From positions 1 through 64,000 of IMG/VR virus record IMGVR_UViG_3300030294_000015: a DNA stretch of 64,000 bases, one strand, 5' to 3'. Made by a program: the position numbers and the translations under genes. This DNA comes from a virus. Positions 1-64,000 of this stretch are shown here, piece after piece; position 1 is the stretch's first letter; every line of letters begins with the position of its first letter. The notes beneath the pieces were generated by a model. That model was given only the letters and a program-made list of their open reading frames with translations. It did no database searches and had not been told where the DNA came from.

Positions 1-2
1 AT

Positions 3-218
3 GGTAAAAGAATAAGAACATATGGTGGAAATAGAAAAGAAATTAAAAAAGATTTTGAAAATCTACATTTTATAATATATAGTAATTGGAAGAATCCTTT
101 ATTCTTTGAAGGGATTCCTTACTTTTCTCAAATAAAATTAGAATTAGTTTATAAATCTAAAAATAAAAAAAAAGTAATAGACACTAAATATTTAAAGAAC
201 TTAAAAATGTTAAATTAA
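3..218 (+). CDS. 3' end of a truncated unknown gene
   Basis: An open frame enters from the left edge and stops at TAA 216-218, giving about 71 residues rich in Lys, Asn, Ile and Tyr. There is no internal start with a good ribosome-binding site, so the gene begins outside the window. No family is recognised. The next gene starts 21 bases downstream after a GGTGG site, so the two are probably co-transcribed. Confidence 0.5.
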   Translation, partial: GKRIRTYGGNRKEIKKDFENLHFIIYSNWKNPLFFEGIPYFSQIKLELVYKSKNKKKVIDTKYLKNLKMLN

Positions 219-239
219 TAAGAATGGTGGTTTAGTATT

Positions 240-575
240 ATGGGAAACAGAATTATAATTTCAAAAACAGATGATTATGAAATATTTAAGATAGTTAATT
301 CTAATAATGAATTAGTGGTTCTTGGTAAATATTCATATAAAAATGCAAAGATAGAATGTTTATTTGATAGTAATATGAATCTTATTGTAACAGGATGTGT
401 TATCAATATACAATATAATAATACTAAAAATGATGTACTTATAAGTGTATATAGTATTGATTACAGTTCTATAAATTCAGAAGGAGGAATATTATATTCT
501 TTTGATAATCCTAATATAGAAAAAATAATTATACAAGAAATAAAGTTTGATGAACTAGAAGTAGTAAATCTTTAA
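240..575 (+). CDS. Hypothetical protein, 111 aa
   Basis: The start is ATG 240 after AATGGTGG. The product alternates hydrophobic and polar residues as in a small all-beta protein, with no signal peptide, membrane segment or cysteine cluster. No family is recognised. It closes the left-hand operon: about 87 bases downstream there is a strong terminator, then the polymerase gene. Confidence 0.6.
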   Translation: MGNRIIISKTDDYEIFKIVNSNNELVVLGKYSYKNAKIECLFDSNMNLIVTGCVINIQYNNTKNDVLISVYSIDYSSINSEGGILYSFDNPNIEKIIIQEIKFDELEVVNL

Positions 576-661
576 TAAAACATAAGTTATATAAGTTATC
601 TTTTATTGTCTTATACTTAATAACGACCAGATTATATTACATATATTTATTAAATTAAATG

Positions 662-692
662 AAAAAGGAACTTTTTGTTCCTTTTTATTTTT
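662..692 (+). terminator. Rho-independent terminator
   Basis: A perfect stem AAAAAGGAAC / GTTCCTTTTT with a five-T loop is followed by ATTTTTTA. It separates the 240-575 gene from the polymerase gene. Confidence 0.8.
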
Positions 693-739
693 TACATTTA
701 GCTAAACATATAAGTATGGAAAGGTGAGGTGTATAATAT

Positions 740-2785
740 ATGGAAGATGAATTATTAAAAGGATATAAAGATGGTTCTAATATATCCTTATTAAATGTAA
801 TATATAATTATCCTAAAAAAGATGAAAATGGTAAATGGGAGAAACATGATAATGCTTCTTTTATTTTTTATGATTTTAATGATAATAAGATGAAGATACA
901 AGAAATAGAAGATGTACCTTATGAATTCTATACTGTAAAAGAAGACAGAGTTCCAGATAAACAACAATTCTTTATGAGTAGAAATGATGTAACTCCAGTA
1001 AGTTGTAAATATAGAGCATTAAATAAAAAAGTTGCTGAATATACAGACCAAGTAGAATTATTTAAGTCTAATATTCAAAATGGTAATGCCAGAGAAAATT
1101 ATAAATTACATTATGATCCTAGAGTCATATCCTCTGATATGCATATAGAAGATAAATTAAGAAATATGTTTGATAGAAGATATATAAATGCACCAATACC
1201 AAAAGTAACTAAAGCATTTTTCGATATAGAATATGATGGTAAAGATTATAAAGGTATAGGGATAGATAGAAATGGTACATGTCCTATAAATGCTATATCA
1301 ATGATAAATGAAGTAGACCAAAGAATATATGTATTCTTATTAAGAAATAAAGATAATCCTCTTATAGAAGAATTTGAAGGATATGCTAATACAAATCAAG
1401 TGCATATAGATTTGAGAGAATTTATAAAAGAAAATGTTGGTGGATGGAAGAATGAAATAAGATATGGACTGGATAAGTATGAATATAAATTTAATTTCTA
1501 TGATGATGAAGTACAATTAATAACTGATTTATTTGTTGTAATGAGTTGGTTCAAACCTAGTTTTATATTAGCATGGAATATGGCATTTGATATTCCTTAC
1601 ATACAAAGAAGATTAGAAAACTTAGGTGTAAATCCACAAGATATAATGTGTAATTCGGATTTCAAACATAAAGTATGTCGTTATTATATAGATGATAAAA
1701 AAGATAAAGATGGTAAAATGAAAAAGATAGAAGGTAGAGGAGATTTTGCCACTATATCTTCTCATTCAGTATTCCTAGATCAAATGATTCAATTTGCATC
1801 TAGAAGAAAAGGACAATCTAACTTTATAAGATATACTTTAGATTATATAGGTGAATCTATATGTAATGTAAGAAAATTAGATTACTCACATATTACAAAT
1901 AAGATTCATGAATTACCATATAAAGATTATAAAACATTTGTTTTCTATAATATTATGGATACAGTAGTTCAATATTGTATTGAGAAGAAAACAGGTGATG
2001 TTGATTATGTATATACGAAGTCATTAATGAATAATGTAAGGTATAGTAAAGTACATAGACAAACTACTTATCAAACAACTCGTATGAGTAAAGAGTTTTA
2101 TAATTATTATGAGGATGGTTTAATTCTAGGAAATAATATAAATGCTTCTAATCAAAAACCTAATGAAAAATATCCAGGAGCTTATGTAGCTGATCCTATG
2201 AAATTAAATGATTATTGTAAACAAAAGATAAATGGACGACCAGTAAATATTATACATAATGGGGTTGACTATGATTATTCAGCACAATATCCAAATGAAG
2301 TTAGAGAAAATAATATGGCTCCACATACACAAATAGCAAAAATAATAATAGAACAAGCTGTATATGCTAATGAAAATCCATTTAAGAATAAATACTATAC
2401 TAGAGGGGGTAATTTCTTAGAAGATTATATGACTAGAAGTATATTAGAATTATGTAGAAAATGGTTTAGTCTAGGGTCTTATGGAGAATTAATAGATGAT
2501 GTAATTAATTATATAAATAATAAGAATCTTATGTATAATCCTACACCATTTATAGGAAATAATATGGTGTTTATGAGGAAGACTAATCCTAATGAATTAA
2601 TACAGTTTATGGTTAGACAACCATTAGGAGAGAAGAGTATATTTATGAGACGGAATAATATACCAGATTATTCTTTAGCAGATAATATAAATGTGGATGA
2701 TTATGTATACAATAATGATAGAAGATATGTTAAACAATCTACATCAGATAAAAATGCACAATTAAAATATGAAGAGGAGGAATAG
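740..2785 (+). CDS. Family B DNA polymerase, N-terminal part (3'-5' exonuclease plus motif A)
   Basis: This 681-residue protein carries the proofreading exonuclease motifs of family B polymerases: Exo I FDIEYD (about residue 160), Exo II AWNMAFDIPYI (about 278) and Exo III YNIMDTVVQYC (about 403). It also has the first polymerase motif, DYSAQYPN (about 512), the counterpart of DxxSLYPS. It stops without motif B (KxxxNSxYG) or motif C (DTDS). Both lie on the minus strand at 20915-24840, so the enzyme is split between motif A and motif B. The two halves must associate to bind the catalytic metals; this is inference, by analogy with split gp43A/gp43B in some T4-like phages. Its last 80 residues hold three FMxR/K motifs (about 610, 622, 634) that do not look like polymerase sequence. 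The start follows GGTGAGGTG. Confidence 0.9.
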   Translation: MEDELLKGYKDGSNISLLNVIYNYPKKDENGKWEKHDNASFIFYDFNDNKMKIQEIEDVPYEFYTVKEDRVPDKQQFFMSRNDVTPVSCKYRALNKKVAEYTDQVELFKSNIQNGNARENYKLHYDPRVISSDMHIEDKLRNMFDRRYINAPIPKVTKAFFDIEYDGKDYKGIGIDRNGTCPINAISMINEVDQRIYVFLLRNKDNPLIEEFEGYANTNQVHIDLREFIKENVGGWKNEIRYGLDKYEYKFNFYDDEVQLITDLFVVMSWFKPSFILAWNMAFDIPYIQRRLENLGVNPQDIMCNSDFKHKVCRYYIDDKKDKDGKMKKIEGRGDFATISSHSVFLDQMIQFASRRKGQSNFIRYTLDYIGESICNVRKLDYSHITNKIHELPYKDYKTFVFYNIMDTVVQYCIEKKTGDVDYVYTKSLMNNVRYSKVHRQTTYQTTRMSKEFYNYYEDGLILGNNINASNQKPNEKYPGAYVADPMKLNDYCKQKINGRPVNIIHNGVDYDYSAQYPNEVRENNMAPHTQIAKIIIEQAVYANENPFKNKYYTRGGNFLEDYMTRSILELCRKWFSLGSYGELIDDVINYINNKNLMYNPTPFIGNNMVFMRKTNPNELIQFMVRQPLGEKSIFMRRNNIPDYSLADNINVDDYVYNNDRRYVKQSTSDKNAQLKYEEEE

Positions 2786-2789
2786 AATA

Positions 2790-3410
2790 ATGAAATTAAT
2801 TGAATTAGAAGAACTAATAAATCAATTTAAGATTATTAAATCAGATTTAGTATATCTTAGAGGGAATAATATATTTGGATTTGATTATTCACATACTATA
2901 GTGAAAGAAACATCATTCTGTAATCCTAATTCATATTTGTTGGTTATTCAGATTAAAGATTGGTTAGATTTGTTTAAACAATTAAAAGAATCAAATACTA
3001 AATATGAAAATAAAGTAATTGATGAAATTCAAGGAGACTATATATCATATAAAGGAAAAAATTATTATTATAAATCATCATTTATAATCAGTGAATTAGA
3101 TAGAAAAATAAGTACTATTCATAATATTATGAATAGTATAAAACCTGTTGAATTTATTGAAGATGTAAAATCAGATACAAACTTTAATACTACTTTAGAT
3201 AAGGAATTTAAAAGTGATTGTGGAGTTTACTTATATAGGGTAAAAGAATATGTAATGACTATTTATAAAACTCTATTAGGAATTACATCAAAAGATAATG
3301 TGTCATTGAATATCTATAATTATTCTGATTTATATTTTTTATCTAAGTATGTATTATATAATAAAAAACAATCTATATCCATATATTTAAATTTAAGAAA
3401 ATTACCATAA
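2790..3410 (+). CDS. Hypothetical protein, about 206 aa
   Basis: I chose ATG 2790 because GAGGAGG lies 11 bases before it; the open frame itself extends slightly into the polymerase gene. The product is mixed alpha/beta, Lys/Tyr-rich and soluble, with no recognised motif. It lies between the N-terminal polymerase and portal genes and ends at a terminator. Function unknown. Confidence 0.65.
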   Translation: MKLIELEELINQFKIIKSDLVYLRGNNIFGFDYSHTIVKETSFCNPNSYLLVIQIKDWLDLFKQLKESNTKYENKVIDEIQGDYISYKGKNYYYKSSFIISELDRKISTIHNIMNSIKPVEFIEDVKSDTNFNTTLDKEFKSDCGVYLYRVKEYVMTIYKTLLGITSKDNVSLNIYNYSDLYFLSKYVLYNKKQSISIYLNLRKLP

Positions 3411-3436
3411 AAGGAACGAAAGTTCCTTTATTTTTT
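3410..3436 (+). terminator. Rho-independent terminator with GAAA loop
   Basis: AAAGGAAC-GAAA-GTTCCTTT is a perfect 8-bp stem with a GNRA tetraloop, followed by ATTTTTTA. Confidence 0.85.
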
Positions 3437-3481
3437 ACCTCACGAAACATTGGAATAATAATGAAACGGAGGTAATATATT

Positions 3482-5728
3482 ATGGAAAATGATAAGAGAA
3501 AAAGTATAAGTTCTAAATTTATACAATCTATAACTGGAAAAGTAAATCAATTAAAACAATCAACATCTTTTTTACCATCTAATATAACAGATGATACATT
3601 ATATATAACACAGAATATAAATTCAGAAATAGATAAATTAATAACTCATAATGAAGATATAGAGGGAGAAGCTAATATAGCCAATCTTTATAATAGAATA
3701 GGAAATACTAGTATAAAAGATAATGGTAAAAATGTATCACTTGATTCTATATTTAATTCAAGACAGTTATCTGAACAAATAATGCCTAATTTTATTCAAA
3801 ATAGACAATTATTAGAATATGAAGAAATGATAGATACAATAGTAAAATATTTTCCTACAATGCAAGATGTACTTGATGTAAAAAAAGATCATGTATTATG
3901 TGCAGATCATTATACAAAAGACTTTATTAATGTATTAGATTTAACCACAAATAAATCTACATCAGATGAAGAAGCTTCTGTATTCCAACAAAATATATCA
4001 TATATAAAAGATAAATATAATTTGATAAATCAATATGATAAATTTTATGATATCACGGCATCATATGGAGAATGTTTTATTTATATAAAAGGATATAATG
4101 ATGCTATAGGTGAATTATTAAAGAATAAGAATAAAAATCCAGCTTATCATACAGAAAGTTTTGTATTAAATGAATGTTTTTCTTCTCAAAATGATAATCC
4201 TATAAAAGTACATAAACCTGACACTGAGTATTCTAATTATCTAAATGATATTTCAAAATTAGAATTTACAATCAATTACAATAAATATGGATATATATCA
4301 TCTGCTGTTTCAGAAGCTCATAATATGAGAGAAATATTAACAGAACAACAGCAAAATATTAATATTGGTTATAAAATGATGGAGAAAAAATTAGTACCAG
4401 ATAAATTAGGATTTGAAGGTATACAAGATGGTTTAATAGACAGAGGGAATATAAAAGAAAATAATAAAGATTATGAGAATCCTAAATTAGATTTAAAAGG
4501 TTGTATAGTGCGTAAACTAAGAAGAGAAAATATAATTCCTTTATATTTTGATGATGATACTGTTGTTGGTTATTTTTATATAGAAAGTGAGATTCAAAAT
4601 GAATTAAGAGACTCTAGTAAAAGTAATGCATCCCCATTTAGAGGAAATATGGCTAATATGTCATCTATATTTAATAATACAAAATCAGAAGAAAGAAAAA
4701 ATATATTGACATATATATCTGATAAATTATCTAAAATGATAGATGAAAAGTTTATTAAAGATAATCAAGATTTAAAGAAAGAAATATATCTTGTATTAAA
4801 AAATACTCAAATATTAGAAAAAGGACAAACACAAGTTAATGCTGTATTTATACAACCACAAGATATTATTCATATGAAGTTTGATGAAGATCCATTAACA
4901 CATAGAGGGGTCTCTGATTTAGATAAATCTATTGTACCTGCTAGTATGTATATAAATCTATATACTACAAATACTATTGGTATATTGACTAGAGGATTTG
5001 ATAAGAGAGTATACTATGTAAAGAATAGAGTAGATACAAACATAGCTAGAACATTACTTAATGTAATGAATCAACTAAAAAGAGGAAATATGGGTACTAG
5101 AGAAATATCTAATCCTAAGACAGCTTTAAATATTACTGGTAGATATAATGATGTATTAATCCCTGTAGGACAATCAGGGGATGCTCCTGTTACAATAGAA
5201 AATATGCCTGGTCAAGATATAGATACTAAACAAGACTTAATGGAATCATTAAAAGAATTAGCTATAGGTCCAACTAATGTACCTTTAGATTATGTGGATC
5301 AATCTAAACAAGTGGATTTTGCTACAAGACTTACTATGTCTAATTATAAATTTTTAAGATCTATATATAAGAGACAATCATTAACAAATCCTTTCTTTAC
5401 AAAAATACTTCAAAAAATATATGATTATGAATTCCCAGATGATACTGTAAAATTAAAGGTAACTTTACCTGCACCAGTATATATAAACACAATGGGAGTT
5501 GCAGAAATATTCAGAGTAGTAAATGATTACTCCCAACAAATAGCAGAGACAGAGTTTGTTAATCAAAGCGATCCATTAATAGAAATAAAGAAAAAGATAT
5601 TTATATCAGAACATAATAAACAAGTTATGGGTTCTCAATTAGATAGAAACCTTATATCTAAAGCAAAAGAATATGCTGATTTACATGCTTCAGAATATTC
5701 AGCTCCTAATGATAATAGTGTAATGTAA
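3482..5728 (+). CDS. Portal protein (T4 gp20-like)
   Basis: This 748-residue protein resembles T4-type portals, the dodecameric ring at the capsid vertex through which DNA is packaged. The central region has QPQDIIHMKFDEDP, then a conserved block beginning with DKRVYYVKN (about 510) that matches the portal core around the wing and stem. Next comes VPLDYVDQS, like the loop preceding the tunnel helix, and a helical C-terminus. The first 130 residues are polar and probably disordered. The start follows GGAGGTAATATATT. It is the last plus-strand gene before a shared terminator; tail genes converge on it from the right. Confidence 0.8.
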   Translation: MENDKRKSISSKFIQSITGKVNQLKQSTSFLPSNITDDTLYITQNINSEIDKLITHNEDIEGEANIANLYNRIGNTSIKDNGKNVSLDSIFNSRQLSEQIMPNFIQNRQLLEYEEMIDTIVKYFPTMQDVLDVKKDHVLCADHYTKDFINVLDLTTNKSTSDEEASVFQQNISYIKDKYNLINQYDKFYDITASYGECFIYIKGYNDAIGELLKNKNKNPAYHTESFVLNECFSSQNDNPIKVHKPDTEYSNYLNDISKLEFTINYNKYGYISSAVSEAHNMREILTEQQQNINIGYKMMEKKLVPDKLGFEGIQDGLIDRGNIKENNKDYENPKLDLKGCIVRKLRRENIIPLYFDDDTVVGYFYIESEIQNELRDSSKSNASPFRGNMANMSSIFNNTKSEERKNILTYISDKLSKMIDEKFIKDNQDLKKEIYLVLKNTQILEKGQTQVNAVFIQPQDIIHMKFDEDPLTHRGVSDLDKSIVPASMYINLYTTNTIGILTRGFDKRVYYVKNRVDTNIARTLLNVMNQLKRGNMGTREISNPKTALNITGRYNDVLIPVGQSGDAPVTIENMPGQDIDTKQDLMESLKELAIGPTNVPLDYVDQSKQVDFATRLTMSNYKFLRSIYKRQSLTNPFFTKILQKIYDYEFPDDTVKLKVTLPAPVYINTMGVAEIFRVVNDYSQQIAETEFVNQSDPLIEIKKKIFISEHNKQVMGSQLDRNLISKAKEYADLHASEYSAPNDNSVM

Positions 5729-5735
5729 GCATAAA

Positions 5736-5768
5736 ATAGTCTACAGGATTATCCTGTAGACTATATCT
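5736..5768. terminator. Bidirectional terminator between portal and tail tube genes
   Basis: A 12-bp perfect stem, ATAGTCTACAGG / CCTGTAGACTAT, with a five-base loop is flanked by A-rich sequence on the left and T-rich on the right. It lies between two converging stop codons and can serve both strands. Confidence 0.85.
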
Positions 5769-5769
5769 T

Positions 5770-6549
5770 TTAAGTTGTTACAACATCAGCTAAACCCTTC
5801 CATTCATAATTATCAGAGTTGATAACCATTTTATCACTATTACTATCATTCAATAACCAACCTAAGGCTTCTTTAGCTTTTATATAAACGGCTTCTCCAC
5901 ATACAGGAAATACATTATAAGAGATAGTTGTTTCTTTCTTATCTACCTCACCAACTGTTCCATTAAACATTGACATATCGGCATTATTTGGATAAGCTGC
6001 TAATAATAAGTAAGCTTTTTCAACTTGTCTATAAGTATTATCTGTAACAATATAGAAAAGTATACCTACTTCATTCTCCCATCCAGATTCTAATGTACCG
6101 TCTTGGATTAAACCATGATAATGTTTTGCTTGTTTAGCTTTAGGATCTCTAATACCTTTAAGATATAATTCATGATATTTGTTAAGTATAATACCAGATT
6201 TTTCTGTGTAAGTCATATTAACAGTAACTCCAGTAGGTTCATTAACTTTTCCTATCATATTTAAAGTATTAATACCATCAGTTAATTCTATTGTATCTAT
6301 GCTTAAATCATCAAGACCATCAAGACCTCTAAATTCATGTTCTATAATCCATTTATAGTTATCTACTATAGCGGCATATTCATCATTTTTACCAGCTAAT
6401 TTCTCCATGTATTTTGGTGTTTTAATCCATAATAGAACTTGATATCCTGATTCATATAAATTAAATTGATATAAATTAGAAAAATCTGTAACACCTCTAA
6501 ATAAGTTACTATCAGTAACTGTTCTAGGAGATTTTAATCCTGTATACAT
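5770..6549 (-). CDS. Tail tube protein (probable)
   Basis: A 259-residue protein lying 18 bases downstream of the sheath gene, the usual sheath-then-tube order of contractile tails. The start ATG follows GAAGGAGGGAAATAAT. The sequence is beta-rich, with N-terminal FRGVTDFSNLYQFNLYESGY followed by strands typical of the tube fold. T4 gp19 is shorter (about 163 residues), so this is a larger variant. It is the last gene of the minus-strand tail operon. The assignment rests mainly on position and composition. Confidence 0.65.
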   Translation of the reverse strand: MYTGLKSPRTVTDSNLFRGVTDFSNLYQFNLYESGYQVLLWIKTPKYMEKLAGKNDEYAAIVDNYKWIIEHEFRGLDGLDDLSIDTIELTDGINTLNMIGKVNEPTGVTVNMTYTEKSGIILNKYHELYLKGIRDPKAKQAKHYHGLIQDGTLESGWENEVGILFYIVTDNTYRQVEKAYLLLAAYPNNADMSMFNGTVGEVDKKETTISYNVFPVCGEAVYIKAKEALGWLLNDSNSDKMVINSDNYEWKGLADVVTT

Positions 6550-6567
6550 ATTATTTCCCTCCTTCTT

Positions 6568-8448
6568 CTAAGAATTACTATTGTTTAAGTAAATTGTAAA
6601 CTGTTCTTGTTGTACGAAATCTTTAAACACTACATTTAATGCAGCTTGATATATTTTATTTTGTTTAGCTGTAGTGTCTTCTATATAAACTAATTCTATA
6701 AGATCAAATAAAGAAGAAACTTTATTAAGAACTTTAGTTGTTACAGTATCTTGATAATCAGCCAAATCAGCTTTATCTAAGAAAGAATATCTTATTGATG
6801 GTGCTACTGTTCTAATATCTTTTATGACCTTTTGGATTAATAAGATATTATTCATAAATGTTGCTTGAGTGTAATCAATTTGAGAAGTTATTTGAGTATC
6901 TTGTATAAAATTACCTTCATCATATTTAGTAGCATAATTCAATCTATATTCTATAAAATTATCTTTTTGTTTTACATCTGGTAAATTTATAGGTCTAAAG
7001 TTTTCAGTACCCTCAATCCATCTTGAAAATTTAATTCCATACATACTTCCAGCAAATGGACGACTTCTACCATTTACAAAGTGAGGTATTAATAACTCAC
7101 ATAATTCTAATATAGATGTAACTGTAATTTGTTTATTAGAGAATGGATCTATTATATCATAGAATAATGGATAAGTACCTGAGTACATACTATTATTACT
7201 ATTTTCTAAAAAATCTTCACCATTACTAATAATATCAGAATATGTAGTATCTAATATACACATATCTCTCAAGAAGTATGGATCTATTCTTACATCACAT
7301 AATGACGTTATTGCTTTCTTAACACTAATAGGATAATTAGCATCAGGAATAATATCAATCTTAAAGTTATCTATATCATATATATCAGTAGTTAAATTAC
7401 CATTAAAAAAGTTTACTAATTCATTAGCATAATCATCTGAATTTATAGGATAAGTACCAAAAGAACCATTAGATCCATTATCTAAAGATAATCCATAAGT
7501 ATATGATAAATTTGCATATCCAGTAGAATTATCTAATGATATATCTGTTAATGATACACCTGTTCTATCTTTACAATTGAACAAATCTAAATTCATAAGT
7601 TCATCATAAGTATAATTAGATTGTAATGTACTTAACTTTTCAGACATTAGTTCCCAATAACTTTCAAATAATTCACATTTAATTTGGTCTGAATATTGAG
7701 AAATAACTGTTTGAATAGACATATTTTTTTCATATTCTGAAATATCTGGATTTGAAGTAAAGTTTAAAGTCTCTAATATAGTAGAATTTTCAATTACTTC
7801 TAAATAATATTTCATATATGATAATTTTTTAGAAGCAGTAGAATTAGAACAAATTCTAATTTTCTTATTACTAATACCTCTTCCATTATCTGTTATAACA
7901 AATAACGGATAAATCATATTAGTTTCATCTAAAGTAGATTTTACTAAAGTAGATAATCCTTTTATACTTGTAACATCGGAAAATGATTTTCCTGTATATT
8001 TAACCTTGTATTTTTTTTCCATAACCGCTGTATTACCATCAGCTATTATAGTTTCATTTCCAGCACTGTCTGTATATACTAAATATCCATCACTATTTGT
8101 TTTTTGTGTTGATGAACTAGTTATTTGAGCATATATAACAAGATTTGCAAGAGTAGCATCTGCTGCTACTATTCTTTTAAATATTAATTTTGCTTCATCT
8201 TGAGCTAATATCCCAGCAGTTAATAAAGCCTGTCCATATTTAGCAAATGATGGTTTAATGCCATATTTAGTAAAAAATTTAATCCCTTTAGTAGACGCAG
8301 GCACTACAGTCATCTCTTCAGGACCTTTAGGAGCTGCTGATGCTATAAGAAATACAGGACCATTATATGTCACTGTAGTTGTTGAAGTTGTAATAGCAGA
8401 ATTATCAACAATCGTAAATTGTGATTCTGGTGTAACTATCTGAGCCAT
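6568..8448 (-). CDS. Contractile tail sheath protein
   Basis: This 626-residue protein begins MAQIVTPESQFTIVDNS and then has a P-V-F-L-I-A-S-A-A-PKGP segment, as in phage sheath proteins where an N-terminal arm precedes the first beta domain. The C-terminal 150 residues hold the conserved sheath core pattern, with PINLPDVKQKDNFIEYRLNY, a helix starting YTQATFMNNIL and a terminal FTIYL strand that donates to the neighbouring subunit's handshake. T4 gp18 is of similar size (659). The start follows AAAAGGAGGAATAAAT. It shows the virion is a myovirus. The tube gene follows immediately. Confidence 0.85.
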   Translation of the reverse strand: MAQIVTPESQFTIVDNSAITTSTTTVTYNGPVFLIASAAPKGPEEMTVVPASTKGIKFFTKYGIKPSFAKYGQALLTAGILAQDEAKLIFKRIVAADATLANLVIYAQITSSSTQKTNSDGYLVYTDSAGNETIIADGNTAVMEKKYKVKYTGKSFSDVTSIKGLSTLVKSTLDETNMIYPLFVITDNGRGISNKKIRICSNSTASKKLSYMKYYLEVIENSTILETLNFTSNPDISEYEKNMSIQTVISQYSDQIKCELFESYWELMSEKLSTLQSNYTYDELMNLDLFNCKDRTGVSLTDISLDNSTGYANLSYTYGLSLDNGSNGSFGTYPINSDDYANELVNFFNGNLTTDIYDIDNFKIDIIPDANYPISVKKAITSLCDVRIDPYFLRDMCILDTTYSDIISNGEDFLENSNNSMYSGTYPLFYDIIDPFSNKQITVTSILELCELLIPHFVNGRSRPFAGSMYGIKFSRWIEGTENFRPINLPDVKQKDNFIEYRLNYATKYDEGNFIQDTQITSQIDYTQATFMNNILLIQKVIKDIRTVAPSIRYSFLDKADLADYQDTVTTKVLNKVSSLFDLIELVYIEDTTAKQNKIYQAALNVVFKDFVQQEQFTIYLNNSNS

Positions 8449-8501
8449 ATTTATTCCTCCTTTTAAATATATTATTGATATGTTATAATGTACCAGTTAG
8501 T

Positions 8502-9230
8502 CTAAATCATTATTTTTTCTAATGGTGAATATTTGGTATCTTTTGTTAATGTAGCGTTTACAATAGATTCATCTATATTCTCACTTGTAAGTGCCGCAAA
8601 TGGTGATATAAATTTAGGAATTTGTTTCATAGGAATATATTGATAATCAGTCATATTAGACATATTAGTATGTCTAAATAATGTTCTAATATCATCTTTA
8701 GATCTACACATTTCTGCAACTAGTATTCCAAATAACTGAGCATTTAATTTATAATCTTCACCATTTAATTTTATATTGTCTAAGAAATATTTATATATAG
8801 TAGAATAATCTATAGTAGTAGGCATCTTACCAGTCATAAACATTCCTAACAAAATATCTGCATTAGATACCTTCTGTTCTAACATAACAGACTTTACTAT
8901 AACATCTCCTTTCTTATATTTAAGTAATCTATAGTCATCTTCTTCTGATGTCTTAGTAAGTTTTATTCCTTTAATTTTTTCTATTTTACTTGGAATAGTA
9001 GTAAATATTGTAGGATAATTAAAAGTTCTCAATCCATCGTGTTTACCTTTTTCATCAAAAATAGCATAATTTAATATACCCATAAGATCTACATTCTCAC
9101 CAATTATTTCTGCAAATTTTCGTTCAAAATAAATCTCAGGAACATAAAAAACAAATTCTCCGTTATCGTTAAATAATAAAGATTCATTATCCCTTCGTAA
9201 AAAGGATGGAATCTTGTATTTACTGTCCAT
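8502..9230 (-). CDS. Probable virion or tail-assembly protein, 242 aa
   Basis: A soluble mixed alpha/beta protein with no recognised domain. The start ATG follows AAGGAGGTGTTCTATAT. It is immediately upstream of the sheath gene in the same direction, so a tail or neck role is likely from context only. The segment with MLEQKVSNADILLGMFMTGKM looks like a helical assembly module. Function otherwise unknown. Confidence 0.6.
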   Translation of the reverse strand: MDSKYKIPSFLRRDNESLLFNDNGEFVFYVPEIYFERKFAEIIGENVDLMGILNYAIFDEKGKHDGLRTFNYPTIFTTIPSKIEKIKGIKLTKTSEEDDYRLLKYKKGDVIVKSVMLEQKVSNADILLGMFMTGKMPTTIDYSTIYKYFLDNIKLNGEDYKLNAQLFGILVAEMCRSKDDIRTLFRHTNMSNMTDYQYIPMKQIPKFISPFAALTSENIDESIVNATLTKDTKYSPLEKIMI

Positions 9231-9277
9231 ATATAGAACACCTCCTTATAGTATAAAGTTTTCAGTATTAAACGTAA

Positions 9278-9310
9278 AATACAGATATGGAAAACCCACA
9301 TCTGTATTAT
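9278..9310 (-). terminator. Terminator on the minus strand
   Basis: Read on the minus strand, ATACAGAT..CCATATCTGTAT forms a stem with a GGGTTTT loop and is followed by TTTTACG. It lies just after the 9362-9736 gene, so the tail genes below may have their own promoter. Confidence 0.6.
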
Positions 9311-9361
9311 AATTATAAATGAGTACATATATTAGTAATTATATCATATATTTCTGTTTTA

Positions 9362-9736
9362 TTAAACTGTAGTTGGTGGTGTATCAACAATTACATTACC
9401 ACTAGCATCATAGTTTACATCAAAAGTTGGTGAAGTAACATTTGAAATATCTCTAACTTGAGAAGGATATATTTTCTTTGTATATGCTTGACTAGTTACA
9501 GATGTATCAGTAACAAAATATACATCATCACTTTCAGCATTTATCTTTGTTACAGTCCCAACAATAGTAGATAGTCTTTCATTCTCAATAAATTTAACAG
9601 CAATAGTATCTCCTATATTGAATTGAGATTGCTTGGAAGTCTTATCAGCATAAGTGATAATAATCTTTAAAGATTTATTAACCTCTGTTTCAACATCTGT
9701 CACAATTGAGCTATTGTCTAATTCTTTAAAACTCAT
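9362..9736 (-). CDS. Small beta-barrel protein, 124 aa
   Basis: The central segment GDTIAVKF, then GTVTKI and later IYPSQVRDI has the spacing of a small SH3- or OB-like barrel; the last 25 residues are polar. The start follows AAAGGAGGTATAATAA, four bases after the stop of the gene upstream, so it is tightly coupled to that gene. A virion accessory or assembly role is inferred from the operon only. Confidence 0.6.
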   Translation of the reverse strand: MSFKELDNSSIVTDVETEVNKSLKIIITYADKTSKQSQFNIGDTIAVKFIENERLSTIVGTVTKINAESDDVYFVTDTSVTSQAYTKKIYPSQVRDISNVTSPTFDVNYDASGNVIVDTPPTTV

Positions 9737-9739
9737 TTA

Positions 9740-11083
9740 TTATACCTCCTTTAATAAATCTAGAATATTTTTTACAGAAGAAATTATATTATTATATTTT
9801 TCTTCTCCATAATTAAATGTTTCAATTGAAACTATAGTTTTTATAGTAAAATACATAAACGTATGATCTAATATCTCTGTAGCATCAAAGTTCTTTGTAT
9901 AATTACATATAACACAAATAAATTTCTTAATTAAATCATTAGGATATTCTCTTGAGTCTAGAACTCTGGCTAATACATTAGTAGCAAAATTTATATCTCT
10001 ACAAGCAAACTTAGTTTTCTTAGTTTCAGAAGTATACTTATAGTTAAAGTCTCTAACCATTCTATTATATTTATCTAATTTCTTAGTAATTTTAGGATTA
10101 GATTTAATAGCATTTTTTAATTCAGAAAAATCTATAGCAGATAAATATCTATCTCTTACTTTCTCCCATTTATCTGCTTCTTTTAATGAGTATTCTAAAT
10201 AAACTTTTAGTAGTATATCATAACTATCTGAATCTAATTGTAGGACATTATTATTTATTTTTTTATTATATTCATTAATTTTATTAACAAGTTTTTCATC
10301 TGCTAATATAGCATTATTTAAGTCTTCTTTGGATAAATTATTTATATTATCTATCCATGTATCATATTCTTTTCTTAAATATTCTGTATATAATTTAAGC
10401 TTTATATCATAATCATCATCTTCTATTTTCATAGCTTCTTTAGCCAAGTCTCTATACCCATCACTCATCTCTTTAGTAGCATTTTGAATACCAGATTCTA
10501 AATCTACAAAAGCTTGGTCAGTTCCTATTTGACTTATAGACATATTAATGAAATCTTTAGCAGCTTTGTTTAATAATGGTATATTACGACCACACATAGA
10601 TACCAAACTATTTTTCATAGAAGAAGGTAATTTATTAAATAAATTTTTGTCTTTTCCAGCTTTTACTTCTCTTATTAGATTAATTAAATCTAGAGCATCT
10701 TTACCACCAATACCAAATAGTGATTGTACAGATTCAGCATCACTATCTTTAATTTCTATACTATTCACATCAAAGTCTTCTATTTCATCTAATGGAATAT
10801 CTTGTCCTGATTTTTGATTTAATTCATCACCTGATATAATAGTATGTAAACCAGTATTTGGATCTATAGAAACAGTTTGATTAAATTCTGTTATTTCAGG
10901 TTTATTTATTACATTTATAGGGTATTCTTTATCTTCTTGTTTTTCTATTAGATCTGGTGTACCAAACATTTCTTTCATTTCTTTTTCAACTAATTCCTTA
11001 TTATATTCTGGATTAGTGATTTTTTTAATTTGTTCTAATTCCTTTTTAGTAAATGTTGATGTTGGTATATTATTATTTGACAT
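9740..11083 (-). CDS. Helical protein with two tandem repeats, 447 aa
   Basis: No family is recognised. An acidic, probably disordered N-terminus (about 110 residues) is followed by a helical body. Two imperfect repeats of about 75 residues stand next to each other: one begins DDDYDIKLKLYTEYLRKE, the next DSDSYDILLKVYLEYSLKE, and each ends with a Lys/Asn-rich helix. The start follows GAGAGATATAAT. It sits between virion-type genes, which suggests an assembly or scaffold-like role, but nothing catalytic is visible. Confidence 0.65.
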   Translation of the reverse strand: MSNNNIPTSTFTKKELEQIKKITNPEYNKELVEKEMKEMFGTPDLIEKQEDKEYPINVINKPEITEFNQTVSIDPNTGLHTIISGDELNQKSGQDIPLDEIEDFDVNSIEIKDSDAESVQSLFGIGGKDALDLINLIREVKAGKDKNLFNKLPSSMKNSLVSMCGRNIPLLNKAAKDFINMSISQIGTDQAFVDLESGIQNATKEMSDGYRDLAKEAMKIEDDDYDIKLKLYTEYLRKEYDTWIDNINNLSKEDLNNAILADEKLVNKINEYNKKINNNVLQLDSDSYDILLKVYLEYSLKEADKWEKVRDRYLSAIDFSELKNAIKSNPKITKKLDKYNRMVRDFNYKYTSETKKTKFACRDINFATNVLARVLDSREYPNDLIKKFICVICNYTKNFDATEILDHTFMYFTIKTIVSIETFNYGEEKYNNIISSVKNILDLLKEV

Positions 11084-11097
11084 ATTATATCTCTCCT

Positions 11098-11907
11098 CTA
11101 TTCTTCATCTATTTCTGAACTATGTTGCATATCTAAAATATTTCCTACAGGAATAAGTCCTACAGAATCTATTTTGAATCTAATGTCTGTTATTAATATT
11201 GACTTATATTCTGAATATAATATTGGTAGAATTATATTCTTATAAAAATCACAATTACATGTAAAGTTTTGTCGTATATAATTAGAAACACTTGAATTAT
11301 TTTTATACATATAATTTAGGATAGTATCAAACGAAAAATCTATTCCTCTCATATTCTCTAAAACAAAGTTTAAGTTAGAAATAATAAGACCTAATTCTTG
11401 ATTATCATAGTTAGACTTATTGTAAATAGTAGCAGAATCTTTTTGTTTTTTAAATCTAGCAATACCAAAAGCTTCATATAATCCTTTATATTCTGACATG
11501 ATATAATTAGCATAAAAATCTGATATAGCATTTCTAAAGTTAGATATAATTAAATTATACAGACTATATGCAGCGGTATATATATCTGTAACTTCCTCAA
11601 TATCATGGAATGTGAAATCAAATTTATTACAAACTATGTTTATAATAGATCTGTATGTACTGTCTCTTAGTATTTTTATTTGTTCTAAATATGGAGCACA
11701 ATCATCTAGATTAGAAATTTCATTTTTAAAAGTTAATTCACAAGCTGCTGGTAAATTAGATAATTCATTTACAGCATTAAATCTAAAGTTTATATTTTCA
11801 TTTATAATGTCTAATATTACATCATCATCAAATCTACTAATTATATCAGATAGATTCGATTCAGTCATTATTTTTATAGACGTTGGATCGGATAGCATGT
11901 TACTCAT
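11098..11907 (-). CDS. Hypothetical protein, 269 aa
   Basis: A predominantly helical protein with an acidic tail (SSEIDEE). The pair FTCNCDFYKN holds the only close cysteines. The start follows AAAGGAGGATTATTT. It is 14 bases from the next gene in the same direction. A virion or assembly protein by position; family unknown. Confidence 0.6.
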   Translation of the reverse strand: MSNMLSDPTSIKIMTESNLSDIISRFDDDVILDIINENINFRFNAVNELSNLPAACELTFKNEISNLDDCAPYLEQIKILRDSTYRSIINIVCNKFDFTFHDIEEVTDIYTAAYSLYNLIISNFRNAISDFYANYIMSEYKGLYEAFGIARFKKQKDSATIYNKSNYDNQELGLIISNLNFVLENMRGIDFSFDTILNYMYKNNSSVSNYIRQNFTCNCDFYKNIILPILYSEYKSILITDIRFKIDSVGLIPVGNILDMQHSSEIDEE

Positions 11908-11960
11908 AAATAATCCTCCTTTAATTTTTTAATATATTACTTCTTTGTTGTATATAGGGT

Positions 11961-11992
11961 AAAAAATAAAAATGGGAAATTAATCCCATTTT
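11961..11992 (-). terminator. Terminator on the minus strand
   Basis: On the minus strand AATGGGA..TTTCCCATT forms a hairpin followed by TTTATTTTTTACC. It ends the terminase/fibre transcript before the next tail operon. Confidence 0.75.
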
Positions 11993-11998
11993 ATATTA

Positions 11999-12367
11999 TT
12001 AATTACCATAAACTTCAGTATGTGCTTTTGTTTTACACTCTTCAATATAAGTATTATAGGTTGCAAAATTTTCAGTATCCGTTCCATTAATTTTTTCTCT
12101 TAATATTTTATATTCATCATCAGATGAGTATTTCTCTCTTATATAGTGCACTGTAAAATTATTATATCTTTCTTTTTTATCTTCATCGGTTTCTACTTTG
12201 ACAGATATAATTCCACCTTCAATCCATTTAGAATTATCCCATTTTGGTTTTATAAATCCTTGAGGACAAATTGTTTCAATACAATCACTTGGAATTGATT
12301 CACTGTCTTCTATTAAAACATCTTCTACAAAATAGCCATCACTATCAATTTTTAATACTTTTTTCAT
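11999..12367 (-). CDS. Fibre-associated small protein, about 122 aa
   Basis: The start is ATG 12367 after GGGTAGGTG, overlapping the end region of the fibre gene. The N-terminus (KVLKIDSDGYFVEDVLIED) and an SKWIEGG motif resemble small proteins that follow tail-fibre genes in Firmicute phages and prophages, which are proposed fibre chaperones or tip proteins. This comparison is from memory of the family, not a search. It probably acts with the protein encoded just upstream. Confidence 0.55.
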   Translation of the reverse strand: MKKVLKIDSDGYFVEDVLIEDSESIPSDCIETICPQGFIKPKWDNSKWIEGGIISVKVETDEDKKERYNNFTVHYIREKYSSDDEYKILREKINGTDTENFATYNTYIEECKTKAHTEVYGN

Positions 12368-12368
12368 C

Positions 12369-12794
12369 TTAAACACCTACCCTAAAACTTATACCATCTA
12401 AAGAAACACATTTGTCAATATAAGTATTTATTTTTACTTCTCCAATATTATTTATCTCTATTGACGTCAGATTAATGACACTACTAGTTGGTGTTTTTCC
12501 TGAATTTTGTGAAAATTTAACTATTGCTAAAGGTCTATAAGATTCAGGCATTTGAAATATTACAGTTCCAGAAACCGTTGCACTTGTTCCTCCATTGGTT
12601 ACACTACCCTTTAAATGTACATATCCCAATGAATCTTTACAGTAACCAACTGTACTATAACCATTTCCATAGTTTACCCAAGAATTAATTAATGTTGGAT
12701 CTATTGGACTTTCACATGTTGTTATTAAAGATATTATTTTATCTTTAAAATTTGATAATATAGAATATAAATTATCTTTGTTAATTAAACTCAT
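12369..12794 (-). CDS. Tail fibre / receptor-binding-type protein, 141 aa
   Basis: A helical N-terminus (about 25 residues) leads to a beta-rich head that begins SWVNYGNGYSTVGYCKDSLG and continues VHLKGSVTNGG. The W...Y.KD..G.V.LKG pattern is common in small C-terminal fibre domains of Firmicute phages. It lacks a long shaft, so it may be a tip or short fibre. The start follows AAAGGAGGAATAATA. It lies between the terminase and the small fibre-associated gene. Confidence 0.6.
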   Translation of the reverse strand: MSLINKDNLYSILSNFKDKIISLITTCESPIDPTLINSWVNYGNGYSTVGYCKDSLGYVHLKGSVTNGGTSATVSGTVIFQMPESYRPLAIVKFSQNSGKTPTSSVINLTSIEINNIGEVKINTYIDKCVSLDGISFRVGV

Positions 12795-12814
12795 TATTAT
12801 TCCTCCTTTAATAA

Positions 12815-15007
12815 TTAATCATCACCATAAAATCCTGTAAATACTTCATCAGGAATTTTAAATCCTTGTGATTGAACATTTCTTGTCATACATTCCATTT
12901 CTACATCAGTCATATTATTTGATTTAGCATATGCATCTCTTCCGTGTTTTGTTTGTAATATCTTTTCAAGAGCGTCATTATCTCTTTGTCTTTCTTCTTC
13001 CATCCATTGTTTGTATGTTTTACCAGCACCTTGTTTTAAGAAATTAATTTCTTTTTGTACTAAATCATCTGTTTCTAAATATGTTTCTATTTCTGAAGTT
13101 ATATCATTATAACCATCATTAAAACTAATAGCTTCTTCATACTTATCTTCATCATTTTTAATAGAACCTAATTGTACTCCCCAATTTTCTTCTAGGTGAT
13201 TAGGTGAACCTTCATACCATACATATAAAGCTAATAAATAAGACATTAGTTGGTCATCATGACCTGTATTACTATGATCTATTCTGTTTCTCTTTCTAAC
13301 TAATGTTTTTAATTCTTTAGCTAATATAGGAGATATAAATTTACCTTTATGATTATTAACTCTGATTCTAAGTATTTCCATTAGTGTTTCTCTAGAATTT
13401 CCAGTATTATCAAAACCATAATTTTTAACTAAAGCTTTTCTCTTGCTTAAAGTTTGACCTAAACTAGATCTATCTTCGATAACCTTTTCTTTATATTCAA
13501 AGTACAATCTATTTTTAATACTTGAATTCTTTAAGTCAGCTAATACTGCTTGTCCAAAACCACCATTTCTTTCTACATTAATTATACATTTAGAATTTGG
13601 CAAACAAGTCATTACATATTGGTATATAACCATAGCAAATTCATGTTGATTAATATAGTTACAATTAAAGTCCGCTACAACTTCAGTGGTTCTTGAGTTA
13701 ATTACGGTAAACGTAGATGAGTCTCTACTCAAACCTCCAGAAACGTCGACTCCGATTATGAATGTATCTCTTAATAACTCAATATTGTTCATAGCTTGTT
13801 TATAAATATTGACTCTATAGTGTCCTATTGGAACAGTTGCTAAAGGTTCTTTTAAACATAAAGATTCTATTAATGCTAAGTCAGATTTACTAAATGGATT
13901 ATCTCCAGAAGCTTCAGACCATTCAAGTAATACTTCTCTTCTGATAGCATCCCAATCTTTTTGCATTTCAAGACATATAGATCTAAACCATGCTTCAGAT
14001 CTTCCTAATTGTTGATACGTGAACCTAATATGAATAAATGTAGAATTTTCATTCTTATTTAGTATATCTCTTATTTCATTTATAGGTAAATCATACCACA
14101 TTTCATTAAACTCTGTTGCTAATTCTGTCATTCTATAAGCATAAGCACCTTCTTCAGTAGTTAAATCTCCAGGAGTTGTAGTAATAGCAATTCCATAAGG
14201 AGCATTATTTCTCTTTGCATTTTCTGATGCTGTTTTATAAGCAGGAGTAGCAGATAAGTAAACTATATTATTATATGGAATAAACGCAAATTCATCATAC
14301 CATTGTCTAGGTTGAGTACATCCTCTTCCTAGGGTATTAGCTTTAATTTTACTATTAGCAGAAGCAACTGTTACTATTCTATTTCTATTCATAGAATTTT
14401 CTAATATTTCTACTCTATCAATAGTTTTTACTTTCTTGCCAGTAACAGGATCGACTAAATCTTGAGACATTTGTAAGTATGATGGTAAAGCTCTACGTAT
14501 TTCTTTAAGTCTTGCTAAATTTAATTTACTATCTTCAAATTTCTTATTAATGAATGCCATTTCAGAGTTTCTAGTACCAAATAAGAATTCCCATAGTATT
14601 CTACAAATTACAGCTATTGTTTTACCATGTTGTCGAGGTAATTCACAGAATACATTCCAATTATTTATAAGACAATAGTTTAATGCTAAATTTCCTCTAT
14701 GTAATTCATACATTTTACCAGAATTAGCAGAACCACCCTGTTCAGGAATACGTAATACTTCTCTTAGAAAGTACCAATAATTATATGTACATTCTCTAAA
14801 TACTCTTTGTTTTATTTGATAATTTATATTTGGATCTCTAGGATCAATAGACATTAGTAATGGATCTGTAACGGCTAAAAAGAAACTATTATTTTGTATT
14901 CCTTTAGATCTAAGAATGACATGCATATTCATATATGATGTATTCTTAGTATTATTCTGTATGTAATACTTCTTATTAGCCATAACTGGAGCTTGTAATA
15001 AAGCCAT
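12815..15007 (-). CDS. Terminase large subunit (T4 gp17-like, DNA-packaging ATPase and nuclease)
   Basis: This 730-residue protein has every expected catalytic motif. Walker A is LPRQHGKT (about residue 123) and Walker B is YDEFAF (about 237). The RNase H-like nuclease acids are in VDVSGG (about 419), NVERNGG (about 477) and GHDDQ (about 584). It docks on the portal, pumps DNA into the prohead and cuts the concatemer. The start is ATG 15007 after GAGAGGAGGAAATTTA. A degenerate FMxR-like motif (CMTRN) lies near residue 708. Two divergent copies of its ATPase region lie directly upstream in the same orientation. Confidence 0.9.
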   Translation of the reverse strand: MALLQAPVMANKKYYIQNNTKNTSYMNMHVILRSKGIQNNSFFLAVTDPLLMSIDPRDPNINYQIKQRVFRECTYNYWYFLREVLRIPEQGGSANSGKMYELHRGNLALNYCLINNWNVFCELPRQHGKTIAVICRILWEFLFGTRNSEMAFINKKFEDSKLNLARLKEIRRALPSYLQMSQDLVDPVTGKKVKTIDRVEILENSMNRNRIVTVASANSKIKANTLGRGCTQPRQWYDEFAFIPYNNIVYLSATPAYKTASENAKRNNAPYGIAITTTPGDLTTEEGAYAYRMTELATEFNEMWYDLPINEIRDILNKNENSTFIHIRFTYQQLGRSEAWFRSICLEMQKDWDAIRREVLLEWSEASGDNPFSKSDLALIESLCLKEPLATVPIGHYRVNIYKQAMNNIELLRDTFIIGVDVSGGLSRDSSTFTVINSRTTEVVADFNCNYINQHEFAMVIYQYVMTCLPNSKCIINVERNGGFGQAVLADLKNSSIKNRLYFEYKEKVIEDRSSLGQTLSKRKALVKNYGFDNTGNSRETLMEILRIRVNNHKGKFISPILAKELKTLVRKRNRIDHSNTGHDDQLMSYLLALYVWYEGSPNHLEENWGVQLGSIKNDEDKYEEAISFNDGYNDITSEIETYLETDDLVQKEINFLKQGAGKTYKQWMEEERQRDNDALEKILQTKHGRDAYAKSNNMTDVEMECMTRNVQSQGFKIPDEVFTGFYGDD

Positions 15008-15051
15008 TAAATTTCCTCCTCTCACATAAATTACTTAAATGTTGAAAGGAG

Positions 15052-15080
15052 GTAAAACTCAGAAGGGATTTACCCTTCTG
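15052..15080 (-). terminator. Terminator between terminase paralogue and terminase
   Basis: CAGAAGGG / CCCTTCTG is a perfect stem with a five-base loop; on the minus strand it is followed by AGTTTTACC. It implies partial transcriptional separation of the terminase from the degenerate copies. Confidence 0.6.
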
Positions 15081-15092
15081 AATTAATTAACA

Positions 15093-15257
15093 TTATTTAG
15101 TTTCATCAAATATATCTACAGAATGTTTTTCTACTATCTCTAATGTCTTACTATTATCATGAGTATTAATTACAGTAGGTGCAACACTTTCTAATACACT
15201 AATACTTCCATCTTTAAATATCCTAATAACAATACCATGCTTTTCATTTATAATATT
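15093..15257 (-). other. ATG-less reading frame; possible -1 frameshift extension of the terminase paralogue
   Basis: A coding-like frame of 54 residues, ending VDIFDETK and a TAA stop, starts where the upstream paralogue ends but lies in the -1 frame. It contains no ATG. The heptamer T TTA AAA at 15263-15257 (minus strand) stands in the correct zero-frame register for tandem tRNA slippage, six bases before the zero-frame stop. Frameshifted product: terminase-like domain plus 54 residues. Alternatives are a fixed frameshift mutation or a small gene with a rare ATT/ATA start. Confidence 0.45.
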
Positions 15258-16366
15258 TTTAAATCATCCATTATACTTATTCTTTCATATGTAAGATTGT
15301 CTTCAATCCATTCTAATAGAACAGATTTTTTGATAGTCTCTTTATCATCATTCAATGATCTAGAAATTTGAAGATACCATTCTTGTGAAAAATACAATTG
15401 TTTATATGTATATCTGATGTGTACAAATGAATTACTTGATTTTTTAGAAACCATATCTTTAATATCTTCAACAGATTTATCATACCATGTATCATCAAAT
15501 TTAATTCCACTATTCATTAAATCAAATACATATTTTTGAGAAGGTATTCTTTTATCACCAGAAAAAGTTGTAGCTATAATACCATATGGATTTTTATCTT
15601 TTTCTGATACTTGTTTAATTATATCATTGAATATTTTTAGTTTTTCCTCAGATAATAATATATCTATATTATTAATATTAACTAGATCAAAATAACATTG
15701 TCTAGGTTGAGTTAATCCTCTAGCTACTATTTCCGATTTTTGTTTGGTATTTCCTGAAGGTATACAAATAATTTTATTATGATTTAAATTATTTAATAAT
15801 TTTTCTTTATAATCCTTATGATTAGTCATTGCTTTAAATATTATTCCTTTTTCCATTCGTAGGTATGATGGTAATAATTTTCTGAGATCTTTAAATTTAG
15901 TTAAATCCAATTGATTTTTTTCAAAGCTTTTATCTATAAATGAAGTGTTTAAATATTTAGTACCAAATAAGAACTCCCATAATATTCTACATAATACAGA
16001 TATATCTTTATATCCATAAGTTGGTAATTCTAATATAGTATTTAAATTATTTATAACACAGAAATTTAATGCTAGATTACCTTTATGTAATTCGTACATT
16101 TTATAAGGTATATTAGAACCTTGTATTGGTATTCTTACAATTTCTCTTAGAAAGTACCAATAATTTAATGTACATTCTTTAAATATTCTTTGTTTAATTT
16201 CATATGATAAATTTGGATCATATGGATCAAGATTTTCTAAAGACTCATCAAATAATGCTAAAAAGAATTTATTATTTTCAACTTTCTCCTGTTTTAATAT
16301 TGCAACCATTTTTACGAATGACATATTCTTAGTTGTGACATGAATATTGTATTTAATTTCTTCCAT
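15248..16366 (-). CDS. Terminase-like paralogue, ATPase motifs lost, no nuclease domain
   Basis: This 372-residue protein aligns along its whole length with the first 370 residues of the true terminase. Shared blocks include FKECTLNYWYFLREIVRIP, KMYELHKGNLALNFC and CRILWEFLFGTK. The Walker A lysine/threonine site is replaced (LPTYGYKDISV against LPRQHGKTIAV), and the Walker B DE becomes FD. The RNase H-like nuclease domain is absent. It cannot be a standard packaging ATPase. It could be a structural or regulatory subunit of the motor, or a decaying duplicate. The frame is intact over 1.1 kb with a good start (AAGGAGGAAAATAAA), which argues for selection. See the possible frameshift extension. 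Confidence 0.8.
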   Translation of the reverse strand: MEEIKYNIHVTTKNMSFVKMVAILKQEKVENNKFFLALFDESLENLDPYDPNLSYEIKQRIFKECTLNYWYFLREIVRIPIQGSNIPYKMYELHKGNLALNFCVINNLNTILELPTYGYKDISVLCRILWEFLFGTKYLNTSFIDKSFEKNQLDLTKFKDLRKLLPSYLRMEKGIIFKAMTNHKDYKEKLLNNLNHNKIICIPSGNTKQKSEIVARGLTQPRQCYFDLVNINNIDILLSEEKLKIFNDIIKQVSEKDKNPYGIIATTFSGDKRIPSQKYVFDLMNSGIKFDDTWYDKSVEDIKDMVSKKSSNSFVHIRYTYKQLYFSQEWYLQISRSLNDDKETIKKSVLLEWIEDNLTYERISIMDDLKIL

Positions 16367-16394
16367 TTTATTTTCCTCCTTATATTTAAAATAA

Positions 16395-16420
16395 AGATAA
16401 CAGAAATTAATCTGTCATCT
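16395..16420 (-). terminator. Terminator between the two terminase paralogues
   Basis: AGATAACAGA / TCTGTCATCT forms a hairpin with one mismatch and a six-base loop, followed on the minus strand by TTTATTTTA. Confidence 0.5.
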
Positions 16421-16427
16421 TATTACA

Positions 16428-17309
16428 TTATTCTGATTTTGTATAATGATTAGCTTTATATTTCTCTTCTAATGATTCAGCTTCTTCATCTGTCATATCG
16501 TCATATAACATAAATATTTCTTTTAATAATCTATCTGTATTATTATCTAATTTTTCAAATTGTTCTTTAATCCATTCATTAGAATATCCTAAAGTTTTTA
16601 CATCATAATTTAACATTTTAAAATTATGACCACTATGATCTTTAGTAAATCTATATTTAATGTTTCTAGAATCTCCACTAGAATTACTTATTATTGTAGT
16701 AATTCCAGTATCTAATAAAAATTTAGATGGAGCTAAATCAGACACATTCATATAAATTATCAAACCTATATTTATATTATTGCTATTCAATTTTTCAAAT
16801 TGTTCTTTATCATAATTATGATATAATATTCTTGATGATAATTCATTAAGAGGTTTAATCTTTAAATATTTAGGTATATTATCATATAACTTTGATATAT
16901 CCATATTCTTAGCCTCACTATATTTATCAGTAGTATAAAACATTATACATTCATCTGTGAATAATAACTTATACATCATATATCCAATAATTAAATCATT
17001 TACATGAGTACCTTTTGGATGATCCACAACTATATTATTTTTATTAGTATGTACTAATTTAATACTCATAAAACCAGTTATATCTATTGGCATTGGTATT
17101 AATTCATCATTTACATTTATTTTAAGCTTGTCCAAGAAGTACAAAGGATTATTCATACAATTATGTAATTCTAATACACCTTTATATTTTTCATCTATTG
17201 TGTCATTGATTGCAATATTTCCATCTTCATTTAATACATCAATCACCTTACATTTTTTATCTGATGCAATATCAGAATACAATTTTAGAAAGTTATCATT
17301 TAATTTCAT
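16428..17309 (-). CDS. Second, more divergent terminase-like paralogue, 293 aa
   Basis: The start is ATG 17309 after AGGTGTTATAAA. The order of blocks follows the terminase ATPase region: PLYFLDKLKI corresponds to YWYFLREVLRI, then a degenerate Walker A region (DHPKGTHVNDLIIGY), then MYKLLFTDECIMFYTTDKYSEAKN for LWEFLFGT..AFINKKFEDSKLN, NIPKYLKI for ALPSYLQM, and LGYSNEWIKEQFEKLDNNTD for LGRSEAWFRSICLEMQKDWD. Catalytic ATPase residues and the nuclease are gone. It lies immediately upstream of the first paralogue, making a three-gene tandem family. Function unknown. Confidence 0.65.
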   Translation of the reverse strand: MKLNDNFLKLYSDIASDKKCKVIDVLNEDGNIAINDTIDEKYKGVLELHNCMNNPLYFLDKLKINVNDELIPMPIDITGFMSIKLVHTNKNNIVVDHPKGTHVNDLIIGYMMYKLLFTDECIMFYTTDKYSEAKNMDISKLYDNIPKYLKIKPLNELSSRILYHNYDKEQFEKLNSNNINIGLIIYMNVSDLAPSKFLLDTGITTIISNSSGDSRNIKYRFTKDHSGHNFKMLNYDVKTLGYSNEWIKEQFEKLDNNTDRLLKEIFMLYDDMTDEEAESLEEKYKANHYTKSE

Positions 17310-17381
17310 TTTATAACACCTCATTCATAATATTTTACATTTATTAGTTATTTACTTATTATCTTTTGAAATATCGTATTT

Positions 17382-18227
17382 TTAATCTGTTATTTCTATC
17401 TCTTCAACAGTAACATACTTAGGTTCATTTTTAATTTTATTAAATTTTCCTTCAGAAATTTTAGATAATATTTCAACTAATGCTTGTGCATTTGTTTTTT
17501 CTAATATATTTCTGACTCCTGATGGTATTATAGTATCTATTATTTCTTGATTAATTATAGGATCATCTGATATAGCAATATCACTTAACATTTTTGTTTC
17601 ATCTGTAATTTCAATAGTGATATCTTCGTATGGGTCTGTAATATCTTTTAATATTTCTTCACTATTTTCTTTTAAATACTTACTTACTTTAGTATAAGAT
17701 TTATCAATACTATCTTCACCAAAACCACGGAATTTAACTCGACTAGGAAATACTTTCACTAGATTTCCTGAATCATCTCTTTTGATTGTAATTGCAATTC
17801 CAAAAATATGTAATATTTGATTGACTTGTAATACTAATCCAGTATCTTGAAACCACTTCCATGATTTTTCTTTGGAATATGGATTTTCTGGATATGATTC
17901 TCTATTATTATTATGGTTTTCCATATATATTACAGGTATTTCTAGATCTTCAGCATACTTTATTTCTTTTATAGTATTATTCCCTACATAACTATCTTTA
18001 TCTATGATATATACAATGTCACTCATTCTTATTTTCTTTAAATGGTTTTGAAATAACATTTCTTGTTGTTCTTCATCTAAATTTTCTACATCAGTATGAT
18101 CAAATATAGTTGGAGCTAATACAATAGCCCCTCCTAATGTAAATTCTCTTATTTTCTTTTGGAATTCCTCTTTAAACTTATTACTTCCAGATAGACATAT
18201 TACTTTCCCTTTAATATCAATATTCAT
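17382..18227 (-). CDS. SLOG / nucleoside 2-deoxyribosyltransferase-like protein, 281 aa
   Basis: The first 125 residues read as a Rossmann-like nucleotide-processing domain: GKVICLSGSNKF at the N-terminus, MSDIVYIID in the middle, and GNNTIKEIKYAEDLEIPVIY at the end. This is the G..T..E...A pattern of the deoxyribosyltransferase/SLOG group. The remaining 150 residues are unassigned. A role in nucleotide salvage, base modification or nucleotide signalling is possible; the sequence does not decide. The last residues EIEITD match the C-termini of the unrelated AP2-type genes in this island. The start follows AAAGGAGATATGAT. Confidence 0.6.
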   Translation of the reverse strand: MNIDIKGKVICLSGSNKFKEEFQKKIREFTLGGAIVLAPTIFDHTDVENLDEEQQEMLFQNHLKKIRMSDIVYIIDKDSYVGNNTIKEIKYAEDLEIPVIYMENHNNNRESYPENPYSKEKSWKWFQDTGLVLQVNQILHIFGIAITIKRDDSGNLVKVFPSRVKFRGFGEDSIDKSYTKVSKYLKENSEEILKDITDPYEDITIEITDETKMLSDIAISDDPIINQEIIDTIIPSGVRNILEKTNAQALVEILSKISEGKFNKIKNEPKYVTVEEIEITD

Positions 18228-18228
18228 A

Positions 18229-18309
18229 TCATATCTCCTTTATATTACAATTTCTAGCACGTTTTTTAAGAATATCCCAATAATGGTATTCTGATTTTTT
18301 AAATCCCAT
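18229..18309 (-). CDS. Possible 26-aa peptide
   Basis: ATG 18309 has an excellent site, GGAGG, nine bases upstream, inside the end of the preceding gene. The frame runs 26 codons (MGFKKSEYHYWDILKKRA...) to TGA, one base before the ATG of the SLOG-like gene. It is basic and aromatic. It may be a real micro-gene or a translational coupling device; no function is evident. Confidence 0.4.
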   Translation of the reverse strand: MGFKKSEYHYWDILKKRARNCNIKEI

Positions 18310-18553
18310 AATTTATAACCTCCAATTCTAATTTAATAATTAAATTGTATAATTTCTTATCATCCATATTTTTTAAAGTATCTAAATCATATTCTGGTTT
18401 ATATTGTTTAATGATTTCTATTAATTGAGCTTTTGTATATGATTTTCCACTACGACGATTTAATAAAACATTTTTAATATGATTTAAATTAGGATTATCA
18501 TTTCCTTTTTCATCAATTAATTTAATAAGATCTTTTATATCATTTCCATTCAA
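18299..18553 (-). CDS. Small helical protein, 84 aa
   Basis: The product is helical with many charged residues; the segment SYTKAQLIEIIKQYKPEYD followed by LDTLKNMDDKKLYNLIIKL resembles SAP-like or other helix-extension-helix nucleic-acid-binding units. That comparison is a guess. It follows the AP2-type gene by 4 bases and overlaps the possible 26-aa gene. Confidence 0.55.
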   Translation of the reverse strand: MNGNDIKDLIKLIDEKGNDNPNLNHIKNVLLNRRSGKSYTKAQLIEIIKQYKPEYDLDTLKNMDDKKLYNLIIKLELEVINYGI

Positions 18554-18557
18554 ATAA

Positions 18558-19421
18558 TTAATCTGTTATTTCTACTCTATATCTATATAAAGCAGGATAT
18601 ATTATATCTTTATATTGAGGTATATATTGTCCTCCTTTTTCATAATAGTAATAATCTGCTACTCTTTTAATATATGATTCTTTAGCTTCTTTATAAGCAT
18701 AAAAAGCTTCCTCTGGATTTGAAAAAGTCCCTAAAAATAAATTTTTAGTCTTTGGTATACTAATTCTTAGCTCTGATATATATTTATTGCAACCATTACT
18801 ATAAAAAACACCTATAGGTAAATCACCTCTAACCTTATCACATTTTATAAACAATATATTTATTCTTTGAGGTACAAATATACATGTATCAGGACTATAT
18901 ATTTTATTATTTTTAATTAATATATCTTTATCTAAACTCATCATTTCATTTGGAAATTGATAATAATTCTGATAATACCATTCAATAAAATTTTGGAAAT
19001 TATGAAATCTTTTATCAACAGTTACTTTTATATATGTATTACATAAATTTTTAAAATTTACTGAACAACTTCGGTTTATCATTTGTAGCCAACATCTATA
19101 TATAATAGGTATATCTTTTGGTCTATAACCTTCCCCTAAATATCCTGTATTGCAACATGATAAATCATAAGGAGATTTCATACATCCTTTTAAAAATTTA
19201 TCATAAGATCTATTATATACAATATAATAATTTATCTTTCCATTTTTCATAATATTAATAATACAAACATCTATATCTATACTATTTCTATAATCTACTA
19301 TTATCATTGGAGACCCATAAAAGTTATAATTAATCTCTCCAATTCTTGGGTGGTTATTTTTATTAGGTTTATCTCTTGTCATAAATTTCTTTAATTCTAG
19401 ATCTTCTTTTTCTATAAACAT
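18558..19421 (-). CDS. AP2-domain, homing-endonuclease-type protein (paralogue 1)
   Basis: One of three paralogues (also 20065-20901 and 46957-47870). It begins with an FMTRD tag, then NNHPRIGEINYNF. The middle has the W..M..R pattern and RFHNFQNFIEWY, like phage HNH-type endonucleases of the free-standing kind. Next come YSPDTCIFVPQRINILF and an AP2-like DNA-binding segment: GVFYSN, ISELRISI, LGTFSNPEEAFYAYKEAKE. I see no complete HNH catalytic motif, so activity is uncertain. The C-terminus VEITD is shared with the paralogues. The start follows AGAGGATGA. Probably a selfish gene inserted between operons. Confidence 0.65.
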   Translation of the reverse strand: MFIEKEDLELKKFMTRDKPNKNNHPRIGEINYNFYGSPMIIVDYRNSIDIDVCIINIMKNGKINYYIVYNRSYDKFLKGCMKSPYDLSCCNTGYLGEGYRPKDIPIIYRCWLQMINRSCSVNFKNLCNTYIKVTVDKRFHNFQNFIEWYYQNYYQFPNEMMSLDKDILIKNNKIYSPDTCIFVPQRINILFIKCDKVRGDLPIGVFYSNGCNKYISELRISIPKTKNLFLGTFSNPEEAFYAYKEAKESYIKRVADYYYYEKGGQYIPQYKDIIYPALYRYRVEITD

Positions 19422-19446
19422 AATATATTCATCCTCTCTTGTAAGT

Positions 19447-20004
19447 TTATATGTCTTTAATAAATAATACAGAAGTACATTTACATTCTTTATAATAGTA
19501 TGGAAAGCATATAGGACATATTATATCTTTACTCCATATATTAGGTAAATCTTTCACTTTATTAAAATCATTATTTAAAAGCAACTTCTCTGAATTTACT
19601 TTTATTCCATTAAATAGATTAGATTGAACAGCAACTGCTATTATAAAATGATAAGAGTTATCTTTAGCAAATTTTACCACTTCATTTAACAAAGCTTGTC
19701 CATATGATTTATGTTGATATTCCTTTTTTATAATAATACCATCAATATAGATTACTTTGTCATTATTAGAAGGAATTATATTTTTTAATTTTTTATATCT
19801 CTGTATTAATTCTATATTACTAGATTCAGAAAATGTAATAAATCCTATATTCTCTTCTTCATTATCAATTAATCTACAATGTATAGAGTTATCATAATAA
19901 CAATCAGTATAATTATCTAATGATGTTTTATAATCAGCAGAAAATTCTTTATTGTCTAATTTAGAAATCCAATTTATATCATCTTTTTTCATATCTCTTA
20001 TCAT
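19447..20004 (-). CDS. GNAT-family N-acetyltransferase
   Basis: The 185-residue product has the GNAT acetyl-CoA-binding core: IYIDGIIIKKEYQHKSYGQA followed by LLNEVVKFA, the strand-loop-helix with a Q/RxxGxG/A-type pyrophosphate loop. The C-terminus carries CPICF and CKC, possibly a small metal site. The substrate cannot be told from sequence; phage GNATs may modify host proteins or small molecules. It lies between two AP2-type genes, so it may be cargo of the accessory island. The start is ATG 20004 after AAAAGGGGGTAAT. Confidence 0.7.
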   Translation of the reverse strand: MIRDMKKDDINWISKLDNKEFSADYKTSLDNYTDCYYDNSIHCRLIDNEEENIGFITFSESSNIELIQRYKKLKNIIPSNNDKVIYIDGIIIKKEYQHKSYGQALLNEVVKFAKDNSYHFIIAVAVQSNLFNGIKVNSEKLLLNNDFNKVKDLPNIWSKDIICPICFPYYYKECKCTSVLFIKDI

Positions 20005-20024
20005 TTATATTACCCCCTTTTCAT

Positions 20025-20052
20025 AGAAGAAAGATTATAATAATCCTTCTAG
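20025..20052 (-). terminator. Possible terminator after AP2-type gene
   Basis: On the minus strand TAGAAGGATTA and TAATCTTTCTTCTA form an imperfect hairpin between the two genes. The poly-T tract is weak. Confidence 0.35.
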
Positions 20053-20064
20053 AATGAAATTATA

Positions 20065-20901
20065 TTAATCTGTTATTTCTATATCATATCTCAACATTGC
20101 AGGATAAAATACATCTCTAAATTGAGGAATATTCATTCCACCTTTATTATAAAGATAATCATCTGCTACTTCTTTTATATAAGATAGTTTCCTTGCTCTA
20201 TATACATAAAATGCTTCTTCTGAAGTTTTAAATCTTTTCTTAAATTTATTTATTTCAATACAATATTTTTGACTATAATTTTCAAAATAAACTCCTATAG
20301 GTAAATTTCCTCTTAAAGCTTTACGATTGAGAAATAGTAGATTAATTCTTTCTGGTACAAAACAACATGTATCTGGACCATATATTTTATTTCCTTTAAA
20401 TATTATATCCTTATCCACACACATTTTTTCATTTGGAAATTTATAATAATTTAAATTATACCATTTGATAAAATTTTGAAAATTCTCAAACCACGGATGA
20501 AGTTTAACATCTTTATATGATGGACTTTGTATTTTAAATTCTATAGAATTAGTTCTTGTCAACATATGATTCCAAAATCTATATATTTCAGGAACATCTT
20601 TTGGTCTATATCCTTCTCCTATATAACCAATACCACATGTGGCTTTATCATACGGCGATTTAATATCTTTTCCATTTTTAAAATGATTGTACATTCTATT
20701 ACAAATATTATTATATTTTATAGTACCATCTGATAATATATTAATAATACAGACATCTATATCAGCATTATTTCTATAATCAGTTATTATCATTGGAGAA
20801 CCAGAGAATTTATAGTTGACTTCTCCAATTCTTGGATGGTTATTTTTATTTGGTTCATCTCTTGTCATAAATTTCTTTAACTTTGGGTTTTCATTTTCCA
20901 T
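20065..20901 (-). CDS. AP2-domain, homing-endonuclease-type protein (paralogue 2)
   Basis: Closely related to the 18558-19421 product. It has KKFMTRDEPNKNNHPRIG at the N-terminus, YIGEGYRPKDVPEIYRFWNH in the middle and WFENFQNFIKWYN for the endonuclease-like core. YGPDTCCFVPERINLLF follows, then an AP2-like segment starting GVYFENYSQKYCIEI, with FKTSEEAFYVYRARK. It ends IEITD. The start follows GGAAAATAAT, 13 bases after the split polymerase gene's stop, as expected for a free-standing homing gene lodged next to a conserved gene. No full HNH triad is visible. Confidence 0.65.
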   Translation of the reverse strand: MENENPKLKKFMTRDEPNKNNHPRIGEVNYKFSGSPMIITDYRNNADIDVCIINILSDGTIKYNNICNRMYNHFKNGKDIKSPYDKATCGIGYIGEGYRPKDVPEIYRFWNHMLTRTNSIEFKIQSPSYKDVKLHPWFENFQNFIKWYNLNYYKFPNEKMCVDKDIIFKGNKIYGPDTCCFVPERINLLFLNRKALRGNLPIGVYFENYSQKYCIEINKFKKRFKTSEEAFYVYRARKLSYIKEVADDYLYNKGGMNIPQFRDVFYPAMLRYDIEITD

Positions 20902-20914
20902 ATTATTTTCCTTT

Positions 20915-22656
20915 CTAAAATGAAATTATATTTGTGTAGTTGTTATGAGAATTACCTTGGTATATATCTAATGGAGCTAAAGGAAATAATGATAAAGAAC
21001 TATTAATGATTTTATTATAATCTATAAATATAGTCAAAAATTCAGGCATTGCAATATTTGTTGGAATACAAACTGACGTTATACTTCCTTTGTACATTTT
21101 ATCGGGTAATAATTCTTTTATTTTTATATATTTTTCCATAAAATAATCAGCTTTATTTTTAAAACTCAAATCATTCTTTTCTTTTGATTCTAAATATAAT
21201 TTATCAGCAGTTCTTTTTAATTTCTCTATGGTTTTTACGTTTATCAATACATCTACTAATTCTAAAGCATTACTTCCTTCCAGATCGAATCCATCCATAT
21301 TATCATCTTTAATTTTATTCCATGTATACATACCTTTAACTCCAGAAATCCTTAATGGGTCGTCATAATTTGCCAAAGCTTTTACTTTTCTAGGTTTGTA
21401 AAAATCTTTTTTACCAACTCTAAGGTTTTCATATATTTCTTTTTCAAATATTGCTAAATCTTTTAATAATTTAATTTGGTCAAATTCTGAAACATTTAAT
21501 ACATCTTCATACATTATTTGTTTTAATCTCTTTTGTGTGTATTTATTCGTAATACTTTTGGTAAGTGCCATTCCTTTATAATCCGTAAATCCATCTTTTA
21601 TCAAATTTCCTTCTTGTATTTCTTGTATAGAAGCATAATTCTTCTTTACATTTGTAAGAAGTATTGTCTTAAATAAGAATTCGTTTTTCATATTAATAAG
21701 ACATTCTTTACCCTCAGCCCATGAATGTGTATTCTTAGTATATCTTTCCATATAGTCATTTACAAAATGTGTAAGACAATAACTCATAATATTTACTATA
21801 GAATATCTTACACCTTCTTGTGGAATGATCTTTAAAGGATTAATCATCTTTTTCATTTGAATAACTTCATCATCATAGAAAGAATAATCTAAGTCATCTT
21901 CCATTCTTTCCATAAATTTAATTGGTTGCTTTAAATCATTAAACTCATCTGTTTCTAATCTTTCCATTAAATCTATAGGGGTGTGCTTTATCTTTAAATC
22001 TATTCCTTCTATTTTATTTAATACATAACGATAGAATGGATCTAAACTCAAAATATCGCTATCCGTGTCTGTGAGAGCTACAACTGAACGAATCATATTA
22101 TTATATTTATCTATTCTATTAAATATTTGATGATTATAATAGATATATTCATGTAATAATGTTTCAAAATATCCTAATTCTTCTTCAACTTCATGAGGAC
22201 ATTCATTTGGGTCCATAAATGGTTTATCTAATTTTTTAAGTACTTTAATCATAGATTCATTTACATGATTATTTTCTAAGAATTCATATAAATTATTTTT
22301 ATAGTATATTCTATTTACATTATCTGGTGATAATCCACATATTATATTATAAATTATATCCATATCTTTTTTATCGGGAATATAATTAAATCCACATGTA
22401 GAAATTATTTTAGCGAAACAATCATCTACAGATACATTACAATCTAATATATTATTATCATTAAATATTCTATCTGGAATTTCTTTTATTATATTATGTA
22501 TAAATTCTACTATTTCATTTAAACATTCAAATTTTGCATTATTAGCTAAGAATGATTCAAAGAATAATCCTGCTGAAGATATACATGATCTTGCTTGAGT
22601 TGTGATAGATGGAGCTACATGTAAATTGTATAGAATACAACTATATTGCCCTAAAC
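20915..22656 (-). CDS. Family B DNA polymerase, C-terminal part, exon 2 (motif C, thumb)
   Basis: After removal of the intron 22657-24398, this exon continues exon 1 in frame (442 + 1742 bases; 727 residues in total). It opens with LGQYSCILYN and PSITTQARSCISSAG, the helix following motif B, which lies upstream of the first ATG in this frame, so a standard ORF call at 22363 misses it. Motif C, the catalytic metal site, is ALTDTDSDIL. Downstream, KPRKVKALANYDDPL with GVKG corresponds to the thumb/KKRY region that binds template-primer. The partner half with exonuclease and motif A is at 740-2785 on the other strand. Confidence 0.85.
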
Positions 22657-24398
22657 CGCTACATTCAATAAGTTTGTTAAACTTATCAGTTTTATTATAA
22701 ACTTCCCTACTGTTAAGTAGGTGGCTAGACTATATCATTTACCTATACAACTTTATTTCTAATCTTATATAGGCAACCTACCACTTCGATTTAAGGAGGC
22801 ATTATATCATTATTACTGAAAACCTCCACCTCAATAACTTAGGCTCTACTCTACTTGCTTTGTATTATTAAAGGTATTTAATTGTTTTTCTTTATATCCT
22901 TTTACTATTTTCTTGAAACTATTTCCTCTACATATTTCTCTTATAGCTTCATTTAAATTTTTATTTTTAAAGTCCAAATTCAATATATCCATTATTTCTT
23001 TTGTATTTTTTCTTTCAATGAAATGTAATTCACAAATTTGTTTAACAATGTCATTATCGAAATACTTAGATTTATCATTTAATTCTGGAAAATTGTAATC
23101 TTTAACAACATTCTTCCATTTAGATTTTCTAAGAATATGTGTAACTCTATCCCTAACTACTCTATCATTATAATCTAATTCCAATTCATTCATTATTTCT
23201 TTACATGATTTTGATTGCATTCTGAGTTCACATATATCTCTTACTATTTTTTCTGTGAATTTTTGCCCATATTTCAAATTTTCATATGGAGGAAAAATAT
23301 AATCTTTAGATATCTCTATCCATGTTTCTCTATTTATTATATGATTTACTCTTCCTTTAGTCGATTCATAATCCCAACCAAGTCTTTCACATATTTCTTT
23401 TGGAGTTAACATGTTTGTTCTCATTTCACAAATTTGTATTACTATATCTTCATCTATTTTTTGTGAATATTTTTCACTTTCTAATGGTGGCATATCATAA
23501 TTACATGTAATATAATTATATATTTCTCCTAATATAATTCTTCTTACTCGCATTCTTTCAGTTTCACTATATTCTAATCCTAATTCTTTTATTATTTCAT
23601 GTATTTGTAAACCTTGTTCTCTTAATTTACATATTGCATTTACTTGAACTTCTGTATATGCTTTATCATTATTTAAAATATTTTCATGTTGCATATTTAA
23701 AGCTCTAGTAGTCCATTCTAAATTAAATAAATAATTATCTAATTTATCCCCATATATATGATTAACATGTAAATCATTCATATTTAAGCAAGGTCTAAAA
23801 GTCATCATAATCAATCTATGTACCAATACATAATAAGATTGGTTATTAATACGTAATACTACTCTATAATAACCACTATTTATAATAGTAGAAATAATAA
23901 ATTGATTTCTTAAATTAGAATATACTCTTCCATGAGTACTTACACTATATTCATTATAATATAAACCATTAATATTCACATATGACCATTTTTCTGGATA
24001 TATTGGGCTTTGATATATTCTTGGATCTGTATAAAATGTAGGTGTATAATCTTCATCCATTCTATACATAAATTTTCTTAATATAAAAATCATACCTTTC
24101 AATTTATATTTACCTTTTAATAATACCTTATTTTTAACTAGACATATCTCTATGTAAACTAGTATATAGCTTTCGATAGTCGTTGAACATTAATTTCTTA
24201 ATGCTGCTGATTACTCCTTGTTAATAACACTTAGCACCTATATAATAGGCTTTTATTTCAGCATATGTCAGGTTCATACATTATTTCTACTTTCGTTACC
24301 ATTTCTTATTAATTATGGTTTATGAACTTTTGTGAGCTTCCCAGCAATTCAATAGGTTATTCATTTTTATGTTACCATAAAAAGGGGCAGGAAAGTTT
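22657..24398 (-). ncRNA. Group I intron in DNA polymerase, with HNH endonuclease ORF
   Basis: The 1742-nt intron begins AAACTTTCC after exon ..TACGGGT and ends ..TGTAGCG before exon GTTTAGGG, obeying the U/G rule for 5' and 3' ends. Splicing gives NSLYG-C-LGQYS, restoring motif B. GGGU of the exon pairs with GCCC in the intron (P1). Core elements are visible: P (AATTGCTGGGAAGC), Q (GTAATCAGCAGC), R (GTTCAACGACTATCG) and S (GATATAGTCT). The core is nearly identical to introns at 53115 and 60367, pointing to spread within this genome. The ORF occupies 22846-24102; the flanks 22657-22845 and 24103-24398 are ribozyme. Confidence 0.85.
22846..24102 (-). CDS. HNH homing endonuclease (NUMOD4-HNH plus four HTH-like repeats)
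   Basis: Intron-encoded. NUMOD4-like start: PEKWSYVNINGLYYNEYSVS and THGRVYSN. HNH core: VHRLIMMTFRP, VNHIYGDKLDN, LEWTTRALNMQHEN. Four tandem units of about 60 residues follow, each with a helix-turn-helix-like sequence (for example VIQICEMRTNMLTPKEICER and VRDICELRMQSKSCKEIMNE) ending W/Y-x-x-I/V-x-K-x-Y. They probably read an extended target spanning the intron-less polymerase gene. The start is TTG 24102 or ATG 24093; the FMYR tag sits near the N-terminus. Its 3' end overlaps conserved intron core sequence. Role: copy the intron into intron-less polymerase alleles. Confidence 0.8.
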   Translation of the reverse strand: MKGMIFILRKFMYRMDEDYTPTFYTDPRIYQSPIYPEKWSYVNINGLYYNEYSVSTHGRVYSNLRNQFIISTIINSGYYRVVLRINNQSYYVLVHRLIMMTFRPCLNMNDLHVNHIYGDKLDNYLFNLEWTTRALNMQHENILNNDKAYTEVQVNAICKLREQGLQIHEIIKELGLEYSETERMRVRRIILGEIYNYITCNYDMPPLESEKYSQKIDEDIVIQICEMRTNMLTPKEICERLGWDYESTKGRVNHIINRETWIEISKDYIFPPYENLKYGQKFTEKIVRDICELRMQSKSCKEIMNELELDYNDRVVRDRVTHILRKSKWKNVVKDYNFPELNDKSKYFDNDIVKQICELHFIERKNTKEIMDILNLDFKNKNLNEAIREICRGNSFKKIVKGYKEKQLNTFNNTKQVE

Positions 24399-24840
24399 AC
24401 CCGTATAAAGAATTCGTGTCGATCTTATATAGTAATTGTAACAAATTATATTTTTCAAAATCTTCACTTCCCTTAGGAAATTTAAACATCATCTTCTTAG
24501 CTTTCTTTCTGTTATCAAGATAAGAACTTATAAGATTAATTAATGGATTTCTCATTTCTGAATGACGTTTAAACATTACACCTGAAGCACAGAGAATGGG
24601 TTGCCTGTTTATTATATATTCTATTGTATCTAATAGAGTAGTATTTATTGTCTTCTCATTATAATTATTATATAATTTTGCTTGAGGATTTTGGAATCTA
24701 GTTTCTATAGATTGATTTACAGCTTTCTCTAAATCCATTTTATTTAATCCTGGAAAGTTTAAAGGAAGCATATCCATTACTACCTCTTTATATTGTTTGA
24801 TAATTTGCTTGTCTTGTAATTCTGTAATACTACAAGCCAT
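24399..24840 (-). CDS. Family B DNA polymerase, C-terminal part, exon 1 (fingers, motif B)
   Basis: This exon encodes 147 codons plus one base. The fingers/motif B region is unmistakable: CASGVMFKR, NRKKAKKMMFKFPKG, then YNLLQLLYKIDTNSLYG, equivalent to KxxxNSxYG, which binds incoming dNTP. The unspliced frame runs into a stop two bases into the intron. The start is ATG 24840 after AAAAGGAGTGTGATTAT, 138 bases from the divergent gene at 24979. It begins directly after the point where the plus-strand half ends functionally, so the split lies between motifs A and B. Confidence 0.85.
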
Positions 24841-24978
24841 ATAATCACACTCCTTTTAATTATTACTTGAAAGTTTTGGTCATATTAATTTCTAATTATT
24901 CTCTTAAATCTTGATATAGGTAACATTTAAATAAATTAAATATATTGATTATCAATGAATTAGAAGGAGGAAATTCTC
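24841..24978. promoter_or_regulatory. Divergent intergenic control region
   Basis: The 138-base gap separates the minus-strand polymerase gene from the plus-strand gene at 24979, so it must hold two outward promoters. It is A/T-rich (TTGATATAGG, TAAATATATTG), but I cannot identify individual promoter boxes and see no match to the two-part motif found elsewhere. AGAAGGAGGAAATTCTC at its right end is the ribosome-binding site of the next gene. Confidence 0.4.
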
Positions 24979-25464
24979 ATGGGAAGATACAATACAACTT
25001 TACCATCACTAAACACAATTCAAGAAAACTCTGCTTCATTTGAAGAAGAATATAACTCACAAGCAATTGACGAAAATATGTCCTTGTCAGAAGAAGGTTG
25101 GAAAGAATTAAATGAATCCTACTACTGCAATGAACTTTGTCATTTAACACAAGGTAGAATAGAACAATTCTTAGAATCTACTGAGTGTCAATTAATGCTT
25201 GAAAAATCATTAATTGGTAAGAAAACTATGATTAAATTATCAAAAATGGATGACTTAGAGAGACGTATAGGTATGGCTGCTATACAATTAGCTAAAGAAC
25301 ATAATGATCCTTTATATGAGAAGCTTAAACTCAATAGAATCAAAGAAAGACAATTATTAGGAGCTATCAATAAAAGATATGTAAATCCTGCTAGTAAAGT
25401 AGCAAAGGTTCAACAAAAAGAACATATTCAAAATAAAATTCCAATTGGTTATGCAAGACCATAA
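24979..25464 (+). CDS. Hypothetical, probably abundant protein, 161 aa
   Basis: A very strong site (AGAAGGAGGAAATTCTC) and codon use with more C-ending codons than the neighbours suggest high expression, as for virion proteins. The product is helical and highly charged; the C-terminal third is basic. It is likely nucleic-acid-associated or structural. No family is recognised. Confidence 0.65.
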   Translation: MGRYNTTLPSLNTIQENSASFEEEYNSQAIDENMSLSEEGWKELNESYYCNELCHLTQGRIEQFLESTECQLMLEKSLIGKKTMIKLSKMDDLERRIGMAAIQLAKEHNDPLYEKLKLNRIKERQLLGAINKRYVNPASKVAKVQQKEHIQNKIPIGYARP

Positions 25465-25524
25465 TATAATTAATTATGATAGTACTTATTATAGTACTAT
25501 CATATTTTACGAATTAATATTTAA

Positions 25525-25541
25525 AATAATTATATATTATA
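25525..25541 (+). promoter_or_regulatory. Promoter-like core, one mismatch to the phage consensus
   Basis: AATAATTATATATTATA matches the last 13 bases of the TATAATTGTATATTATA core except G to A. TTTTACGAATT upstream partly matches the GTAAAA box. It stands 48 bases before the 25589 start. Confidence 0.35.
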
Positions 25542-25588
25542 TATATGATAACAAGATAATGAATATTTTAAGGAGGATGAATTTTATT

Positions 25589-27079
25589 ATGGACGAGATA
25601 AATTACTTAAATGAAAAATTATCATCAGATGAAAGGAAAGTGATATATAAATCTGCTTCTCCAAAATACTCTCCAAAAGAAGAAATGGGAAAATTACAGG
25701 AGGAAGAAGAATTATTAAAAAGAAAAATATACTTTGATGTAATGGATTGTATATTAGGTATATGTAAAGAAGATGATAAATCTAATGTAATAGATCAAAT
25801 GATAATGTATTATAAAACAAATATAAATAAAAGTAAAAATAGTTTGAAAAATTTATTAGAAAAAAATAAATGTATAGTATATGAAAATACACCAGACATA
25901 ATGAAAGAAATGTTGTTAGAGAAATATACAGGAAAAGATTCACATAAAAAAGAATATATATTTTATCCTAAAGAAGATGAACTTAACAAACTTAAAGCAA
26001 AATATTGGTTAGATGATGTAGATGAAATACTTGAGTTATTAAAAAATAATAAAATATCTGAAGAAAAACATGTTGGATATATAGGACATCCATCATTAAA
26101 TAAAAAATTTGAAGGATTCATGAAAGAAGAATTATGTAATATTGATTCTCTTCATGATATAAGTGGAGTTCAATTTAAAGGTGCTATGGTAGGAAACCCA
26201 ATTACAGGAGAATATTCATATATTAATAATGAAAAACCTGATTTGTCTAGTATAGAATTTGATTATAATCAATTATATAATGGTGGTAACCTTCCAATAA
26301 TTTATGCAAGATTCCCTGAATTTATGAATGATACTTCGTATAATATTAAAGAAGATGAATCGCAAAGTTCATTTTCTAAATGCCATAAATTATGGTTAAA
26401 AGGAGTAAGAAACCCTATATATGATTTTGATAATACTTCAATGTATTCCAAAGTCCAAATATCATATAATGTGTTACATAATAATGTACATATATCATTA
26501 AAACCAAAACAAATAGTATTTATGATATATGGTGATTTGATATTTAAAATTTCAGGAAATAATAAAATAGATTTTGAATGTACTACAGGTAATCTAGATA
26601 TAAATGGAGTTTATTATAAAACATTTGATTATTTCTTTATAACTCAACCACAACTTAATAGACCAAGACAAACTGCTGTAATTACATATGAACAATATAG
26701 ATTACTAAGAAAATCTACAAAAGAATTGTTTCCGTCTATAGAGACTTTTGGTAGAGGATTTATTAAAGATATAAATGATTCTATATCTTGTGTATATAAA
26801 CATGCTATGAATAATGAAGTTTATTTATATACATATAATCATAGTAATTATAATAAACCAGAAGATGTTATTACTATAGATTCTTTAAGAGATATGTGTC
26901 CTAAAATTACGTATGGAATGAATAATGATTCACCTTTTGTAAGAAAAGGTGATGGTACTTATAGAATTAAAAGATTAGACGAAATAGTTCATGATGAGCT
27001 AAATAGAAAAGATTATAATGCTGATAGAATAATAGAGTCAAAACAAAAGAAACCAATATATTCAAAGAGAAGATGTTAA
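25589..27079 (+). CDS. Unknown protein, 496 aa
   Basis: ATG 25589 follows TAAGGAGGATGAATTTTAT; the 48 codons open upstream contain the promoter-like site and do not look coding. The N-terminal 150 residues are helical and charged. The rest is mixed, with a beta-rich middle (QISYNVLHNNVHISLKPKQI, VFMIYGDLIF). The C-terminus is basic. It lies just upstream of the beta' C-terminal gene in one operon, so a transcription-related or virion role is possible, but no motif was found. Confidence 0.65.
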   Translation: MDEINYLNEKLSSDERKVIYKSASPKYSPKEEMGKLQEEEELLKRKIYFDVMDCILGICKEDDKSNVIDQMIMYYKTNINKSKNSLKNLLEKNKCIVYENTPDIMKEMLLEKYTGKDSHKKEYIFYPKEDELNKLKAKYWLDDVDEILELLKNNKISEEKHVGYIGHPSLNKKFEGFMKEELCNIDSLHDISGVQFKGAMVGNPITGEYSYINNEKPDLSSIEFDYNQLYNGGNLPIIYARFPEFMNDTSYNIKEDESQSSFSKCHKLWLKGVRNPIYDFDNTSMYSKVQISYNVLHNNVHISLKPKQIVFMIYGDLIFKISGNNKIDFECTTGNLDINGVYYKTFDYFFITQPQLNRPRQTAVITYEQYRLLRKSTKELFPSIETFGRGFIKDINDSISCVYKHAMNNEVYLYTYNHSNYNKPEDVITIDSLRDMCPKITYGMNNDSPFVRKGDGTYRIKRLDEIVHDELNRKDYNADRIIESKQKKPIYSKRRC

Positions 27080-27312
27080 TGATGTCTATATTATCAGATG
27101 ATGAACAATCATACTCAACATTTATACCATATGAAGAAATAGAAGTTATACCTTCTTTTACTAGTATAAGAAATAGATTGTCTGATAAGGAAATAAAAAG
27201 ACTAATACTTGAAAAATATAAATCTAGATTTGGACCTGATTTTAACCAAGATAAAAGAATATTTGAAAATGAACCTATATCATTAGAAATTAAATTAGAG
27301 GAGAATAAATAA
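27079..27312 (+). CDS. Small acidic protein, about 77 aa
   Basis: The ATG at 27079 overlaps the previous stop (TAATG), a translational-coupling arrangement. It is charged, with FIPYEEIEVIPSFTS and LEKYKSRFGPDFNQD. No family is recognised. The next gene starts 2 bases after its stop. Confidence 0.55.
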   Translation: MMSILSDDEQSYSTFIPYEEIEVIPSFTSIRNRLSDKEIKRLILEKYKSRFGPDFNQDKRIFENEPISLEIKLEENK

Positions 27313-27313
27313 T

Positions 27314-27805
27314 ATGAATGATTTAAAAGTAAAATATTATAAAGTAAAAGCTACAGAAGAAAAACATAAAGAATTAATGAATCAGAATACTATAAATTCT
27401 AATATAGATTCTATGGTTATATTTGATAAGGTCGAATGTGATGGGGATATAGATATACTTAGAGGTTTATATTCATCTTGTATACAAAGAGAAGCTGAAA
27501 GAAATTTTGATGAAGAATTAAATAAAGAAGAACAATTTGAGTATTATAATTTTATAAATGATACATTGGATAATTTAGAACCAATATTACATGACAGATG
27601 GTATTGTCATAATATAAAAGGAAATAAAGATATAGAAAGAGAAAAATCAGAAGTTGGGTTTGTTGCTTTAGATTTAATAAATAATGAAAATATTGATAGA
27701 GATCAAACAATAAAAATTAGATCATGGACAGATGGTATAGAAGAGATTAAACCTATTTCTAATATGTCAAACATAGAAGGCGGTTTATCAATTATAATTG
27801 AATAA
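27314..27805 (+). CDS. Hypothetical protein, 163 aa
   Basis: The start follows AGAGGAGAATAAAT. The sequence is acidic, mainly helical in the first 100 residues. No family is recognised. It precedes the beta' C-terminal gene, from which it is separated by a promoter-like element. Confidence 0.6.
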   Translation: MNDLKVKYYKVKATEEKHKELMNQNTINSNIDSMVIFDKVECDGDIDILRGLYSSCIQREAERNFDEELNKEEQFEYYNFINDTLDNLEPILHDRWYCHNIKGNKDIEREKSEVGFVALDLINNENIDRDQTIKIRSWTDGIEEIKPISNMSNIEGGLSIIIE

Positions 27806-27809
27806 TTTA

Positions 27810-27826
27810 TATAATTGTATATTATA
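27810..27826 (+). promoter_or_regulatory. Promoter core before the RNA polymerase beta' C-terminal gene
   Basis: TATAATTGTATATTATA is identical to the cores at 30317 and 36093. The GTAAAA box is not seen nine bases upstream. It ends 17 bases before ATG 27843, so any leader would be very short. Confidence 0.5.
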
Positions 27827-27842
27827 TATTTGAGGTGATGGA

Positions 27843-29954
27843 ATGAAAAGTGAATTTGTAGATGATATTGTACAAGATTTAAACGAGACCGTTCTGTATT
27901 ATGAGAACTATGGACCTTTTGCTGATTTTGCAAAAAATAAACAAATGATATTAGATGTAGGTGGATTAAACATTAATAATTATGAGTCTTATTATTATGG
28001 TATTCTAAATTTAATGCTAGATACTATAGAAACGGATTATACTACAGACCATATGATTACATTGAGATTTGATGGAGATAAGACTTGTCAAATGTCAATT
28101 CCTGATGTATGGATGAATCTAATAATGTGGTATATAATAGTTAAAACCAATAGAAAGATAATACCTAAATACATATTCTTTGAGACATGTGTCACAAAGG
28201 GAAATATAAAAAGATACATAGACAATTATCTAATAGAAGAATATATTACTTCTATTGATATTATTGATTTAAATAATATCATTGATGATTGTCTTCATAA
28301 ATTGTTAGATATTAATGAATTTAGTATGTTCCTAGCTAATACTATCAATCTAGAAGATTTCATTATATTAATGAATGAGAATGAAAGATTCAATGAATTA
28401 ATCCATGCTAATATACCTAAAGAAACTCCATTAGATAGGGTAAAAGAAATTGGTATGGATTTAACTATGGAAATGATAGAAATAATGAAGAAATCTAAAC
28501 ATGGATTGGCTGCTTTCTTCAATGCACAAGAAGGAATTAATATTAAACAATTTAGAGAGTTTGGTGTCAATATTGGTACTAAACCAGATGGTGATGGTGG
28601 AATTTTCCCTACTATAGTAAATACCAATTTCTTAATAGGTGGGGTAAATGATTTACTATCATATCACATAGAATCACATTCTGGTAGATTAGCACAGATA
28701 ATAGTTGAAGATAATGTATCCGACTCAGGATATTTTGCTAGACTATTAGGAATAAATAATGTAGATTCTTTCATACATCAAGATCCACATTACGATTGTG
28801 GAACTAGAAATTTCGTACCTGTTTTTATTAAAGACGCTTCTACATTGAAGCGTTATAATTTTAGATATTATAGACTGACTGAAAATGGTATGGAATATTT
28901 ATTGAAAGAATCTGATAATCATTTAGTAAATAAAACAATATTATTACGTTCTCCTATGACATGTAAATCTCATGCAGAAGGGAATGGAATCTGTTATAAA
29001 TGTTATGGTCATCTAGCATTTATAGTAAGGCTTATTAACGCAGGGAAAATTGCAGCTGAGTTATTATCATCTGTATTAACTCAAAAGATGTTATCAGCAA
29101 AGCATCTTCTTGAAGCTGCTGTACAATCTTTAACTTGGAGTCCTGAATTTGTAGATTATTTTGTTCTAGACTATAATAATATAAAATGTAGACCTGATAT
29201 GGATTTTAAAGGATATAAAATTATTATAGCAGCAACAGATATAATGGCAACTTCAGAAGACGATGGAGGTGATATGAACGAATATATAAATAGTTTCATA
29301 TTAGAAACACCAAATGGAGAAAGAATTAAAATATATACTGCTGAAATTAATAATCTATACCTAACTGTAGAAACTAATAATATAATCAGAGAATTTGGTA
29401 TGAATAATGGGGATGAAGATATAGCTTTTGATATTTCTTTATTATCAGGAAAACCAATATTCTCTGTAGATATTGTTAATAATGATTTGAATGACACATT
29501 GAATAAGATTAGATATACAATCAATAATAAGAAACATATTGAAGATGATGTATCTAATTTAGGATATTGGTTACAAGAATTAATGGATAGACTGGAAGAA
29601 GGTCATATGTCATTAGCTTCCATTCATGCAGAGGTAATATTATCAAATCAAATTAGAAGTGTTGATAGCATTTTAGATAAACCAGATTGGAGTGTTCCAC
29701 ATCAAGGTTATAACATGTTAGCACTTAAAACGTCTTTAAGCAAACATCCTTCAATAAGTGTTACATTAGCATTTGAAGGTATTAAAGCAGCGTTATATAA
29801 CCCATTGACATTTAAGAAGAATAAACCTAGCTTCTTAGACTTGTTCTTTGTAGTAAAACCTCAGGAATATTTATCCGATGATAGTAAAGTTATTAAGACT
29901 TCTATAGGTGATAAAGATTCTACAGGTAAAACAATATTTATGAAGAGAGAATAA
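27843..29954 (+). CDS. RNA polymerase beta' subunit, C-terminal part (trigger loop, zinc site)
   Basis: The 703-residue protein matches the C-terminal half of bacterial beta'. There is a trigger-loop/bridge region from NFLIGGVNDLLSYHIESHSG (about residue 260) to VSDSGYFARLLG (about 297), the counterpart of KTADSGYLTRRL. DCGT (about 318), RSPMTC (about 371) and GICYKCYG (about 384) supply the four cysteines of the beta' zinc site. LTQKMLSAKHLLEA (about 414) corresponds to the QSIGEPGTQLTLRTFH helix. The catalytic NADFDGD motif is not here; it is encoded at 60160-62232 on the opposite strand. The protein ends IFMKRE, a C-terminal copy of the FMxR motif. The start follows GAGGTGATGGA. Expected to transcribe phage genes with other subunits. 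Confidence 0.85.
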   Translation: MKSEFVDDIVQDLNETVLYYENYGPFADFAKNKQMILDVGGLNINNYESYYYGILNLMLDTIETDYTTDHMITLRFDGDKTCQMSIPDVWMNLIMWYIIVKTNRKIIPKYIFFETCVTKGNIKRYIDNYLIEEYITSIDIIDLNNIIDDCLHKLLDINEFSMFLANTINLEDFIILMNENERFNELIHANIPKETPLDRVKEIGMDLTMEMIEIMKKSKHGLAAFFNAQEGINIKQFREFGVNIGTKPDGDGGIFPTIVNTNFLIGGVNDLLSYHIESHSGRLAQIIVEDNVSDSGYFARLLGINNVDSFIHQDPHYDCGTRNFVPVFIKDASTLKRYNFRYYRLTENGMEYLLKESDNHLVNKTILLRSPMTCKSHAEGNGICYKCYGHLAFIVRLINAGKIAAELLSSVLTQKMLSAKHLLEAAVQSLTWSPEFVDYFVLDYNNIKCRPDMDFKGYKIIIAATDIMATSEDDGGDMNEYINSFILETPNGERIKIYTAEINNLYLTVETNNIIREFGMNNGDEDIAFDISLLSGKPIFSVDIVNNDLNDTLNKIRYTINNKKHIEDDVSNLGYWLQELMDRLEEGHMSLASIHAEVILSNQIRSVDSILDKPDWSVPHQGYNMLALKTSLSKHPSISVTLAFEGIKAALYNPLTFKKNKPSFLDLFFVVKPQEYLSDDSKVIKTSIGDKDSTGKTIFMKRE

Positions 29955-29999
29955 ACTTCATAATATAATACAATTTTATAATTGATGGGAGACAGAAAT

Positions 30000-30239
30000 A
30001 TGAAATCAAATACACTATCAAAAACAACTAAAGAAAAAAGCCTAAACAGTTTCAAATTTTCAGTAATGAAAATAAATAAAGATGACAGAGTAAAAGTATC
30101 ACTTAAAGATCATTCTATACTTATCGGTTATGTAAAAATAATCCATGATAACAATGGATTTAAACTAATCGATGAAAAATTTGATGAACATGAATTGAAA
30201 ATTTCTGATGTTGAAACAATAGGTAAAGATACATATTAG
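30000..30239 (+). CDS. Small SH3/Sm-like protein, 79 aa
   Basis: ATG 30000 follows GGGAGACAGAA. A basic N-terminal 20 residues leads to one compact barrel: KINKDDRVKVSLKD, ILIGYVKIIHD and ELKISDVETIG. This is the same arrangement (xGDxVxIxxxD.....G.I..I) as the repeats in the 32275-33873 product. A possible RNA-binding or translation-associated role; unproven. Confidence 0.6.
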   Translation: MKSNTLSKTTKEKSLNSFKFSVMKINKDDRVKVSLKDHSILIGYVKIIHDNNGFKLIDEKFDEHELKISDVETIGKDTY

Positions 30240-30241
30240 TG

Positions 30242-30272
30242 GAATGGGGGTAATTCCCCCATTCTATATTTT
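30242..30272 (+). terminator. Strong terminator
   Basis: GAATGGGGG / CCCCCATTC with a five-base loop, followed by TATATTTTAT. Confidence 0.85.
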
Positions 30273-30295
30273 ATACACTAATCCTATTTAGAGGA

Positions 30296-30333
30296 TTTTT
30301 TGTAAAAATAAATTATTATAATTGTATATTATA
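30296..30333 (+). promoter_or_regulatory. Two-part promoter (GTAAAA box plus TATAATTG core)
   Basis: TTTTTTGTAAAA at 30296-30307, a nine-base gap, then TATAATTGTATATTATA at 30317-30333. The same two boxes with the same gap occur at 36078, 57253 and (minus strand) 60091. It stands directly after a terminator and 45 bases before the ATG at 30379. Confidence 0.6.
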
Positions 30334-30378
30334 ATAATGAATAAAATAAAAATATTATAAAGAAGGATGTGTATTAAA

Positions 30379-30837
30379 ATGAAAATTAATGGAAGAAAAA
30401 TCAGAAGCAAATCTATGAAAATGAGAAAGAGAATTAAGAAAGTAAAAGTAAATAAAATTATAGAACCAAATAAAACAGAAAATATAATATCAAAAGTTTC
30501 AAGTATTGCAGCGAACTGGTGGGGAGATAAGGTATGTAATCCTAAATTTGATAATGGAGACAATGGTTCTAATGGTGGAATGGTAATGATGTTAGCAATA
30601 CTGAATACTAAATCAGTTGATGAAACTTCTAAAAAGAAATTTATAAAAATATTAGAAAAAGCTATTATTAATGAATTAGAATCTAGAAAAGAACAACATA
30701 GAACTCCAAAAATGACATTAAGTGTTGATTATAATCCCGATATGATACTAAGTAATTGTGCAAAAGTATCAGGAATTTCTGATTCTAATTTTCCATGGAA
30801 AACAACTATGTGGATGATAATAATTCTGTATCAGTGA
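30379..30837 (+). CDS. Basic protein, 152 aa; may frameshift into the next frame
   Basis: The start follows AGAAGGATGTGTATTAAA. The first 30 residues are strongly basic (KINGRKIRSKSMKMRKRIKK), suggesting nucleic-acid binding; the rest includes IAANWWGDKVCNP. The final residues (WMIIILYQ) look out of frame, while the overlapping -1 frame at 30795 looks coding, so the natural product may be a longer fusion. No family is recognised. Confidence 0.55.
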   Translation: MKINGRKIRSKSMKMRKRIKKVKVNKIIEPNKTENIISKVSSIAANWWGDKVCNPKFDNGDNGSNGGMVMMLAILNTKSVDETSKKKFIKILEKAIINELESRKEQHRTPKMTLSVDYNPDMILSNCAKVSGISDSNFPWKTTMWMIIILYQ

Positions 30838-31061
30838 GATATGGATGTCAATCTCAAATGAAATATCTATATAGTAATAAAGAATGTTGGCGAAAAAATA
30901 TTACTTCAATTGAAGAAGCTATAAAGGAATATGAAAGAGAAGATTCTTTGTCATATATAGATGATGAAAAAGAAAGGGATAAAAGAAGAAAAGAATTGAT
31001 AAGTCAATATAAAGAAGAAATAATAGAAGCTGAAAAAGAGTTAGAAAAAGCCGAAGAATAA
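30795..31061 (+). CDS. Overlapping ORF, 88 aa, possibly the 3' part of the preceding gene
   Basis: It overlaps the previous ORF by 43 bases in the -1 frame. There is no clear ribosome-binding site before ATG 30795. The product has a short polar head with YGCQSQ and a charged helical tail (EIIEAEKELEKAEE). Either it is translated by coupling, or one base has been lost or is skipped and the true protein runs from 30379 to 31061. Confidence 0.5.
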   Translation: MENNYVDDNNSVSVRYGCQSQMKYLYSNKECWRKNITSIEEAIKEYEREDSLSYIDDEKERDKRRKELISQYKEEIIEAEKELEKAEE

Positions 31062-31092
31062 AATAATTATAAAGGAAGGAGAATCATAAAAT

Positions 31093-31743
31093 ATGTTTGA
31101 ACAAAATATATTTAGTAGTTGGGAATTTAACAAAGATGAAAATAAAAAGATAATATTAGATAATTTAGATGAATTAGTGCAAATGATAAATTTGAAATTA
31201 CATAAAGAAAAAATAGAATGGTTTGATAAATATGAAATATACAATGCGATAAAATTTGCATATGATTTTATAGAAGAATATAATATAGATATAAAATCAG
31301 TTAAAAAGATAGGACATTTATACGTCCTATCTTGGTCTATGAATAGAAAACATCCTGATGTATTATTAAAAGAATATACAATGTATTATATACAAGAATT
31401 GATTATGAGTAAAATTTTTATAATCAATGACGAAATATTTTATTATAAAAACTCAATTATTGAAAATAATAAAATAATATTAAAAAATAATATATTACAA
31501 CAAATAAAAAAAGAAAATATACAAATTAATTATATTGCAGCTGAAAATGAAATAGAATATATTCTTAGATTTCTTTTTAAAACTAATATAAATACAACTC
31601 AAATTATACAAAGATTAAAAAATAAATCTATAATAAATGAATATTTAAAAGAACAAAGTGTAAATTATAAATATGATGATAAAAAGTTGGTAGAAATTAT
31701 ATTTAATTGCATAAAAGAATTATTAGAAAAAGCTGAAGAATAG
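31093..31743 (+). CDS. Helical hypothetical protein, 216 aa
   Basis: The start follows AAGGAAGGAGAATCATAAA. It is helical, very rich in Ile, Asn and Lys, and ends LLEKAEE, the same tail as the preceding ORF (LEKAEE), which suggests partial duplication of 3' ends. No catalytic motif. Confidence 0.6.
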   Translation: MFEQNIFSSWEFNKDENKKIILDNLDELVQMINLKLHKEKIEWFDKYEIYNAIKFAYDFIEEYNIDIKSVKKIGHLYVLSWSMNRKHPDVLLKEYTMYYIQELIMSKIFIINDEIFYYKNSIIENNKIILKNNILQQIKKENIQINYIAAENEIEYILRFLFKTNINTTQIIQRLKNKSIINEYLKEQSVNYKYDDKKLVEIIFNCIKELLEKAEE

Positions 31744-31750
31744 ATTACAT

Positions 31751-31772
31751 AAAGAAGGATGTGTATTAAAAT
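31751..31772 (+). repeat. Second copy of a 22-nt leader repeat
   Basis: AAAGAAGGATGTGTATTAAA plus AT is identical to 30359-30380, each time just before a start codon. A shorter relative, GGAGTGTATTAAAATG, precedes the 36157 gene. The element includes the ribosome-binding site. Confidence 0.6.
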
Positions 31773-31892
31773 ATGAGTTTACCAAGTTATTGTAAATGTA
31801 GGAATTGTCCAGATAAAGGAAATTGTGATGATTGTACTACTTGTGATATTTGTATGATCCAGACAGGTTGTAGTGAATCAGATAATAAATAA
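31773..31892 (+). CDS. Cysteine-rich 39-aa peptide
   Basis: ATG 31773 follows AAGAAGGATGTGTATTAAAAT. The 39 residues contain eight cysteines in the pattern YCKC-x2-C-x5-C-x2-C-x2-C-x2-C-x5-C, followed by a polar tail. It has the look of a small zinc or other metal-binding knuckle. It is too short for routine gene calling but has a strong site and sits within an operon, 19 bases before the next start. Confidence 0.6.
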   Translation: MSLPSYCKCRNCPDKGNCDDCTTCDICMIQTGCSESDNK

Positions 31893-31910
31893 AATGAGGA
31901 GGAATAAATA

Positions 31911-32273
31911 ATGAATTATATTGGTAGAGATGAAGTTATTGATTATAGAAATAATGAGAATATAATTAATGAAATTAAAGAAAAATTAAAAGAAAATAAT
32001 TTAGATATTCCTGATATTAGTATTCCTAATTTAATAGAAGACTATGATTATTTATATACAGCAGATCATTTATATCCATATAGTATAGAAGAATTAGCAG
32101 AAGAATTTAATAAATCTATTATAAAGAATTGTGGTGTCAATATATCTAATAATTGTAAAACTATTAGTGATATAATACATGTCTCTTTTCAAACTGAATT
32201 AAAAAGACAATTAGATGAAAATAAAAGAATACTAAAAGAAACTTTATATATAAATGTAAAAGGAGAATTATAA
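31911..32273 (+). CDS. Hypothetical protein, 120 aa
   Basis: The start follows GAGGAGGAATAAATA. It is an acidic, mainly helical protein with IKNCGVNISNNCKTISDII in the middle. No family is recognised. It lies one base before the multi-repeat SH3-like gene. Confidence 0.6.
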   Translation: MNYIGRDEVIDYRNNENIINEIKEKLKENNLDIPDISIPNLIEDYDYLYTADHLYPYSIEELAEEFNKSIIKNCGVNISNNCKTISDIIHVSFQTELKRQLDENKRILKETLYINVKGEL

Positions 32274-32274
32274 T

Positions 32275-33873
32275 ATGGATAACAAAGAAAAATATATAGA
32301 AAATGATATATTAGACATATTAAAACAAAAAGAAATAAAAATAGGTTCATATGTTGATTTTGTTACTAAAAATAATGAATTTCATTTTAAATGTAGAATT
32401 GATAATATTACTAAAAAAGATGTATATTTCTTTGTATTAGATGGTAAAGAAATTTTAGGTAAACCAATATCTTTTCCAATTAATGATATATTAACAATAT
32501 CAGAAATAGACCAAAAGAGAAGACTACTATCTAAACAATATAAAGAATTTAGTATTGATAATGATGAAAATATAGATGAGACAGATGAAACTTATGATGT
32601 ATTATCACCAATTGAAACATTAGAATTACCAAGTTGGTTCTATAATGAATATTCAAAAAATAGAAATAATTTTATATCTACATTACTAAATCATAATAAT
32701 CAATTAGAAAAGGAGAATGATAATATACCACTAAAATCATTTAAATTAAAGTCAAATAATCCTATACTAAAAGAATTATATACAATGAAAAAGAAACCAT
32801 TAAATTCTGTACGTAATATACTTATTAAAGATTTTCATAATAATCAATTAGAAAAGGAGAATGATAATATGAATAATAAAATTATAGAATTATTAAAAGA
32901 AACTAGGAAAGAAATAAAGAAAGAAATGTTTAATTACTCTAAAGAATCTGATGGATTTAGATATTATAATAATTTAGCAGATTCATTTAAAATTTTTATA
33001 AATAGTTATTATATAGCAGAACCAATGTTATCTGGTAAACTTAATGATTTTTATAATAAGGTAAATTTGGCTGGAATAGATTTAGATGGAGATATTGTAA
33101 ATATATCTTTAAAAGATGGTAGTTATTTTAATAGAGTAGTATGTAAAGATCAAGATGAAAAATACTTACATATATTATCATCTTATTCAGAAAATCCTTT
33201 AAAGATTTTAAAAGAAGACATTACAGTTATTTCCAGTTCACACGCTTTAATAAATCCACCAGAATACAAAAAACCATATGATAACTCTAAAATAGATAAA
33301 TTTAGAAATTTCAAATCTGGTGATATAGTAGATATTATTACCAAAGAAAGAGCAATTAGTGCTGTTCAAATACTTGTAATAAATGATGATATTATTAATA
33401 TTCAATATTTATCAGCTAGAGGGACTCAATATTTAAATATAAAAAAATCTGATGTATTAAATATTGAATTTACTTATAATATAATAAAAAGAAATAATAT
33501 TAAAGAAGGAGATATAGTCGATATTGAAACAGATCATAATATATTCACTGAATATATTATACATGAAATTAAAGATAATGTATTATTAATTTACGATTCA
33601 AAGTATTTTGCGATAGAATATACTAGTGTAAATATGAATGAAATAAAAACTATTACTAAAATAGATAAAGAAACAATAATAAAAAGACGAATTAAAGATA
33701 TAAAAATTGGAGATGATGTGCATATTGAATTAAATGATAAGGTTGAATATGTAGGCACCATATCTAATATAACAGAAGAACAAATTCAAATGTATGATAC
33801 AGAGTATACTCGATGTGATGATACAATATATACTGTTTTAATCAATGATATAGAATATATTGCTAAATTGTAA
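32275..33873 (+). CDS. Protein with five SH3/Sm-like repeats, 532 aa
   Basis: Five barrel-like segments share the pattern GDxVxI followed by a turn and later a second strand pair: IKIGSYVDFVTKN near residue 21, DLDGDIVNISLKDG near 272, FKSGDIVDIITKE near 343, IKEGDIVDIETDH near 407 and IKIGDDVHIELND near 479. A helical linker (about 110-240) separates the first from the rest. It contains a 35-nt direct repeat (32692-32726 and 32836-32870), each copy with AAAAGGAG. The second copy stands nine bases before an in-frame ATG at 32869, so a second, shorter product is possible. Function unknown; RNA binding is a guess from fold. Confidence 0.6.
   Translation: MDNKEKYIENDILDILKQKEIKIGSYVDFVTKNNEFHFKCRIDNITKKDVYFFVLDGKEILGKPISFPINDILTISEIDQKRRLLSKQYKEFSIDNDENIDETDETYDVLSPIETLELPSWFYNEYSKNRNNFISTLLNHNNQLEKENDNIPLKSFKLKSNNPILKELYTMKKKPLNSVRNILIKDFHNNQLEKENDNMNNKIIELLKETRKEIKKEMFNYSKESDGFRYYNNLADSFKIFINSYYIAEPMLSGKLNDFYNKVNLAGIDLDGDIVNISLKDGSYFNRVVCKDQDEKYLHILSSYSENPLKILKEDITVISSSHALINPPEYKKPYDNSKIDKFRNFKSGDIVDIITKERAISAVQILVINDDIINIQYLSARGTQYLNIKKSDVLNIEFTYNIIKRNNIKEGDIVDIETDHNIFTEYIIHEIKDNVLLIYDSKYFAIEYTSVNMNEIKTITKIDKETIIKRRIKDIKIGDDVHIELNDKVEYVGTISNITEEQIQMYDTEYTRCDDTIYTVLINDIEYIAKL
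32692..32870 (+). repeat. 35-nt in-frame direct repeat with ribosome-binding site
   Basis: Two identical copies (32692-32726 and 32836-32870), 144 bases apart, encode HNNQLEKENDN. Each contains AAAAGGAG. Only the second is followed by ATG (32869) in frame. Confidence 0.75.
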
Positions 33874-33890
33874 TACTATTTATATATTTT

Positions 33891-33920
33891 AAAAGGCTGT
33901 TAATCAGCCTTTTTATTTTT
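33891..33920 (+). terminator. Rho-independent terminator
   Basis: AAAAGGCTG / CAGCCTTTTT with a five-base loop and a T-rich tail. Confidence 0.85.
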
Positions 33921-33963
33921 TATCAATTTACATTGTCTAAAACTTATAATTGAGGTGATATTA

Positions 33964-35571
33964 TTGATAAAAATTATAGTAGACCATACAAAGATTATTA
34001 TAAATGATTATGATTTAGGAGATTGTGAACCTTTAGAATATTTTTTTAGTATATATAATCCCATTACACATATAAGGTTTCCATTTGGTCTTCATTATAT
34101 AGAAGAAAGGAGACAACTAATTATTCCTAGAGGTGTAGATATTTCTTATATAAGAAATTTATTTAAATCAGTTCCACAATTAAATAGAAAACATGACCCT
34201 ATGGACAAAATAGAACCAATCGGACTAACCAATCCACCTAGAGATAATACGCAAAGAACAGCATTACGATTTATGTTAGGAAAAGATGAATTTTATTATA
34301 CTTCTTCTAAATCTATGCTCAGTCTTAATTTATTACCAGGAAAAGGTAAGACTTATTGTGCTATTGCAACCACAGCTTTTATTAGATATAGAAGTATCAT
34401 GCTTACTTCTTCTTTAAAATGGATTAATCAATGGAAAGATGCTATATTAGAACATAGTGATATAAAACCTAAAGAGATATTTATCATCTCTGGAACTCCA
34501 TCTATTCATATGCTATTAAATAGAGGTGTTAATAATTACAAATTTATATTAGCTTCTATTGATACTATCATATCTTATGGTGAAAAATATGGATTTGATA
34601 AAGTATCAGAATTATTTATTAAATTAAGAGTAGGAATAAAATATGTAGATGAAGCTCATTTAGATTTTAAAGCTATAATGATGATAGATTTTTATACAAA
34701 TACATATAAATCTTATTATATGACTGGTACTCCTATTAGATCAAATGAAGATGAAGATAAGATATATAAAATGTATTTTAAGAATGTACCTTCTATAAAT
34801 CTATTTGATGAAAATAAAGATCCACATACAGATTATTTAGCATTAAGATATAATTCACATCCTAATCCACAAGATATATCTTATTGTAGAAATAAATATG
34901 GATTAGATAGAAATAAATATACTGGGAGTTATATTATAAGACGTCCTAATTTTTATAATATACTTAGAGTTATATTACATAAAACTCTTGCTAAAAAAGG
35001 AAAGATATTAATATATATTGGAGTTAATAAATCTATAGATAAAGTAAAAGAATGGATTGAATTATACTATCCATTTTTAAAAGGTCATATAGGAGTTTAT
35101 AATAGTGTAAATAAGGAAGATAAAAGTGAACAATTAAAAAAGAAATACATTTTATCTACTACTAAGTCATGTGGTGCTGCTATGGATATAAAAGGGTTAG
35201 CATGTTCAGTTATACTCGCTGAACCATTCAAATCGGAACCTCTAGCAATACAAACTTTAGGTAGAACAAGAGATGACAATACTATGTGTATAGAGGCTGT
35301 GGACGAAGGATTTAAAGCTATTATGAAATTCTATTACTATAAACAACCAATAATGAAGAGGTATGCTAAATCAATAGATGAAGAAAGATATAATGATTAT
35401 AGTCTAGAAAAACAAGTAGAAGAAATATTTGATATGTATTATGGTGATGGTGATTTTCCAGAAATATATCTAGAGAATAATTTAAGATTATTTATGATGA
35501 GACAAGAATGTAGACCTTTAAACGAATATGATTCTAAAGGAAGAAAAATAATTATGAGAAGGGATGGATAA
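33964..35571 (+). CDS. Superfamily 2 DNA helicase (UvsW-like)
   Basis: The 535-residue enzyme has Walker A LPGKGKTYCAIA (about residue 124), a DEAH box VDEAHLDF (about 229), motif III YMTGTPIRS and motif VI QTLGRTRDDN (about 430). A Q-like segment DNTQRTALRFML precedes Walker A. This is the T4 UvsW/RadD-type layout of helicases that remodel branched DNA during recombination-dependent replication. I chose TTG 33964, six bases after GAGGTGA; GTG 33955 would overlap that site. The C-terminus is RKIIMRRDG, another terminal FMxR-like motif. Confidence 0.85.
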   Translation: MIKIIVDHTKIIINDYDLGDCEPLEYFFSIYNPITHIRFPFGLHYIEERRQLIIPRGVDISYIRNLFKSVPQLNRKHDPMDKIEPIGLTNPPRDNTQRTALRFMLGKDEFYYTSSKSMLSLNLLPGKGKTYCAIATTAFIRYRSIMLTSSLKWINQWKDAILEHSDIKPKEIFIISGTPSIHMLLNRGVNNYKFILASIDTIISYGEKYGFDKVSELFIKLRVGIKYVDEAHLDFKAIMMIDFYTNTYKSYYMTGTPIRSNEDEDKIYKMYFKNVPSINLFDENKDPHTDYLALRYNSHPNPQDISYCRNKYGLDRNKYTGSYIIRRPNFYNILRVILHKTLAKKGKILIYIGVNKSIDKVKEWIELYYPFLKGHIGVYNSVNKEDKSEQLKKKYILSTTKSCGAAMDIKGLACSVILAEPFKSEPLAIQTLGRTRDDNTMCIEAVDEGFKAIMKFYYYKQPIMKRYAKSIDEERYNDYSLEKQVEEIFDMYYGDGDFPEIYLENNLRLFMMRQECRPLNEYDSKGRKIIMRRDG

Positions 35572-35574
35572 AAT

Positions 35575-35907
35575 ATGGTAGATAAAAAAGAAATAACAGA
35601 TATTATGAATAATCCAGTGGCACGATATATAGTAGAAAATAGTGATAAAATAAAAAAGACACATAGTATTATAGATAATAAATTAAAAGAAGTTATTTCT
35701 AATAATATTATCAAAATAGGAAAATTAAAAAATTCACAAAAGTATCATGGAGATTGGGAACCAATAACATTAAAAGGTATATCAGAGAATAGAGAAGTTG
35801 ATATTATTAAAGAAGAAAATGATCCTATATATGGAAAAAGATATAAAATATTAGGATTTGATGAATGGATCGAAAATAATTGTTTTGAATATATAAAAGA
35901 AAAATAA
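35575..35907 (+). CDS. Hypothetical protein, 110 aa
   Basis: It starts four bases after the helicase stop and is probably co-translated with it. Charged, helical first half; the second half has DPIYGKRYKILGFDEWIENN. No family is recognised. A helicase partner is possible from position only. Confidence 0.6.
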   Translation: MVDKKEITDIMNNPVARYIVENSDKIKKTHSIIDNKLKEVISNNIIKIGKLKNSQKYHGDWEPITLKGISENREVDIIKEENDPIYGKRYKILGFDEWIENNCFEYIKEK

Positions 35908-35927
35908 TTATGAGGAGGGATAAATAA

Positions 35928-36044
35928 ATGCTAGGTCATATATTAGATTATTCAATTGGAATTTTATGTATTATATTTGCAATTGCAATAATTATAACAC
36001 CATTGTCAAAAGAAAAAGAAGAAGAGATTGAAAATGACGAATAA
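35928..36044 (+). CDS. Single-pass membrane micro-protein, 38 aa
   Basis: ATG 35928 follows ATGAGGAGGGATAAATAA. One hydrophobic helix (SIGILCIIFAIAIIITPL) is followed by a very acidic tail (EKEEEIENDE). It is too short for routine calling, but the site is strong and a terminator follows the stop at once. It may act at the host membrane. Confidence 0.6.
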   Translation: MLGHILDYSIGILCIIFAIAIIITPLSKEKEEEIENDE

Positions 36045-36075
36045 ATAGAAGGAGAATATTCTCCTTCTATATTTT
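36045..36075 (+). terminator. Rho-independent terminator
   Basis: ATAGAAGGAG / CTCCTTCTAT with a six-base loop, then ATTTTA. It is immediately followed by the two-part promoter. Confidence 0.8.
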
Positions 36076-36077
36076 AC

Positions 36078-36109
36078 GTAAAAGTCTATAATTATAATTG
36101 TATATTATA
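36078..36109 (+). promoter_or_regulatory. Two-part promoter
   Basis: GTAAAA at 36078-36083, a nine-base gap, then TATAATTGTATATTATA at 36093-36109. It lies 48 bases before ATG 36157 and directly after a terminator. Confidence 0.65.
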
Positions 36110-36156
36110 GAAGTGAATAATATAATAAAATATTTAATTTAAAGGAGTGTATTAAA

Positions 36157-37557
36157 ATGGATATATTAATGAATGAAAAGGAATTAGTAAATATCAAAGA
36201 ACAATTCTCATTTGACAAAATGGAAAGAGGTGTAAAGGGTTTATATGGTGCTGAGTACTATAATAAAGAAATGAAAGAATTTGAAAGTTTATTAAATTTT
36301 AAATTACTTGAATTAAATGAATTCAAAAAGATATCTATCAATGTAGAAGCAATCAAAGAAGGATTCAAAATTATTATGAAATCTAAATATCATAATAGAA
36401 TGAATATCGGATATCAAATTATACTTGCAAATAATATGGAAAGATTATTTGTAGATTACTTAAAATGGTTAGAGGGTTTAAAGAAATCAGATAAATTCTA
36501 TGATACTTATATTTCAGACTTAAATAAATTTATGAATTCTAGACCAGAGGATAAAAAGAAAGTTGAAGAATATTTAGATTTGTCTAAATCTGAAAAGAAA
36601 GAAGAATCTAAAGTAATTCAATTACCTGCGTCTAAAGAGAAAGAAGTAGAAATTGTAAAAGGTAAAAAAGAAGCCAAAATGGAAAACAATGTTATAGATA
36701 TTTCTCAATCAGAAGTAAAACCAGTAGAGCAAGAAGTTAGTAAAGACAATAAAGAAAACAATTTAAATAAAGAACAAGTTGTAAATGTCTTTAAGGATAT
36801 CAAATCAGATTTTGAAGATGTAATGAGTTCTGTACAAGAAAAATTCAATAAGCTAAAACTAAAACAATGGCAATTAGTTGCCATTACTGGAAATGTATAT
36901 AAAGCTATCGCAAATACAAATTCGTCAATATATAAATATGTATCACAATTATTAGATTTAACATTTGTAGGTATAGAAGATAAAAAGGATTTAATTTATG
37001 ATTCTTTATTAGCATTAGTAAATGAAGATTTATTACTTGCAGATTTTATTACAGGCATTGAAACTCAATTATCTAAGAAAGAATACTTAGTAATATCTGG
37101 AAATATTATAAGGAATTTTGGAAAGTTGAAAACTGTAATATCAAATATGATTCCAGATATATTAGTAGATGCATTAGATGGTGTTGTTGAAAATGATCAA
37201 AAAATTAATATTATGGAAATGATACAAGAATTATCAGGTTTAAATTTACTTGATATAAATAAATTCTGTGATATTGTAAAAACAGAAATACAAAAATCAT
37301 CTGATACTCCAGAAGAAGATTTAAAAGAACTTCAAATAATAGTTGAAGGTGATAAAAAAGAAGCTGCTATGTCTATGAATCCAGTACAACAACCACAAGA
37401 ATTAAATGTTAATAGAAATATGGTTTCACAACAAATGACTTTTCCAGTAATTGGGGAACCTAGTGATTTACATGATTATGAAGGTAATGAAGGTGGGTTT
37501 GTTGTTGGAGGACGATTACCAAAAGTAATAGAACTATCAGAAGAAAAAGACAAATAG
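36157..37557 (+). CDS. Hypothetical, highly charged protein, 466 aa
   Basis: Helical first 145 residues, then a Lys/Glu-rich linker (about 145-205), a second helical domain that includes KLKQWQLVAITGNVYKAIAN and a Gly-rich C-terminus (GNEGGFVVGGRLP). It is transcribed from its own two-part promoter and ends before a terminator, so it is a monocistronic, probably well-expressed gene. No family is recognised. It could be an early host-takeover or DNA-associated protein. Confidence 0.65.
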   Translation: MDILMNEKELVNIKEQFSFDKMERGVKGLYGAEYYNKEMKEFESLLNFKLLELNEFKKISINVEAIKEGFKIIMKSKYHNRMNIGYQIILANNMERLFVDYLKWLEGLKKSDKFYDTYISDLNKFMNSRPEDKKKVEEYLDLSKSEKKEESKVIQLPASKEKEVEIVKGKKEAKMENNVIDISQSEVKPVEQEVSKDNKENNLNKEQVVNVFKDIKSDFEDVMSSVQEKFNKLKLKQWQLVAITGNVYKAIANTNSSIYKYVSQLLDLTFVGIEDKKDLIYDSLLALVNEDLLLADFITGIETQLSKKEYLVISGNIIRNFGKLKTVISNMIPDILVDALDGVVENDQKINIMEMIQELSGLNLLDINKFCDIVKTEIQKSSDTPEEDLKELQIIVEGDKKEAAMSMNPVQQPQELNVNRNMVSQQMTFPVIGEPSDLHDYEGNEGGFVVGGRLPKVIELSEEKDK

Positions 37558-37569
37558 TAATTATAAAAT

Positions 37570-37602
37570 AAGGGAGGAGCTTAAAGTTCTCCTTTATTTT
37601 TT
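37570..37602 (+). terminator. Terminator
   Basis: AAGGGAG..CTCCTTT forms an imperfect hairpin followed by ATTTTTTATTTTTTA. Confidence 0.7.
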
Positions 37603-37650
37603 ATTTTTTACTCTCTAATCAACCTAAATGTAAGAGAGGGGATAGTTTAG

Positions 37651-38391
37651 ATGGAGTATATGGATTATGAAAAATTATCTGACGTAATTATGAATATTAG
37701 TTATAATACAGTTTTAAAAATGAATGTAGTATTGGGGAGAAAAGATAAGAATAGTAGAAGAATTCATTTTTATAAAGAATTTTCATATAATAGTAGTAAG
37801 TATGTAAATGCTAATGAATTATATAATATAAATAGAAATTTTGATTATTATCTTTCAATAGAGAAATTTGAAAATGGTAAAGATTTCTTAATGATAAGAA
37901 ATGAAAATATAATGGAATTACGATTATTTTTAAATAAAGTTGTAATAAATTGGTTAATAGATGATAATATATTTGATTATAGAAATGATAAGTTAGTTCT
38001 ATTACAAGGAGGATATAAACCTGTAGAATATACATTATATGCTGATAAAAAGATAATATTTTTACCTACAGTAATACATAATATAGATGGTACATATGGT
38101 AAAGGAATAAGAATATTATTAAATTCTGATTATAGTTTTGTAGATATGAATGCTTCTAAATTTTATGGTTTCTTATATAATATGAATTCAATTAATTTAT
38201 TTCAATGTGCTCAAAATATGTTAAACTTTTTACAAAGACCAGAATTTGGAACTAATCATACTGCATTTAATTATAAAAGTGAGTTTGATTCTGTCGTTGA
38301 TGATATATCTGGTGGAGGGGATTCTATTAAAGGTGGAAGTTCAGTTGTAATGAAAAGAAAAAATGTATTTGATGAAATAGATAATATTTAA
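37651..38391 (+). CDS. Hypothetical protein, 246 aa
   Basis: The start follows GAGAGGGGATAGTTTAG. Mixed alpha/beta, Tyr-rich; the segment NRNFDYYLSIEKFENGKDFL is beta-like. The C-terminus has a Gly/Ser linker then SVVMKRKNVFDEI, a weak match to the FMxR tag. No family is recognised. Confidence 0.6.
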   Translation: MEYMDYEKLSDVIMNISYNTVLKMNVVLGRKDKNSRRIHFYKEFSYNSSKYVNANELYNINRNFDYYLSIEKFENGKDFLMIRNENIMELRLFLNKVVINWLIDDNIFDYRNDKLVLLQGGYKPVEYTLYADKKIIFLPTVIHNIDGTYGKGIRILLNSDYSFVDMNASKFYGFLYNMNSINLFQCAQNMLNFLQRPEFGTNHTAFNYKSEFDSVVDDISGGGDSIKGGSSVVMKRKNVFDEIDNI

Positions 38392-38447
38392 TTTATAAAT
38401 GAACTTATATGTAAATAATTACCAATAATGAAGGGAGAGTAAATATT

Positions 38448-38783
38448 ATGAAAAAAGAAACAATAACTACACCAAAGTTCACAAAGAAAAATTGTGAACT
38501 CTTTCTATCTGGGTTAAAAATGGAAAAATTTGCTATTAGTTTAATAGTAGAAGCAATGGAGATATGTATTAAACATAAAACAAATCATGTAGATTTGGTT
38601 ATGAAAAAAGTATATTCTGAATTAACTGAAAAACATCATACATTAAAAAGAGAATTAGAATGGGATTTGTATAAAACAATTAAATCTATTGATAAAGATT
38701 TAGTGAAAGAAAAATTAGGATATAATGATCATATTACAAATAAAAAATTCTTTATATTACTTTTAGAAAGATACGGATATTAA
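38448..38783 (+). CDS. Small helical protein, 111 aa
   Basis: The start follows GAAGGGAGAGTAAATATT. Helical and basic, with a central MEICIKHKTNHVDLVMKKVY. The size and order of helices resemble sporulation-initiation or Spo0E-like regulators only superficially, so I give no assignment. Confidence 0.55.
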   Translation: MKKETITTPKFTKKNCELFLSGLKMEKFAISLIVEAMEICIKHKTNHVDLVMKKVYSELTEKHHTLKRELEWDLYKTIKSIDKDLVKEKLGYNDHITNKKFFILLLERYGY

Positions 38784-38820
38784 AAATAGATACAAGGTGT
38801 ATATACACCTTGTATATTTT
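38784..38820. terminator. Bidirectional terminator
   Basis: ATACAAGGTGT / ACACCTTGTAT around a four-base loop, with A-rich left and T-rich right flanks. It separates converging genes. Confidence 0.85.
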
Positions 38821-38825
38821 ATGTT

Positions 38826-39620
38826 CTAATTCAATGTATACATGATGGGCTGATTATAATTATCAGCCCCAACAAATGAATCATTGAATAATTGTATTAT
38901 TTCCTCTCTTTTTTGGGCTTTAGTTTGAAGATCATCTAATCTTAAATTTGTATTAGTAAATATAGTTTCTAATTGATCATAATACTTCAAATTTTCATAT
39001 AAGAAAGTTGCTATATCTGCTTGAGCGAATTGTTCAAAATTTTCCATTTTAGTTGGTTCTATAGTTCCTAAATTATCGCTATGTTTAATTAACAAATTTA
39101 CTTTAAAGTATTTTATATTAGTTTTACTCAAAAATTCTCCAGTAACACTTGTTAATTTTAATTTATTAGGAGTTTTAAAATCTATATAAATTCCATTACT
39201 AAATAATGATTGTCTATCTGCTGCTCCTTGAATTGCTGCAACTTGATCGAAAGAATAATTCATATTCATATTAAAAAATCCAAATGGAGATGTAGCAACA
39301 TCATACCATCCTGGATTATCCATTCCAAATGCAGTTGGATCATCCCATGGGATATCTTGTACACCTAATACTTCTATATTACCAGGAATAGTTTTCTCAT
39401 CTATAATATAATATCCTTGACTATCAGTACTCATCTTAGAAGTATCAAATGTATAAGGTATTATATTTGGAAAGTAAATAGAGAAAGTTTTCAATGTATA
39501 AGTAGATATCCATTCACCCCATTTATCTTTACAAATATCAGTTGGTAAATTTAAAGGTTTAGTACCTAATCTTAATTCTATAAGATTAACAAGTTTACTC
39601 ATACTATTAGATAATGCCAT
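38826..39620 (-). CDS. Virion-type protein, 264 aa (neck or connector candidate)
   Basis: It follows the prohead protease gene in the same direction. The N-terminus MSKLVNLIELRLGTKPLNLP, then KWGEWISTYTLKTFSIYFPN, resembles structural proteins that accompany capsid genes in large phages. The middle is Gly/Pro/Asn-rich (DPTAFGMDNPGWYD) and the C-terminus helical. The start follows AAAGGAGTGTATTAAT. The assignment to neck, connector or baseplate is by context and weak. Confidence 0.5.
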   Translation of the reverse strand: MALSNSMSKLVNLIELRLGTKPLNLPTDICKDKWGEWISTYTLKTFSIYFPNIIPYTFDTSKMSTDSQGYYIIDEKTIPGNIEVLGVQDIPWDDPTAFGMDNPGWYDVATSPFGFFNMNMNYSFDQVAAIQGAADRQSLFSNGIYIDFKTPNKLKLTSVTGEFLSKTNIKYFKVNLLIKHSDNLGTIEPTKMENFEQFAQADIATFLYENLKYYDQLETIFTNTNLRLDDLQTKAQKREEIIQLFNDSFVGADNYNQPIMYTLN

Positions 39621-39641
39621 ATTAATACACTCCTTTATTTT

Positions 39642-40502
39642 TTATGAATTTAGATATTGTTTTTCACAATAATCCATTATATCATTTTGAATATGATCTT
39701 CTAAATTTACAATAAATGTATCTCCATCTTTACTACAAATTTGTACTTGTCTACCATTTTCTTTCAATTGAATAGTATTATGCATTAAATCAAATGATTC
39801 TTTAAAGAAATATAGATTAGAAGATTCTTGTTTAATATAATCTATTAGATCGTTATTTGTAATTGGTATTAATAATCCAGCATCATTTTCTTGTACTATA
39901 AATTGATTACCTACATTTTCTTTACCATGTGCTATAGTAGCATTTTCTGTTACTCCTATGACCTTTTGTACATATGCTCTTTTATGTGAAGGGTAAATAA
40001 CTCTATCCCAAGTTATAATAGTAATATTCTCAACTTCTGCTCCTTTTGAAGTTTGGTTAACTGTACCTAATGCTCTCAATGAGAATGAAGGCTTATCACC
40101 ATCTCTCAAATCTAAATCAAATGCTTCTCCATAAGCAGTATTAGATCCTCTTACTTGTGCTTTTATATCATTTCCTTCTGTATAGAACTTTACGATTTTT
40201 TGACAACGTAATGATGGTTCTATAATTTGTTGTCTTGTAATTTCTTTTGATAGAGGATGTCCTTCTTCACCAAATAAATTACCTGTACTACATAACTCAA
40301 TTAATCTATCTGCCTTTAAAGCAGGATTCATTTCTTTAGAAGCATAAAATCTTTTATTTCTATTTAAAACATTCATATCTTGTAAAATAACTTCTGCTGT
40401 AACTCTTCTTCCGTTATCAGATATAATTTTTGTATCAGCTTCATGTTGTACTGTAGCTGTTTCTATTATAACATATCCGATTCTTTTATCATAATTTGTC
40501 AT
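39642..40502 (-). CDS. Prohead serine protease (T4 gp21-like)
   Basis: The 286-residue protein has the catalytic pattern of the T4 prohead protease family: histidine in FGEEGHPLSKE (about residue 80), followed by IVKFYTEGNDIKAQV, and the nucleophilic serine in KPSFSLRALG (about 140). The intervening NTAYGEAFDLDL is also typical. It cleaves scaffold and capsid precursors during head maturation. The C-terminal 100 residues are probably removed by self-cleavage (inference). The start follows AAGGAGGAACAAT. It is divergent from the capsid-cluster genes at 40615 onward. Confidence 0.8.
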   Translation of the reverse strand: MTNYDKRIGYVIIETATVQHEADTKIISDNGRRVTAEVILQDMNVLNRNKRFYASKEMNPALKADRLIELCSTGNLFGEEGHPLSKEITRQQIIEPSLRCQKIVKFYTEGNDIKAQVRGSNTAYGEAFDLDLRDGDKPSFSLRALGTVNQTSKGAEVENITIITWDRVIYPSHKRAYVQKVIGVTENATIAHGKENVGNQFIVQENDAGLLIPITNNDLIDYIKQESSNLYFFKESFDLMHNTIQLKENGRQVQICSKDGDTFIVNLEDHIQNDIMDYCEKQYLNS

Positions 40503-40614
40503 ATATTGTTCCTCCTTAATATATTAATTAATTTAAAGTTCATTCTATAAATCCATTAGGAATGATAGGGTTAACTTTAAATTAATTGAAAATTGAAAGG
40601 AGATGTGTCTGAAT

Positions 40615-42624
40615 ATGGCTAAATTTGATGATATAGAATCAAGATTATATAATCTAAAACTTGGTAATCCTGTTCAAGAATCTATAGATATTGAGTATAT
40701 ATACTCGGGAATTAATAGAGATAATATCGTTAATATTATGTCTAAAATAACACCTAATCAAATAAATACAAGTAATTTATTAGAGAATTGTTGTACTAAA
40801 ATTTTAAAATATGATTTTACTAATAAAGAAAAGAAAATTGTATCTGAATCTTTATATAGAATACTACCTTATGTACCTAAGATTAAAAAGTATAAAGATT
40901 TAATAACAGAAGTATCTAATAGAATTGAAAATAATTTGATAGATAAAAATATTAAAACATTTATAGAATGCGATCGTATAATAAATAATCAAGAAAAATT
41001 AGAAGAATATTCTAATTTTAGTTCTATTTTTGAAAGTTATTATGCTCATAATGATATAGAAAGAGTTGTTATTGAATCTTGTGATATTATTAATTCTTAT
41101 AAAATGATTCCTGAATTAAAATTAAATGTAGCTCTAGAGAATACTATATATAATATGGATAAGACTAAACAGAAATATAATAAGAAAGAATTAGTAAATC
41201 TTATATATGAATATTTTTGTATAAATGCAAATCCAGAAATATGTAAAAATATTATTAAAGAATCTTCTATAGAATTAAGTGATATTGATATTAAATCAAT
41301 AATAGAAGGAAATACTGGTAATAATATAGATCAGAAATTTAAAGAATTAATAAGAAGTGGTAAAGCTAACAAGAGTACAACAGAATCATTAATAAAGAAA
41401 ATATATATAGAAAATGATAAAAATATTGTAGAAGATTTACCTACTTTATTAAGATGGTTAAGAATAGGTGCTATTCTTGGGATAGCTGCTTATAATCTAC
41501 CAGTAGGATTTATTTTATTATTAGCAGATCATATAATATCTATTAGAGTAAATAGATCACAGATTGAAAAAAGTATCAAAATATATAAAAAAGAAAAAGG
41601 AAAGATAGAAGATAAAAAATATTCTGTATCTAATCCTAATACTATCAAAAAATATAATGAATTAGATAAAGAATATGAAAAGTCTATAGAAAAATTAGAA
41701 ACTTATAGAGATTCATTATATAGTGATAAAGAAAATGATGATAGATTGATGAATGAGTATTGTGATGATATTATTAAAGCAAAGTCCTATATTCTTACTT
41801 TATCAAAAACCATTACAAATTATTGTAAAAATAATGACATAAAGAATCTTATAACAGAATATATATCAGATATATCTGATATAGAGGAAAGTACTATTCT
41901 ATTTGAATCTTTAGATAATTCAAAATTAATTGCAAAAAATATTATTAATATAAAAGATATATCTCAATATTTAGATAAACCTAAAATAGCAGGTTCTTTA
42001 ACTTCAGACATTAGTAAATTTAATAAAGGTACAGATGCTAATGCAAATGAACTAGAATTTGATGATTCTGTAGAAGAGATGGTTTATTTTAATGGTATTT
42101 ATAATGCTTTATCTGAGAATACATTTACAGCTAAAGCTAAATTATTAGCTATAAATGCTAAGAAGAAAGTAGAAGGGTTATCAGATAAAGAAAAAATGAT
42201 TTCAAAAGAAATAGATGATACTTTTAATAGAGTAAAAGATAAATTAGATGAGCAAACAACAAATAAAAATAGAGAGGCTGTCGTTAGAGGTACAATATTA
42301 CCTTCTATGTCATCATTAATTAAACTTGTTTTAGGTTCTTATGTAGTAGGAACTATTGTAACTCCATTATTAGGTGTAATAGGATTTGTAGGAATGATAG
42401 CTTTATCTAAAAGATCTACTGATGAAGAACGTAGATATATATTAGATGAAATTGATGTACAACTAGACGTAGTGGATAAGAAAATATCAATGGCAGAGAA
42501 TAAAAACGATATGAAATCTTATGAGCAATTATTAAGAATACAAAAGAAACTAAAACAAGAAAAACAAAGAATAATATATAAAAAAGGTGCTAGAAATATA
42601 TATCATAGTCCAACAAAAGATTGA
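40615..42624 (+). CDS. Large protein with two hydrophobic segments, 669 aa
   Basis: The start is ATG 40615 after GAAAGGAGATGTGTCTGA. Mostly helical and charged, with two segments long enough to cross a membrane: RIGAILGIAAYNLPVGFILL (about 285) and YVVGTIVTPLLGVIGFVGMI (about 580), each at the end of a long helical domain. It heads the capsid cluster, upstream of the acidic-repeat and capsid genes. It may be an ejected inner-head or membrane-attached assembly protein. No family is recognised. Confidence 0.65.
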   Translation: MAKFDDIESRLYNLKLGNPVQESIDIEYIYSGINRDNIVNIMSKITPNQINTSNLLENCCTKILKYDFTNKEKKIVSESLYRILPYVPKIKKYKDLITEVSNRIENNLIDKNIKTFIECDRIINNQEKLEEYSNFSSIFESYYAHNDIERVVIESCDIINSYKMIPELKLNVALENTIYNMDKTKQKYNKKELVNLIYEYFCINANPEICKNIIKESSIELSDIDIKSIIEGNTGNNIDQKFKELIRSGKANKSTTESLIKKIYIENDKNIVEDLPTLLRWLRIGAILGIAAYNLPVGFILLLADHIISIRVNRSQIEKSIKIYKKEKGKIEDKKYSVSNPNTIKKYNELDKEYEKSIEKLETYRDSLYSDKENDDRLMNEYCDDIIKAKSYILTLSKTITNYCKNNDIKNLITEYISDISDIEESTILFESLDNSKLIAKNIINIKDISQYLDKPKIAGSLTSDISKFNKGTDANANELEFDDSVEEMVYFNGIYNALSENTFTAKAKLLAINAKKKVEGLSDKEKMISKEIDDTFNRVKDKLDEQTTNKNREAVVRGTILPSMSSLIKLVLGSYVVGTIVTPLLGVIGFVGMIALSKRSTDEERRYILDEIDVQLDVVDKKISMAENKNDMKSYEQLLRIQKKLKQEKQRIIYKKGARNIYHSPTKD

Positions 42625-42643
42625 TATAAGGAGGTAATAATAT

Positions 42644-43642
42644 ATGGGTTTTTATAGAAGTCTACTACATGAAGTTAAACGTAGTAATCCTAATGGTAAA
42701 GAAGAAGATTTAGATGATGTAAATGAAAATGATGATACCAATTATGATCTAGGAACTGAAACTGATAAATCTAATGATGATGAACATGATATTCAAGATG
42801 GTGCTAATGATTATGATTTAGATAATGAAATGAATCAAGATGATGACACACCAGATACAACCGAAAATCAAGACACATCTAATAATCAAGATGATGATAT
42901 ACCAGAAAATGACACTGATCCAGAACATGATGTAAATGATAGTAGTACTAATTATGATTTAGGATCTGAAATGGATTCAGATGGTGGTTCTAATCCTGAA
43001 AATAATAATGATTCGGAAGATAACAATAATGATGATATGGAAATGAATGATAATAACGCTCCAACTGATATACCAGAAAATGATACTGATCCAGAACATG
43101 ATGTAAATGATGATACTAACGATTATGATTTAGGATCTGAAATGGATTCAGATGGTGGTTCTAATCCTGATGCTGGAAATGACACTAATAATGATAGTGA
43201 AAATTTTGGTGACAATAATGTAGATTCATCTGGAATGTCAGATACTTCCACTGATGATCAAAATACTGATCCAGATGCTAAAATAAAAGAAATAGAGAAT
43301 ATTATTGGAACATTGAACCCAGAACAATTAAAACTTCAAAATGTAAATTTGAAGAAGCAATATATTGAACTATATAATAATTGTGGTAATATAATACAAC
43401 GTTTAAATGATGTAAATAAAAATAGCGAGACTGAGGGTGAAATTACTTTTGCTATTCAAAGCATACAGGATTTAAAAAAGATTATATTTGATTATCTAAT
43501 TAATACATATGATACAAAGACATATGTACAAAATTCAGTTAATTACACAGAATATTTAGTCACTCTTAATTCAGTACATAATCTTTTAAAAGAGATTAAT
43601 GGTAAGAATGATAAACAAAATAAAAATAATGTTAATAAGTAA
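42644..43642 (+). CDS. Acidic repeat protein upstream of the capsid gene (scaffold candidate)
   Basis: The first 215 residues are extremely Asp/Asn/Glu-rich. Two near-identical units encode DIPENDTDPEHDVND, NYDLGSEMDSDGGSNP and similar text (42897-43000 and 43069-43172); a third, weaker unit lies before them. The last 115 residues are helical (IKEIENIIGTLNPEQLKLQN). Position directly before the capsid gene plus a helical C-terminus fits a scaffolding or head-core protein; the disordered acidic part may mimic DNA or keep the core soluble. The start follows AAGGAGGTAATAATAT. Confidence 0.55.
   Translation: MGFYRSLLHEVKRSNPNGKEEDLDDVNENDDTNYDLGTETDKSNDDEHDIQDGANDYDLDNEMNQDDDTPDTTENQDTSNNQDDDIPENDTDPEHDVNDSSTNYDLGSEMDSDGGSNPENNNDSEDNNNDDMEMNDNNAPTDIPENDTDPEHDVNDDTNDYDLGSEMDSDGGSNPDAGNDTNNDSENFGDNNVDSSGMSDTSTDDQNTDPDAKIKEIENIIGTLNPEQLKLQNVNLKKQYIELYNNCGNIIQRLNDVNKNSETEGEITFAIQSIQDLKKIIFDYLINTYDTKTYVQNSVNYTEYLVTLNSVHNLLKEINGKNDKQNKNNVNK
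42897..43172 (+). repeat. Coding tandem repeat, two units about 172 bases apart
   Basis: Units at about 42897-43000 and 43069-43172 share nearly identical DNA, including ACTGATCCAGAACATGATGT and GATTTAGGATCTGAAATGGA. Copy number could vary between isolates. Confidence 0.7.
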
Positions 43643-43715
43643 TTTATTTTTTAATTTTATTACTGAATTGTTGAACTATAAAATAATATTATAATATTTA
43701 AAGGAGGTCATAATT

Positions 43716-45650
43716 ATGGCTACAGGAGGAACTAGAAAAAAGGATAACTACGCAGATGGGTACGAAAATAGCTCGTATGCTGGGTTATGTGAAGAATATA
43801 GTACATTAGCTAAAGATATAAGGGCACACGAAGGTTGTGATTTATTTGGACAACCAGCTTTAGCGTTAAATAATCCAAACGTTGTTGCATCATTAGAAAA
43901 TTTTTGGTTGAAGGACTCTTATGATCCAGTGTTATATGATGGAACTCATGGAAAAACATACAACCAAAGAGCTTTACAAGAACATATTTCAGATATGAAA
44001 GAATTATTTAAAAACGACGTAGAGGCTATCACAGAGTATACAGCAATGAACTCTGTAAATCCAATTGTTACTACTGGTCTTCCAATGCATAAATTAATTA
44101 TGCTTAAAAATATTTTTAAACAAGGTATTATTCAAACTAATGTTGCTGTTGAACCAAGATTTACAATTAAGATGCAACATAGATATTTGGTAAAGCCTGA
44201 TGGAACTGCTCTTGATTTAGTATTAGATCAAGATAAGATTACAGATGCATTTAATTCAATAAATCCAGTTAGAACCATTACATTAGATTTTACTGGAAAC
44301 ATTTGTAATACAGCTTCATTAGCATCTGGTTCAAGATTGGTTGAACAATGTGGTGGTATATTAGGTAGAGACAATTTAAATACAGATTTAGCTATTACAG
44401 CTATTTATGTTGAAATGCCTACAACAGTTGCTACCACTTTAGCAGAAACTGCAACTGTTAATGTATCTCAAGGTGCTGGTAGTACATATCCAGATAAAGG
44501 AAGTGATACTGCTGTAACTGATGGTTCTACTTCTGGTGAATGGGGGCAAGGTAGTTATAATGTAGGTGCTACTTCTGGTGGATATACTGGTGTTAAACCT
44601 GCTGCTCCAGCTCCTACTACAACAGAAACAACTATTGTTAAATTAAAAAAGAACATTATGTTTACACCTCAATATGGTCCAAACAATGTTCAAGGATTTA
44701 CTCAAATTGTAGATCTTTCTGCATACTTACCAGGAGTAAATGAAATGATTTCTGGTACATTAGTAAATAACGAAATTATGCTTACAAGTGGAACAGGATA
44801 TATTAAGAAAGTAGATATTAGGGTTCAATTAGATCCTTCTAATGCTATGCTTTCAACATGTAAAGCTAAATGGGGACATGATGAAACTTATGTTGTAATC
44901 CCAAATAGAAATCCAATGAATATTCCTATCTCTCCTGAAGAAGTAAAGGATATTCAAGCTATGTATGGTGTAAGTCAATTATCTATGTATATGAGTATTA
45001 TAAATGATGTACTTGGAAATGTTAAAGATGATACTATAAGAAGAGAATTATATGCTTCTTATGATAGTATGCCATCATCTGAAAGAAGATATAGTTGGTT
45101 TGACTTTGAACCAAGAGAAGGATATAACAGAGATCATGTAAGTTGGAGATATGCTTCATTTATGGATCTATTTGATACATTTGTAACTTCATTACTTTAT
45201 ATATTAAATGATGAAGATGTTACTGTATCTGTATTTGGTAGACCTGATATAATCAGAAAGATTACTCCTACTGATTATAGTTATCAAGCTCCTTCTTCAG
45301 TAGGACCTGTTGATCTTGAATTTACAAGAACTATAGCTACTTCTGATAACAGAGTATATAACTTTATTAGTTCTCAAAAATTAGGAAATAGTAATGATTT
45401 AACAGTTATACTAAATCCGAATAATAGTGAAAGAATAATCTATAGAGTGTATGATTATCAATTCTATATTTCTAATGAAATTAGAAATGCAGAGAACTAT
45501 ACATTACCTGGAATTCATGCGTTTGAAAGATTCAAATTTATGGAATACCAACCAGTACAAGGTAAATTTAGAATATTCAATCCATCAGGTAGAAATGATC
45601 AAAATAGTAAATACACTGATCAAATTAAAGATTTAGCTGGAATAGAATAA
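43716..45650 (+). CDS. Major capsid protein
   Basis: A 644-residue protein with the strongest expression signals in the window (AAAGGAGGTCATAATT; more C- and G-ending codons than its neighbours). It lies after the scaffold candidate. The N-terminal 60 residues (GTRKKDNYADGYENSSYA onward) could be a cleavable arm. A Gly/Thr/Ala-rich insertion at about 245-300 looks like a surface-exposed domain. The C-terminal half (NIPISPEEVKDIQAMYGVSQ and onward) has the HK97/T4 gp23-like alternation of helix and strand. Assigned from size, position and composition, with family similarity judged by eye. Confidence 0.75.
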   Translation: MATGGTRKKDNYADGYENSSYAGLCEEYSTLAKDIRAHEGCDLFGQPALALNNPNVVASLENFWLKDSYDPVLYDGTHGKTYNQRALQEHISDMKELFKNDVEAITEYTAMNSVNPIVTTGLPMHKLIMLKNIFKQGIIQTNVAVEPRFTIKMQHRYLVKPDGTALDLVLDQDKITDAFNSINPVRTITLDFTGNICNTASLASGSRLVEQCGGILGRDNLNTDLAITAIYVEMPTTVATTLAETATVNVSQGAGSTYPDKGSDTAVTDGSTSGEWGQGSYNVGATSGGYTGVKPAAPAPTTTETTIVKLKKNIMFTPQYGPNNVQGFTQIVDLSAYLPGVNEMISGTLVNNEIMLTSGTGYIKKVDIRVQLDPSNAMLSTCKAKWGHDETYVVIPNRNPMNIPISPEEVKDIQAMYGVSQLSMYMSIINDVLGNVKDDTIRRELYASYDSMPSSERRYSWFDFEPREGYNRDHVSWRYASFMDLFDTFVTSLLYILNDEDVTVSVFGRPDIIRKITPTDYSYQAPSSVGPVDLEFTRTIATSDNRVYNFISSQKLGNSNDLTVILNPNNSERIIYRVYDYQFYISNEIRNAENYTLPGIHAFERFKFMEYQPVQGKFRIFNPSGRNDQNSKYTDQIKDLAGIE

Positions 45651-45657
45651 TATATTT

Positions 45658-45688
45658 CTACAGCAACTTAATTGTTGCTGTAGATTTT
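45658..45688 (+). terminator. Terminator after the capsid gene
   Basis: CTACAGCAAC / GTTGCTGTAG with a six-base loop, then ATTTTAA. Confidence 0.8.
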
Positions 45689-45713
45689 AATGTTATATAA
45701 GGAGGATATATGT

Positions 45714-46874
45714 ATGATAACAAAACAAAAATACTTTACTTATGATTTTAGTAAACTTGACACTCTTATGTCTAAACTAAAAGATGATCATTCTACACAT
45801 ATTTTAAATGATATTAAAGATGAATTAAACAGATTCTTTAATGATGCTAAATGTATTAATGTATTATTCAATATCAATACAGACAAATTGTTTTTTGGAA
45901 TGTGTGTTATGCCTGTATTAAGAGATGATGATATAGATAATATAATTAAAGGAACTGATATAAAGGTAAGAATAGCTAGTTATTATGTAGAGATAGATTC
46001 TAAATTACTAGAACTAAATCTTTCATCAAGAGAACTAACTGCTTGCTTATTACATGAAGTAGGTCATGTAATAAATGATACATCTGGTACAGAAAAAATT
46101 AAAAATGCAGTATCTGTATATTTGGCTCAGAAAGATAAAAATCTTAGAGAAAATATGGATAAAGATAGAGAGATATATAGAATGGGTATAGAGACAGGTA
46201 TATCTAAATTAAATAGTATTTTCGGAATAGATGATGAAGAAATTATTGCAGATTCATTTGTTGTAGCATGTGGCTATGGCGATGAATTAAGTAATGCATA
46301 TAAGAAGATATTAAGTTCTACTGGAAAATTAAACAAGGGAGTAAAGAATAAATTAATCACTTTACAATGGACTTTATCATTAATATTACATATGAAAGCA
46401 AGTAGACTACCTGCATTACATTCTTTAAAAATGTCTGAGAAAGTAGAACCATCTATTCTAATAAAAAATTCTATATCTCATACAGTAGCTGAAATTTCAA
46501 AATATGGTCTTCAAAGTAATAATGAAGGTGCATTAATAGATAAGATTAGTGGATTCTTTGATGATGTTTCATATAGAGATATACGTCAATTAGAAGATGA
46601 ATTGTATGAGTATAATATTAGAGTAAAGAATTGTGAACAAGAGGATGATGCATTAATTCTTACTAGAGAATTAAATAGTAGAATTTCTATATTAGATGAT
46701 TTAATGCTTAGTAAGAAATTAAATGATGGTAATTTTAAAAAATGCTCTGATTTGAAAAATAGATATATATATGTAAGGAAACAACTTACTGATAAGAAAT
46801 TATATTCAGGGAAATACCTTGGAATCTTTCAATGGGAGAATACTACTAAAGGACAACAAAATCCTTATTTATAA
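45714..46874 (+). CDS. Zinc metallopeptidase (HExxH), 386 aa
   Basis: The zinc-binding helix is LLHEVGHVIN (about residues 111-120); a third ligand is likely in DEEIIADSFVVACGYGDEL (about 170), the glutamate-zincin arrangement. I chose ATG 45714 after AAGGAGGATATATGT. The C-terminal 180 residues are helical. It lies between the capsid gene and an AP2-type gene, and the phage also has a serine prohead protease, so the substrate may be a second head protein or a host protein. No signal peptide. Confidence 0.75.
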   Translation: MITKQKYFTYDFSKLDTLMSKLKDDHSTHILNDIKDELNRFFNDAKCINVLFNINTDKLFFGMCVMPVLRDDDIDNIIKGTDIKVRIASYYVEIDSKLLELNLSSRELTACLLHEVGHVINDTSGTEKIKNAVSVYLAQKDKNLRENMDKDREIYRMGIETGISKLNSIFGIDDEEIIADSFVVACGYGDELSNAYKKILSSTGKLNKGVKNKLITLQWTLSLILHMKASRLPALHSLKMSEKVEPSILIKNSISHTVAEISKYGLQSNNEGALIDKISGFFDDVSYRDIRQLEDELYEYNIRVKNCEQEDDALILTRELNSRISILDDLMLSKKLNDGNFKKCSDLKNRYIYVRKQLTDKKLYSGKYLGIFQWENTTKGQQNPYL

Positions 46875-46903
46875 ATTAATAGATAATGTATATTATAAAT
46901 ATG

Positions 46904-46936
46904 ATAGATAACAGAATTTCTGTTATCTATATTTTA
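46904..46936 (+). terminator. Rho-independent terminator
   Basis: ATAGATAACAGA / TCTGTTATCTAT with a three-base loop, then ATTTTA. Confidence 0.75.
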
Positions 46937-46956
46937 AAATTATGGAGGTATATAAT

Positions 46957-47870
46957 ATGAAAAACTTTATGACAAGAGGTGAAATTGTAGATCAGAATTA
47001 TTTAAGAGAGTTACAAGAAAAAATAGATTTTGAATCTACCTTGCCAGAAAAGAAAATATTTATGACGAGAAGCCAGATTCCAGAAAAAACACATCCATTA
47101 ATTGGATTTAACACAATTACAAATTTTGGTACATATATGGAGGTGATTAAGTATAATAATTGTTTTGATATGGATGTTATCATGATAAATTTATTAAGTA
47201 ATGGAGATATAAAATATACAACAAAAAATATAAGAACTTCATATATTAAAAAAGGAAATATAATGTCTCTATATGATAAATCATGTTATAATACTGGGTA
47301 TATCGGAGAAGGTCATTATTCTTTTAAAAGTAATGAAAATATGCATAAAAGTTGGGTTCATATAATGGAAAGAGGATATGACTCTAAATTAAAAGAAAAA
47401 TACAATACATATAAAAATGTAACTGTAGATCCTTATTTTCATAATTTACAAAATTTTGGAAAATGGTATGATGAAAATTATTATGAATTTGAGGGAGAAA
47501 CTATGTGTTTAGACAAAGATATATTAATTAAAGGTAATAAAATATACAGTCCTAATACATGTTGTTTTGTTCCACAATACATAAATGTATTGTTTACTAA
47601 ATGTGATAAAACACGTGGTGATTTACCATTGGGAGTTACACAAAAATATAAAAAATATTATTCACATATTAGTATAAAAAATGAGAATCAAAAAATAGGT
47701 GGTTTTGATATACCAGAAGAAGCTTTTTATGCTTATAAAGAAGCTAAAGAAACTGAAATTAAAAGAATAGCTGATTATTATCTTTATGAAAAGGAGGAAT
47801 CTATATACCACAATATAGAGATATAGTTTATCCTGCGATGCTTAGATATAAAGTAGAAATAACAGATTAG
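46957..47870 (+). pseudogene. AP2-domain, homing-endonuclease-type protein (paralogue 3), frameshifted
   Basis: The third paralogue; start ATG 46957 after ATGGAGGTATATAAT. It has two FMTR tags (NFMTRGE and KIFMTRSQ). The core and AP2-like region match the other two copies. The open frame stops at 47826 (ESIYHNIEI), but shifting to the -1 frame at GAAAAGGAGG (about 47790) restores KGGIYIPQYRDIVYPAML and then YKVEITD, ending at 47870, exactly as in the paralogues. One A is missing from an A-run. It is either a broken gene, a sequencing error in the homopolymer, or slippage assisted by the AAGGAGG sequence at the site. Confidence 0.65.
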
Positions 47871-47876
47871 AAAATA

Positions 47877-47905
47877 ATAGAAAATTAATTTTCTATAAAC
47901 TATAA
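47877..47905 (+). terminator. Weak terminator
   Basis: ATAGAAAA / TTTTCTAT with a four-base loop; no long T tract. Confidence 0.4.
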
Positions 47906-47936
47906 AGTATATAATATAATTTGAGGAGGAATATAT

Positions 47937-48722
47937 ATGTCATTAAACGACGCTGGAAATTATAATAATAATAAAGATAGGGATTATAGAGTGACTGTCT
48001 ATAGTTCAAATACATTTAGTAATGTTGATAGTACAATAGAAAAATCAAAATTAACTTATACATTTTGGAAGGGTTTATTAAAAATATCTATAGCACCAAT
48101 GATTCCAAGTAATGATGATTCAGTAAATTTTGATTATAAAAAAGAAAGTTCTATTTATCTTTCACCAATGCTTGCTTCTATGGGTTATAAAAAATTTAAA
48201 GAATTTATGGAAAATCCAGATAAATTTGAATCTAGAAGTATTCCAACTAGAAGTGGTGCATTAATTAAATTATGTAAAGGAGAACAATATGGTATTAAAG
48301 GACATGTATTGGTTATTGAGAAAATAGGAGAAGATGGATCTATTATAGGAGGTCATTTATACGAATTTAATACAGATAAGTATTATGGTATAGATAATAT
48401 AAATGAAGATGATTTTAGTTTTGATAAATCATATTATAAAGATCTTGAGATAGATTTCTTATTACTAACATTAAAATCATTTTATGAATATTCTGTTGGA
48501 TCGTCTGCTTACTTTAATATGGATTATAATAGATTTGAACAATCTAGATTAACAGGTAAATTGAATAAAATAGGAATTGCTCTCAATATAGAAGATAAGT
48601 CTGGGTATAATAAAGGATATGGTGGAAGTAAAAATAGTCCTTTTGAATCTAATAAGAATAATAACTCTTCATCAAATAATGATGAATATTCTTATAATGA
48701 TATAGAAGAACAACTTGAATAA
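47937..48722 (+). CDS. Possible single-stranded DNA-binding protein, 261 aa
   Basis: A folded first 190 residues (YRVTVYSSNTFSN, YTFWKGLLKISIAPM, GHVLVIEKIGEDGSIIGGHL; beta-rich) is followed by a low-complexity Gly/Ser/Asn linker and an acidic C-terminus (YNDIEEQLE). Barrel, flexible linker and acidic tail is the usual SSB layout, and replication genes lie nearby. The fold itself is not recognised, so this is inference. The start follows GAGGAGGAATATAT. Confidence 0.45.
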   Translation: MSLNDAGNYNNNKDRDYRVTVYSSNTFSNVDSTIEKSKLTYTFWKGLLKISIAPMIPSNDDSVNFDYKKESSIYLSPMLASMGYKKFKEFMENPDKFESRSIPTRSGALIKLCKGEQYGIKGHVLVIEKIGEDGSIIGGHLYEFNTDKYYGIDNINEDDFSFDKSYYKDLEIDFLLLTLKSFYEYSVGSSAYFNMDYNRFEQSRLTGKLNKIGIALNIEDKSGYNKGYGGSKNSPFESNKNNNSSSNNDEYSYNDIEEQLE

Positions 48723-48730
48723 ATTAATTT

Positions 48731-48762
48731 AAAAGGGAATTTATACTTCCCTTTTATTTTTT
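48731..48762 (+). terminator. Rho-independent terminator
   Basis: AAAAGGGAA / TTCCCTTTT with a seven-base loop, then ATTTTTT. Confidence 0.8.
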
Positions 48763-48779
48763 CTTGTGAGGTGAAAATT

Positions 48780-49367
48780 TTGCAAAAAGTGTTATTTTCA
48801 TTTAGTCTAATATTTGATATTGAATATGGTTTATATAAACATATTATGAATGAATATGATGAGAATTACTTTAAATTTAAATTTAAAGATGATATTTATT
48901 TAAAGAATATAATTATGTTTAGAGACAAACCAAATCCTTTATCAAAGATATGTACAAAATTGACTAAAGATAATATAGATGATATATATGAAGATATAAT
49001 GAAAAATGAATATGATAAAGTATTAGAAAATGTTATAAGCACAGATTTGATAGATTACATATCAATTCTAAAAGGTACTAATAGATATGAACCTAATATA
49101 TTATGTAAAAATAAACAAGAAGAACAAATATGTAAACAGAATGATCTTATACCAATCTATAATATCGATAATGAATGGGAAATTTTTTCCAAAGAATTTT
49201 ATTCATTATATTTTAGATATTTTGATGAAATCGATATAACAGAGATAGATGGAATGAATATATACTTTTCAAATACATTATATAATATAATAAACAAAAA
49301 ACAGTTAATATCTATAAATAATATAATAAGATTTATAGATTTATATACAATTAAAAAACCAATTTAG
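48780..49367 (+). CDS. Hypothetical protein, about 195 aa
   Basis: I prefer TTG 48780, six bases after GAGGTG; GTG 48771 is possible but would overlap that site. Mixed alpha/beta, acidic, Tyr- and Asp-rich, with no motif. It sits 13 bases before the chaperonin gene. Confidence 0.6.
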   Translation: MQKVLFSFSLIFDIEYGLYKHIMNEYDENYFKFKFKDDIYLKNIIMFRDKPNPLSKICTKLTKDNIDDIYEDIMKNEYDKVLENVISTDLIDYISILKGTNRYEPNILCKNKQEEQICKQNDLIPIYNIDNEWEIFSKEFYSLYFRYFDEIDITEIDGMNIYFSNTLYNIINKKQLISINNIIRFIDLYTIKKPI

Positions 49368-49380
49368 GAGGAATAATAAA

Positions 49381-51282
49381 ATGAAAATTGTAAAGAATAA
49401 TGTTATTAATAAGGAAGCAACTAGATTATTTCAATCTGAAACTTTAAAAGGATTAGCTGAGTCTATCTTAACATCTGCTGGACCTATGGGTTCATTGTCC
49501 AAGATAATACTTCACATGGCTCAAGATCCAAATAGCCCAAATAGAAATAGACCTATAGTAAAGTATACAAAGGATGGACATAGTATACTAAGTTATATAA
49601 CTCATTGTGATAATGGTTTATTATGTAATTCAGTAGCAAATGATACATATGATGTAACCGCTTATGTAAAAAAGAAAACAGGTGATGGATCTACAGGAGC
49701 AGTTAATATGGCTTCTTTAATATTTGATAATCTTATAGAAATTGAAACAGAAACAAAACTACCTCCTAGAGAAATTATGAAACAATTTGGACAAGCTGTA
49801 GACTTAATTTCAGAAAAGATTAAATCTTATGCTATACCTTTTACATCTGATGAAGCTTATAATATAGCTTATATATCTTCAAATGGTGATGAAGAAATAG
49901 CTTTAAATATTAAACAAATTTATGAAGAATTTGGTAATGATGTATTTATTGATGTAGATATATCAACAGATGAAATTAGTAGAATGAAAATATTAGATGG
50001 TATGAGTATTAATACTGGATTTAATAGTCCTGCTTATATAAACAATCAACAAAAAGGAACTGCTAATATTCAAAAGCCTAGAATTTACTATTTTAGAAAT
50101 ACAATTGATACACCAGAACAAATTGAATTGTTAGCTTCTATTATAATGAATAATATTCTAACACCATATCATACAAGACAACTACAAAATGTAAAGCCTA
50201 CTGTTATTTTAGCACCACATTTAGCTAATGATACTTTGGTTGAATTAAATGAAGTAATTAAATTAATGAATATGTATAATAGTCCTGAATTAATTGCTAA
50301 TAAACCACCATTACTTGTAGTTACAAATATCAATGCAGATGAAGCTACAGATGATATTGCTCAATTATGTGGATGTCCTATAATAAGAAAGTATCAATCT
50401 ACAGAACAAAGAGATAAAGATAGATCAGAAGGAAAAGCTCCTACATCAACAACTATAACTGAAGAATGGTATGGAACTGCTGATGTAGTCGAATCTGATG
50501 CTGTATCAACTAAGTTTATAAATCCTAAATTAAAATTCTCTACAAAAGGAAAAGAAAGAAAAAGAATTTGTGAACAAAATAGAGAAAAATTTGTTTCAGA
50601 AGAAGATGATGATGAATCTGTGGATAGTTCAGAATTCAAAGCACTAGTATCTTCATTAGAAGCAATGTTAAAAAAAGAAAAGAATGAAAATGCTACAATA
50701 GATATAATTGGTAGATTAGAAAGAAGAATAAAGTCACTAAAATCTAAAGTTGTTATATACCAAGTTGGTGGTATAAGCGTAACTAAAAGAGATTCAGTAC
50801 AAGATTTAGTTTGGGATTCTGTTAAGAATTGTAGATCTGCTGTTAAATCTGGTGTTGGTTATGGATGTAATATGGAAGGATATTTTGCATGTAGAGAACT
50901 TCTAGAAAGACCAACAGAATTAGATTTATCAGAAACAAATGTGAAGTTTATAGAAATGGTATTTGATTCTTATAGATCATATATTACTAAATTATATATG
51001 TTCTCATTTGGTATCGAACAAGAAGATGCAGAACAATTATTAGATACTAATTCTAGAGATAGTATTATAGACATAGCTAAAGGATATAATGAAGGGGATG
51101 TTGAGTACAGTGATTCTATTAAATCATCTATAGATACTGATGTAGTTGTATTAGAAGCTATTTCTAAAATAGTATCATTAATGATGACATCTGCACAAAC
51201 TATAATTCCAGATCCAATGTTAGACTCATATACTTCAACTGCTGAAACAATACTTAAAAATAGATTAGTTCAAAATGTATAA
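49381..51282 (+). CDS. GroEL-like chaperonin, 633 aa
   Basis: Family signatures in order: SAGPMGSLS (about residue 31), the ATPase motif KKTGDGSTGAVNMA (about 98-111), ISSNGDEEIA (about 163), GMSINTGFNSPAYIN (about 210), QVGGISVTKRDSVQDLVWDS (about 461), and GVGYGCNMEGYFACRELLE (about 490), the counterpart of GVVAGGGVAL. It is about 85 residues longer than GroEL, with a charged insertion (about 390-450) at the apical-intermediate boundary. It folds phage proteins, perhaps capsid or RNA polymerase subunits. I see no GroES gene in the window; known phage chaperonins can work without one. The start follows AGGAGGAATAATAAA. Confidence 0.9.
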   Translation: MKIVKNNVINKEATRLFQSETLKGLAESILTSAGPMGSLSKIILHMAQDPNSPNRNRPIVKYTKDGHSILSYITHCDNGLLCNSVANDTYDVTAYVKKKTGDGSTGAVNMASLIFDNLIEIETETKLPPREIMKQFGQAVDLISEKIKSYAIPFTSDEAYNIAYISSNGDEEIALNIKQIYEEFGNDVFIDVDISTDEISRMKILDGMSINTGFNSPAYINNQQKGTANIQKPRIYYFRNTIDTPEQIELLASIIMNNILTPYHTRQLQNVKPTVILAPHLANDTLVELNEVIKLMNMYNSPELIANKPPLLVVTNINADEATDDIAQLCGCPIIRKYQSTEQRDKDRSEGKAPTSTTITEEWYGTADVVESDAVSTKFINPKLKFSTKGKERKRICEQNREKFVSEEDDDESVDSSEFKALVSSLEAMLKKEKNENATIDIIGRLERRIKSLKSKVVIYQVGGISVTKRDSVQDLVWDSVKNCRSAVKSGVGYGCNMEGYFACRELLERPTELDLSETNVKFIEMVFDSYRSYITKLYMFSFGIEQEDAEQLLDTNSRDSIIDIAKGYNEGDVEYSDSIKSSIDTDVVVLEAISKIVSLMMTSAQTIIPDPMLDSYTSTAETILKNRLVQNV

Positions 51283-51297
51283 TAACAAATAAAATAA

Positions 51298-51330
51298 TAC
51301 CGATGGATTTAATTTCCATCGGTAATTTTT
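51298..51330 (+). terminator. Rho-independent terminator
   Basis: TACCGATGGA / TCCATCGGTA with a loop of about seven bases, then ATTTTTAT. Confidence 0.85.
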
Positions 51331-51346
51331 ATAAGGAGTTGATATA

Positions 51347-52135
51347 ATGGAAATGTCTTTTCCAGAATATATTGAAAATCCATCTGGTAATAAAAATGGT
51401 GTTTGGACACATAGAGCTATGTATAAAGATATGTATGGTCAAAAACTTACTAAGATAATAGTAAGAGAAACTGGTAAAGTAAACTACACTTTATATTATA
51501 CTAAAGATACATATACAATACATTTTAAAATACCATCTGAAGTTGTGCCTAAATTTTATTATGACACAGTAATTATGTTTTATATCAATGATCAATTTAT
51601 TTCTAATAATAATAATATTAGAAAGTATAATGTAAAATTCTATTCTAATGATCCAGCATTTGTATTTACATTTGCTTATTCCTTTTTAAAGAATGATATG
51701 TTTATAAAAGATTTAATTCCAAAAATGAGTAAAGAAGCAGTTAAGAAAGCTGCGGTAGAAACAAATCCTAAAAATGAAATTGGATATGTAAAATCTATTT
51801 ACTTTGCTTATCTATTAATGGATAAATATAATCTATGGAGTAAGTCTACATTTACTATGTATGGTGAAAAATATGATAAATCTAAATTATTATCAAAGAT
51901 AGAAAATGCTGATAAGAAAATAGATGATAGACAAAAACAAGCAGAAGATATTAGGAAACAAAATAAGATAGAAAAAGAGAAATCTAAAAATAAAAGGAAA
52001 TCAAATCCTAATGATGTGAAAATTACTAACAATGTAAATACTTCGAGTAAGATAATGTCTAGTATTAAAACTAAAACTGTGGGTACAATAAAGAATATAA
52101 GTAATAATAAAAACCCCAATTTTAAAAAGTTTTAG
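51347..52135 (+). CDS. Hypothetical protein with basic C-terminal tail, 262 aa
   Basis: Folded N-terminal 180 residues (THRAMYKDMYGQKLTKIIVR, YTIHFKIPSEVVPKFYYDTV) are followed by a coiled, then very Lys-rich tail (KEKSKNKRKSNPN). The tail suggests binding to nucleic acid. The start follows ATAAGGAGTTGATATA. It sits between the chaperonin and the intron-containing gene. Unknown family. Confidence 0.6.
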   Translation: MEMSFPEYIENPSGNKNGVWTHRAMYKDMYGQKLTKIIVRETGKVNYTLYYTKDTYTIHFKIPSEVVPKFYYDTVIMFYINDQFISNNNNIRKYNVKFYSNDPAFVFTFAYSFLKNDMFIKDLIPKMSKEAVKKAAVETNPKNEIGYVKSIYFAYLLMDKYNLWSKSTFTMYGEKYDKSKLLSKIENADKKIDDRQKQAEDIRKQNKIEKEKSKNKRKSNPNDVKITNNVNTSSKIMSSIKTKTVGTIKNISNNKNPNFKKF

Positions 52136-52172
52136 AATTATATATTATATACTTGAAGGAGGAGATTAAATT

Positions 52173-53114
52173 ATGAAAAAATTTATGACAAGGGACGAAA
52201 ACAAAAAAATCATCAGTGTTTCAGATTGGCAGGCAGAACCACAAGATTTATTAATTATGCAAATAAATGATTATATAATCGCACCTGTTTCAAAATATTT
52301 CAATGCGGATCAAAGTATGGATTATTTTTCAGTAAGATCTAAAAAAGCATATAATAGACCTGAACTTAGAGCACTAATAGTACATAAATTGAATTACTTT
52401 GAAAAGTTCTATGATACTGATAAAGAGTTGTTAGCTGTATATGCTAATATAAAGTATCTTATAGATTGTGAGCCTAACTATACTAAAGAATCATTATTCT
52501 ATGATCTAAAGAAGTACATAATTCATGGACCATCCTTATCATTAAAAATGGACTATATGAATAAGGATAATTATAGACCAGCAAAAATTAAATTTAATGG
52601 AAGCGATAGGTTATTATACTATGATAATAGTCATATATATATAATGATGAGAATATCATTAACTATGACAGCTATTATTCCATTACTAACTCATTTTGCC
52701 AATAAGAAAAAAGTACAATTGATAGAACCCTTTCTATTAGAAATTTATTCTTACATTATTAGATCATATAGTGATTTTGTAGATTTATATTCTAAATATA
52801 CAGGAACTTGTGCTACTATTATATCTAAGAATAAAAGATATAATAGTATATGGAATAATCAGGATATAAGATCTATAAATGAAACTACTCAAACAATAGC
52901 ATCTGTAAATAATATCATAGTAAACATTATGCCAAAATATATATATAATGACTCCGCAGTCACTTTGAACTTCGCATCTGTAGGTAATGTTATTAAGTAT
53001 AAAATAACTGATGCTGGGTATGATTTTGCTTATTCTTCTCTCAGTTCATCAGATAGGGATTTTGAAGAGATAAGCTCATTTGATAAGTATGAGGCATTGC
53101 TAAGTAAGTGTGAT
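52173..53114 (+). CDS. Intron-interrupted gene of unknown function, exon 1
   Basis: 314 codons ending SKCD at the intron. Starts MKKFMTRDENKK, with the FMxR tag at the very N-terminus, after AAGGAGGAGATTAAATT. The product is helical and Tyr/Ser-rich. Joined to exon 2 it is 501 residues. No family is recognised. Group I introns favour conserved codons of essential genes, and the two other introns here cut catalytic motifs, so this is probably a core replication or transcription protein (inference). The primase gene follows exon 2 directly. Confidence 0.7.
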
Positions 53115-54705
53115 CGGTTTGGTCACTTCTCTATAGTAATATAGAGTCGAATAACTCTCTATAAATTGCTGGGAAGCTCACAAAAGTTCATAAACCATAA
53201 TAGAAATAAAAATGGTAACGAAAGCAGAAACAATATATGAACCTGACATATGCTGAAATAAAAGCCTATTATATAGGTGCTAAGTGTTATTGACAAGGAG
53301 TAATCAGCAGCAAATTAATATTATCATCTTAAAAAATACGAATAAGAAGGGAAAGATATTTATACAATTAAAATCATTTATGACACGAGATATACCTAAT
53401 CCTAATCATACATTTCTAAAGAAAAACGGTTTACAACAATTCATGATAAGAGAACCATTTTTATTTGAAGAATGGGTACAAATATGTACATTCTTACCAG
53501 AAGTGAAAGAATATTATTGGATAAGTAATCATGGTAAAGTATTAAATAATAAATCCATACCATTTGTACATATGAATATTAACTTGGATAACCGTGGATA
53601 TGAACAAATTTCATTGTCTACAAATAATGGAGGTAAAACTTTTAAAGTACATAGATTAGTAGGAATAGCATTTAATTATATAGATAATTATGAAGAATTG
53701 ACAGTGAATCATTTAGATGCAAACAAACGTGATAACTATTCATATAATTTACAATGGGCTACTAATTATGAAAATATGAGACATGCATGTGAACATGGTT
53801 TGTTTCCTGTTGGTGAAGATTCCTTTTTAAGTATATTATCTAATAATGATGTAGAAAATATATGTAAATATCTTCAAGAAGGATTACCATTTGAAACTAT
53901 TATAGAAAATGTTCCAAACATGAATAATCTTAGATACCCAATATCTTCAATATGGTCTATTTATAGTAGATGGGCATGGAAACATATTTCTAAAAAATAT
54001 GAGTTTAGTATCTATAAAGGTAATAGATTTAAATTTAATAATAATGAAATTATTAAAATATGTGAATATTTGGAACAAAATCTAGATTATAAAGAAATAA
54101 TAAAAGGATTAGGATATGATATAACTAATATGTCTAAAGAAACTTTAAAGGAATATAATCATTCTATTAGTACTATAAGATTAAAACAAACCTATACTGA
54201 AATATCTAAAGATTACAATTTTCATACTGAAAGAAGTTATCAAAAATTTAATACAGATGAAATACATGAAATTTGTTTTTATTTACAAAGCGGTTTAGAT
54301 TATGAAAAAATACTAAAAAGAATGAATGTTGTTCCTAATAATGAAACAGAACTGTATAATTATAAATGTGTAATATCAAGAATAAAAAGCAGAAGATGTT
54401 TTCAAAATATATCAAACAATTATGAATTTTAAGATGATAATTAATTTGTTCAACGACTATCGAAAGCTATATACTAAGACGATATTCTTAGTTGAAAATA
54501 AGGTATTAGAGATAATACACGAAGCAAGTAGAGTAGAGCCAAGTGGTAAGGTTTCTCGTAATAAGAGATATAATACCTTTTAAATCGAAACAAGAGAGCT
54601 GCCTATATATTCGTTATAGGTAGATGATATAGTCTACTATCTTACTTAACAGTAAGGAAGTTTATAATAAAACTGTACTATCTAACGAATAGTATGAATA
54701 CTAGG
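53115..54705 (+). ncRNA. Group I intron with HNH endonuclease ORF
   Basis: The 1591-nt intron begins CGGTTTGGTCAC after exon ..GTGTGAT; exon GTGAT pairs with GTCAC (P1, ending in U-G). P2 is ATAGAG..CTCTAT. The core is AATTGCTGGGAAGC (P), GTAATCAGCAGC (Q), GTTCAACGACTATCG (R) and GATATAGTCT (S). The 3' end is placed at 54705, giving SKCD-EALVLQ in frame; three consecutive Gs make this uncertain by one or two bases, but frame fixes it. The 5' part is almost identical to the intron at 22657-24398. Confidence 0.8.
53380..54432 (+). CDS. HNH homing endonuclease (NUMOD4-HNH plus three HTH-like repeats)
   Basis: Intron-encoded sibling of the 22846-24102 protein. NUMOD4-like: YYWISNHGKVLNN. HNH: VHRLVGIAFN, VNHLDANKRDN, LQWATNYENMRHACEHG. 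Then three repeat units with NEIIKICEYLEQNLDYKEII-type helices. The first ATG is 53380, inside the FMTRD tag; the aligned sibling starts upstream at a residue that is ATA here. So the N-terminus is either shortened or begins at a non-ATG codon. A second tag copy (QFMIRE) follows. Role: intron homing. Confidence 0.75.
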   Translation: MTRDIPNPNHTFLKKNGLQQFMIREPFLFEEWVQICTFLPEVKEYYWISNHGKVLNNKSIPFVHMNINLDNRGYEQISLSTNNGGKTFKVHRLVGIAFNYIDNYEELTVNHLDANKRDNYSYNLQWATNYENMRHACEHGLFPVGEDSFLSILSNNDVENICKYLQEGLPFETIIENVPNMNNLRYPISSIWSIYSRWAWKHISKKYEFSIYKGNRFKFNNNEIIKICEYLEQNLDYKEIIKGLGYDITNMSKETLKEYNHSISTIRLKQTYTEISKDYNFHTERSYQKFNTDEIHEICFYLQSGLDYEKILKRMNVVPNNETELYNYKCVISRIKSRRCFQNISNNYEF

Positions 54706-55269
54706 GAAGCCTTAGTTCTCCAGAATAATGTAAATGGAGAACAAGCAATGCAATTAATAAGAATGTCATTTGGACCTTTTGATAATAATGAAATAGAATT
54801 TTATAGAAGAAGATTAAATGTTGATAACTCTGGAGTTATTCATACATTCCAGAAAGACTTAATATTTAATATCTTTTATAAGTATTTCGGTGATACTATG
54901 TCTGTTAATACTATAAATGAAACAGATTATATTATTTTATTATTAGCTGCAAAGAAAATATCAGAACAATCTAAATGTAGATATCTTCCATATGTATTTA
55001 GTGGCAGAATTACTCGATATGTAAGGAAAACAAAATTAAATAAAAAAGAAAAAGATAAAATGATTACTTCTCCTGATTATAGATTGATTCAACAAATGTA
55101 TAGAACATCAAAAGTTTTAGACCAAATGGAATCTTATGCCGCTACTATTTTATATAGTGATTTTGAAATGATTGATTATAAGAATCCTCAAAATGATGGT
55201 GTAATGTTACCAAAGTTTCCTGAATTAGTTGTACATGAAATACAGAAGTATGTGTTATGGATTTCCTAA
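54706..55269 (+). CDS. Intron-interrupted gene of unknown function, exon 2
   Basis: 187 codons plus stop, continuing exon 1 in frame from EALVLQNNVNGEQAMQLIRM. Helical; a basic stretch YVRKTKLNKKEKDKMI could contact nucleic acid. It ends one base before the primase start (TAATATG), suggesting a shared operon and perhaps a shared complex. The open frame continues a few codons upstream into the intron; that part is not coding after splicing. Confidence 0.7.
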   Translation, partial: EALVLQNNVNGEQAMQLIRMSFGPFDNNEIEFYRRRLNVDNSGVIHTFQKDLIFNIFYKYFGDTMSVNTINETDYIILLLAAKKISEQSKCRYLPYVFSGRITRYVRKTKLNKKEKDKMITSPDYRLIQQMYRTSKVLDQMESYAATILYSDFEMIDYKNPQNDGVMLPKFPELVVHEIQKYVLWIS

Positions 55270-55270
55270 T

Positions 55271-56314
55271 ATGAATAATGAAACTATTAATAGAATAAAT
55301 AATAGATTATTAGAAATCCCAGGTGCTAAGTTGGTACAAGGAAATCGATGGATTATTATTAGATGTATGTATTGTGGTGATTCATTAAATAGTACTCATG
55401 CACATTTCGGTATTCATTTACCAGTGAATGAAGATGATTTATATTACTTTAATTGCTTTAAATGTCATACTACTGGAAGATTGACAACAGATACATTAAT
55501 GACATTCGGTATTTTTGATGTGGATATTATAAGTGGATTATCTAATTGGAATAAAAGAGTATTATCTAGACCTGAAAATAGAATATTTAAAGATCAAATA
55601 TATATGGTGAAAAATTCACATATAAATCAATCTAAATTAACTGATGCTAAATTGAATTATATAAATAATAGATTAGGAATTAATATGACTTATAAAGATA
55701 TACTAGATAAAAAGATAATTCTTAATATAAATGATTTATTAGATGAAAATCATATTACTAAACTTACTAGAGACCCTAATGTAGTAAAACAACTAGATGG
55801 TGGGTTTCTAGGTTTCTTATCTCAAGATAATGCTTTTATTAATATGAGAAGATTAGTTAATGAAGAAAAAGTAATGGAACCTCTAAGAAAGAGATATGTA
55901 AATTATAATCTATTTGGTAAATTTGATAATACTCAAAAATATTATACTATTCCTACTACAATTAGATTAGATAATCCTAAAAAGATAAAATTAAAAATAG
56001 CAGAAGGACCTTTTGATATTTTATCTATATTTTATAATTTATCTAACCAAGATACTGATAATTGTATTTACTCATCTATAACTGGTTCTGGATATATTAA
56101 CATATTAGAATTCTTTCTTATTAAGAAAAGATTAATAAATATGGAAGTAGATATCTACATGGATAGTGATATAAAAGAAAGAGTATTATATGCTATAAAG
56201 CAATTATTAGACTACTTTGGTGTACCTTTACGGCTTCATCGTAATATTTATCCAGGAGAAAAAGACTTCGGTGTCAAACATTCAAAAATACAGGATCAGA
56301 TATTGAATATCTAG
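55271..56314 (+). CDS. DNA primase (DnaG/T7-type, zinc finger plus TOPRIM)
   Basis: I chose ATG 55271. The zinc-binding domain has CMYC (about residue 29) and CFKC (about 60), with GDSLNSTHAHFGIHL between. The TOPRIM core has the conserved glutamate in KIAEGPFDILSIF (about 245) and the acidic pair in DIYMDSDI (about 295). The 347-residue size fits a single-function phage primase without a fused helicase. It synthesises RNA primers at the fork for the split family B polymerase. Confidence 0.85.
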   Translation: MNNETINRINNRLLEIPGAKLVQGNRWIIIRCMYCGDSLNSTHAHFGIHLPVNEDDLYYFNCFKCHTTGRLTTDTLMTFGIFDVDIISGLSNWNKRVLSRPENRIFKDQIYMVKNSHINQSKLTDAKLNYINNRLGINMTYKDILDKKIILNINDLLDENHITKLTRDPNVVKQLDGGFLGFLSQDNAFINMRRLVNEEKVMEPLRKRYVNYNLFGKFDNTQKYYTIPTTIRLDNPKKIKLKIAEGPFDILSIFYNLSNQDTDNCIYSSITGSGYINILEFFLIKKRLINMEVDIYMDSDIKERVLYAIKQLLDYFGVPLRLHRNIYPGEKDFGVKHSKIQDQILNI

Positions 56315-56346
56315 AAGGATAGGTCAAATCCTATCCTTTATTTTAT
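56315..56346 (+). terminator. Rho-independent terminator
   Basis: AAGGATAGG / CCTATCCTT with a six-base loop, then TATTTTAT. Confidence 0.8.
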
Positions 56347-56364
56347 AGAAAGAAGGAATTTAAT

Positions 56365-56709
56365 ATGATATACATAATAAATGATGAAGAACAAGAAAAA
56401 GTTAAGAAAGCTTTAGCTGATAATTCTATTGAATTTAAAAACTTTGATACTCCGTTAGATGCTTTTGTATATGAAGAATCTATATATAGAACAAATGAAT
56501 ATGAAAAAGAAAATAATGTTAAATTTACTGAAGAATGTAGAGATACAATGGAAGGAACAATAGAAGGATTTTTGTCTACAAATAATTTTTTAGATAATGA
56601 TCACTTATGTGATTTAGTTGAAGAAGCTATTGATAATGCAATGGATTATTGTAAAAAAGAAAATCTAAAAGTATTTATGACTAGAGAAGAAGAAACAAAG
56701 GAGGATTAA
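56365..56709 (+). CDS. Hypothetical acidic protein, 114 aa, C-terminal FMTR tag
   Basis: The start follows AGAAGGAATTTAAT. Helical and acidic; N-terminus MIYIINDEEQEKVKKALADN. It ends KVFMTREEETKED, one of the clearest C-terminal copies of the recurrent tag. No family is recognised. It is 2 bases from the next gene. Confidence 0.6.
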   Translation: MIYIINDEEQEKVKKALADNSIEFKNFDTPLDAFVYEESIYRTNEYEKENNVKFTEECRDTMEGTIEGFLSTNNFLDNDHLCDLVEEAIDNAMDYCKKENLKVFMTREEETKED

Positions 56710-56711
56710 TA

Positions 56712-57218
56712 ATGCTGAATAATGAAACTATAGACTGTTTTGGACACTGGTGTTTTGAAGATATGGTTTGTATGACATGTAATGAAGAAAGTAAGTGTCA
56801 AACTACAAAACGAAATAAAGAAATAGAATATAAAAAATCTATTAAAGATGAAAGATGTCATAAATGTATGGATTTAGTAAAATGTCACCAACAAATAAAA
56901 AATTGTTTCGGTAATCTTAAACAAGATTGTATTACATATAAATGTAAATGTAGATACGAGTGTGATAAAAATTCATATAAAGAACTAAAGGTAAAATGTG
57001 TAAAATCAATTACTATGAGAGTAGAAACAATTGATAGATTTGAATTTGAAAAAGATAAAGAATATACATTGTATTGTACAGACAGCGGATTATTATCAAC
57101 AGAAAAATCTTCTTATGGTGTTGTATTAGGTAGAAAAGATCACTATAGACTAGGAGATATATTTGATAGATATTTTATTATTATTCCGATTTATAAGGAT
57201 TTAAAGTTAGTAGAATAA
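56712..57218 (+). CDS. Cysteine-rich protein, 168 aa
   Basis: The first 95 residues hold 15 cysteines in CxxC-type pairs (CFGHWC, CMTC, CHKC, CKCRYEC), consistent with two or more zinc knuckles. The last 70 residues are beta-rich with YTLYCTDSGLL and KDHYRLGDIFDRYFIII, like a small SH3-type domain. A zinc-dependent nucleic-acid or protein-binding role is likely but unproven. The start follows AAGGAGGATTAATA. Confidence 0.6.
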   Translation: MLNNETIDCFGHWCFEDMVCMTCNEESKCQTTKRNKEIEYKKSIKDERCHKCMDLVKCHQQIKNCFGNLKQDCITYKCKCRYECDKNSYKELKVKCVKSITMRVETIDRFEFEKDKEYTLYCTDSGLLSTEKSSYGVVLGRKDHYRLGDIFDRYFIIIPIYKDLKLVE

Positions 57219-57252
57219 TTATAAGAGGGATTATCCCTCTTATAATTTATCA
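57219..57252 (+). terminator. Rho-independent terminator
   Basis: TTATAAGAGGG / CCCTCTTATAA with a five-base loop, then TTTAT. Confidence 0.8.
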
Positions 57253-57284
57253 GTAAATATTTGATTGTATAATTGTGTATTATA
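57253..57284 (+). promoter_or_regulatory. Two-part promoter
   Basis: GTAAAT at 57253-57258, nine bases, then TATAATTGTGTATTATA at 57268-57284; one base differs from the consensus core. It lies 53 bases before ATG 57338, directly after a terminator. Confidence 0.55.
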
Positions 57285-57337
57285 ATAAGAATATAGTATT
57301 ATGTCATCAAATAAAATAAATAGAGAGGAAATAAATT

Positions 57338-57598
57338 ATGGACATTAAAAAAGAAAACCAACTACAAAAAGATATAAAATTAAAAAGACAAAATATAGAA
57401 GAAAAATATAAGTATGATAAAGATAAACTAATAATTATATTAGAACAAATTGCTGGTATATGTAGAAGAAATAGAACTTTAGTTGGGGAAGGAGTGTTTA
57501 CAGAATTTTGTAAATACTTATATGAAAATGGATATGATGGTTATCATATAGGTGTTTATTTAAAAGATTGGAGAAGTGAAGTACTAGAAAATATATAA
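57338..57598 (+). CDS. Small charged protein, 86 aa
   Basis: The start follows AGAGAGGAAATAAATT. Basic helical N-terminus, then CRRNRTLVGEGVFTEFCKYL. It has the size and charge of a regulatory or DNA-binding protein. No family is recognised. First gene of a two-gene operon. Confidence 0.6.
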   Translation: MDIKKENQLQKDIKLKRQNIEEKYKYDKDKLIIILEQIAGICRRNRTLVGEGVFTEFCKYLYENGYDGYHIGVYLKDWRSEVLENI

Positions 57599-57605
57599 GG
57601 AGTAT

Positions 57606-57887
57606 GTGTGTAAAATAAAATTGAAACAAAAAGTATCAGATTCGATACAAATGAACAAGATATTTATAGAATCACAGTATTCTATATCATCTTTAAAACT
57701 AATGATAAAATTTTATCATAATATGTGTAAATATAAAAATGATAATTCAGATTTTAAGTTTAATGATTATGTATCGATATTTATACAATCATTATCACAT
57801 GAAAGTAATATGTCTTATAAAGATATTAGTAGTATCTTATATAATTGGTATTATGAAATAGAAAATTTATCTATAAAAAATAAATAA
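57606..57887 (+). CDS. Small protein, 93 aa
   Basis: It begins at GTG 57606 or TTG 57621; AAGGAG at 57598 suits either. It is helical and related in length and ending (SYKDISSILYNWYYEIENL) to the preceding product's end (DGYHIGVYLKDWRSEVLEN), so the pair may be diverged duplicates. Function unknown. Confidence 0.55.
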   Translation: MCKIKLKQKVSDSIQMNKIFIESQYSISSLKLMIKFYHNMCKYKNDNSDFKFNDYVSIFIQSLSHESNMSYKDISSILYNWYYEIENLSIKNK

Positions 57888-57915
57888 GGAGTTTAATACA
57901 CTCCTTTATTTTTTA
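57886..57915 (+). terminator. Rho-independent terminator
   Basis: AAGGAGT / ACTCCTT with an eight-base loop, then TATTTTTTA. Confidence 0.75.
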
Positions 57916-57964
57916 CGAAATATGAAAGTTAAACATTTTATTAATTGAAAGGAGGTATCTTCTA

Positions 57965-59164
57965 ATGACTAAATTTACAAATAAAAAGTATACTAATACT
58001 ATATCTAATCTTATAGATGGTATGAATAATAGATTAAAAAATCCATTCTATATTCATAATGATAAACAACCACCAACACCTGTTGATTATTATAATCAAT
58101 CATCTACCCAAACATCAATAGATGAAAATCTATTGCAAGAATATAAAGATTTAGGTGAAGATTCACCTATAAAATTTAATAAAATAGAAGACTTTATTCT
58201 ATATGGGATTCAACAAATAGAAGTAAATTATAATATAACTGATAACGGTTTAGAATCAGATACTTTACAAGGAGAAGCGTATGTATTACCAAATACGTTT
58301 ATACCAAAGAAAGGTGATTTCTTTAGAATAAAATATCTTAAACAACCATTATTATTTAAAATTGTTAGTTGTACTATAGACACTATAGATAATCTAAGCA
58401 ACTTTTATAAAATTCAATGGGTATATGATAGACCAGACACAAGCGATATAGACAAACAAGTTGTAGAGAATCTAGTAGCTATTGTAGAAAATATAGGAAC
58501 AGAGTTTAAAACAGTTATTAAAAAATCTGAATATAAATTTATAGAACTAATAGATCAAACTCTATCTAAATTAAAAGAATATTATAAAGTATTATTTTAT
58601 TCTGATAGAGTAGAGACATTTATTTTTTCTAATATGACTAATTTTTTCTATGATCCTTACGCAGTTGAATTCATTAAAAAACATGATTTAATAAGTACTC
58701 TAGATGATTACTTATATATAACACAACAAATAGAATTACATAATACATTTATATTAGAATATGATAAATCATTATTTAGAGCAATAGAAAAACAAGATAA
58801 GAAAATAGGAAAGTATATAGGATCTTCACAAGCAGAATTTATACAAGATGTATTTGGAGTGTTCTCTTATAGATCTGAGCCTTATTATAAGATAATATAT
58901 AAGGATTATAAATTTCCTAATCTAGAAATAATAGATTTTATAGATGAAGATTTGGTAAATAGAATAGGGACTGATAATCTATACTATGAAGACGAATTAA
59001 AATATAGAAATATTATAATTAAGTATTTAAATAATGATACTGTAGACCTTTCAGATATTAATGCTATAGATGGTATTCAATATACAGCAAATAAATATTT
59101 ATTTTACGAATTATTATTTATTATATATATACTTGAAAAGAACGTAAAGATTTTATTAGGTTAA
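57965..59164 (+). CDS. Probable virion structural protein, 399 aa
   Basis: The N-terminus (NTISNLIDGMNNRLKNPFYI, PPTPVDYYNQ) is followed by a beta domain (IQQIEVNYNITDNGLESD, GEAYVLPNTFIPKKGDFFRI) and a long helical C-terminal half. This arrangement is like head-neck or baseplate proteins of large phages, but I cannot name the family. The start follows GAAAGGAGGTATCTTCTA, a site as strong as those of the capsid and portal genes. Confidence 0.5.
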   Translation: MTKFTNKKYTNTISNLIDGMNNRLKNPFYIHNDKQPPTPVDYYNQSSTQTSIDENLLQEYKDLGEDSPIKFNKIEDFILYGIQQIEVNYNITDNGLESDTLQGEAYVLPNTFIPKKGDFFRIKYLKQPLLFKIVSCTIDTIDNLSNFYKIQWVYDRPDTSDIDKQVVENLVAIVENIGTEFKTVIKKSEYKFIELIDQTLSKLKEYYKVLFYSDRVETFIFSNMTNFFYDPYAVEFIKKHDLISTLDDYLYITQQIELHNTFILEYDKSLFRAIEKQDKKIGKYIGSSQAEFIQDVFGVFSYRSEPYYKIIYKDYKFPNLEIIDFIDEDLVNRIGTDNLYYEDELKYRNIIIKYLNNDTVDLSDINAIDGIQYTANKYLFYELLFIIYILEKNVKILLG

Positions 59165-59199
59165 CATTTGAATAAATATCTATAAGGAGGACTTTAAAT

Positions 59200-59310
59200 A
59201 TGGATTTGGATTTGAATTTAGAAACCGTATTATTTTTAGAATTAGATACTGATGAAGCTGCTGAGACTATAGAAGAAGATTTCAGCTTTATTGATTTTTG
59301 GATAGATTAA
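59200..59310 (+). CDS. Acidic 36-aa micro-protein
   Basis: ATG 59200 follows CTATAAGGAGGACTTTAA. The product is 36 residues with about 13 acidic and no basic residues (MDLDLNLETVLFLELD onward, ending FWID). The next gene begins 14 bases later with its own AGGAGG. Too short for routine calling; the expression signals argue it is real. Confidence 0.6.
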   Translation: MDLDLNLETVLFLELDTDEAAETIEEDFSFIDFWID

Positions 59311-59324
59311 AGGAGGAATAAATA

Positions 59325-59885
59325 ATGTCTAATGTAACAACAAAAAATGTAAATGTATATCCATCACCAGGAAGATTAGTATATGAAATAACACCACCGT
59401 TAAGAGGAGCTGTATATAGTATAGAATTAACTACATTGGTAATATTAAAAATGATTAAATCAGGACATAAAGTAGAAGAGAATATTTCTGATACAAAAAA
59501 AGTATTTTTAAATGTAGAAAATTATGATAGAGATAATACTCAAGATACAGTTATTACCAATACGACAGCTGTAACAAATAGTGAATTACTTTCTAAGTAT
59601 AGTGTATTAAATACAGATTATACAAATTTAAAGACATCTTATGACGAATTGGAAGCTAAGTATACTGCGTTACAATCCGAGAATACAACATTAAATGCTA
59701 AGGTAGATAGTTGTACATCTCAAATAAGTGATTTAGAACAAAAAAATAAAGATCAAAGTACTGAAATTGAAAAATTGGAAGAGGATTTAACTTCTAGTAC
59801 AAATACAACAAGTAATAATACTTCTACAACTGATAATACATCAACAAATAATACAACAACTTCAACAGATACAACAACAAAATAA
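59325..59885 (+). CDS. Coiled-coil protein with Thr/Ser/Asn-rich tail, 186 aa
   Basis: A beta-type N-terminus (VNVYPSPGRLVYEITPPLRG) leads to a coiled coil at about 90-150 (heptads from LLSKYSVLNTDYTNLKTSYD) and a 35-residue tail made almost only of T, S, N and D. It may be a virion surface or fibre-like trimer. The start follows AAAGGAGGAATAATA. Ends at a shared terminator. Confidence 0.6.
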   Translation: MSNVTTKNVNVYPSPGRLVYEITPPLRGAVYSIELTTLVILKMIKSGHKVEENISDTKKVFLNVENYDRDNTQDTVITNTTAVTNSELLSKYSVLNTDYTNLKTSYDELEAKYTALQSENTTLNAKVDSCTSQISDLEQKNKDQSTEIEKLEEDLTSSTNTTSNNTSTTDNTSTNNTTTSTDTTTK

Positions 59886-59922
59886 AAAAATAATAGAGCA
59901 CAATTTCGTGCTCTATTTTTTA
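59886..59922. terminator. Bidirectional terminator
   Basis: ATAGAGCAC / GTGCTCTAT with A-rich left and T-rich right flanks. It ends the 59325 gene on the plus strand and could end a minus-strand small RNA. Confidence 0.8.
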
Positions 59923-60085
59923 ATATAGTATTATAAATGTGTGTTATCGTCGTACATTTACTTCACCCCCTTCGCTGTCGAGAATAAAGTATTTATATAT
60001 TTAGCATAAACATCCCTTCTTTCTTGAATTATGTATTTAGTGTTAAATTAAAGATGCACAATTCTTATAATTATTTTATCTTTAC
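59890..60085 (-). ncRNA. Candidate small non-coding RNA
   Basis: A minus-strand transcript from the two-part promoter at 60091-60122 would run about 195 bases to the bidirectional terminator without meeting a normal gene. Only two tiny frames exist, MFMLNI and MYDDNTHL, each after a strong site (AAGAAGGG and GAAGGGGGTGA). It contains an unusually GC-rich patch, TCGACAGCGAAGGGGGTGAA. It could be a regulatory RNA, a leader-peptide RNA or a remnant of a lost gene. Nothing else occupies this gap. Confidence 0.4.
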
Positions 60086-60090
60086 ACTAT

Positions 60091-60122
60091 AATAATATAC
60101 AATTATAATATTAAAGTTTTAC
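60091..60122 (-). promoter_or_regulatory. Two-part promoter, minus strand
   Basis: Read on the minus strand: TTTTGTAAAA with the box at 60122-60117, nine bases, then TATAATTGTATATTATT at 60107-60091. It matches the plus-strand copies at 30296 and 36078 in sequence and spacing, yet no gene lies downstream. Confidence 0.6.
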
Positions 60123-60124
60123 AA

Positions 60125-60154
60125 AATAAAGATAGTAGGGATTAACCTACTATC
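60125..60154 (-). terminator. Terminator after RNA polymerase beta' N-terminal gene
   Basis: GATAGTAGG / CCTACTATC with a six-base loop; on the minus strand followed by TTTATTTTG. Confidence 0.8.
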
Positions 60155-60159
60155 ATATT

Positions 60160-60366
60160 TTAATAGAATTCTATTGGTTCTAATTTTCTTTGTGTCTCTG
60201 GTAATATTAATGTAAAATTATATAAAGCTTGTATAACTTCATTAGTAGGCTTCCTTACATTTTTACCACCTAGATCCACATAAAATCTTTTTGATTTTAG
60301 ATATTCATCTAATTCTTTATTTGCTTCTAAAGTATAAGCAATTTTTACACTATATTGATCTCCATC
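60160..60366 (-). CDS. RNA polymerase beta' N-terminal part, exon 2
   Basis: 68 codons plus TAA. It begins DGDQYSVKIAYTLEANKELD, the direct continuation of the catalytic beta' motif (NADFDGDQMAVH.P.T.EA). After splicing to exon 1 the motif reads GDYDGDQ, whose aspartates bind the catalytic magnesium. The polypeptide stops soon after, so the rest of beta' is supplied by the 27843-29954 gene. Confidence 0.85.
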   Translation of the reverse strand, partial: DGDQYSVKIAYTLEANKELDEYLKSKRFYVDLGGKNVRKPTNEVIQALYNFTLILPETQRKLEPIEFY

Positions 60367-60807
60367 CTTCAGATTTCTTAAATCGTAATCTGATAATTTA
60401 TAAATTAAGACGATTTAAAAAATGTTAGTGTAACCTGTAGACGCAACTCTACCAGAAGACTTTCATCTTCCTAGACTATATTATCTTGAATCTCTTCAAG
60501 CTACCTCTTTCGGAATTATCATAAGCTTATAATCCCTACTCTACTCGCTTCGTGTATATTTATTATACCTTATTTTTAACTAGACATATCTCTATGTAAA
60601 CTAGTATATAGCTTTCGATAGTCGTTGAACGTTCCCTATTTATATTAAATAAGGCTTCGATGCTGATTACCCAATTATTAATTATTCTCAAGCATTCACA
60701 CTTAAAGTTTCCAATTATGTTGTAGCTAATTAACTTTCTAAGGCTTTCCAGCAGTTAAGGTAGTTTTTGTTTCGGCTTTTGCCAAGAAGACTACAATGGA
60801 GAGGTTT
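60367..60807 (-). ncRNA. Group I intron without ORF in RNA polymerase beta'
   Basis: 441 nt. It begins AAACCTCTCC after exon GGAGACTAT and ends in G before exon GATGGAGATC. The exon AGACUAU pairs with GUAGUCU in the intron (P1, ending in a U-G pair), which fixes the 5' site; the 3' site follows from frame and motif. Core: AACTGCTGGAAAGCC (P), GTAATCAGCATC (Q), GTTCAACGACTATCG (R), TATAGTCTAG (S). It shares long identical stretches with the other two introns but has lost or never had an endonuclease. Confidence 0.9.
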
Positions 60808-62232
60808 ATAGTCTCCTTCAGTAGATGATAACGCTAAAGAACATATGTTTAGTGTATCTTTAAAACTGGAACTTGTATTGGTTCCTATATCTTCTTCTCT
60901 TATCTTTGGATAATAAGGATAGAATTCATTATTTATATATACAGGTTCTGTTTCTACTGTAGATGATATCCTAATTTTGTTAGGAAATTGTCCAAAATAA
61001 GTATTCATAGGATATCTAGTAATTAAAGCATGTTTATCTTTACACATTTCTACAGCAGCCATATAGAATAAATCACACCATGTTAATCGTCTATTGTAAA
61101 TAGATGTAACCTCATCCATATCTTCTTTCTTTTCTGTATTAGGTGTATTATTACCTTTAAAATACATATATCTAATTTCACCTGTTGTTAATTCTACTTC
61201 TATAGGAATAAATCTATTAGAATATCCATGAATAAATCTCTTCATATATTTCTTTATTACATCATCAGAGAATTGTACAAAAGGTTCTTTTACTTGTACT
61301 AATTTGGCTTCACCTTTTTCATCATATAATATTTTTTGATTAGTACCACCAAATTCATTTTCAAAGAATCTTCTACAATAGAATAATATATAAGGAAATA
61401 AATTTGCTATTGCAGATGCTAAAGGTAATGCACAATGCCTATTATCTACCATTAAATCATCTACAGACTCTACATTCAAATTAGTTTCAGAGACGACTAA
61501 TCTAGAAGAATAGTCAGATGTTTTGGACATTACAGATCTTTTTATAATACCATATTTCTTTCCTAGATTTGGTTCTTTTGTAAACCAATCATAAATTTGT
61601 ACTAATAATTCTTGTACTCTTCCTATAGTTGCAGATGTCATAGAGAAACCAAAGTCATCTGTTTCCTTCAAAGCATTTACTGCTATTATAATAGAATTAT
61701 ACATTTTATTAATTTCACCAACACCTAATGATTTATTCCCTGTATTTACATCTCTATAATATGCTGGGATAATAATATACTTATCTATGAATAGTGTACC
61801 GTTCTTTTTATTATTTGATATAAAGTCTATATTAATATCTCTCTTTAATGAATCTGTGGATTTAAATTTCATTTTATCTATATTACTTTTAAGAAACTCA
61901 ATTCCATTATCCCCATTTTCATCTTCTTCTAATAATCCTTGAGAATTTATTTTAAACTTCTTTACACCATGTACACATTCTTTAACTTTTCTATCCATTC
62001 TACACCATATTTTATAAGATAGTGGATCTATAAAAGATTTATATAAATCAACATAAGCAAATATATTTGCTCTTTGATCTTTAGATATTCCGAATACATC
62101 ATTAGATAATAAACCATCTGACGTTGGAATACCACTACTAACAAAATATATTGGATTTGTGATTTGTTTAAGATTATTCTCTTTAATTAATCTTGCTGGG
62201 TTGAGTGTTTCGATTTTGACATGTCTTTCCAT
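60808..62232 (-). CDS. RNA polymerase beta' N-terminal part, exon 1
   Basis: 475 codons, exactly in phase with exon 2 (543 residues spliced). Recognisable beta' segments: GIIKRSVMSKTSDYSSRLVV (about residue 228), counterpart of GKRVDYSGRSVI; MVDNRHCALPLASAIANLFP (about 258); ALITRYPMNTYFG (about 405), counterpart of VLLNRAPTLHR; and SLALSSTEGDY, the first half of the catalytic loop. The unspliced frame runs on to a stop at 60730; that tail is intron. N-terminal clamp zinc cysteines are not seen. The start follows GAAAGGAGTATGATATAAA. Expected partner: the C-terminal piece at 27843; beta is not in this window. Confidence 0.85.
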
Positions 62233-62265
62233 TTTATATCATACTCCTTTCTTAGTTTTGAGTTA

Positions 62266-62302
62266 AAAAAGAAAAGGCTCAGGATTAACCTGAAACCTTT
62301 TT
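62266..62302 (-). terminator. Terminator overlapping the end of the upstream gene
   Basis: On the minus strand AAAGGTTTCAGG and CCTGAGCCTTTT form a hairpin followed by CTTTTTT. It overlaps the last codons of the 62285-62590 gene. Confidence 0.65.
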
Positions 62303-62590
62303 CATTGTAATACCTATTGTATTATTATTTATATTATAATTTACGTTATATTTATCATATATTGATGATGAATTAATTATAGGTATTGGTTTTTTAGGAT
62401 TGTTTAATTCAAAGTATATTGTATCATTATTTATAAATAAATTGTTTATAAAGAAGTTTTTAAATAATGCACATATTGTATACACAGTCATGATAGCATC
62501 ATGATTATTAGAAAAATAAGAATATTCTAATATATTATTTTGTTTTACAAATTCCATCCTATCTAGTTCTATAACTTTCAATTTCATCAT
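62285..62590 (-). CDS. Hypothetical protein, about 101 aa
   Basis: The start overlaps the previous stop (ATGATGA arrangement), so it is translationally coupled. Beta-rich, Asn-rich; N-terminus MKLKVIELDRMEFVKQN. No family is recognised. Third gene of a cassette with the zinc-finger protein upstream; probably baseplate or tail assembly by position. Confidence 0.55.
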   Translation of the reverse strand: MMKLKVIELDRMEFVKQNNILEYSYFSNNHDAIMTVYTICALFKNFFINNLFINNDTIYFELNNPKKPIPIINSSSIYDKYNVNYNINNNTIGITMKKVSG

Positions 62591-62841
62591 CTCCTTCTTT
62601 TAGGCTGTTTAGTTGGTTTCTTAGAAGGAGGTTGTTTCTGATTATTTTGTTTTGTATTAGACATACCAGAACCCATAGCTGCAAGTAACGCTGCTGTACC
62701 TCCCATAGCTTCACCTTCTAATTGTCTTTGACCTTCATCAGTCAACATTTTAGCAGTAATATCCATATACAGTTTATGGAATAACTTATTTCTCATATTC
62801 TCTAATTCTGTAAAAGGGATTTTCTTATAATGATTTATCAT
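62587..62841 (-). CDS. Small protein with basic Pro/Lys tail, 84 aa
   Basis: Helical N-terminus (FTELENMRNKLFHKLYMDIT), a Gly/Ala-rich turn (EAMGGTAALLAAMGSGM) and a basic tail ending KQPKRRR. It could be a peripheral virion or DNA-contacting protein. It follows the larger zinc-finger gene by 12 bases. Confidence 0.55.
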   Translation of the reverse strand: MINHYKKIPFTELENMRNKLFHKLYMDITAKMLTDEGQRQLEGEAMGGTAALLAAMGSGMSNTKQNNQKQPPSKKPTKQPKRRR

Positions 62842-62852
62842 TATAAGTTTAT

Positions 62853-64000
62853 CTAAATACTTGCTAGTTGAGCCAGCTGATGACGAGTAAAAAGGAGATC
62901 TTCAGCAGTCATATTATATTCTTTATCTACATGATTACATTTAGGACAAGTTCTCTCAGGTAATATATAACTCAATCTATTATCATTAGTTTTAATCTCT
63001 TTATAAATACAATTCCACATTTTTTGGAATTCATTAGACGATAGTTCTTTAGTTATAATTGTACCATACTTTTTAATTTTATTTTTTAATACTTTTCTTA
63101 ATCTATTAGGTTCATTATTCTTAAATTCAGAAGTAAAGTCAATTGGTCTATATTCACCTTTTTCTCTATCTATATAGTATATAGTATCTACATAAGTAAG
63201 AATATTTATTATACTTCCATATTTAGCTCTAAATTCTGGTTCTAATAATAGTGGTTCCATTCTAGTTTTCCAGACTGATGGTGATTTAATCTTTAATATA
63301 TAATCATCTGAAATTTGATAACCTTTACCATTTATAACATAAGGAGAATCATCAGGATTATTTAATAAATCAGAATACTCTTGTTTTACTTTATCAGTTT
63401 CAAATTTCATCATATTCATTATAGGAATATCTGCACTTATATAAGGGAATTGACATTTTTCACATTGAGAAGCTAAAATATTAGAATATTTGAATGATCC
63501 TATATAAGCTCCTCCATATACATGATCTAAATCATCATCTCTTAATGACTTTAGCCATGTAGTTGCATCTGATGGTTTTTTACTTCTTATATGGTCATAT
63601 AATATAGTGAATTTCCTTAAAGTTTGTGTGTATTCACTAACATCTTTTTCTAATGGTGCTGCTAATTCATTAACTTCAAAACCTTCTAATTCTTCAAAAG
63701 AAAATGTTCTTTTAGAATTCCATAATACATGTTCTATAACATCTTTATGTCTTGTAGATTTAGCATTATTGACATTTATTGGTGATCCTACTTTAAATGT
63801 AGACATATCAATTACATTTTTAATAGGATGTAATAATTTAGAAAGATTACCTTTCATATCATCGAATGCTTTATCTAATTCTTCTTGGGATAATATTAAA
63901 TCTTTTTCTTCTTTATTATCTTCTTCTATACGAGACTCTTCATCTGGAATATCTATATAATCTTTATTATCAGAATCTTCTGATGATTTAGTTATCTCTT
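62853..64000 (-). CDS. Zinc-finger protein, possibly T4 gp26-like baseplate protein (5' end outside window)
   Basis: The open frame continues through the right edge; the ATG at 63857 has no ribosome-binding site and the 47 codons above it are in frame and acidic (EEDNKEEKDLILSQEELDKA), so the true start lies beyond 64000. Cysteine pairs CEKC (about 130 residues after 63857) and CPKC-NH (about 305) suggest a zinc site. The arrangement of a late CPKC pair before a DLLF motif recalls T4 gp26-type baseplate hub proteins, but this is a low-certainty comparison. Confidence 0.5.
   Translation of the reverse strand, partial: EITKSSEDSDNKDYIDIPDEESRIEEDNKEEKDLILSQEELDKAFDDMKGNLSKLLHPIKNVIDMSTFKVGSPINVNNAKSTRHKDVIEHVLWNSKRTFSFEELEGFEVNELAAPLEKDVSEYTQTLRKFTILYDHIRSKKPSDATTWLKSLRDDDLDHVYGGAYIGSFKYSNILASQCEKCQFPYISADIPIMNMMKFETDKVKQEYSDLLNNPDDSPYVINGKGYQISDDYILKIKSPSVWKTRMEPLLLEPEFRAKYGSIINILTYVDTIYYIDREKGEYRPIDFTSEFKNNEPNRLRKVLKNKIKKYGTIITKELSSNEFQKMWNCIYKEIKTNDNRLSYILPERTCPKCNHVDKEYNMTAEDLLFTRHQLAQLASI

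Follow-up and report, generated by a model that had tools for sequence, protein, structure and literature searches.

Two distant genes of a giant-phage metagenomic fragment encode the predicted subunits of one split family B DNA polymerase

Sequence analysis of a 64,000-nucleotide stretch of viral DNA (here called the window) revealed two genes, located on opposite strands, that very probably encode the two subunits of one replicative family B DNA polymerase, assembled in trans, of a giant myovirus belonging to the phiKZ/PBS1-AR9 assemblage (estimated probability, about 0.9). The window covers positions 1 to 64,000 of an IMG/VR phage record of 94,152 bp, a linear metagenomic fragment with a GC content of about 25%. 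One gene (half 1) encodes the exonuclease and polymerase motif A, and the other (half 2), which is interrupted by an intron, encodes motifs B and C (Table 1). Together, the halves cover one family B polymerase without overlap. This kind of split, first described around 2012, is inherited within a known group of giant phages, and the window provides a new example of it, not its discovery.

Half 1 contains the motifs Exo I (FDIE), Exo II (WNMAFD), Exo III (YNIMD), and motif A (DYSAQYPN), whereas neither motif B nor motif C is present, as a preliminary description of the window had stated. In an alignment of the window sequence with 16 relatives, the exonuclease acids and the motif A aspartate D512 are invariant across all 17 sequences. 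A profile built with these relatives matches residues 102 to 437 of RB69 gp43, from the exonuclease to motif A (E = 2e-13), and PHROG 3011, a DNA polymerase family, covers residues 47 to 587 of half 1. The AlphaFold model of half 1 (mean pLDDT of 69.8) has RB69/T4 gp43 as its top PDB match (E = 7e-17). Values below 50 were obtained for the palm segment (residues 467 to 533) and the tail (residues 595 to 681); for the palm segment of a chain modeled alone, such low values are expected if folding needs the partner chain.

Exon 1 of half 2 matches PF00136 with 24.5 bits (cutoff, 23) as well as positions 17 to 163 of PHROG 2927. For exon 2, matches to PF20286 (divDNApol, "Divergent Family B DNA polymerase"; E = 4.6e-24) and PHROG 2927 (E = 4.6e-53) were obtained, and its homolog in phage AR9 is g152. 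The spliced product has a predicted length of 727 amino acids. The earlier assignment of KIDTNSLYG and DTDS as motifs B and C agrees with their invariant residues in 23 relatives. A half 2 profile matches solved family B polymerases in the region from the fingers to motif B (E = 1.5e-5), and the model built for a related half 2 that lacks an intron (pLDDT of 74) has T4/RB69 gp43 as its best match (E = 6e-6), with poor global superposition. The matches of the halves to RB69/T4 gp43, in both sequence and fold, support the view that one complete, nonoverlapping set of motifs is distributed over two genes, which PHROGs keeps as separate DNA polymerase families (3011 and 2927).

Table 1. Positions in the window of the split polymerase, its intron, and the FM-x-R motif
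Feature	Position	Strand	Remark
Half 1, "exonuclease subunit" of split family B DNA polymerase	740..2785	+	681-aa ORF
Exo I motif (DIEYD)	1223..1237	+	D162, I163, E164 invariant in 17 sequences
Polymerase motif A (DYSAQYPN)	2273..2296	+	Catalytic Asp D512; D512 and P518 invariant
C-terminal tail of half 1 with three FM-x-R/K motifs, lineage-specific	2570..2653	+	Residues 611-638
Half 2 exon 1, fingers portion ending in motif B	24399..24840	-	147 aa
Motif B (KIDTNSLYG)	24400..24426	-	K, N, Y, G invariant in 23 relatives
Intron, 1,742 nt, directly after motif B	22657..24398	-	Junction 24399/22656
NUMOD4-HNH homing endonuclease ORF inside intron	22846..24102	-	Weak Pfam matches
Half 2 exon 2, remaining palm (motif C), KxY region, thumb	20915..22656	-	PF20286, PHROG 2927
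Motif C (DTDS)	22058..22069	-	D353, T354, D355, S356 invariant in 23 relatives
FM-x-R sites, window	740-2785 (residues 78, 611-638), 21905-21916, 27843-29951, 33955-35568
FM-x-R sites, window (continued)	18561-20901, 46942-47823, 52173-54429, 56365-56706
FM-x-R sites, collinear relative G001	L178-L191

The active site of family B polymerases requires the aspartate of motif A and the aspartate of motif C. Since these residues are encoded here on separate chains, we infer that the chains associate physically, forming a heterodimer with a composite active site; the same distribution supports the earlier view that assembly in trans would be needed. The motif A strand of the palm would come from subunit 1, together with the proofreading exonuclease and the N-terminal domain, and subunit 2, translated from a spliced mRNA, would contribute the thumb, the fingers with motif B, and the rest of the palm, including motif C. 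The polymerase is divided within the fingers region, behind motif A. The catalytic metal site would combine the motif A aspartate of one chain with the motif C aspartate of the other, and an active enzyme would be formed only after the two chains have joined in trans.

A different division of labor, in which subunit 1 is a stand-alone proofreading exonuclease and subunit 2 a self-sufficient divergent polymerase with an internal replacement of motif A, appears improbable. It would fit the description in the relevant passages of Iyer et al. 2021 (PMC7824862), where a divergent polymerase (group-1 divergent PolB) lacks a fused exonuclease, the exonuclease is encoded separately elsewhere, and the location of motif A is not mentioned. 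However, the exonuclease chain keeps the motif A aspartate and the Tyr-Pro pair across the range from phiKZ to the window, and motif A is retained on the aligned exonuclease chains of phiKZ, SPN3US, AR9, phiR1-37, MarsHill, and a Fusobacterium phage. Moreover, the match of half 1 to RB69 passes through motif A to residue 437, and half 2 starts within the fingers, ahead of motif B, with no second conserved motif A in its alignment.

In agreement with a two-subunit polymerase, the same split, which the preliminary description had proposed to look for in relatives, was found there and in known phages. Half 2 was detected in 21 of the 24 records that carry half 1 (the record of the window also has half 1), and the three without it are short contigs of 44 to 80 kb. 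No ORF joining both halves was found in the loci scanned, which include about 80 half 2 loci. The interval between the halves in metagenomic relatives is mostly about 15 to 30 kb. The halves are convergent in G001, divergent in G010, G011, and G012, and codirectional in G003, G007, G015, and G024; in a sister group (L141-L148), they lie head-to-head with less than 3 kb between them. Since both the order and the orientation of the halves vary freely among relatives, the opposite-strand layout carries no functional information. Across the sequences compared, the split is ancestral and stably kept, with gene position and orientation drifting, and its presence throughout the clade and in phiKZ shows that it is old.

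In T4-like phages, gp43A and gp43B represent a family B polymerase split in the fingers region, encoded by adjacent genes in an otherwise T4-like genome. This was the comparison drawn in the preliminary description, and a recent fission of a T4-like polymerase, driven by an intron or endonuclease, would likewise place the break between motifs A and B, with homing endonucleases adjoining the motifs as in the window. Such an origin is nevertheless very unlikely. The halves are 21 kb apart, the best isolate matches of both are AR9, PBS1, and related Bacillus phages, and they match separate jumbo-phage families (PHROG 3011 and 2927; PF20286). Furthermore, the split is clade-wide and also present in phiKZ and thus old, the intron lies downstream of it and is missing at that site in the close relative L066, and no fused gene was found in the close relatives scanned. 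Jumbo phages of the phiKZ/AR9 type are the proper comparison.

The joining of unrelated contigs, with halves from different genomes or a gene that is really intact, is conceivable because the 94,152-bp record is a linear fragment from a metagenome, and an assembly error between 2.8 and 20.9 kb was named beforehand as a possible flaw. It is negligibly probable here, since an independent contig (G001) is collinear over 94 kb, with portal, tail, and terminase genes separating its halves as well, which excludes misassembly in this region, and since many further contigs, as well as isolates, show the split. G001, a 263,571-bp contig from another metagenome, follows the whole 94-kb record from half 1 (at position 168157 of G001) onward, and the portal, tail, terminase, and further genes that separate its halves are in the same order as in the window. 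Half 1 is 75% and half 2 72 to 76% identical between the two. Neither a second family B polymerase nor a PolA or PolIII was found in the 94,152-bp record or the relatives searched; as the record is a 94-kb fragment, this result rests partly on relatives of 236 to 263 kb.

The view that half 2 is a spliced minus-strand gene was correct in that an intron interrupts it, but the ORF boundaries previously given (24397 and 22363) differ from the splice sites. Among 25 shifted junctions tested, 24399/22656 alone restored the sequence SLYG-C-LGQ of L066, which reads uninterrupted through the same site (SLYG-C-LGQYSC). At this junction, exon 1 ends in U and the intron ends in G. An exon-final U together with an intron-final G is the usual signature of group I introns. 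A possible P1 hairpin (GGGU/GCCC) at the 5' site is present in the MFE structure with −6.2 kcal/mol, no better than in shuffled sequences. Rfam intron models found nothing at either the gathering threshold or E ≤ 1; divergent introns can escape such models. Judging from its sequence, the intron probably belongs to group I, and we infer that it is spliced in vivo. The ORF inside the intron matches HNH_3 (E = 7e-5) and NUMOD4 (E = 0.003), both just under the curated cutoffs, and has homologs in G001 and G016. The most plausible reading of the intron is a selfish, mobile homing-endonuclease element that has settled in a conserved motif and forms no part of the split.

Introns in half 2 of relatives occupy several sites, including motifs B and C, and some relatives have none. 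Members of the same lineage as the window (G001/G008; L002, L066-L070) share about 75% identity, the gene order, and the opposite strands with it, but their intron lies in motif C (5689-6382 in L066) and not in motif B. In L018/L019, an intron is located at motif A of half 1 (around 11509-12586). As read from these loci, all three catalytic motifs of the split polymerase are colonized by introns within one clade. Elsewhere in the window, a gene at 52173-55269 (+) is split by a NUMOD4-HNH-like ORF (53284-54429) and corresponds to a single 510-aa ORF in G001 (213978-215507); this interruption is probably a second intron. Three paralogs (18558-19421, 20065-20901, and 46942-47826) resemble, by eye, free-standing homing endonucleases of the AP2 type and share an FMTR N terminus. 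Pfam gave no match for the one paralog tested, and one of these candidate endonucleases directly follows half 2.

The genomic context of the split genes also resembles that of jumbo phages of the phiKZ/AR9 type, as pieces of a multisubunit RNA polymerase are present. The region 27843-29954 of the window matches PHROG 3015, an RNA polymerase beta subunit (E = 2e-63), and an RNA_pol_Rpb2_6 match was found in G001. The best isolate matches of both halves are AR9, PBS1, and BpSp, followed by Staphylococcus and Yersinia jumbo phages. The chimallin gene is missing from PBS1, PALS_2, and phiR1-37 (PMC10299810). Other genes of the window include a second, truncated copy of the terminase large subunit at 15248-16366 (-), adjoining the intact one (12815-15025). 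It shows 44% identity to the intact copy across the N-terminal ATPase half, lacks the nuclease half, and has apparently lost Walker A (LPRQHGKT to LPTYGYKD). The assignment of 16431-17324 as an additional terminase paralog was not supported when checked. A 633-aa protein encoded at 49381-51282 (+) looks like a phage-encoded GroEL-type chaperonin and is considered putative.

Furthermore, a short motif, FM-x-R ([ML]K.FM.R[DE]), is enriched about 13-fold in the lineage of the window and G001. The 94-kb record contains 16 copies, compared with 1.1 expected, and G001 contains 39, compared with 3.1 expected; in G001, FM-x-R is the top-enriched gapped four-residue pattern. In contrast, no enrichment was observed in AR9 (3 versus 2.3 expected), G016 (4 versus 3.0 expected), or 88 other relative loci (12 versus 22.5 expected). 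In G001, 29 of the 39 copies are located 50 residues or less from a terminus (14.3 expected). Carriers belong to 27 unrelated families. Of 38 copies, 27 fall in parts of the proteins that cannot be aligned to G016 or AR9 homologs, with copies not all independent because two of the genomes are related. The C-terminal tail of half 1 harbors FMRK, FMVR, and FMRR and is not found in the other relatives of the alignment; half 2 harbors FMER in an insert after motif C. Besides both polymerase halves, the carriers identified comprise RNA polymerase beta, another RNA polymerase subunit, an NAD-dependent ligase, an SbcD-like phosphoesterase, divDnaB, a PC4-like protein, a UvsW-like helicase, and homing endonucleases. 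Many carriers have no assigned function, and the motif is absent from those virion proteins that were identified in the record.

From this distribution, FM-x-R looks like a candidate docking or targeting tag of proteins acting on phage DNA. A more speculative reading, which we hold only tentatively, is that [M/L]K-x-F-M-x-R-[D/E] may be a genome-wide tag, added mostly at termini, through which a common hub gathers DNA-working proteins, with the split polymerase assembling there. Candidates for such a hub would be a clamp, a scaffold, or a receptor of the replication compartment. If functional, the motif would represent a rare targeting or docking code in a phage that can be read from sequence, and it looks more novel than the split itself. 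In nucleus-forming phages, the search for a conserved signal sequence for import has yielded none (PMC11087766).

The inverted and distant arrangement of the halves, presented as novel in the preliminary description, has precedents, since distant halves are routine in AR9, MarsHill, phiKZ, and SPN3US and opposite strands occur in phiR1-37. In AR9/PBS1, g132 and g152 represent the same two families with the same split point as in the window, and motif A is on the exonuclease chain. The AR9 halves are 15 kb apart and share the minus strand, with no interruption in g152, whereas the halves of the window are on opposite strands and half 2 is interrupted; the AR9 proteins show about 28 to 30% identity to them. 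In the AR9 annotation, g132 is a "DnaQ-like exonuclease and partial catalytic domain" and g152 the catalytic subunit, and both are described in PMC5312081. In phiR1-37, the halves (g170 and g164-g167) are on opposite strands like those of the window and half 2 is in exon-like pieces, but they are divergent, about 1.7 kb apart, and half 2 is broken at another site. MarsHill has halves 21 kb apart and a spliced half 2, and a split pair is also present in Staphylococcus jumbo phages.

In the nucleus-forming phages phiKZ (082/050), SPN3US (gp44/gp18), and OBP (Chimalliviridae), one chain likewise holds the exonuclease together with motif A and the other holds motifs B and C, with very divergent sequences and halves about 35 kb apart in phiKZ and about 28 kb apart in SPN3US. 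Our profile searches recovered the pair in phiKZ (082 and 050) and SPN3US (44 and a match at 12.9 kb). PMC5694885 applies the term split subunit DNA polymerase to SPN3US gp18/gp44 and places its first identification in OBP, in 2012, and the passage on phiKZ in PMC5105663 states that its split subunit DNA polymerase was recognized ten years after sequencing. No biochemical or structural evidence for a two-chain complex was found in the publications searched, and the split poses a testable question, namely, whether the exonuclease subunit supplies a catalytic carboxylate. Many more genomes now confirm that giant phages with multisubunit RNA polymerases divide the predicted polymerase active site between two gene products, a split that is common to the phiKZ and AR9 branches, with no reversal seen.
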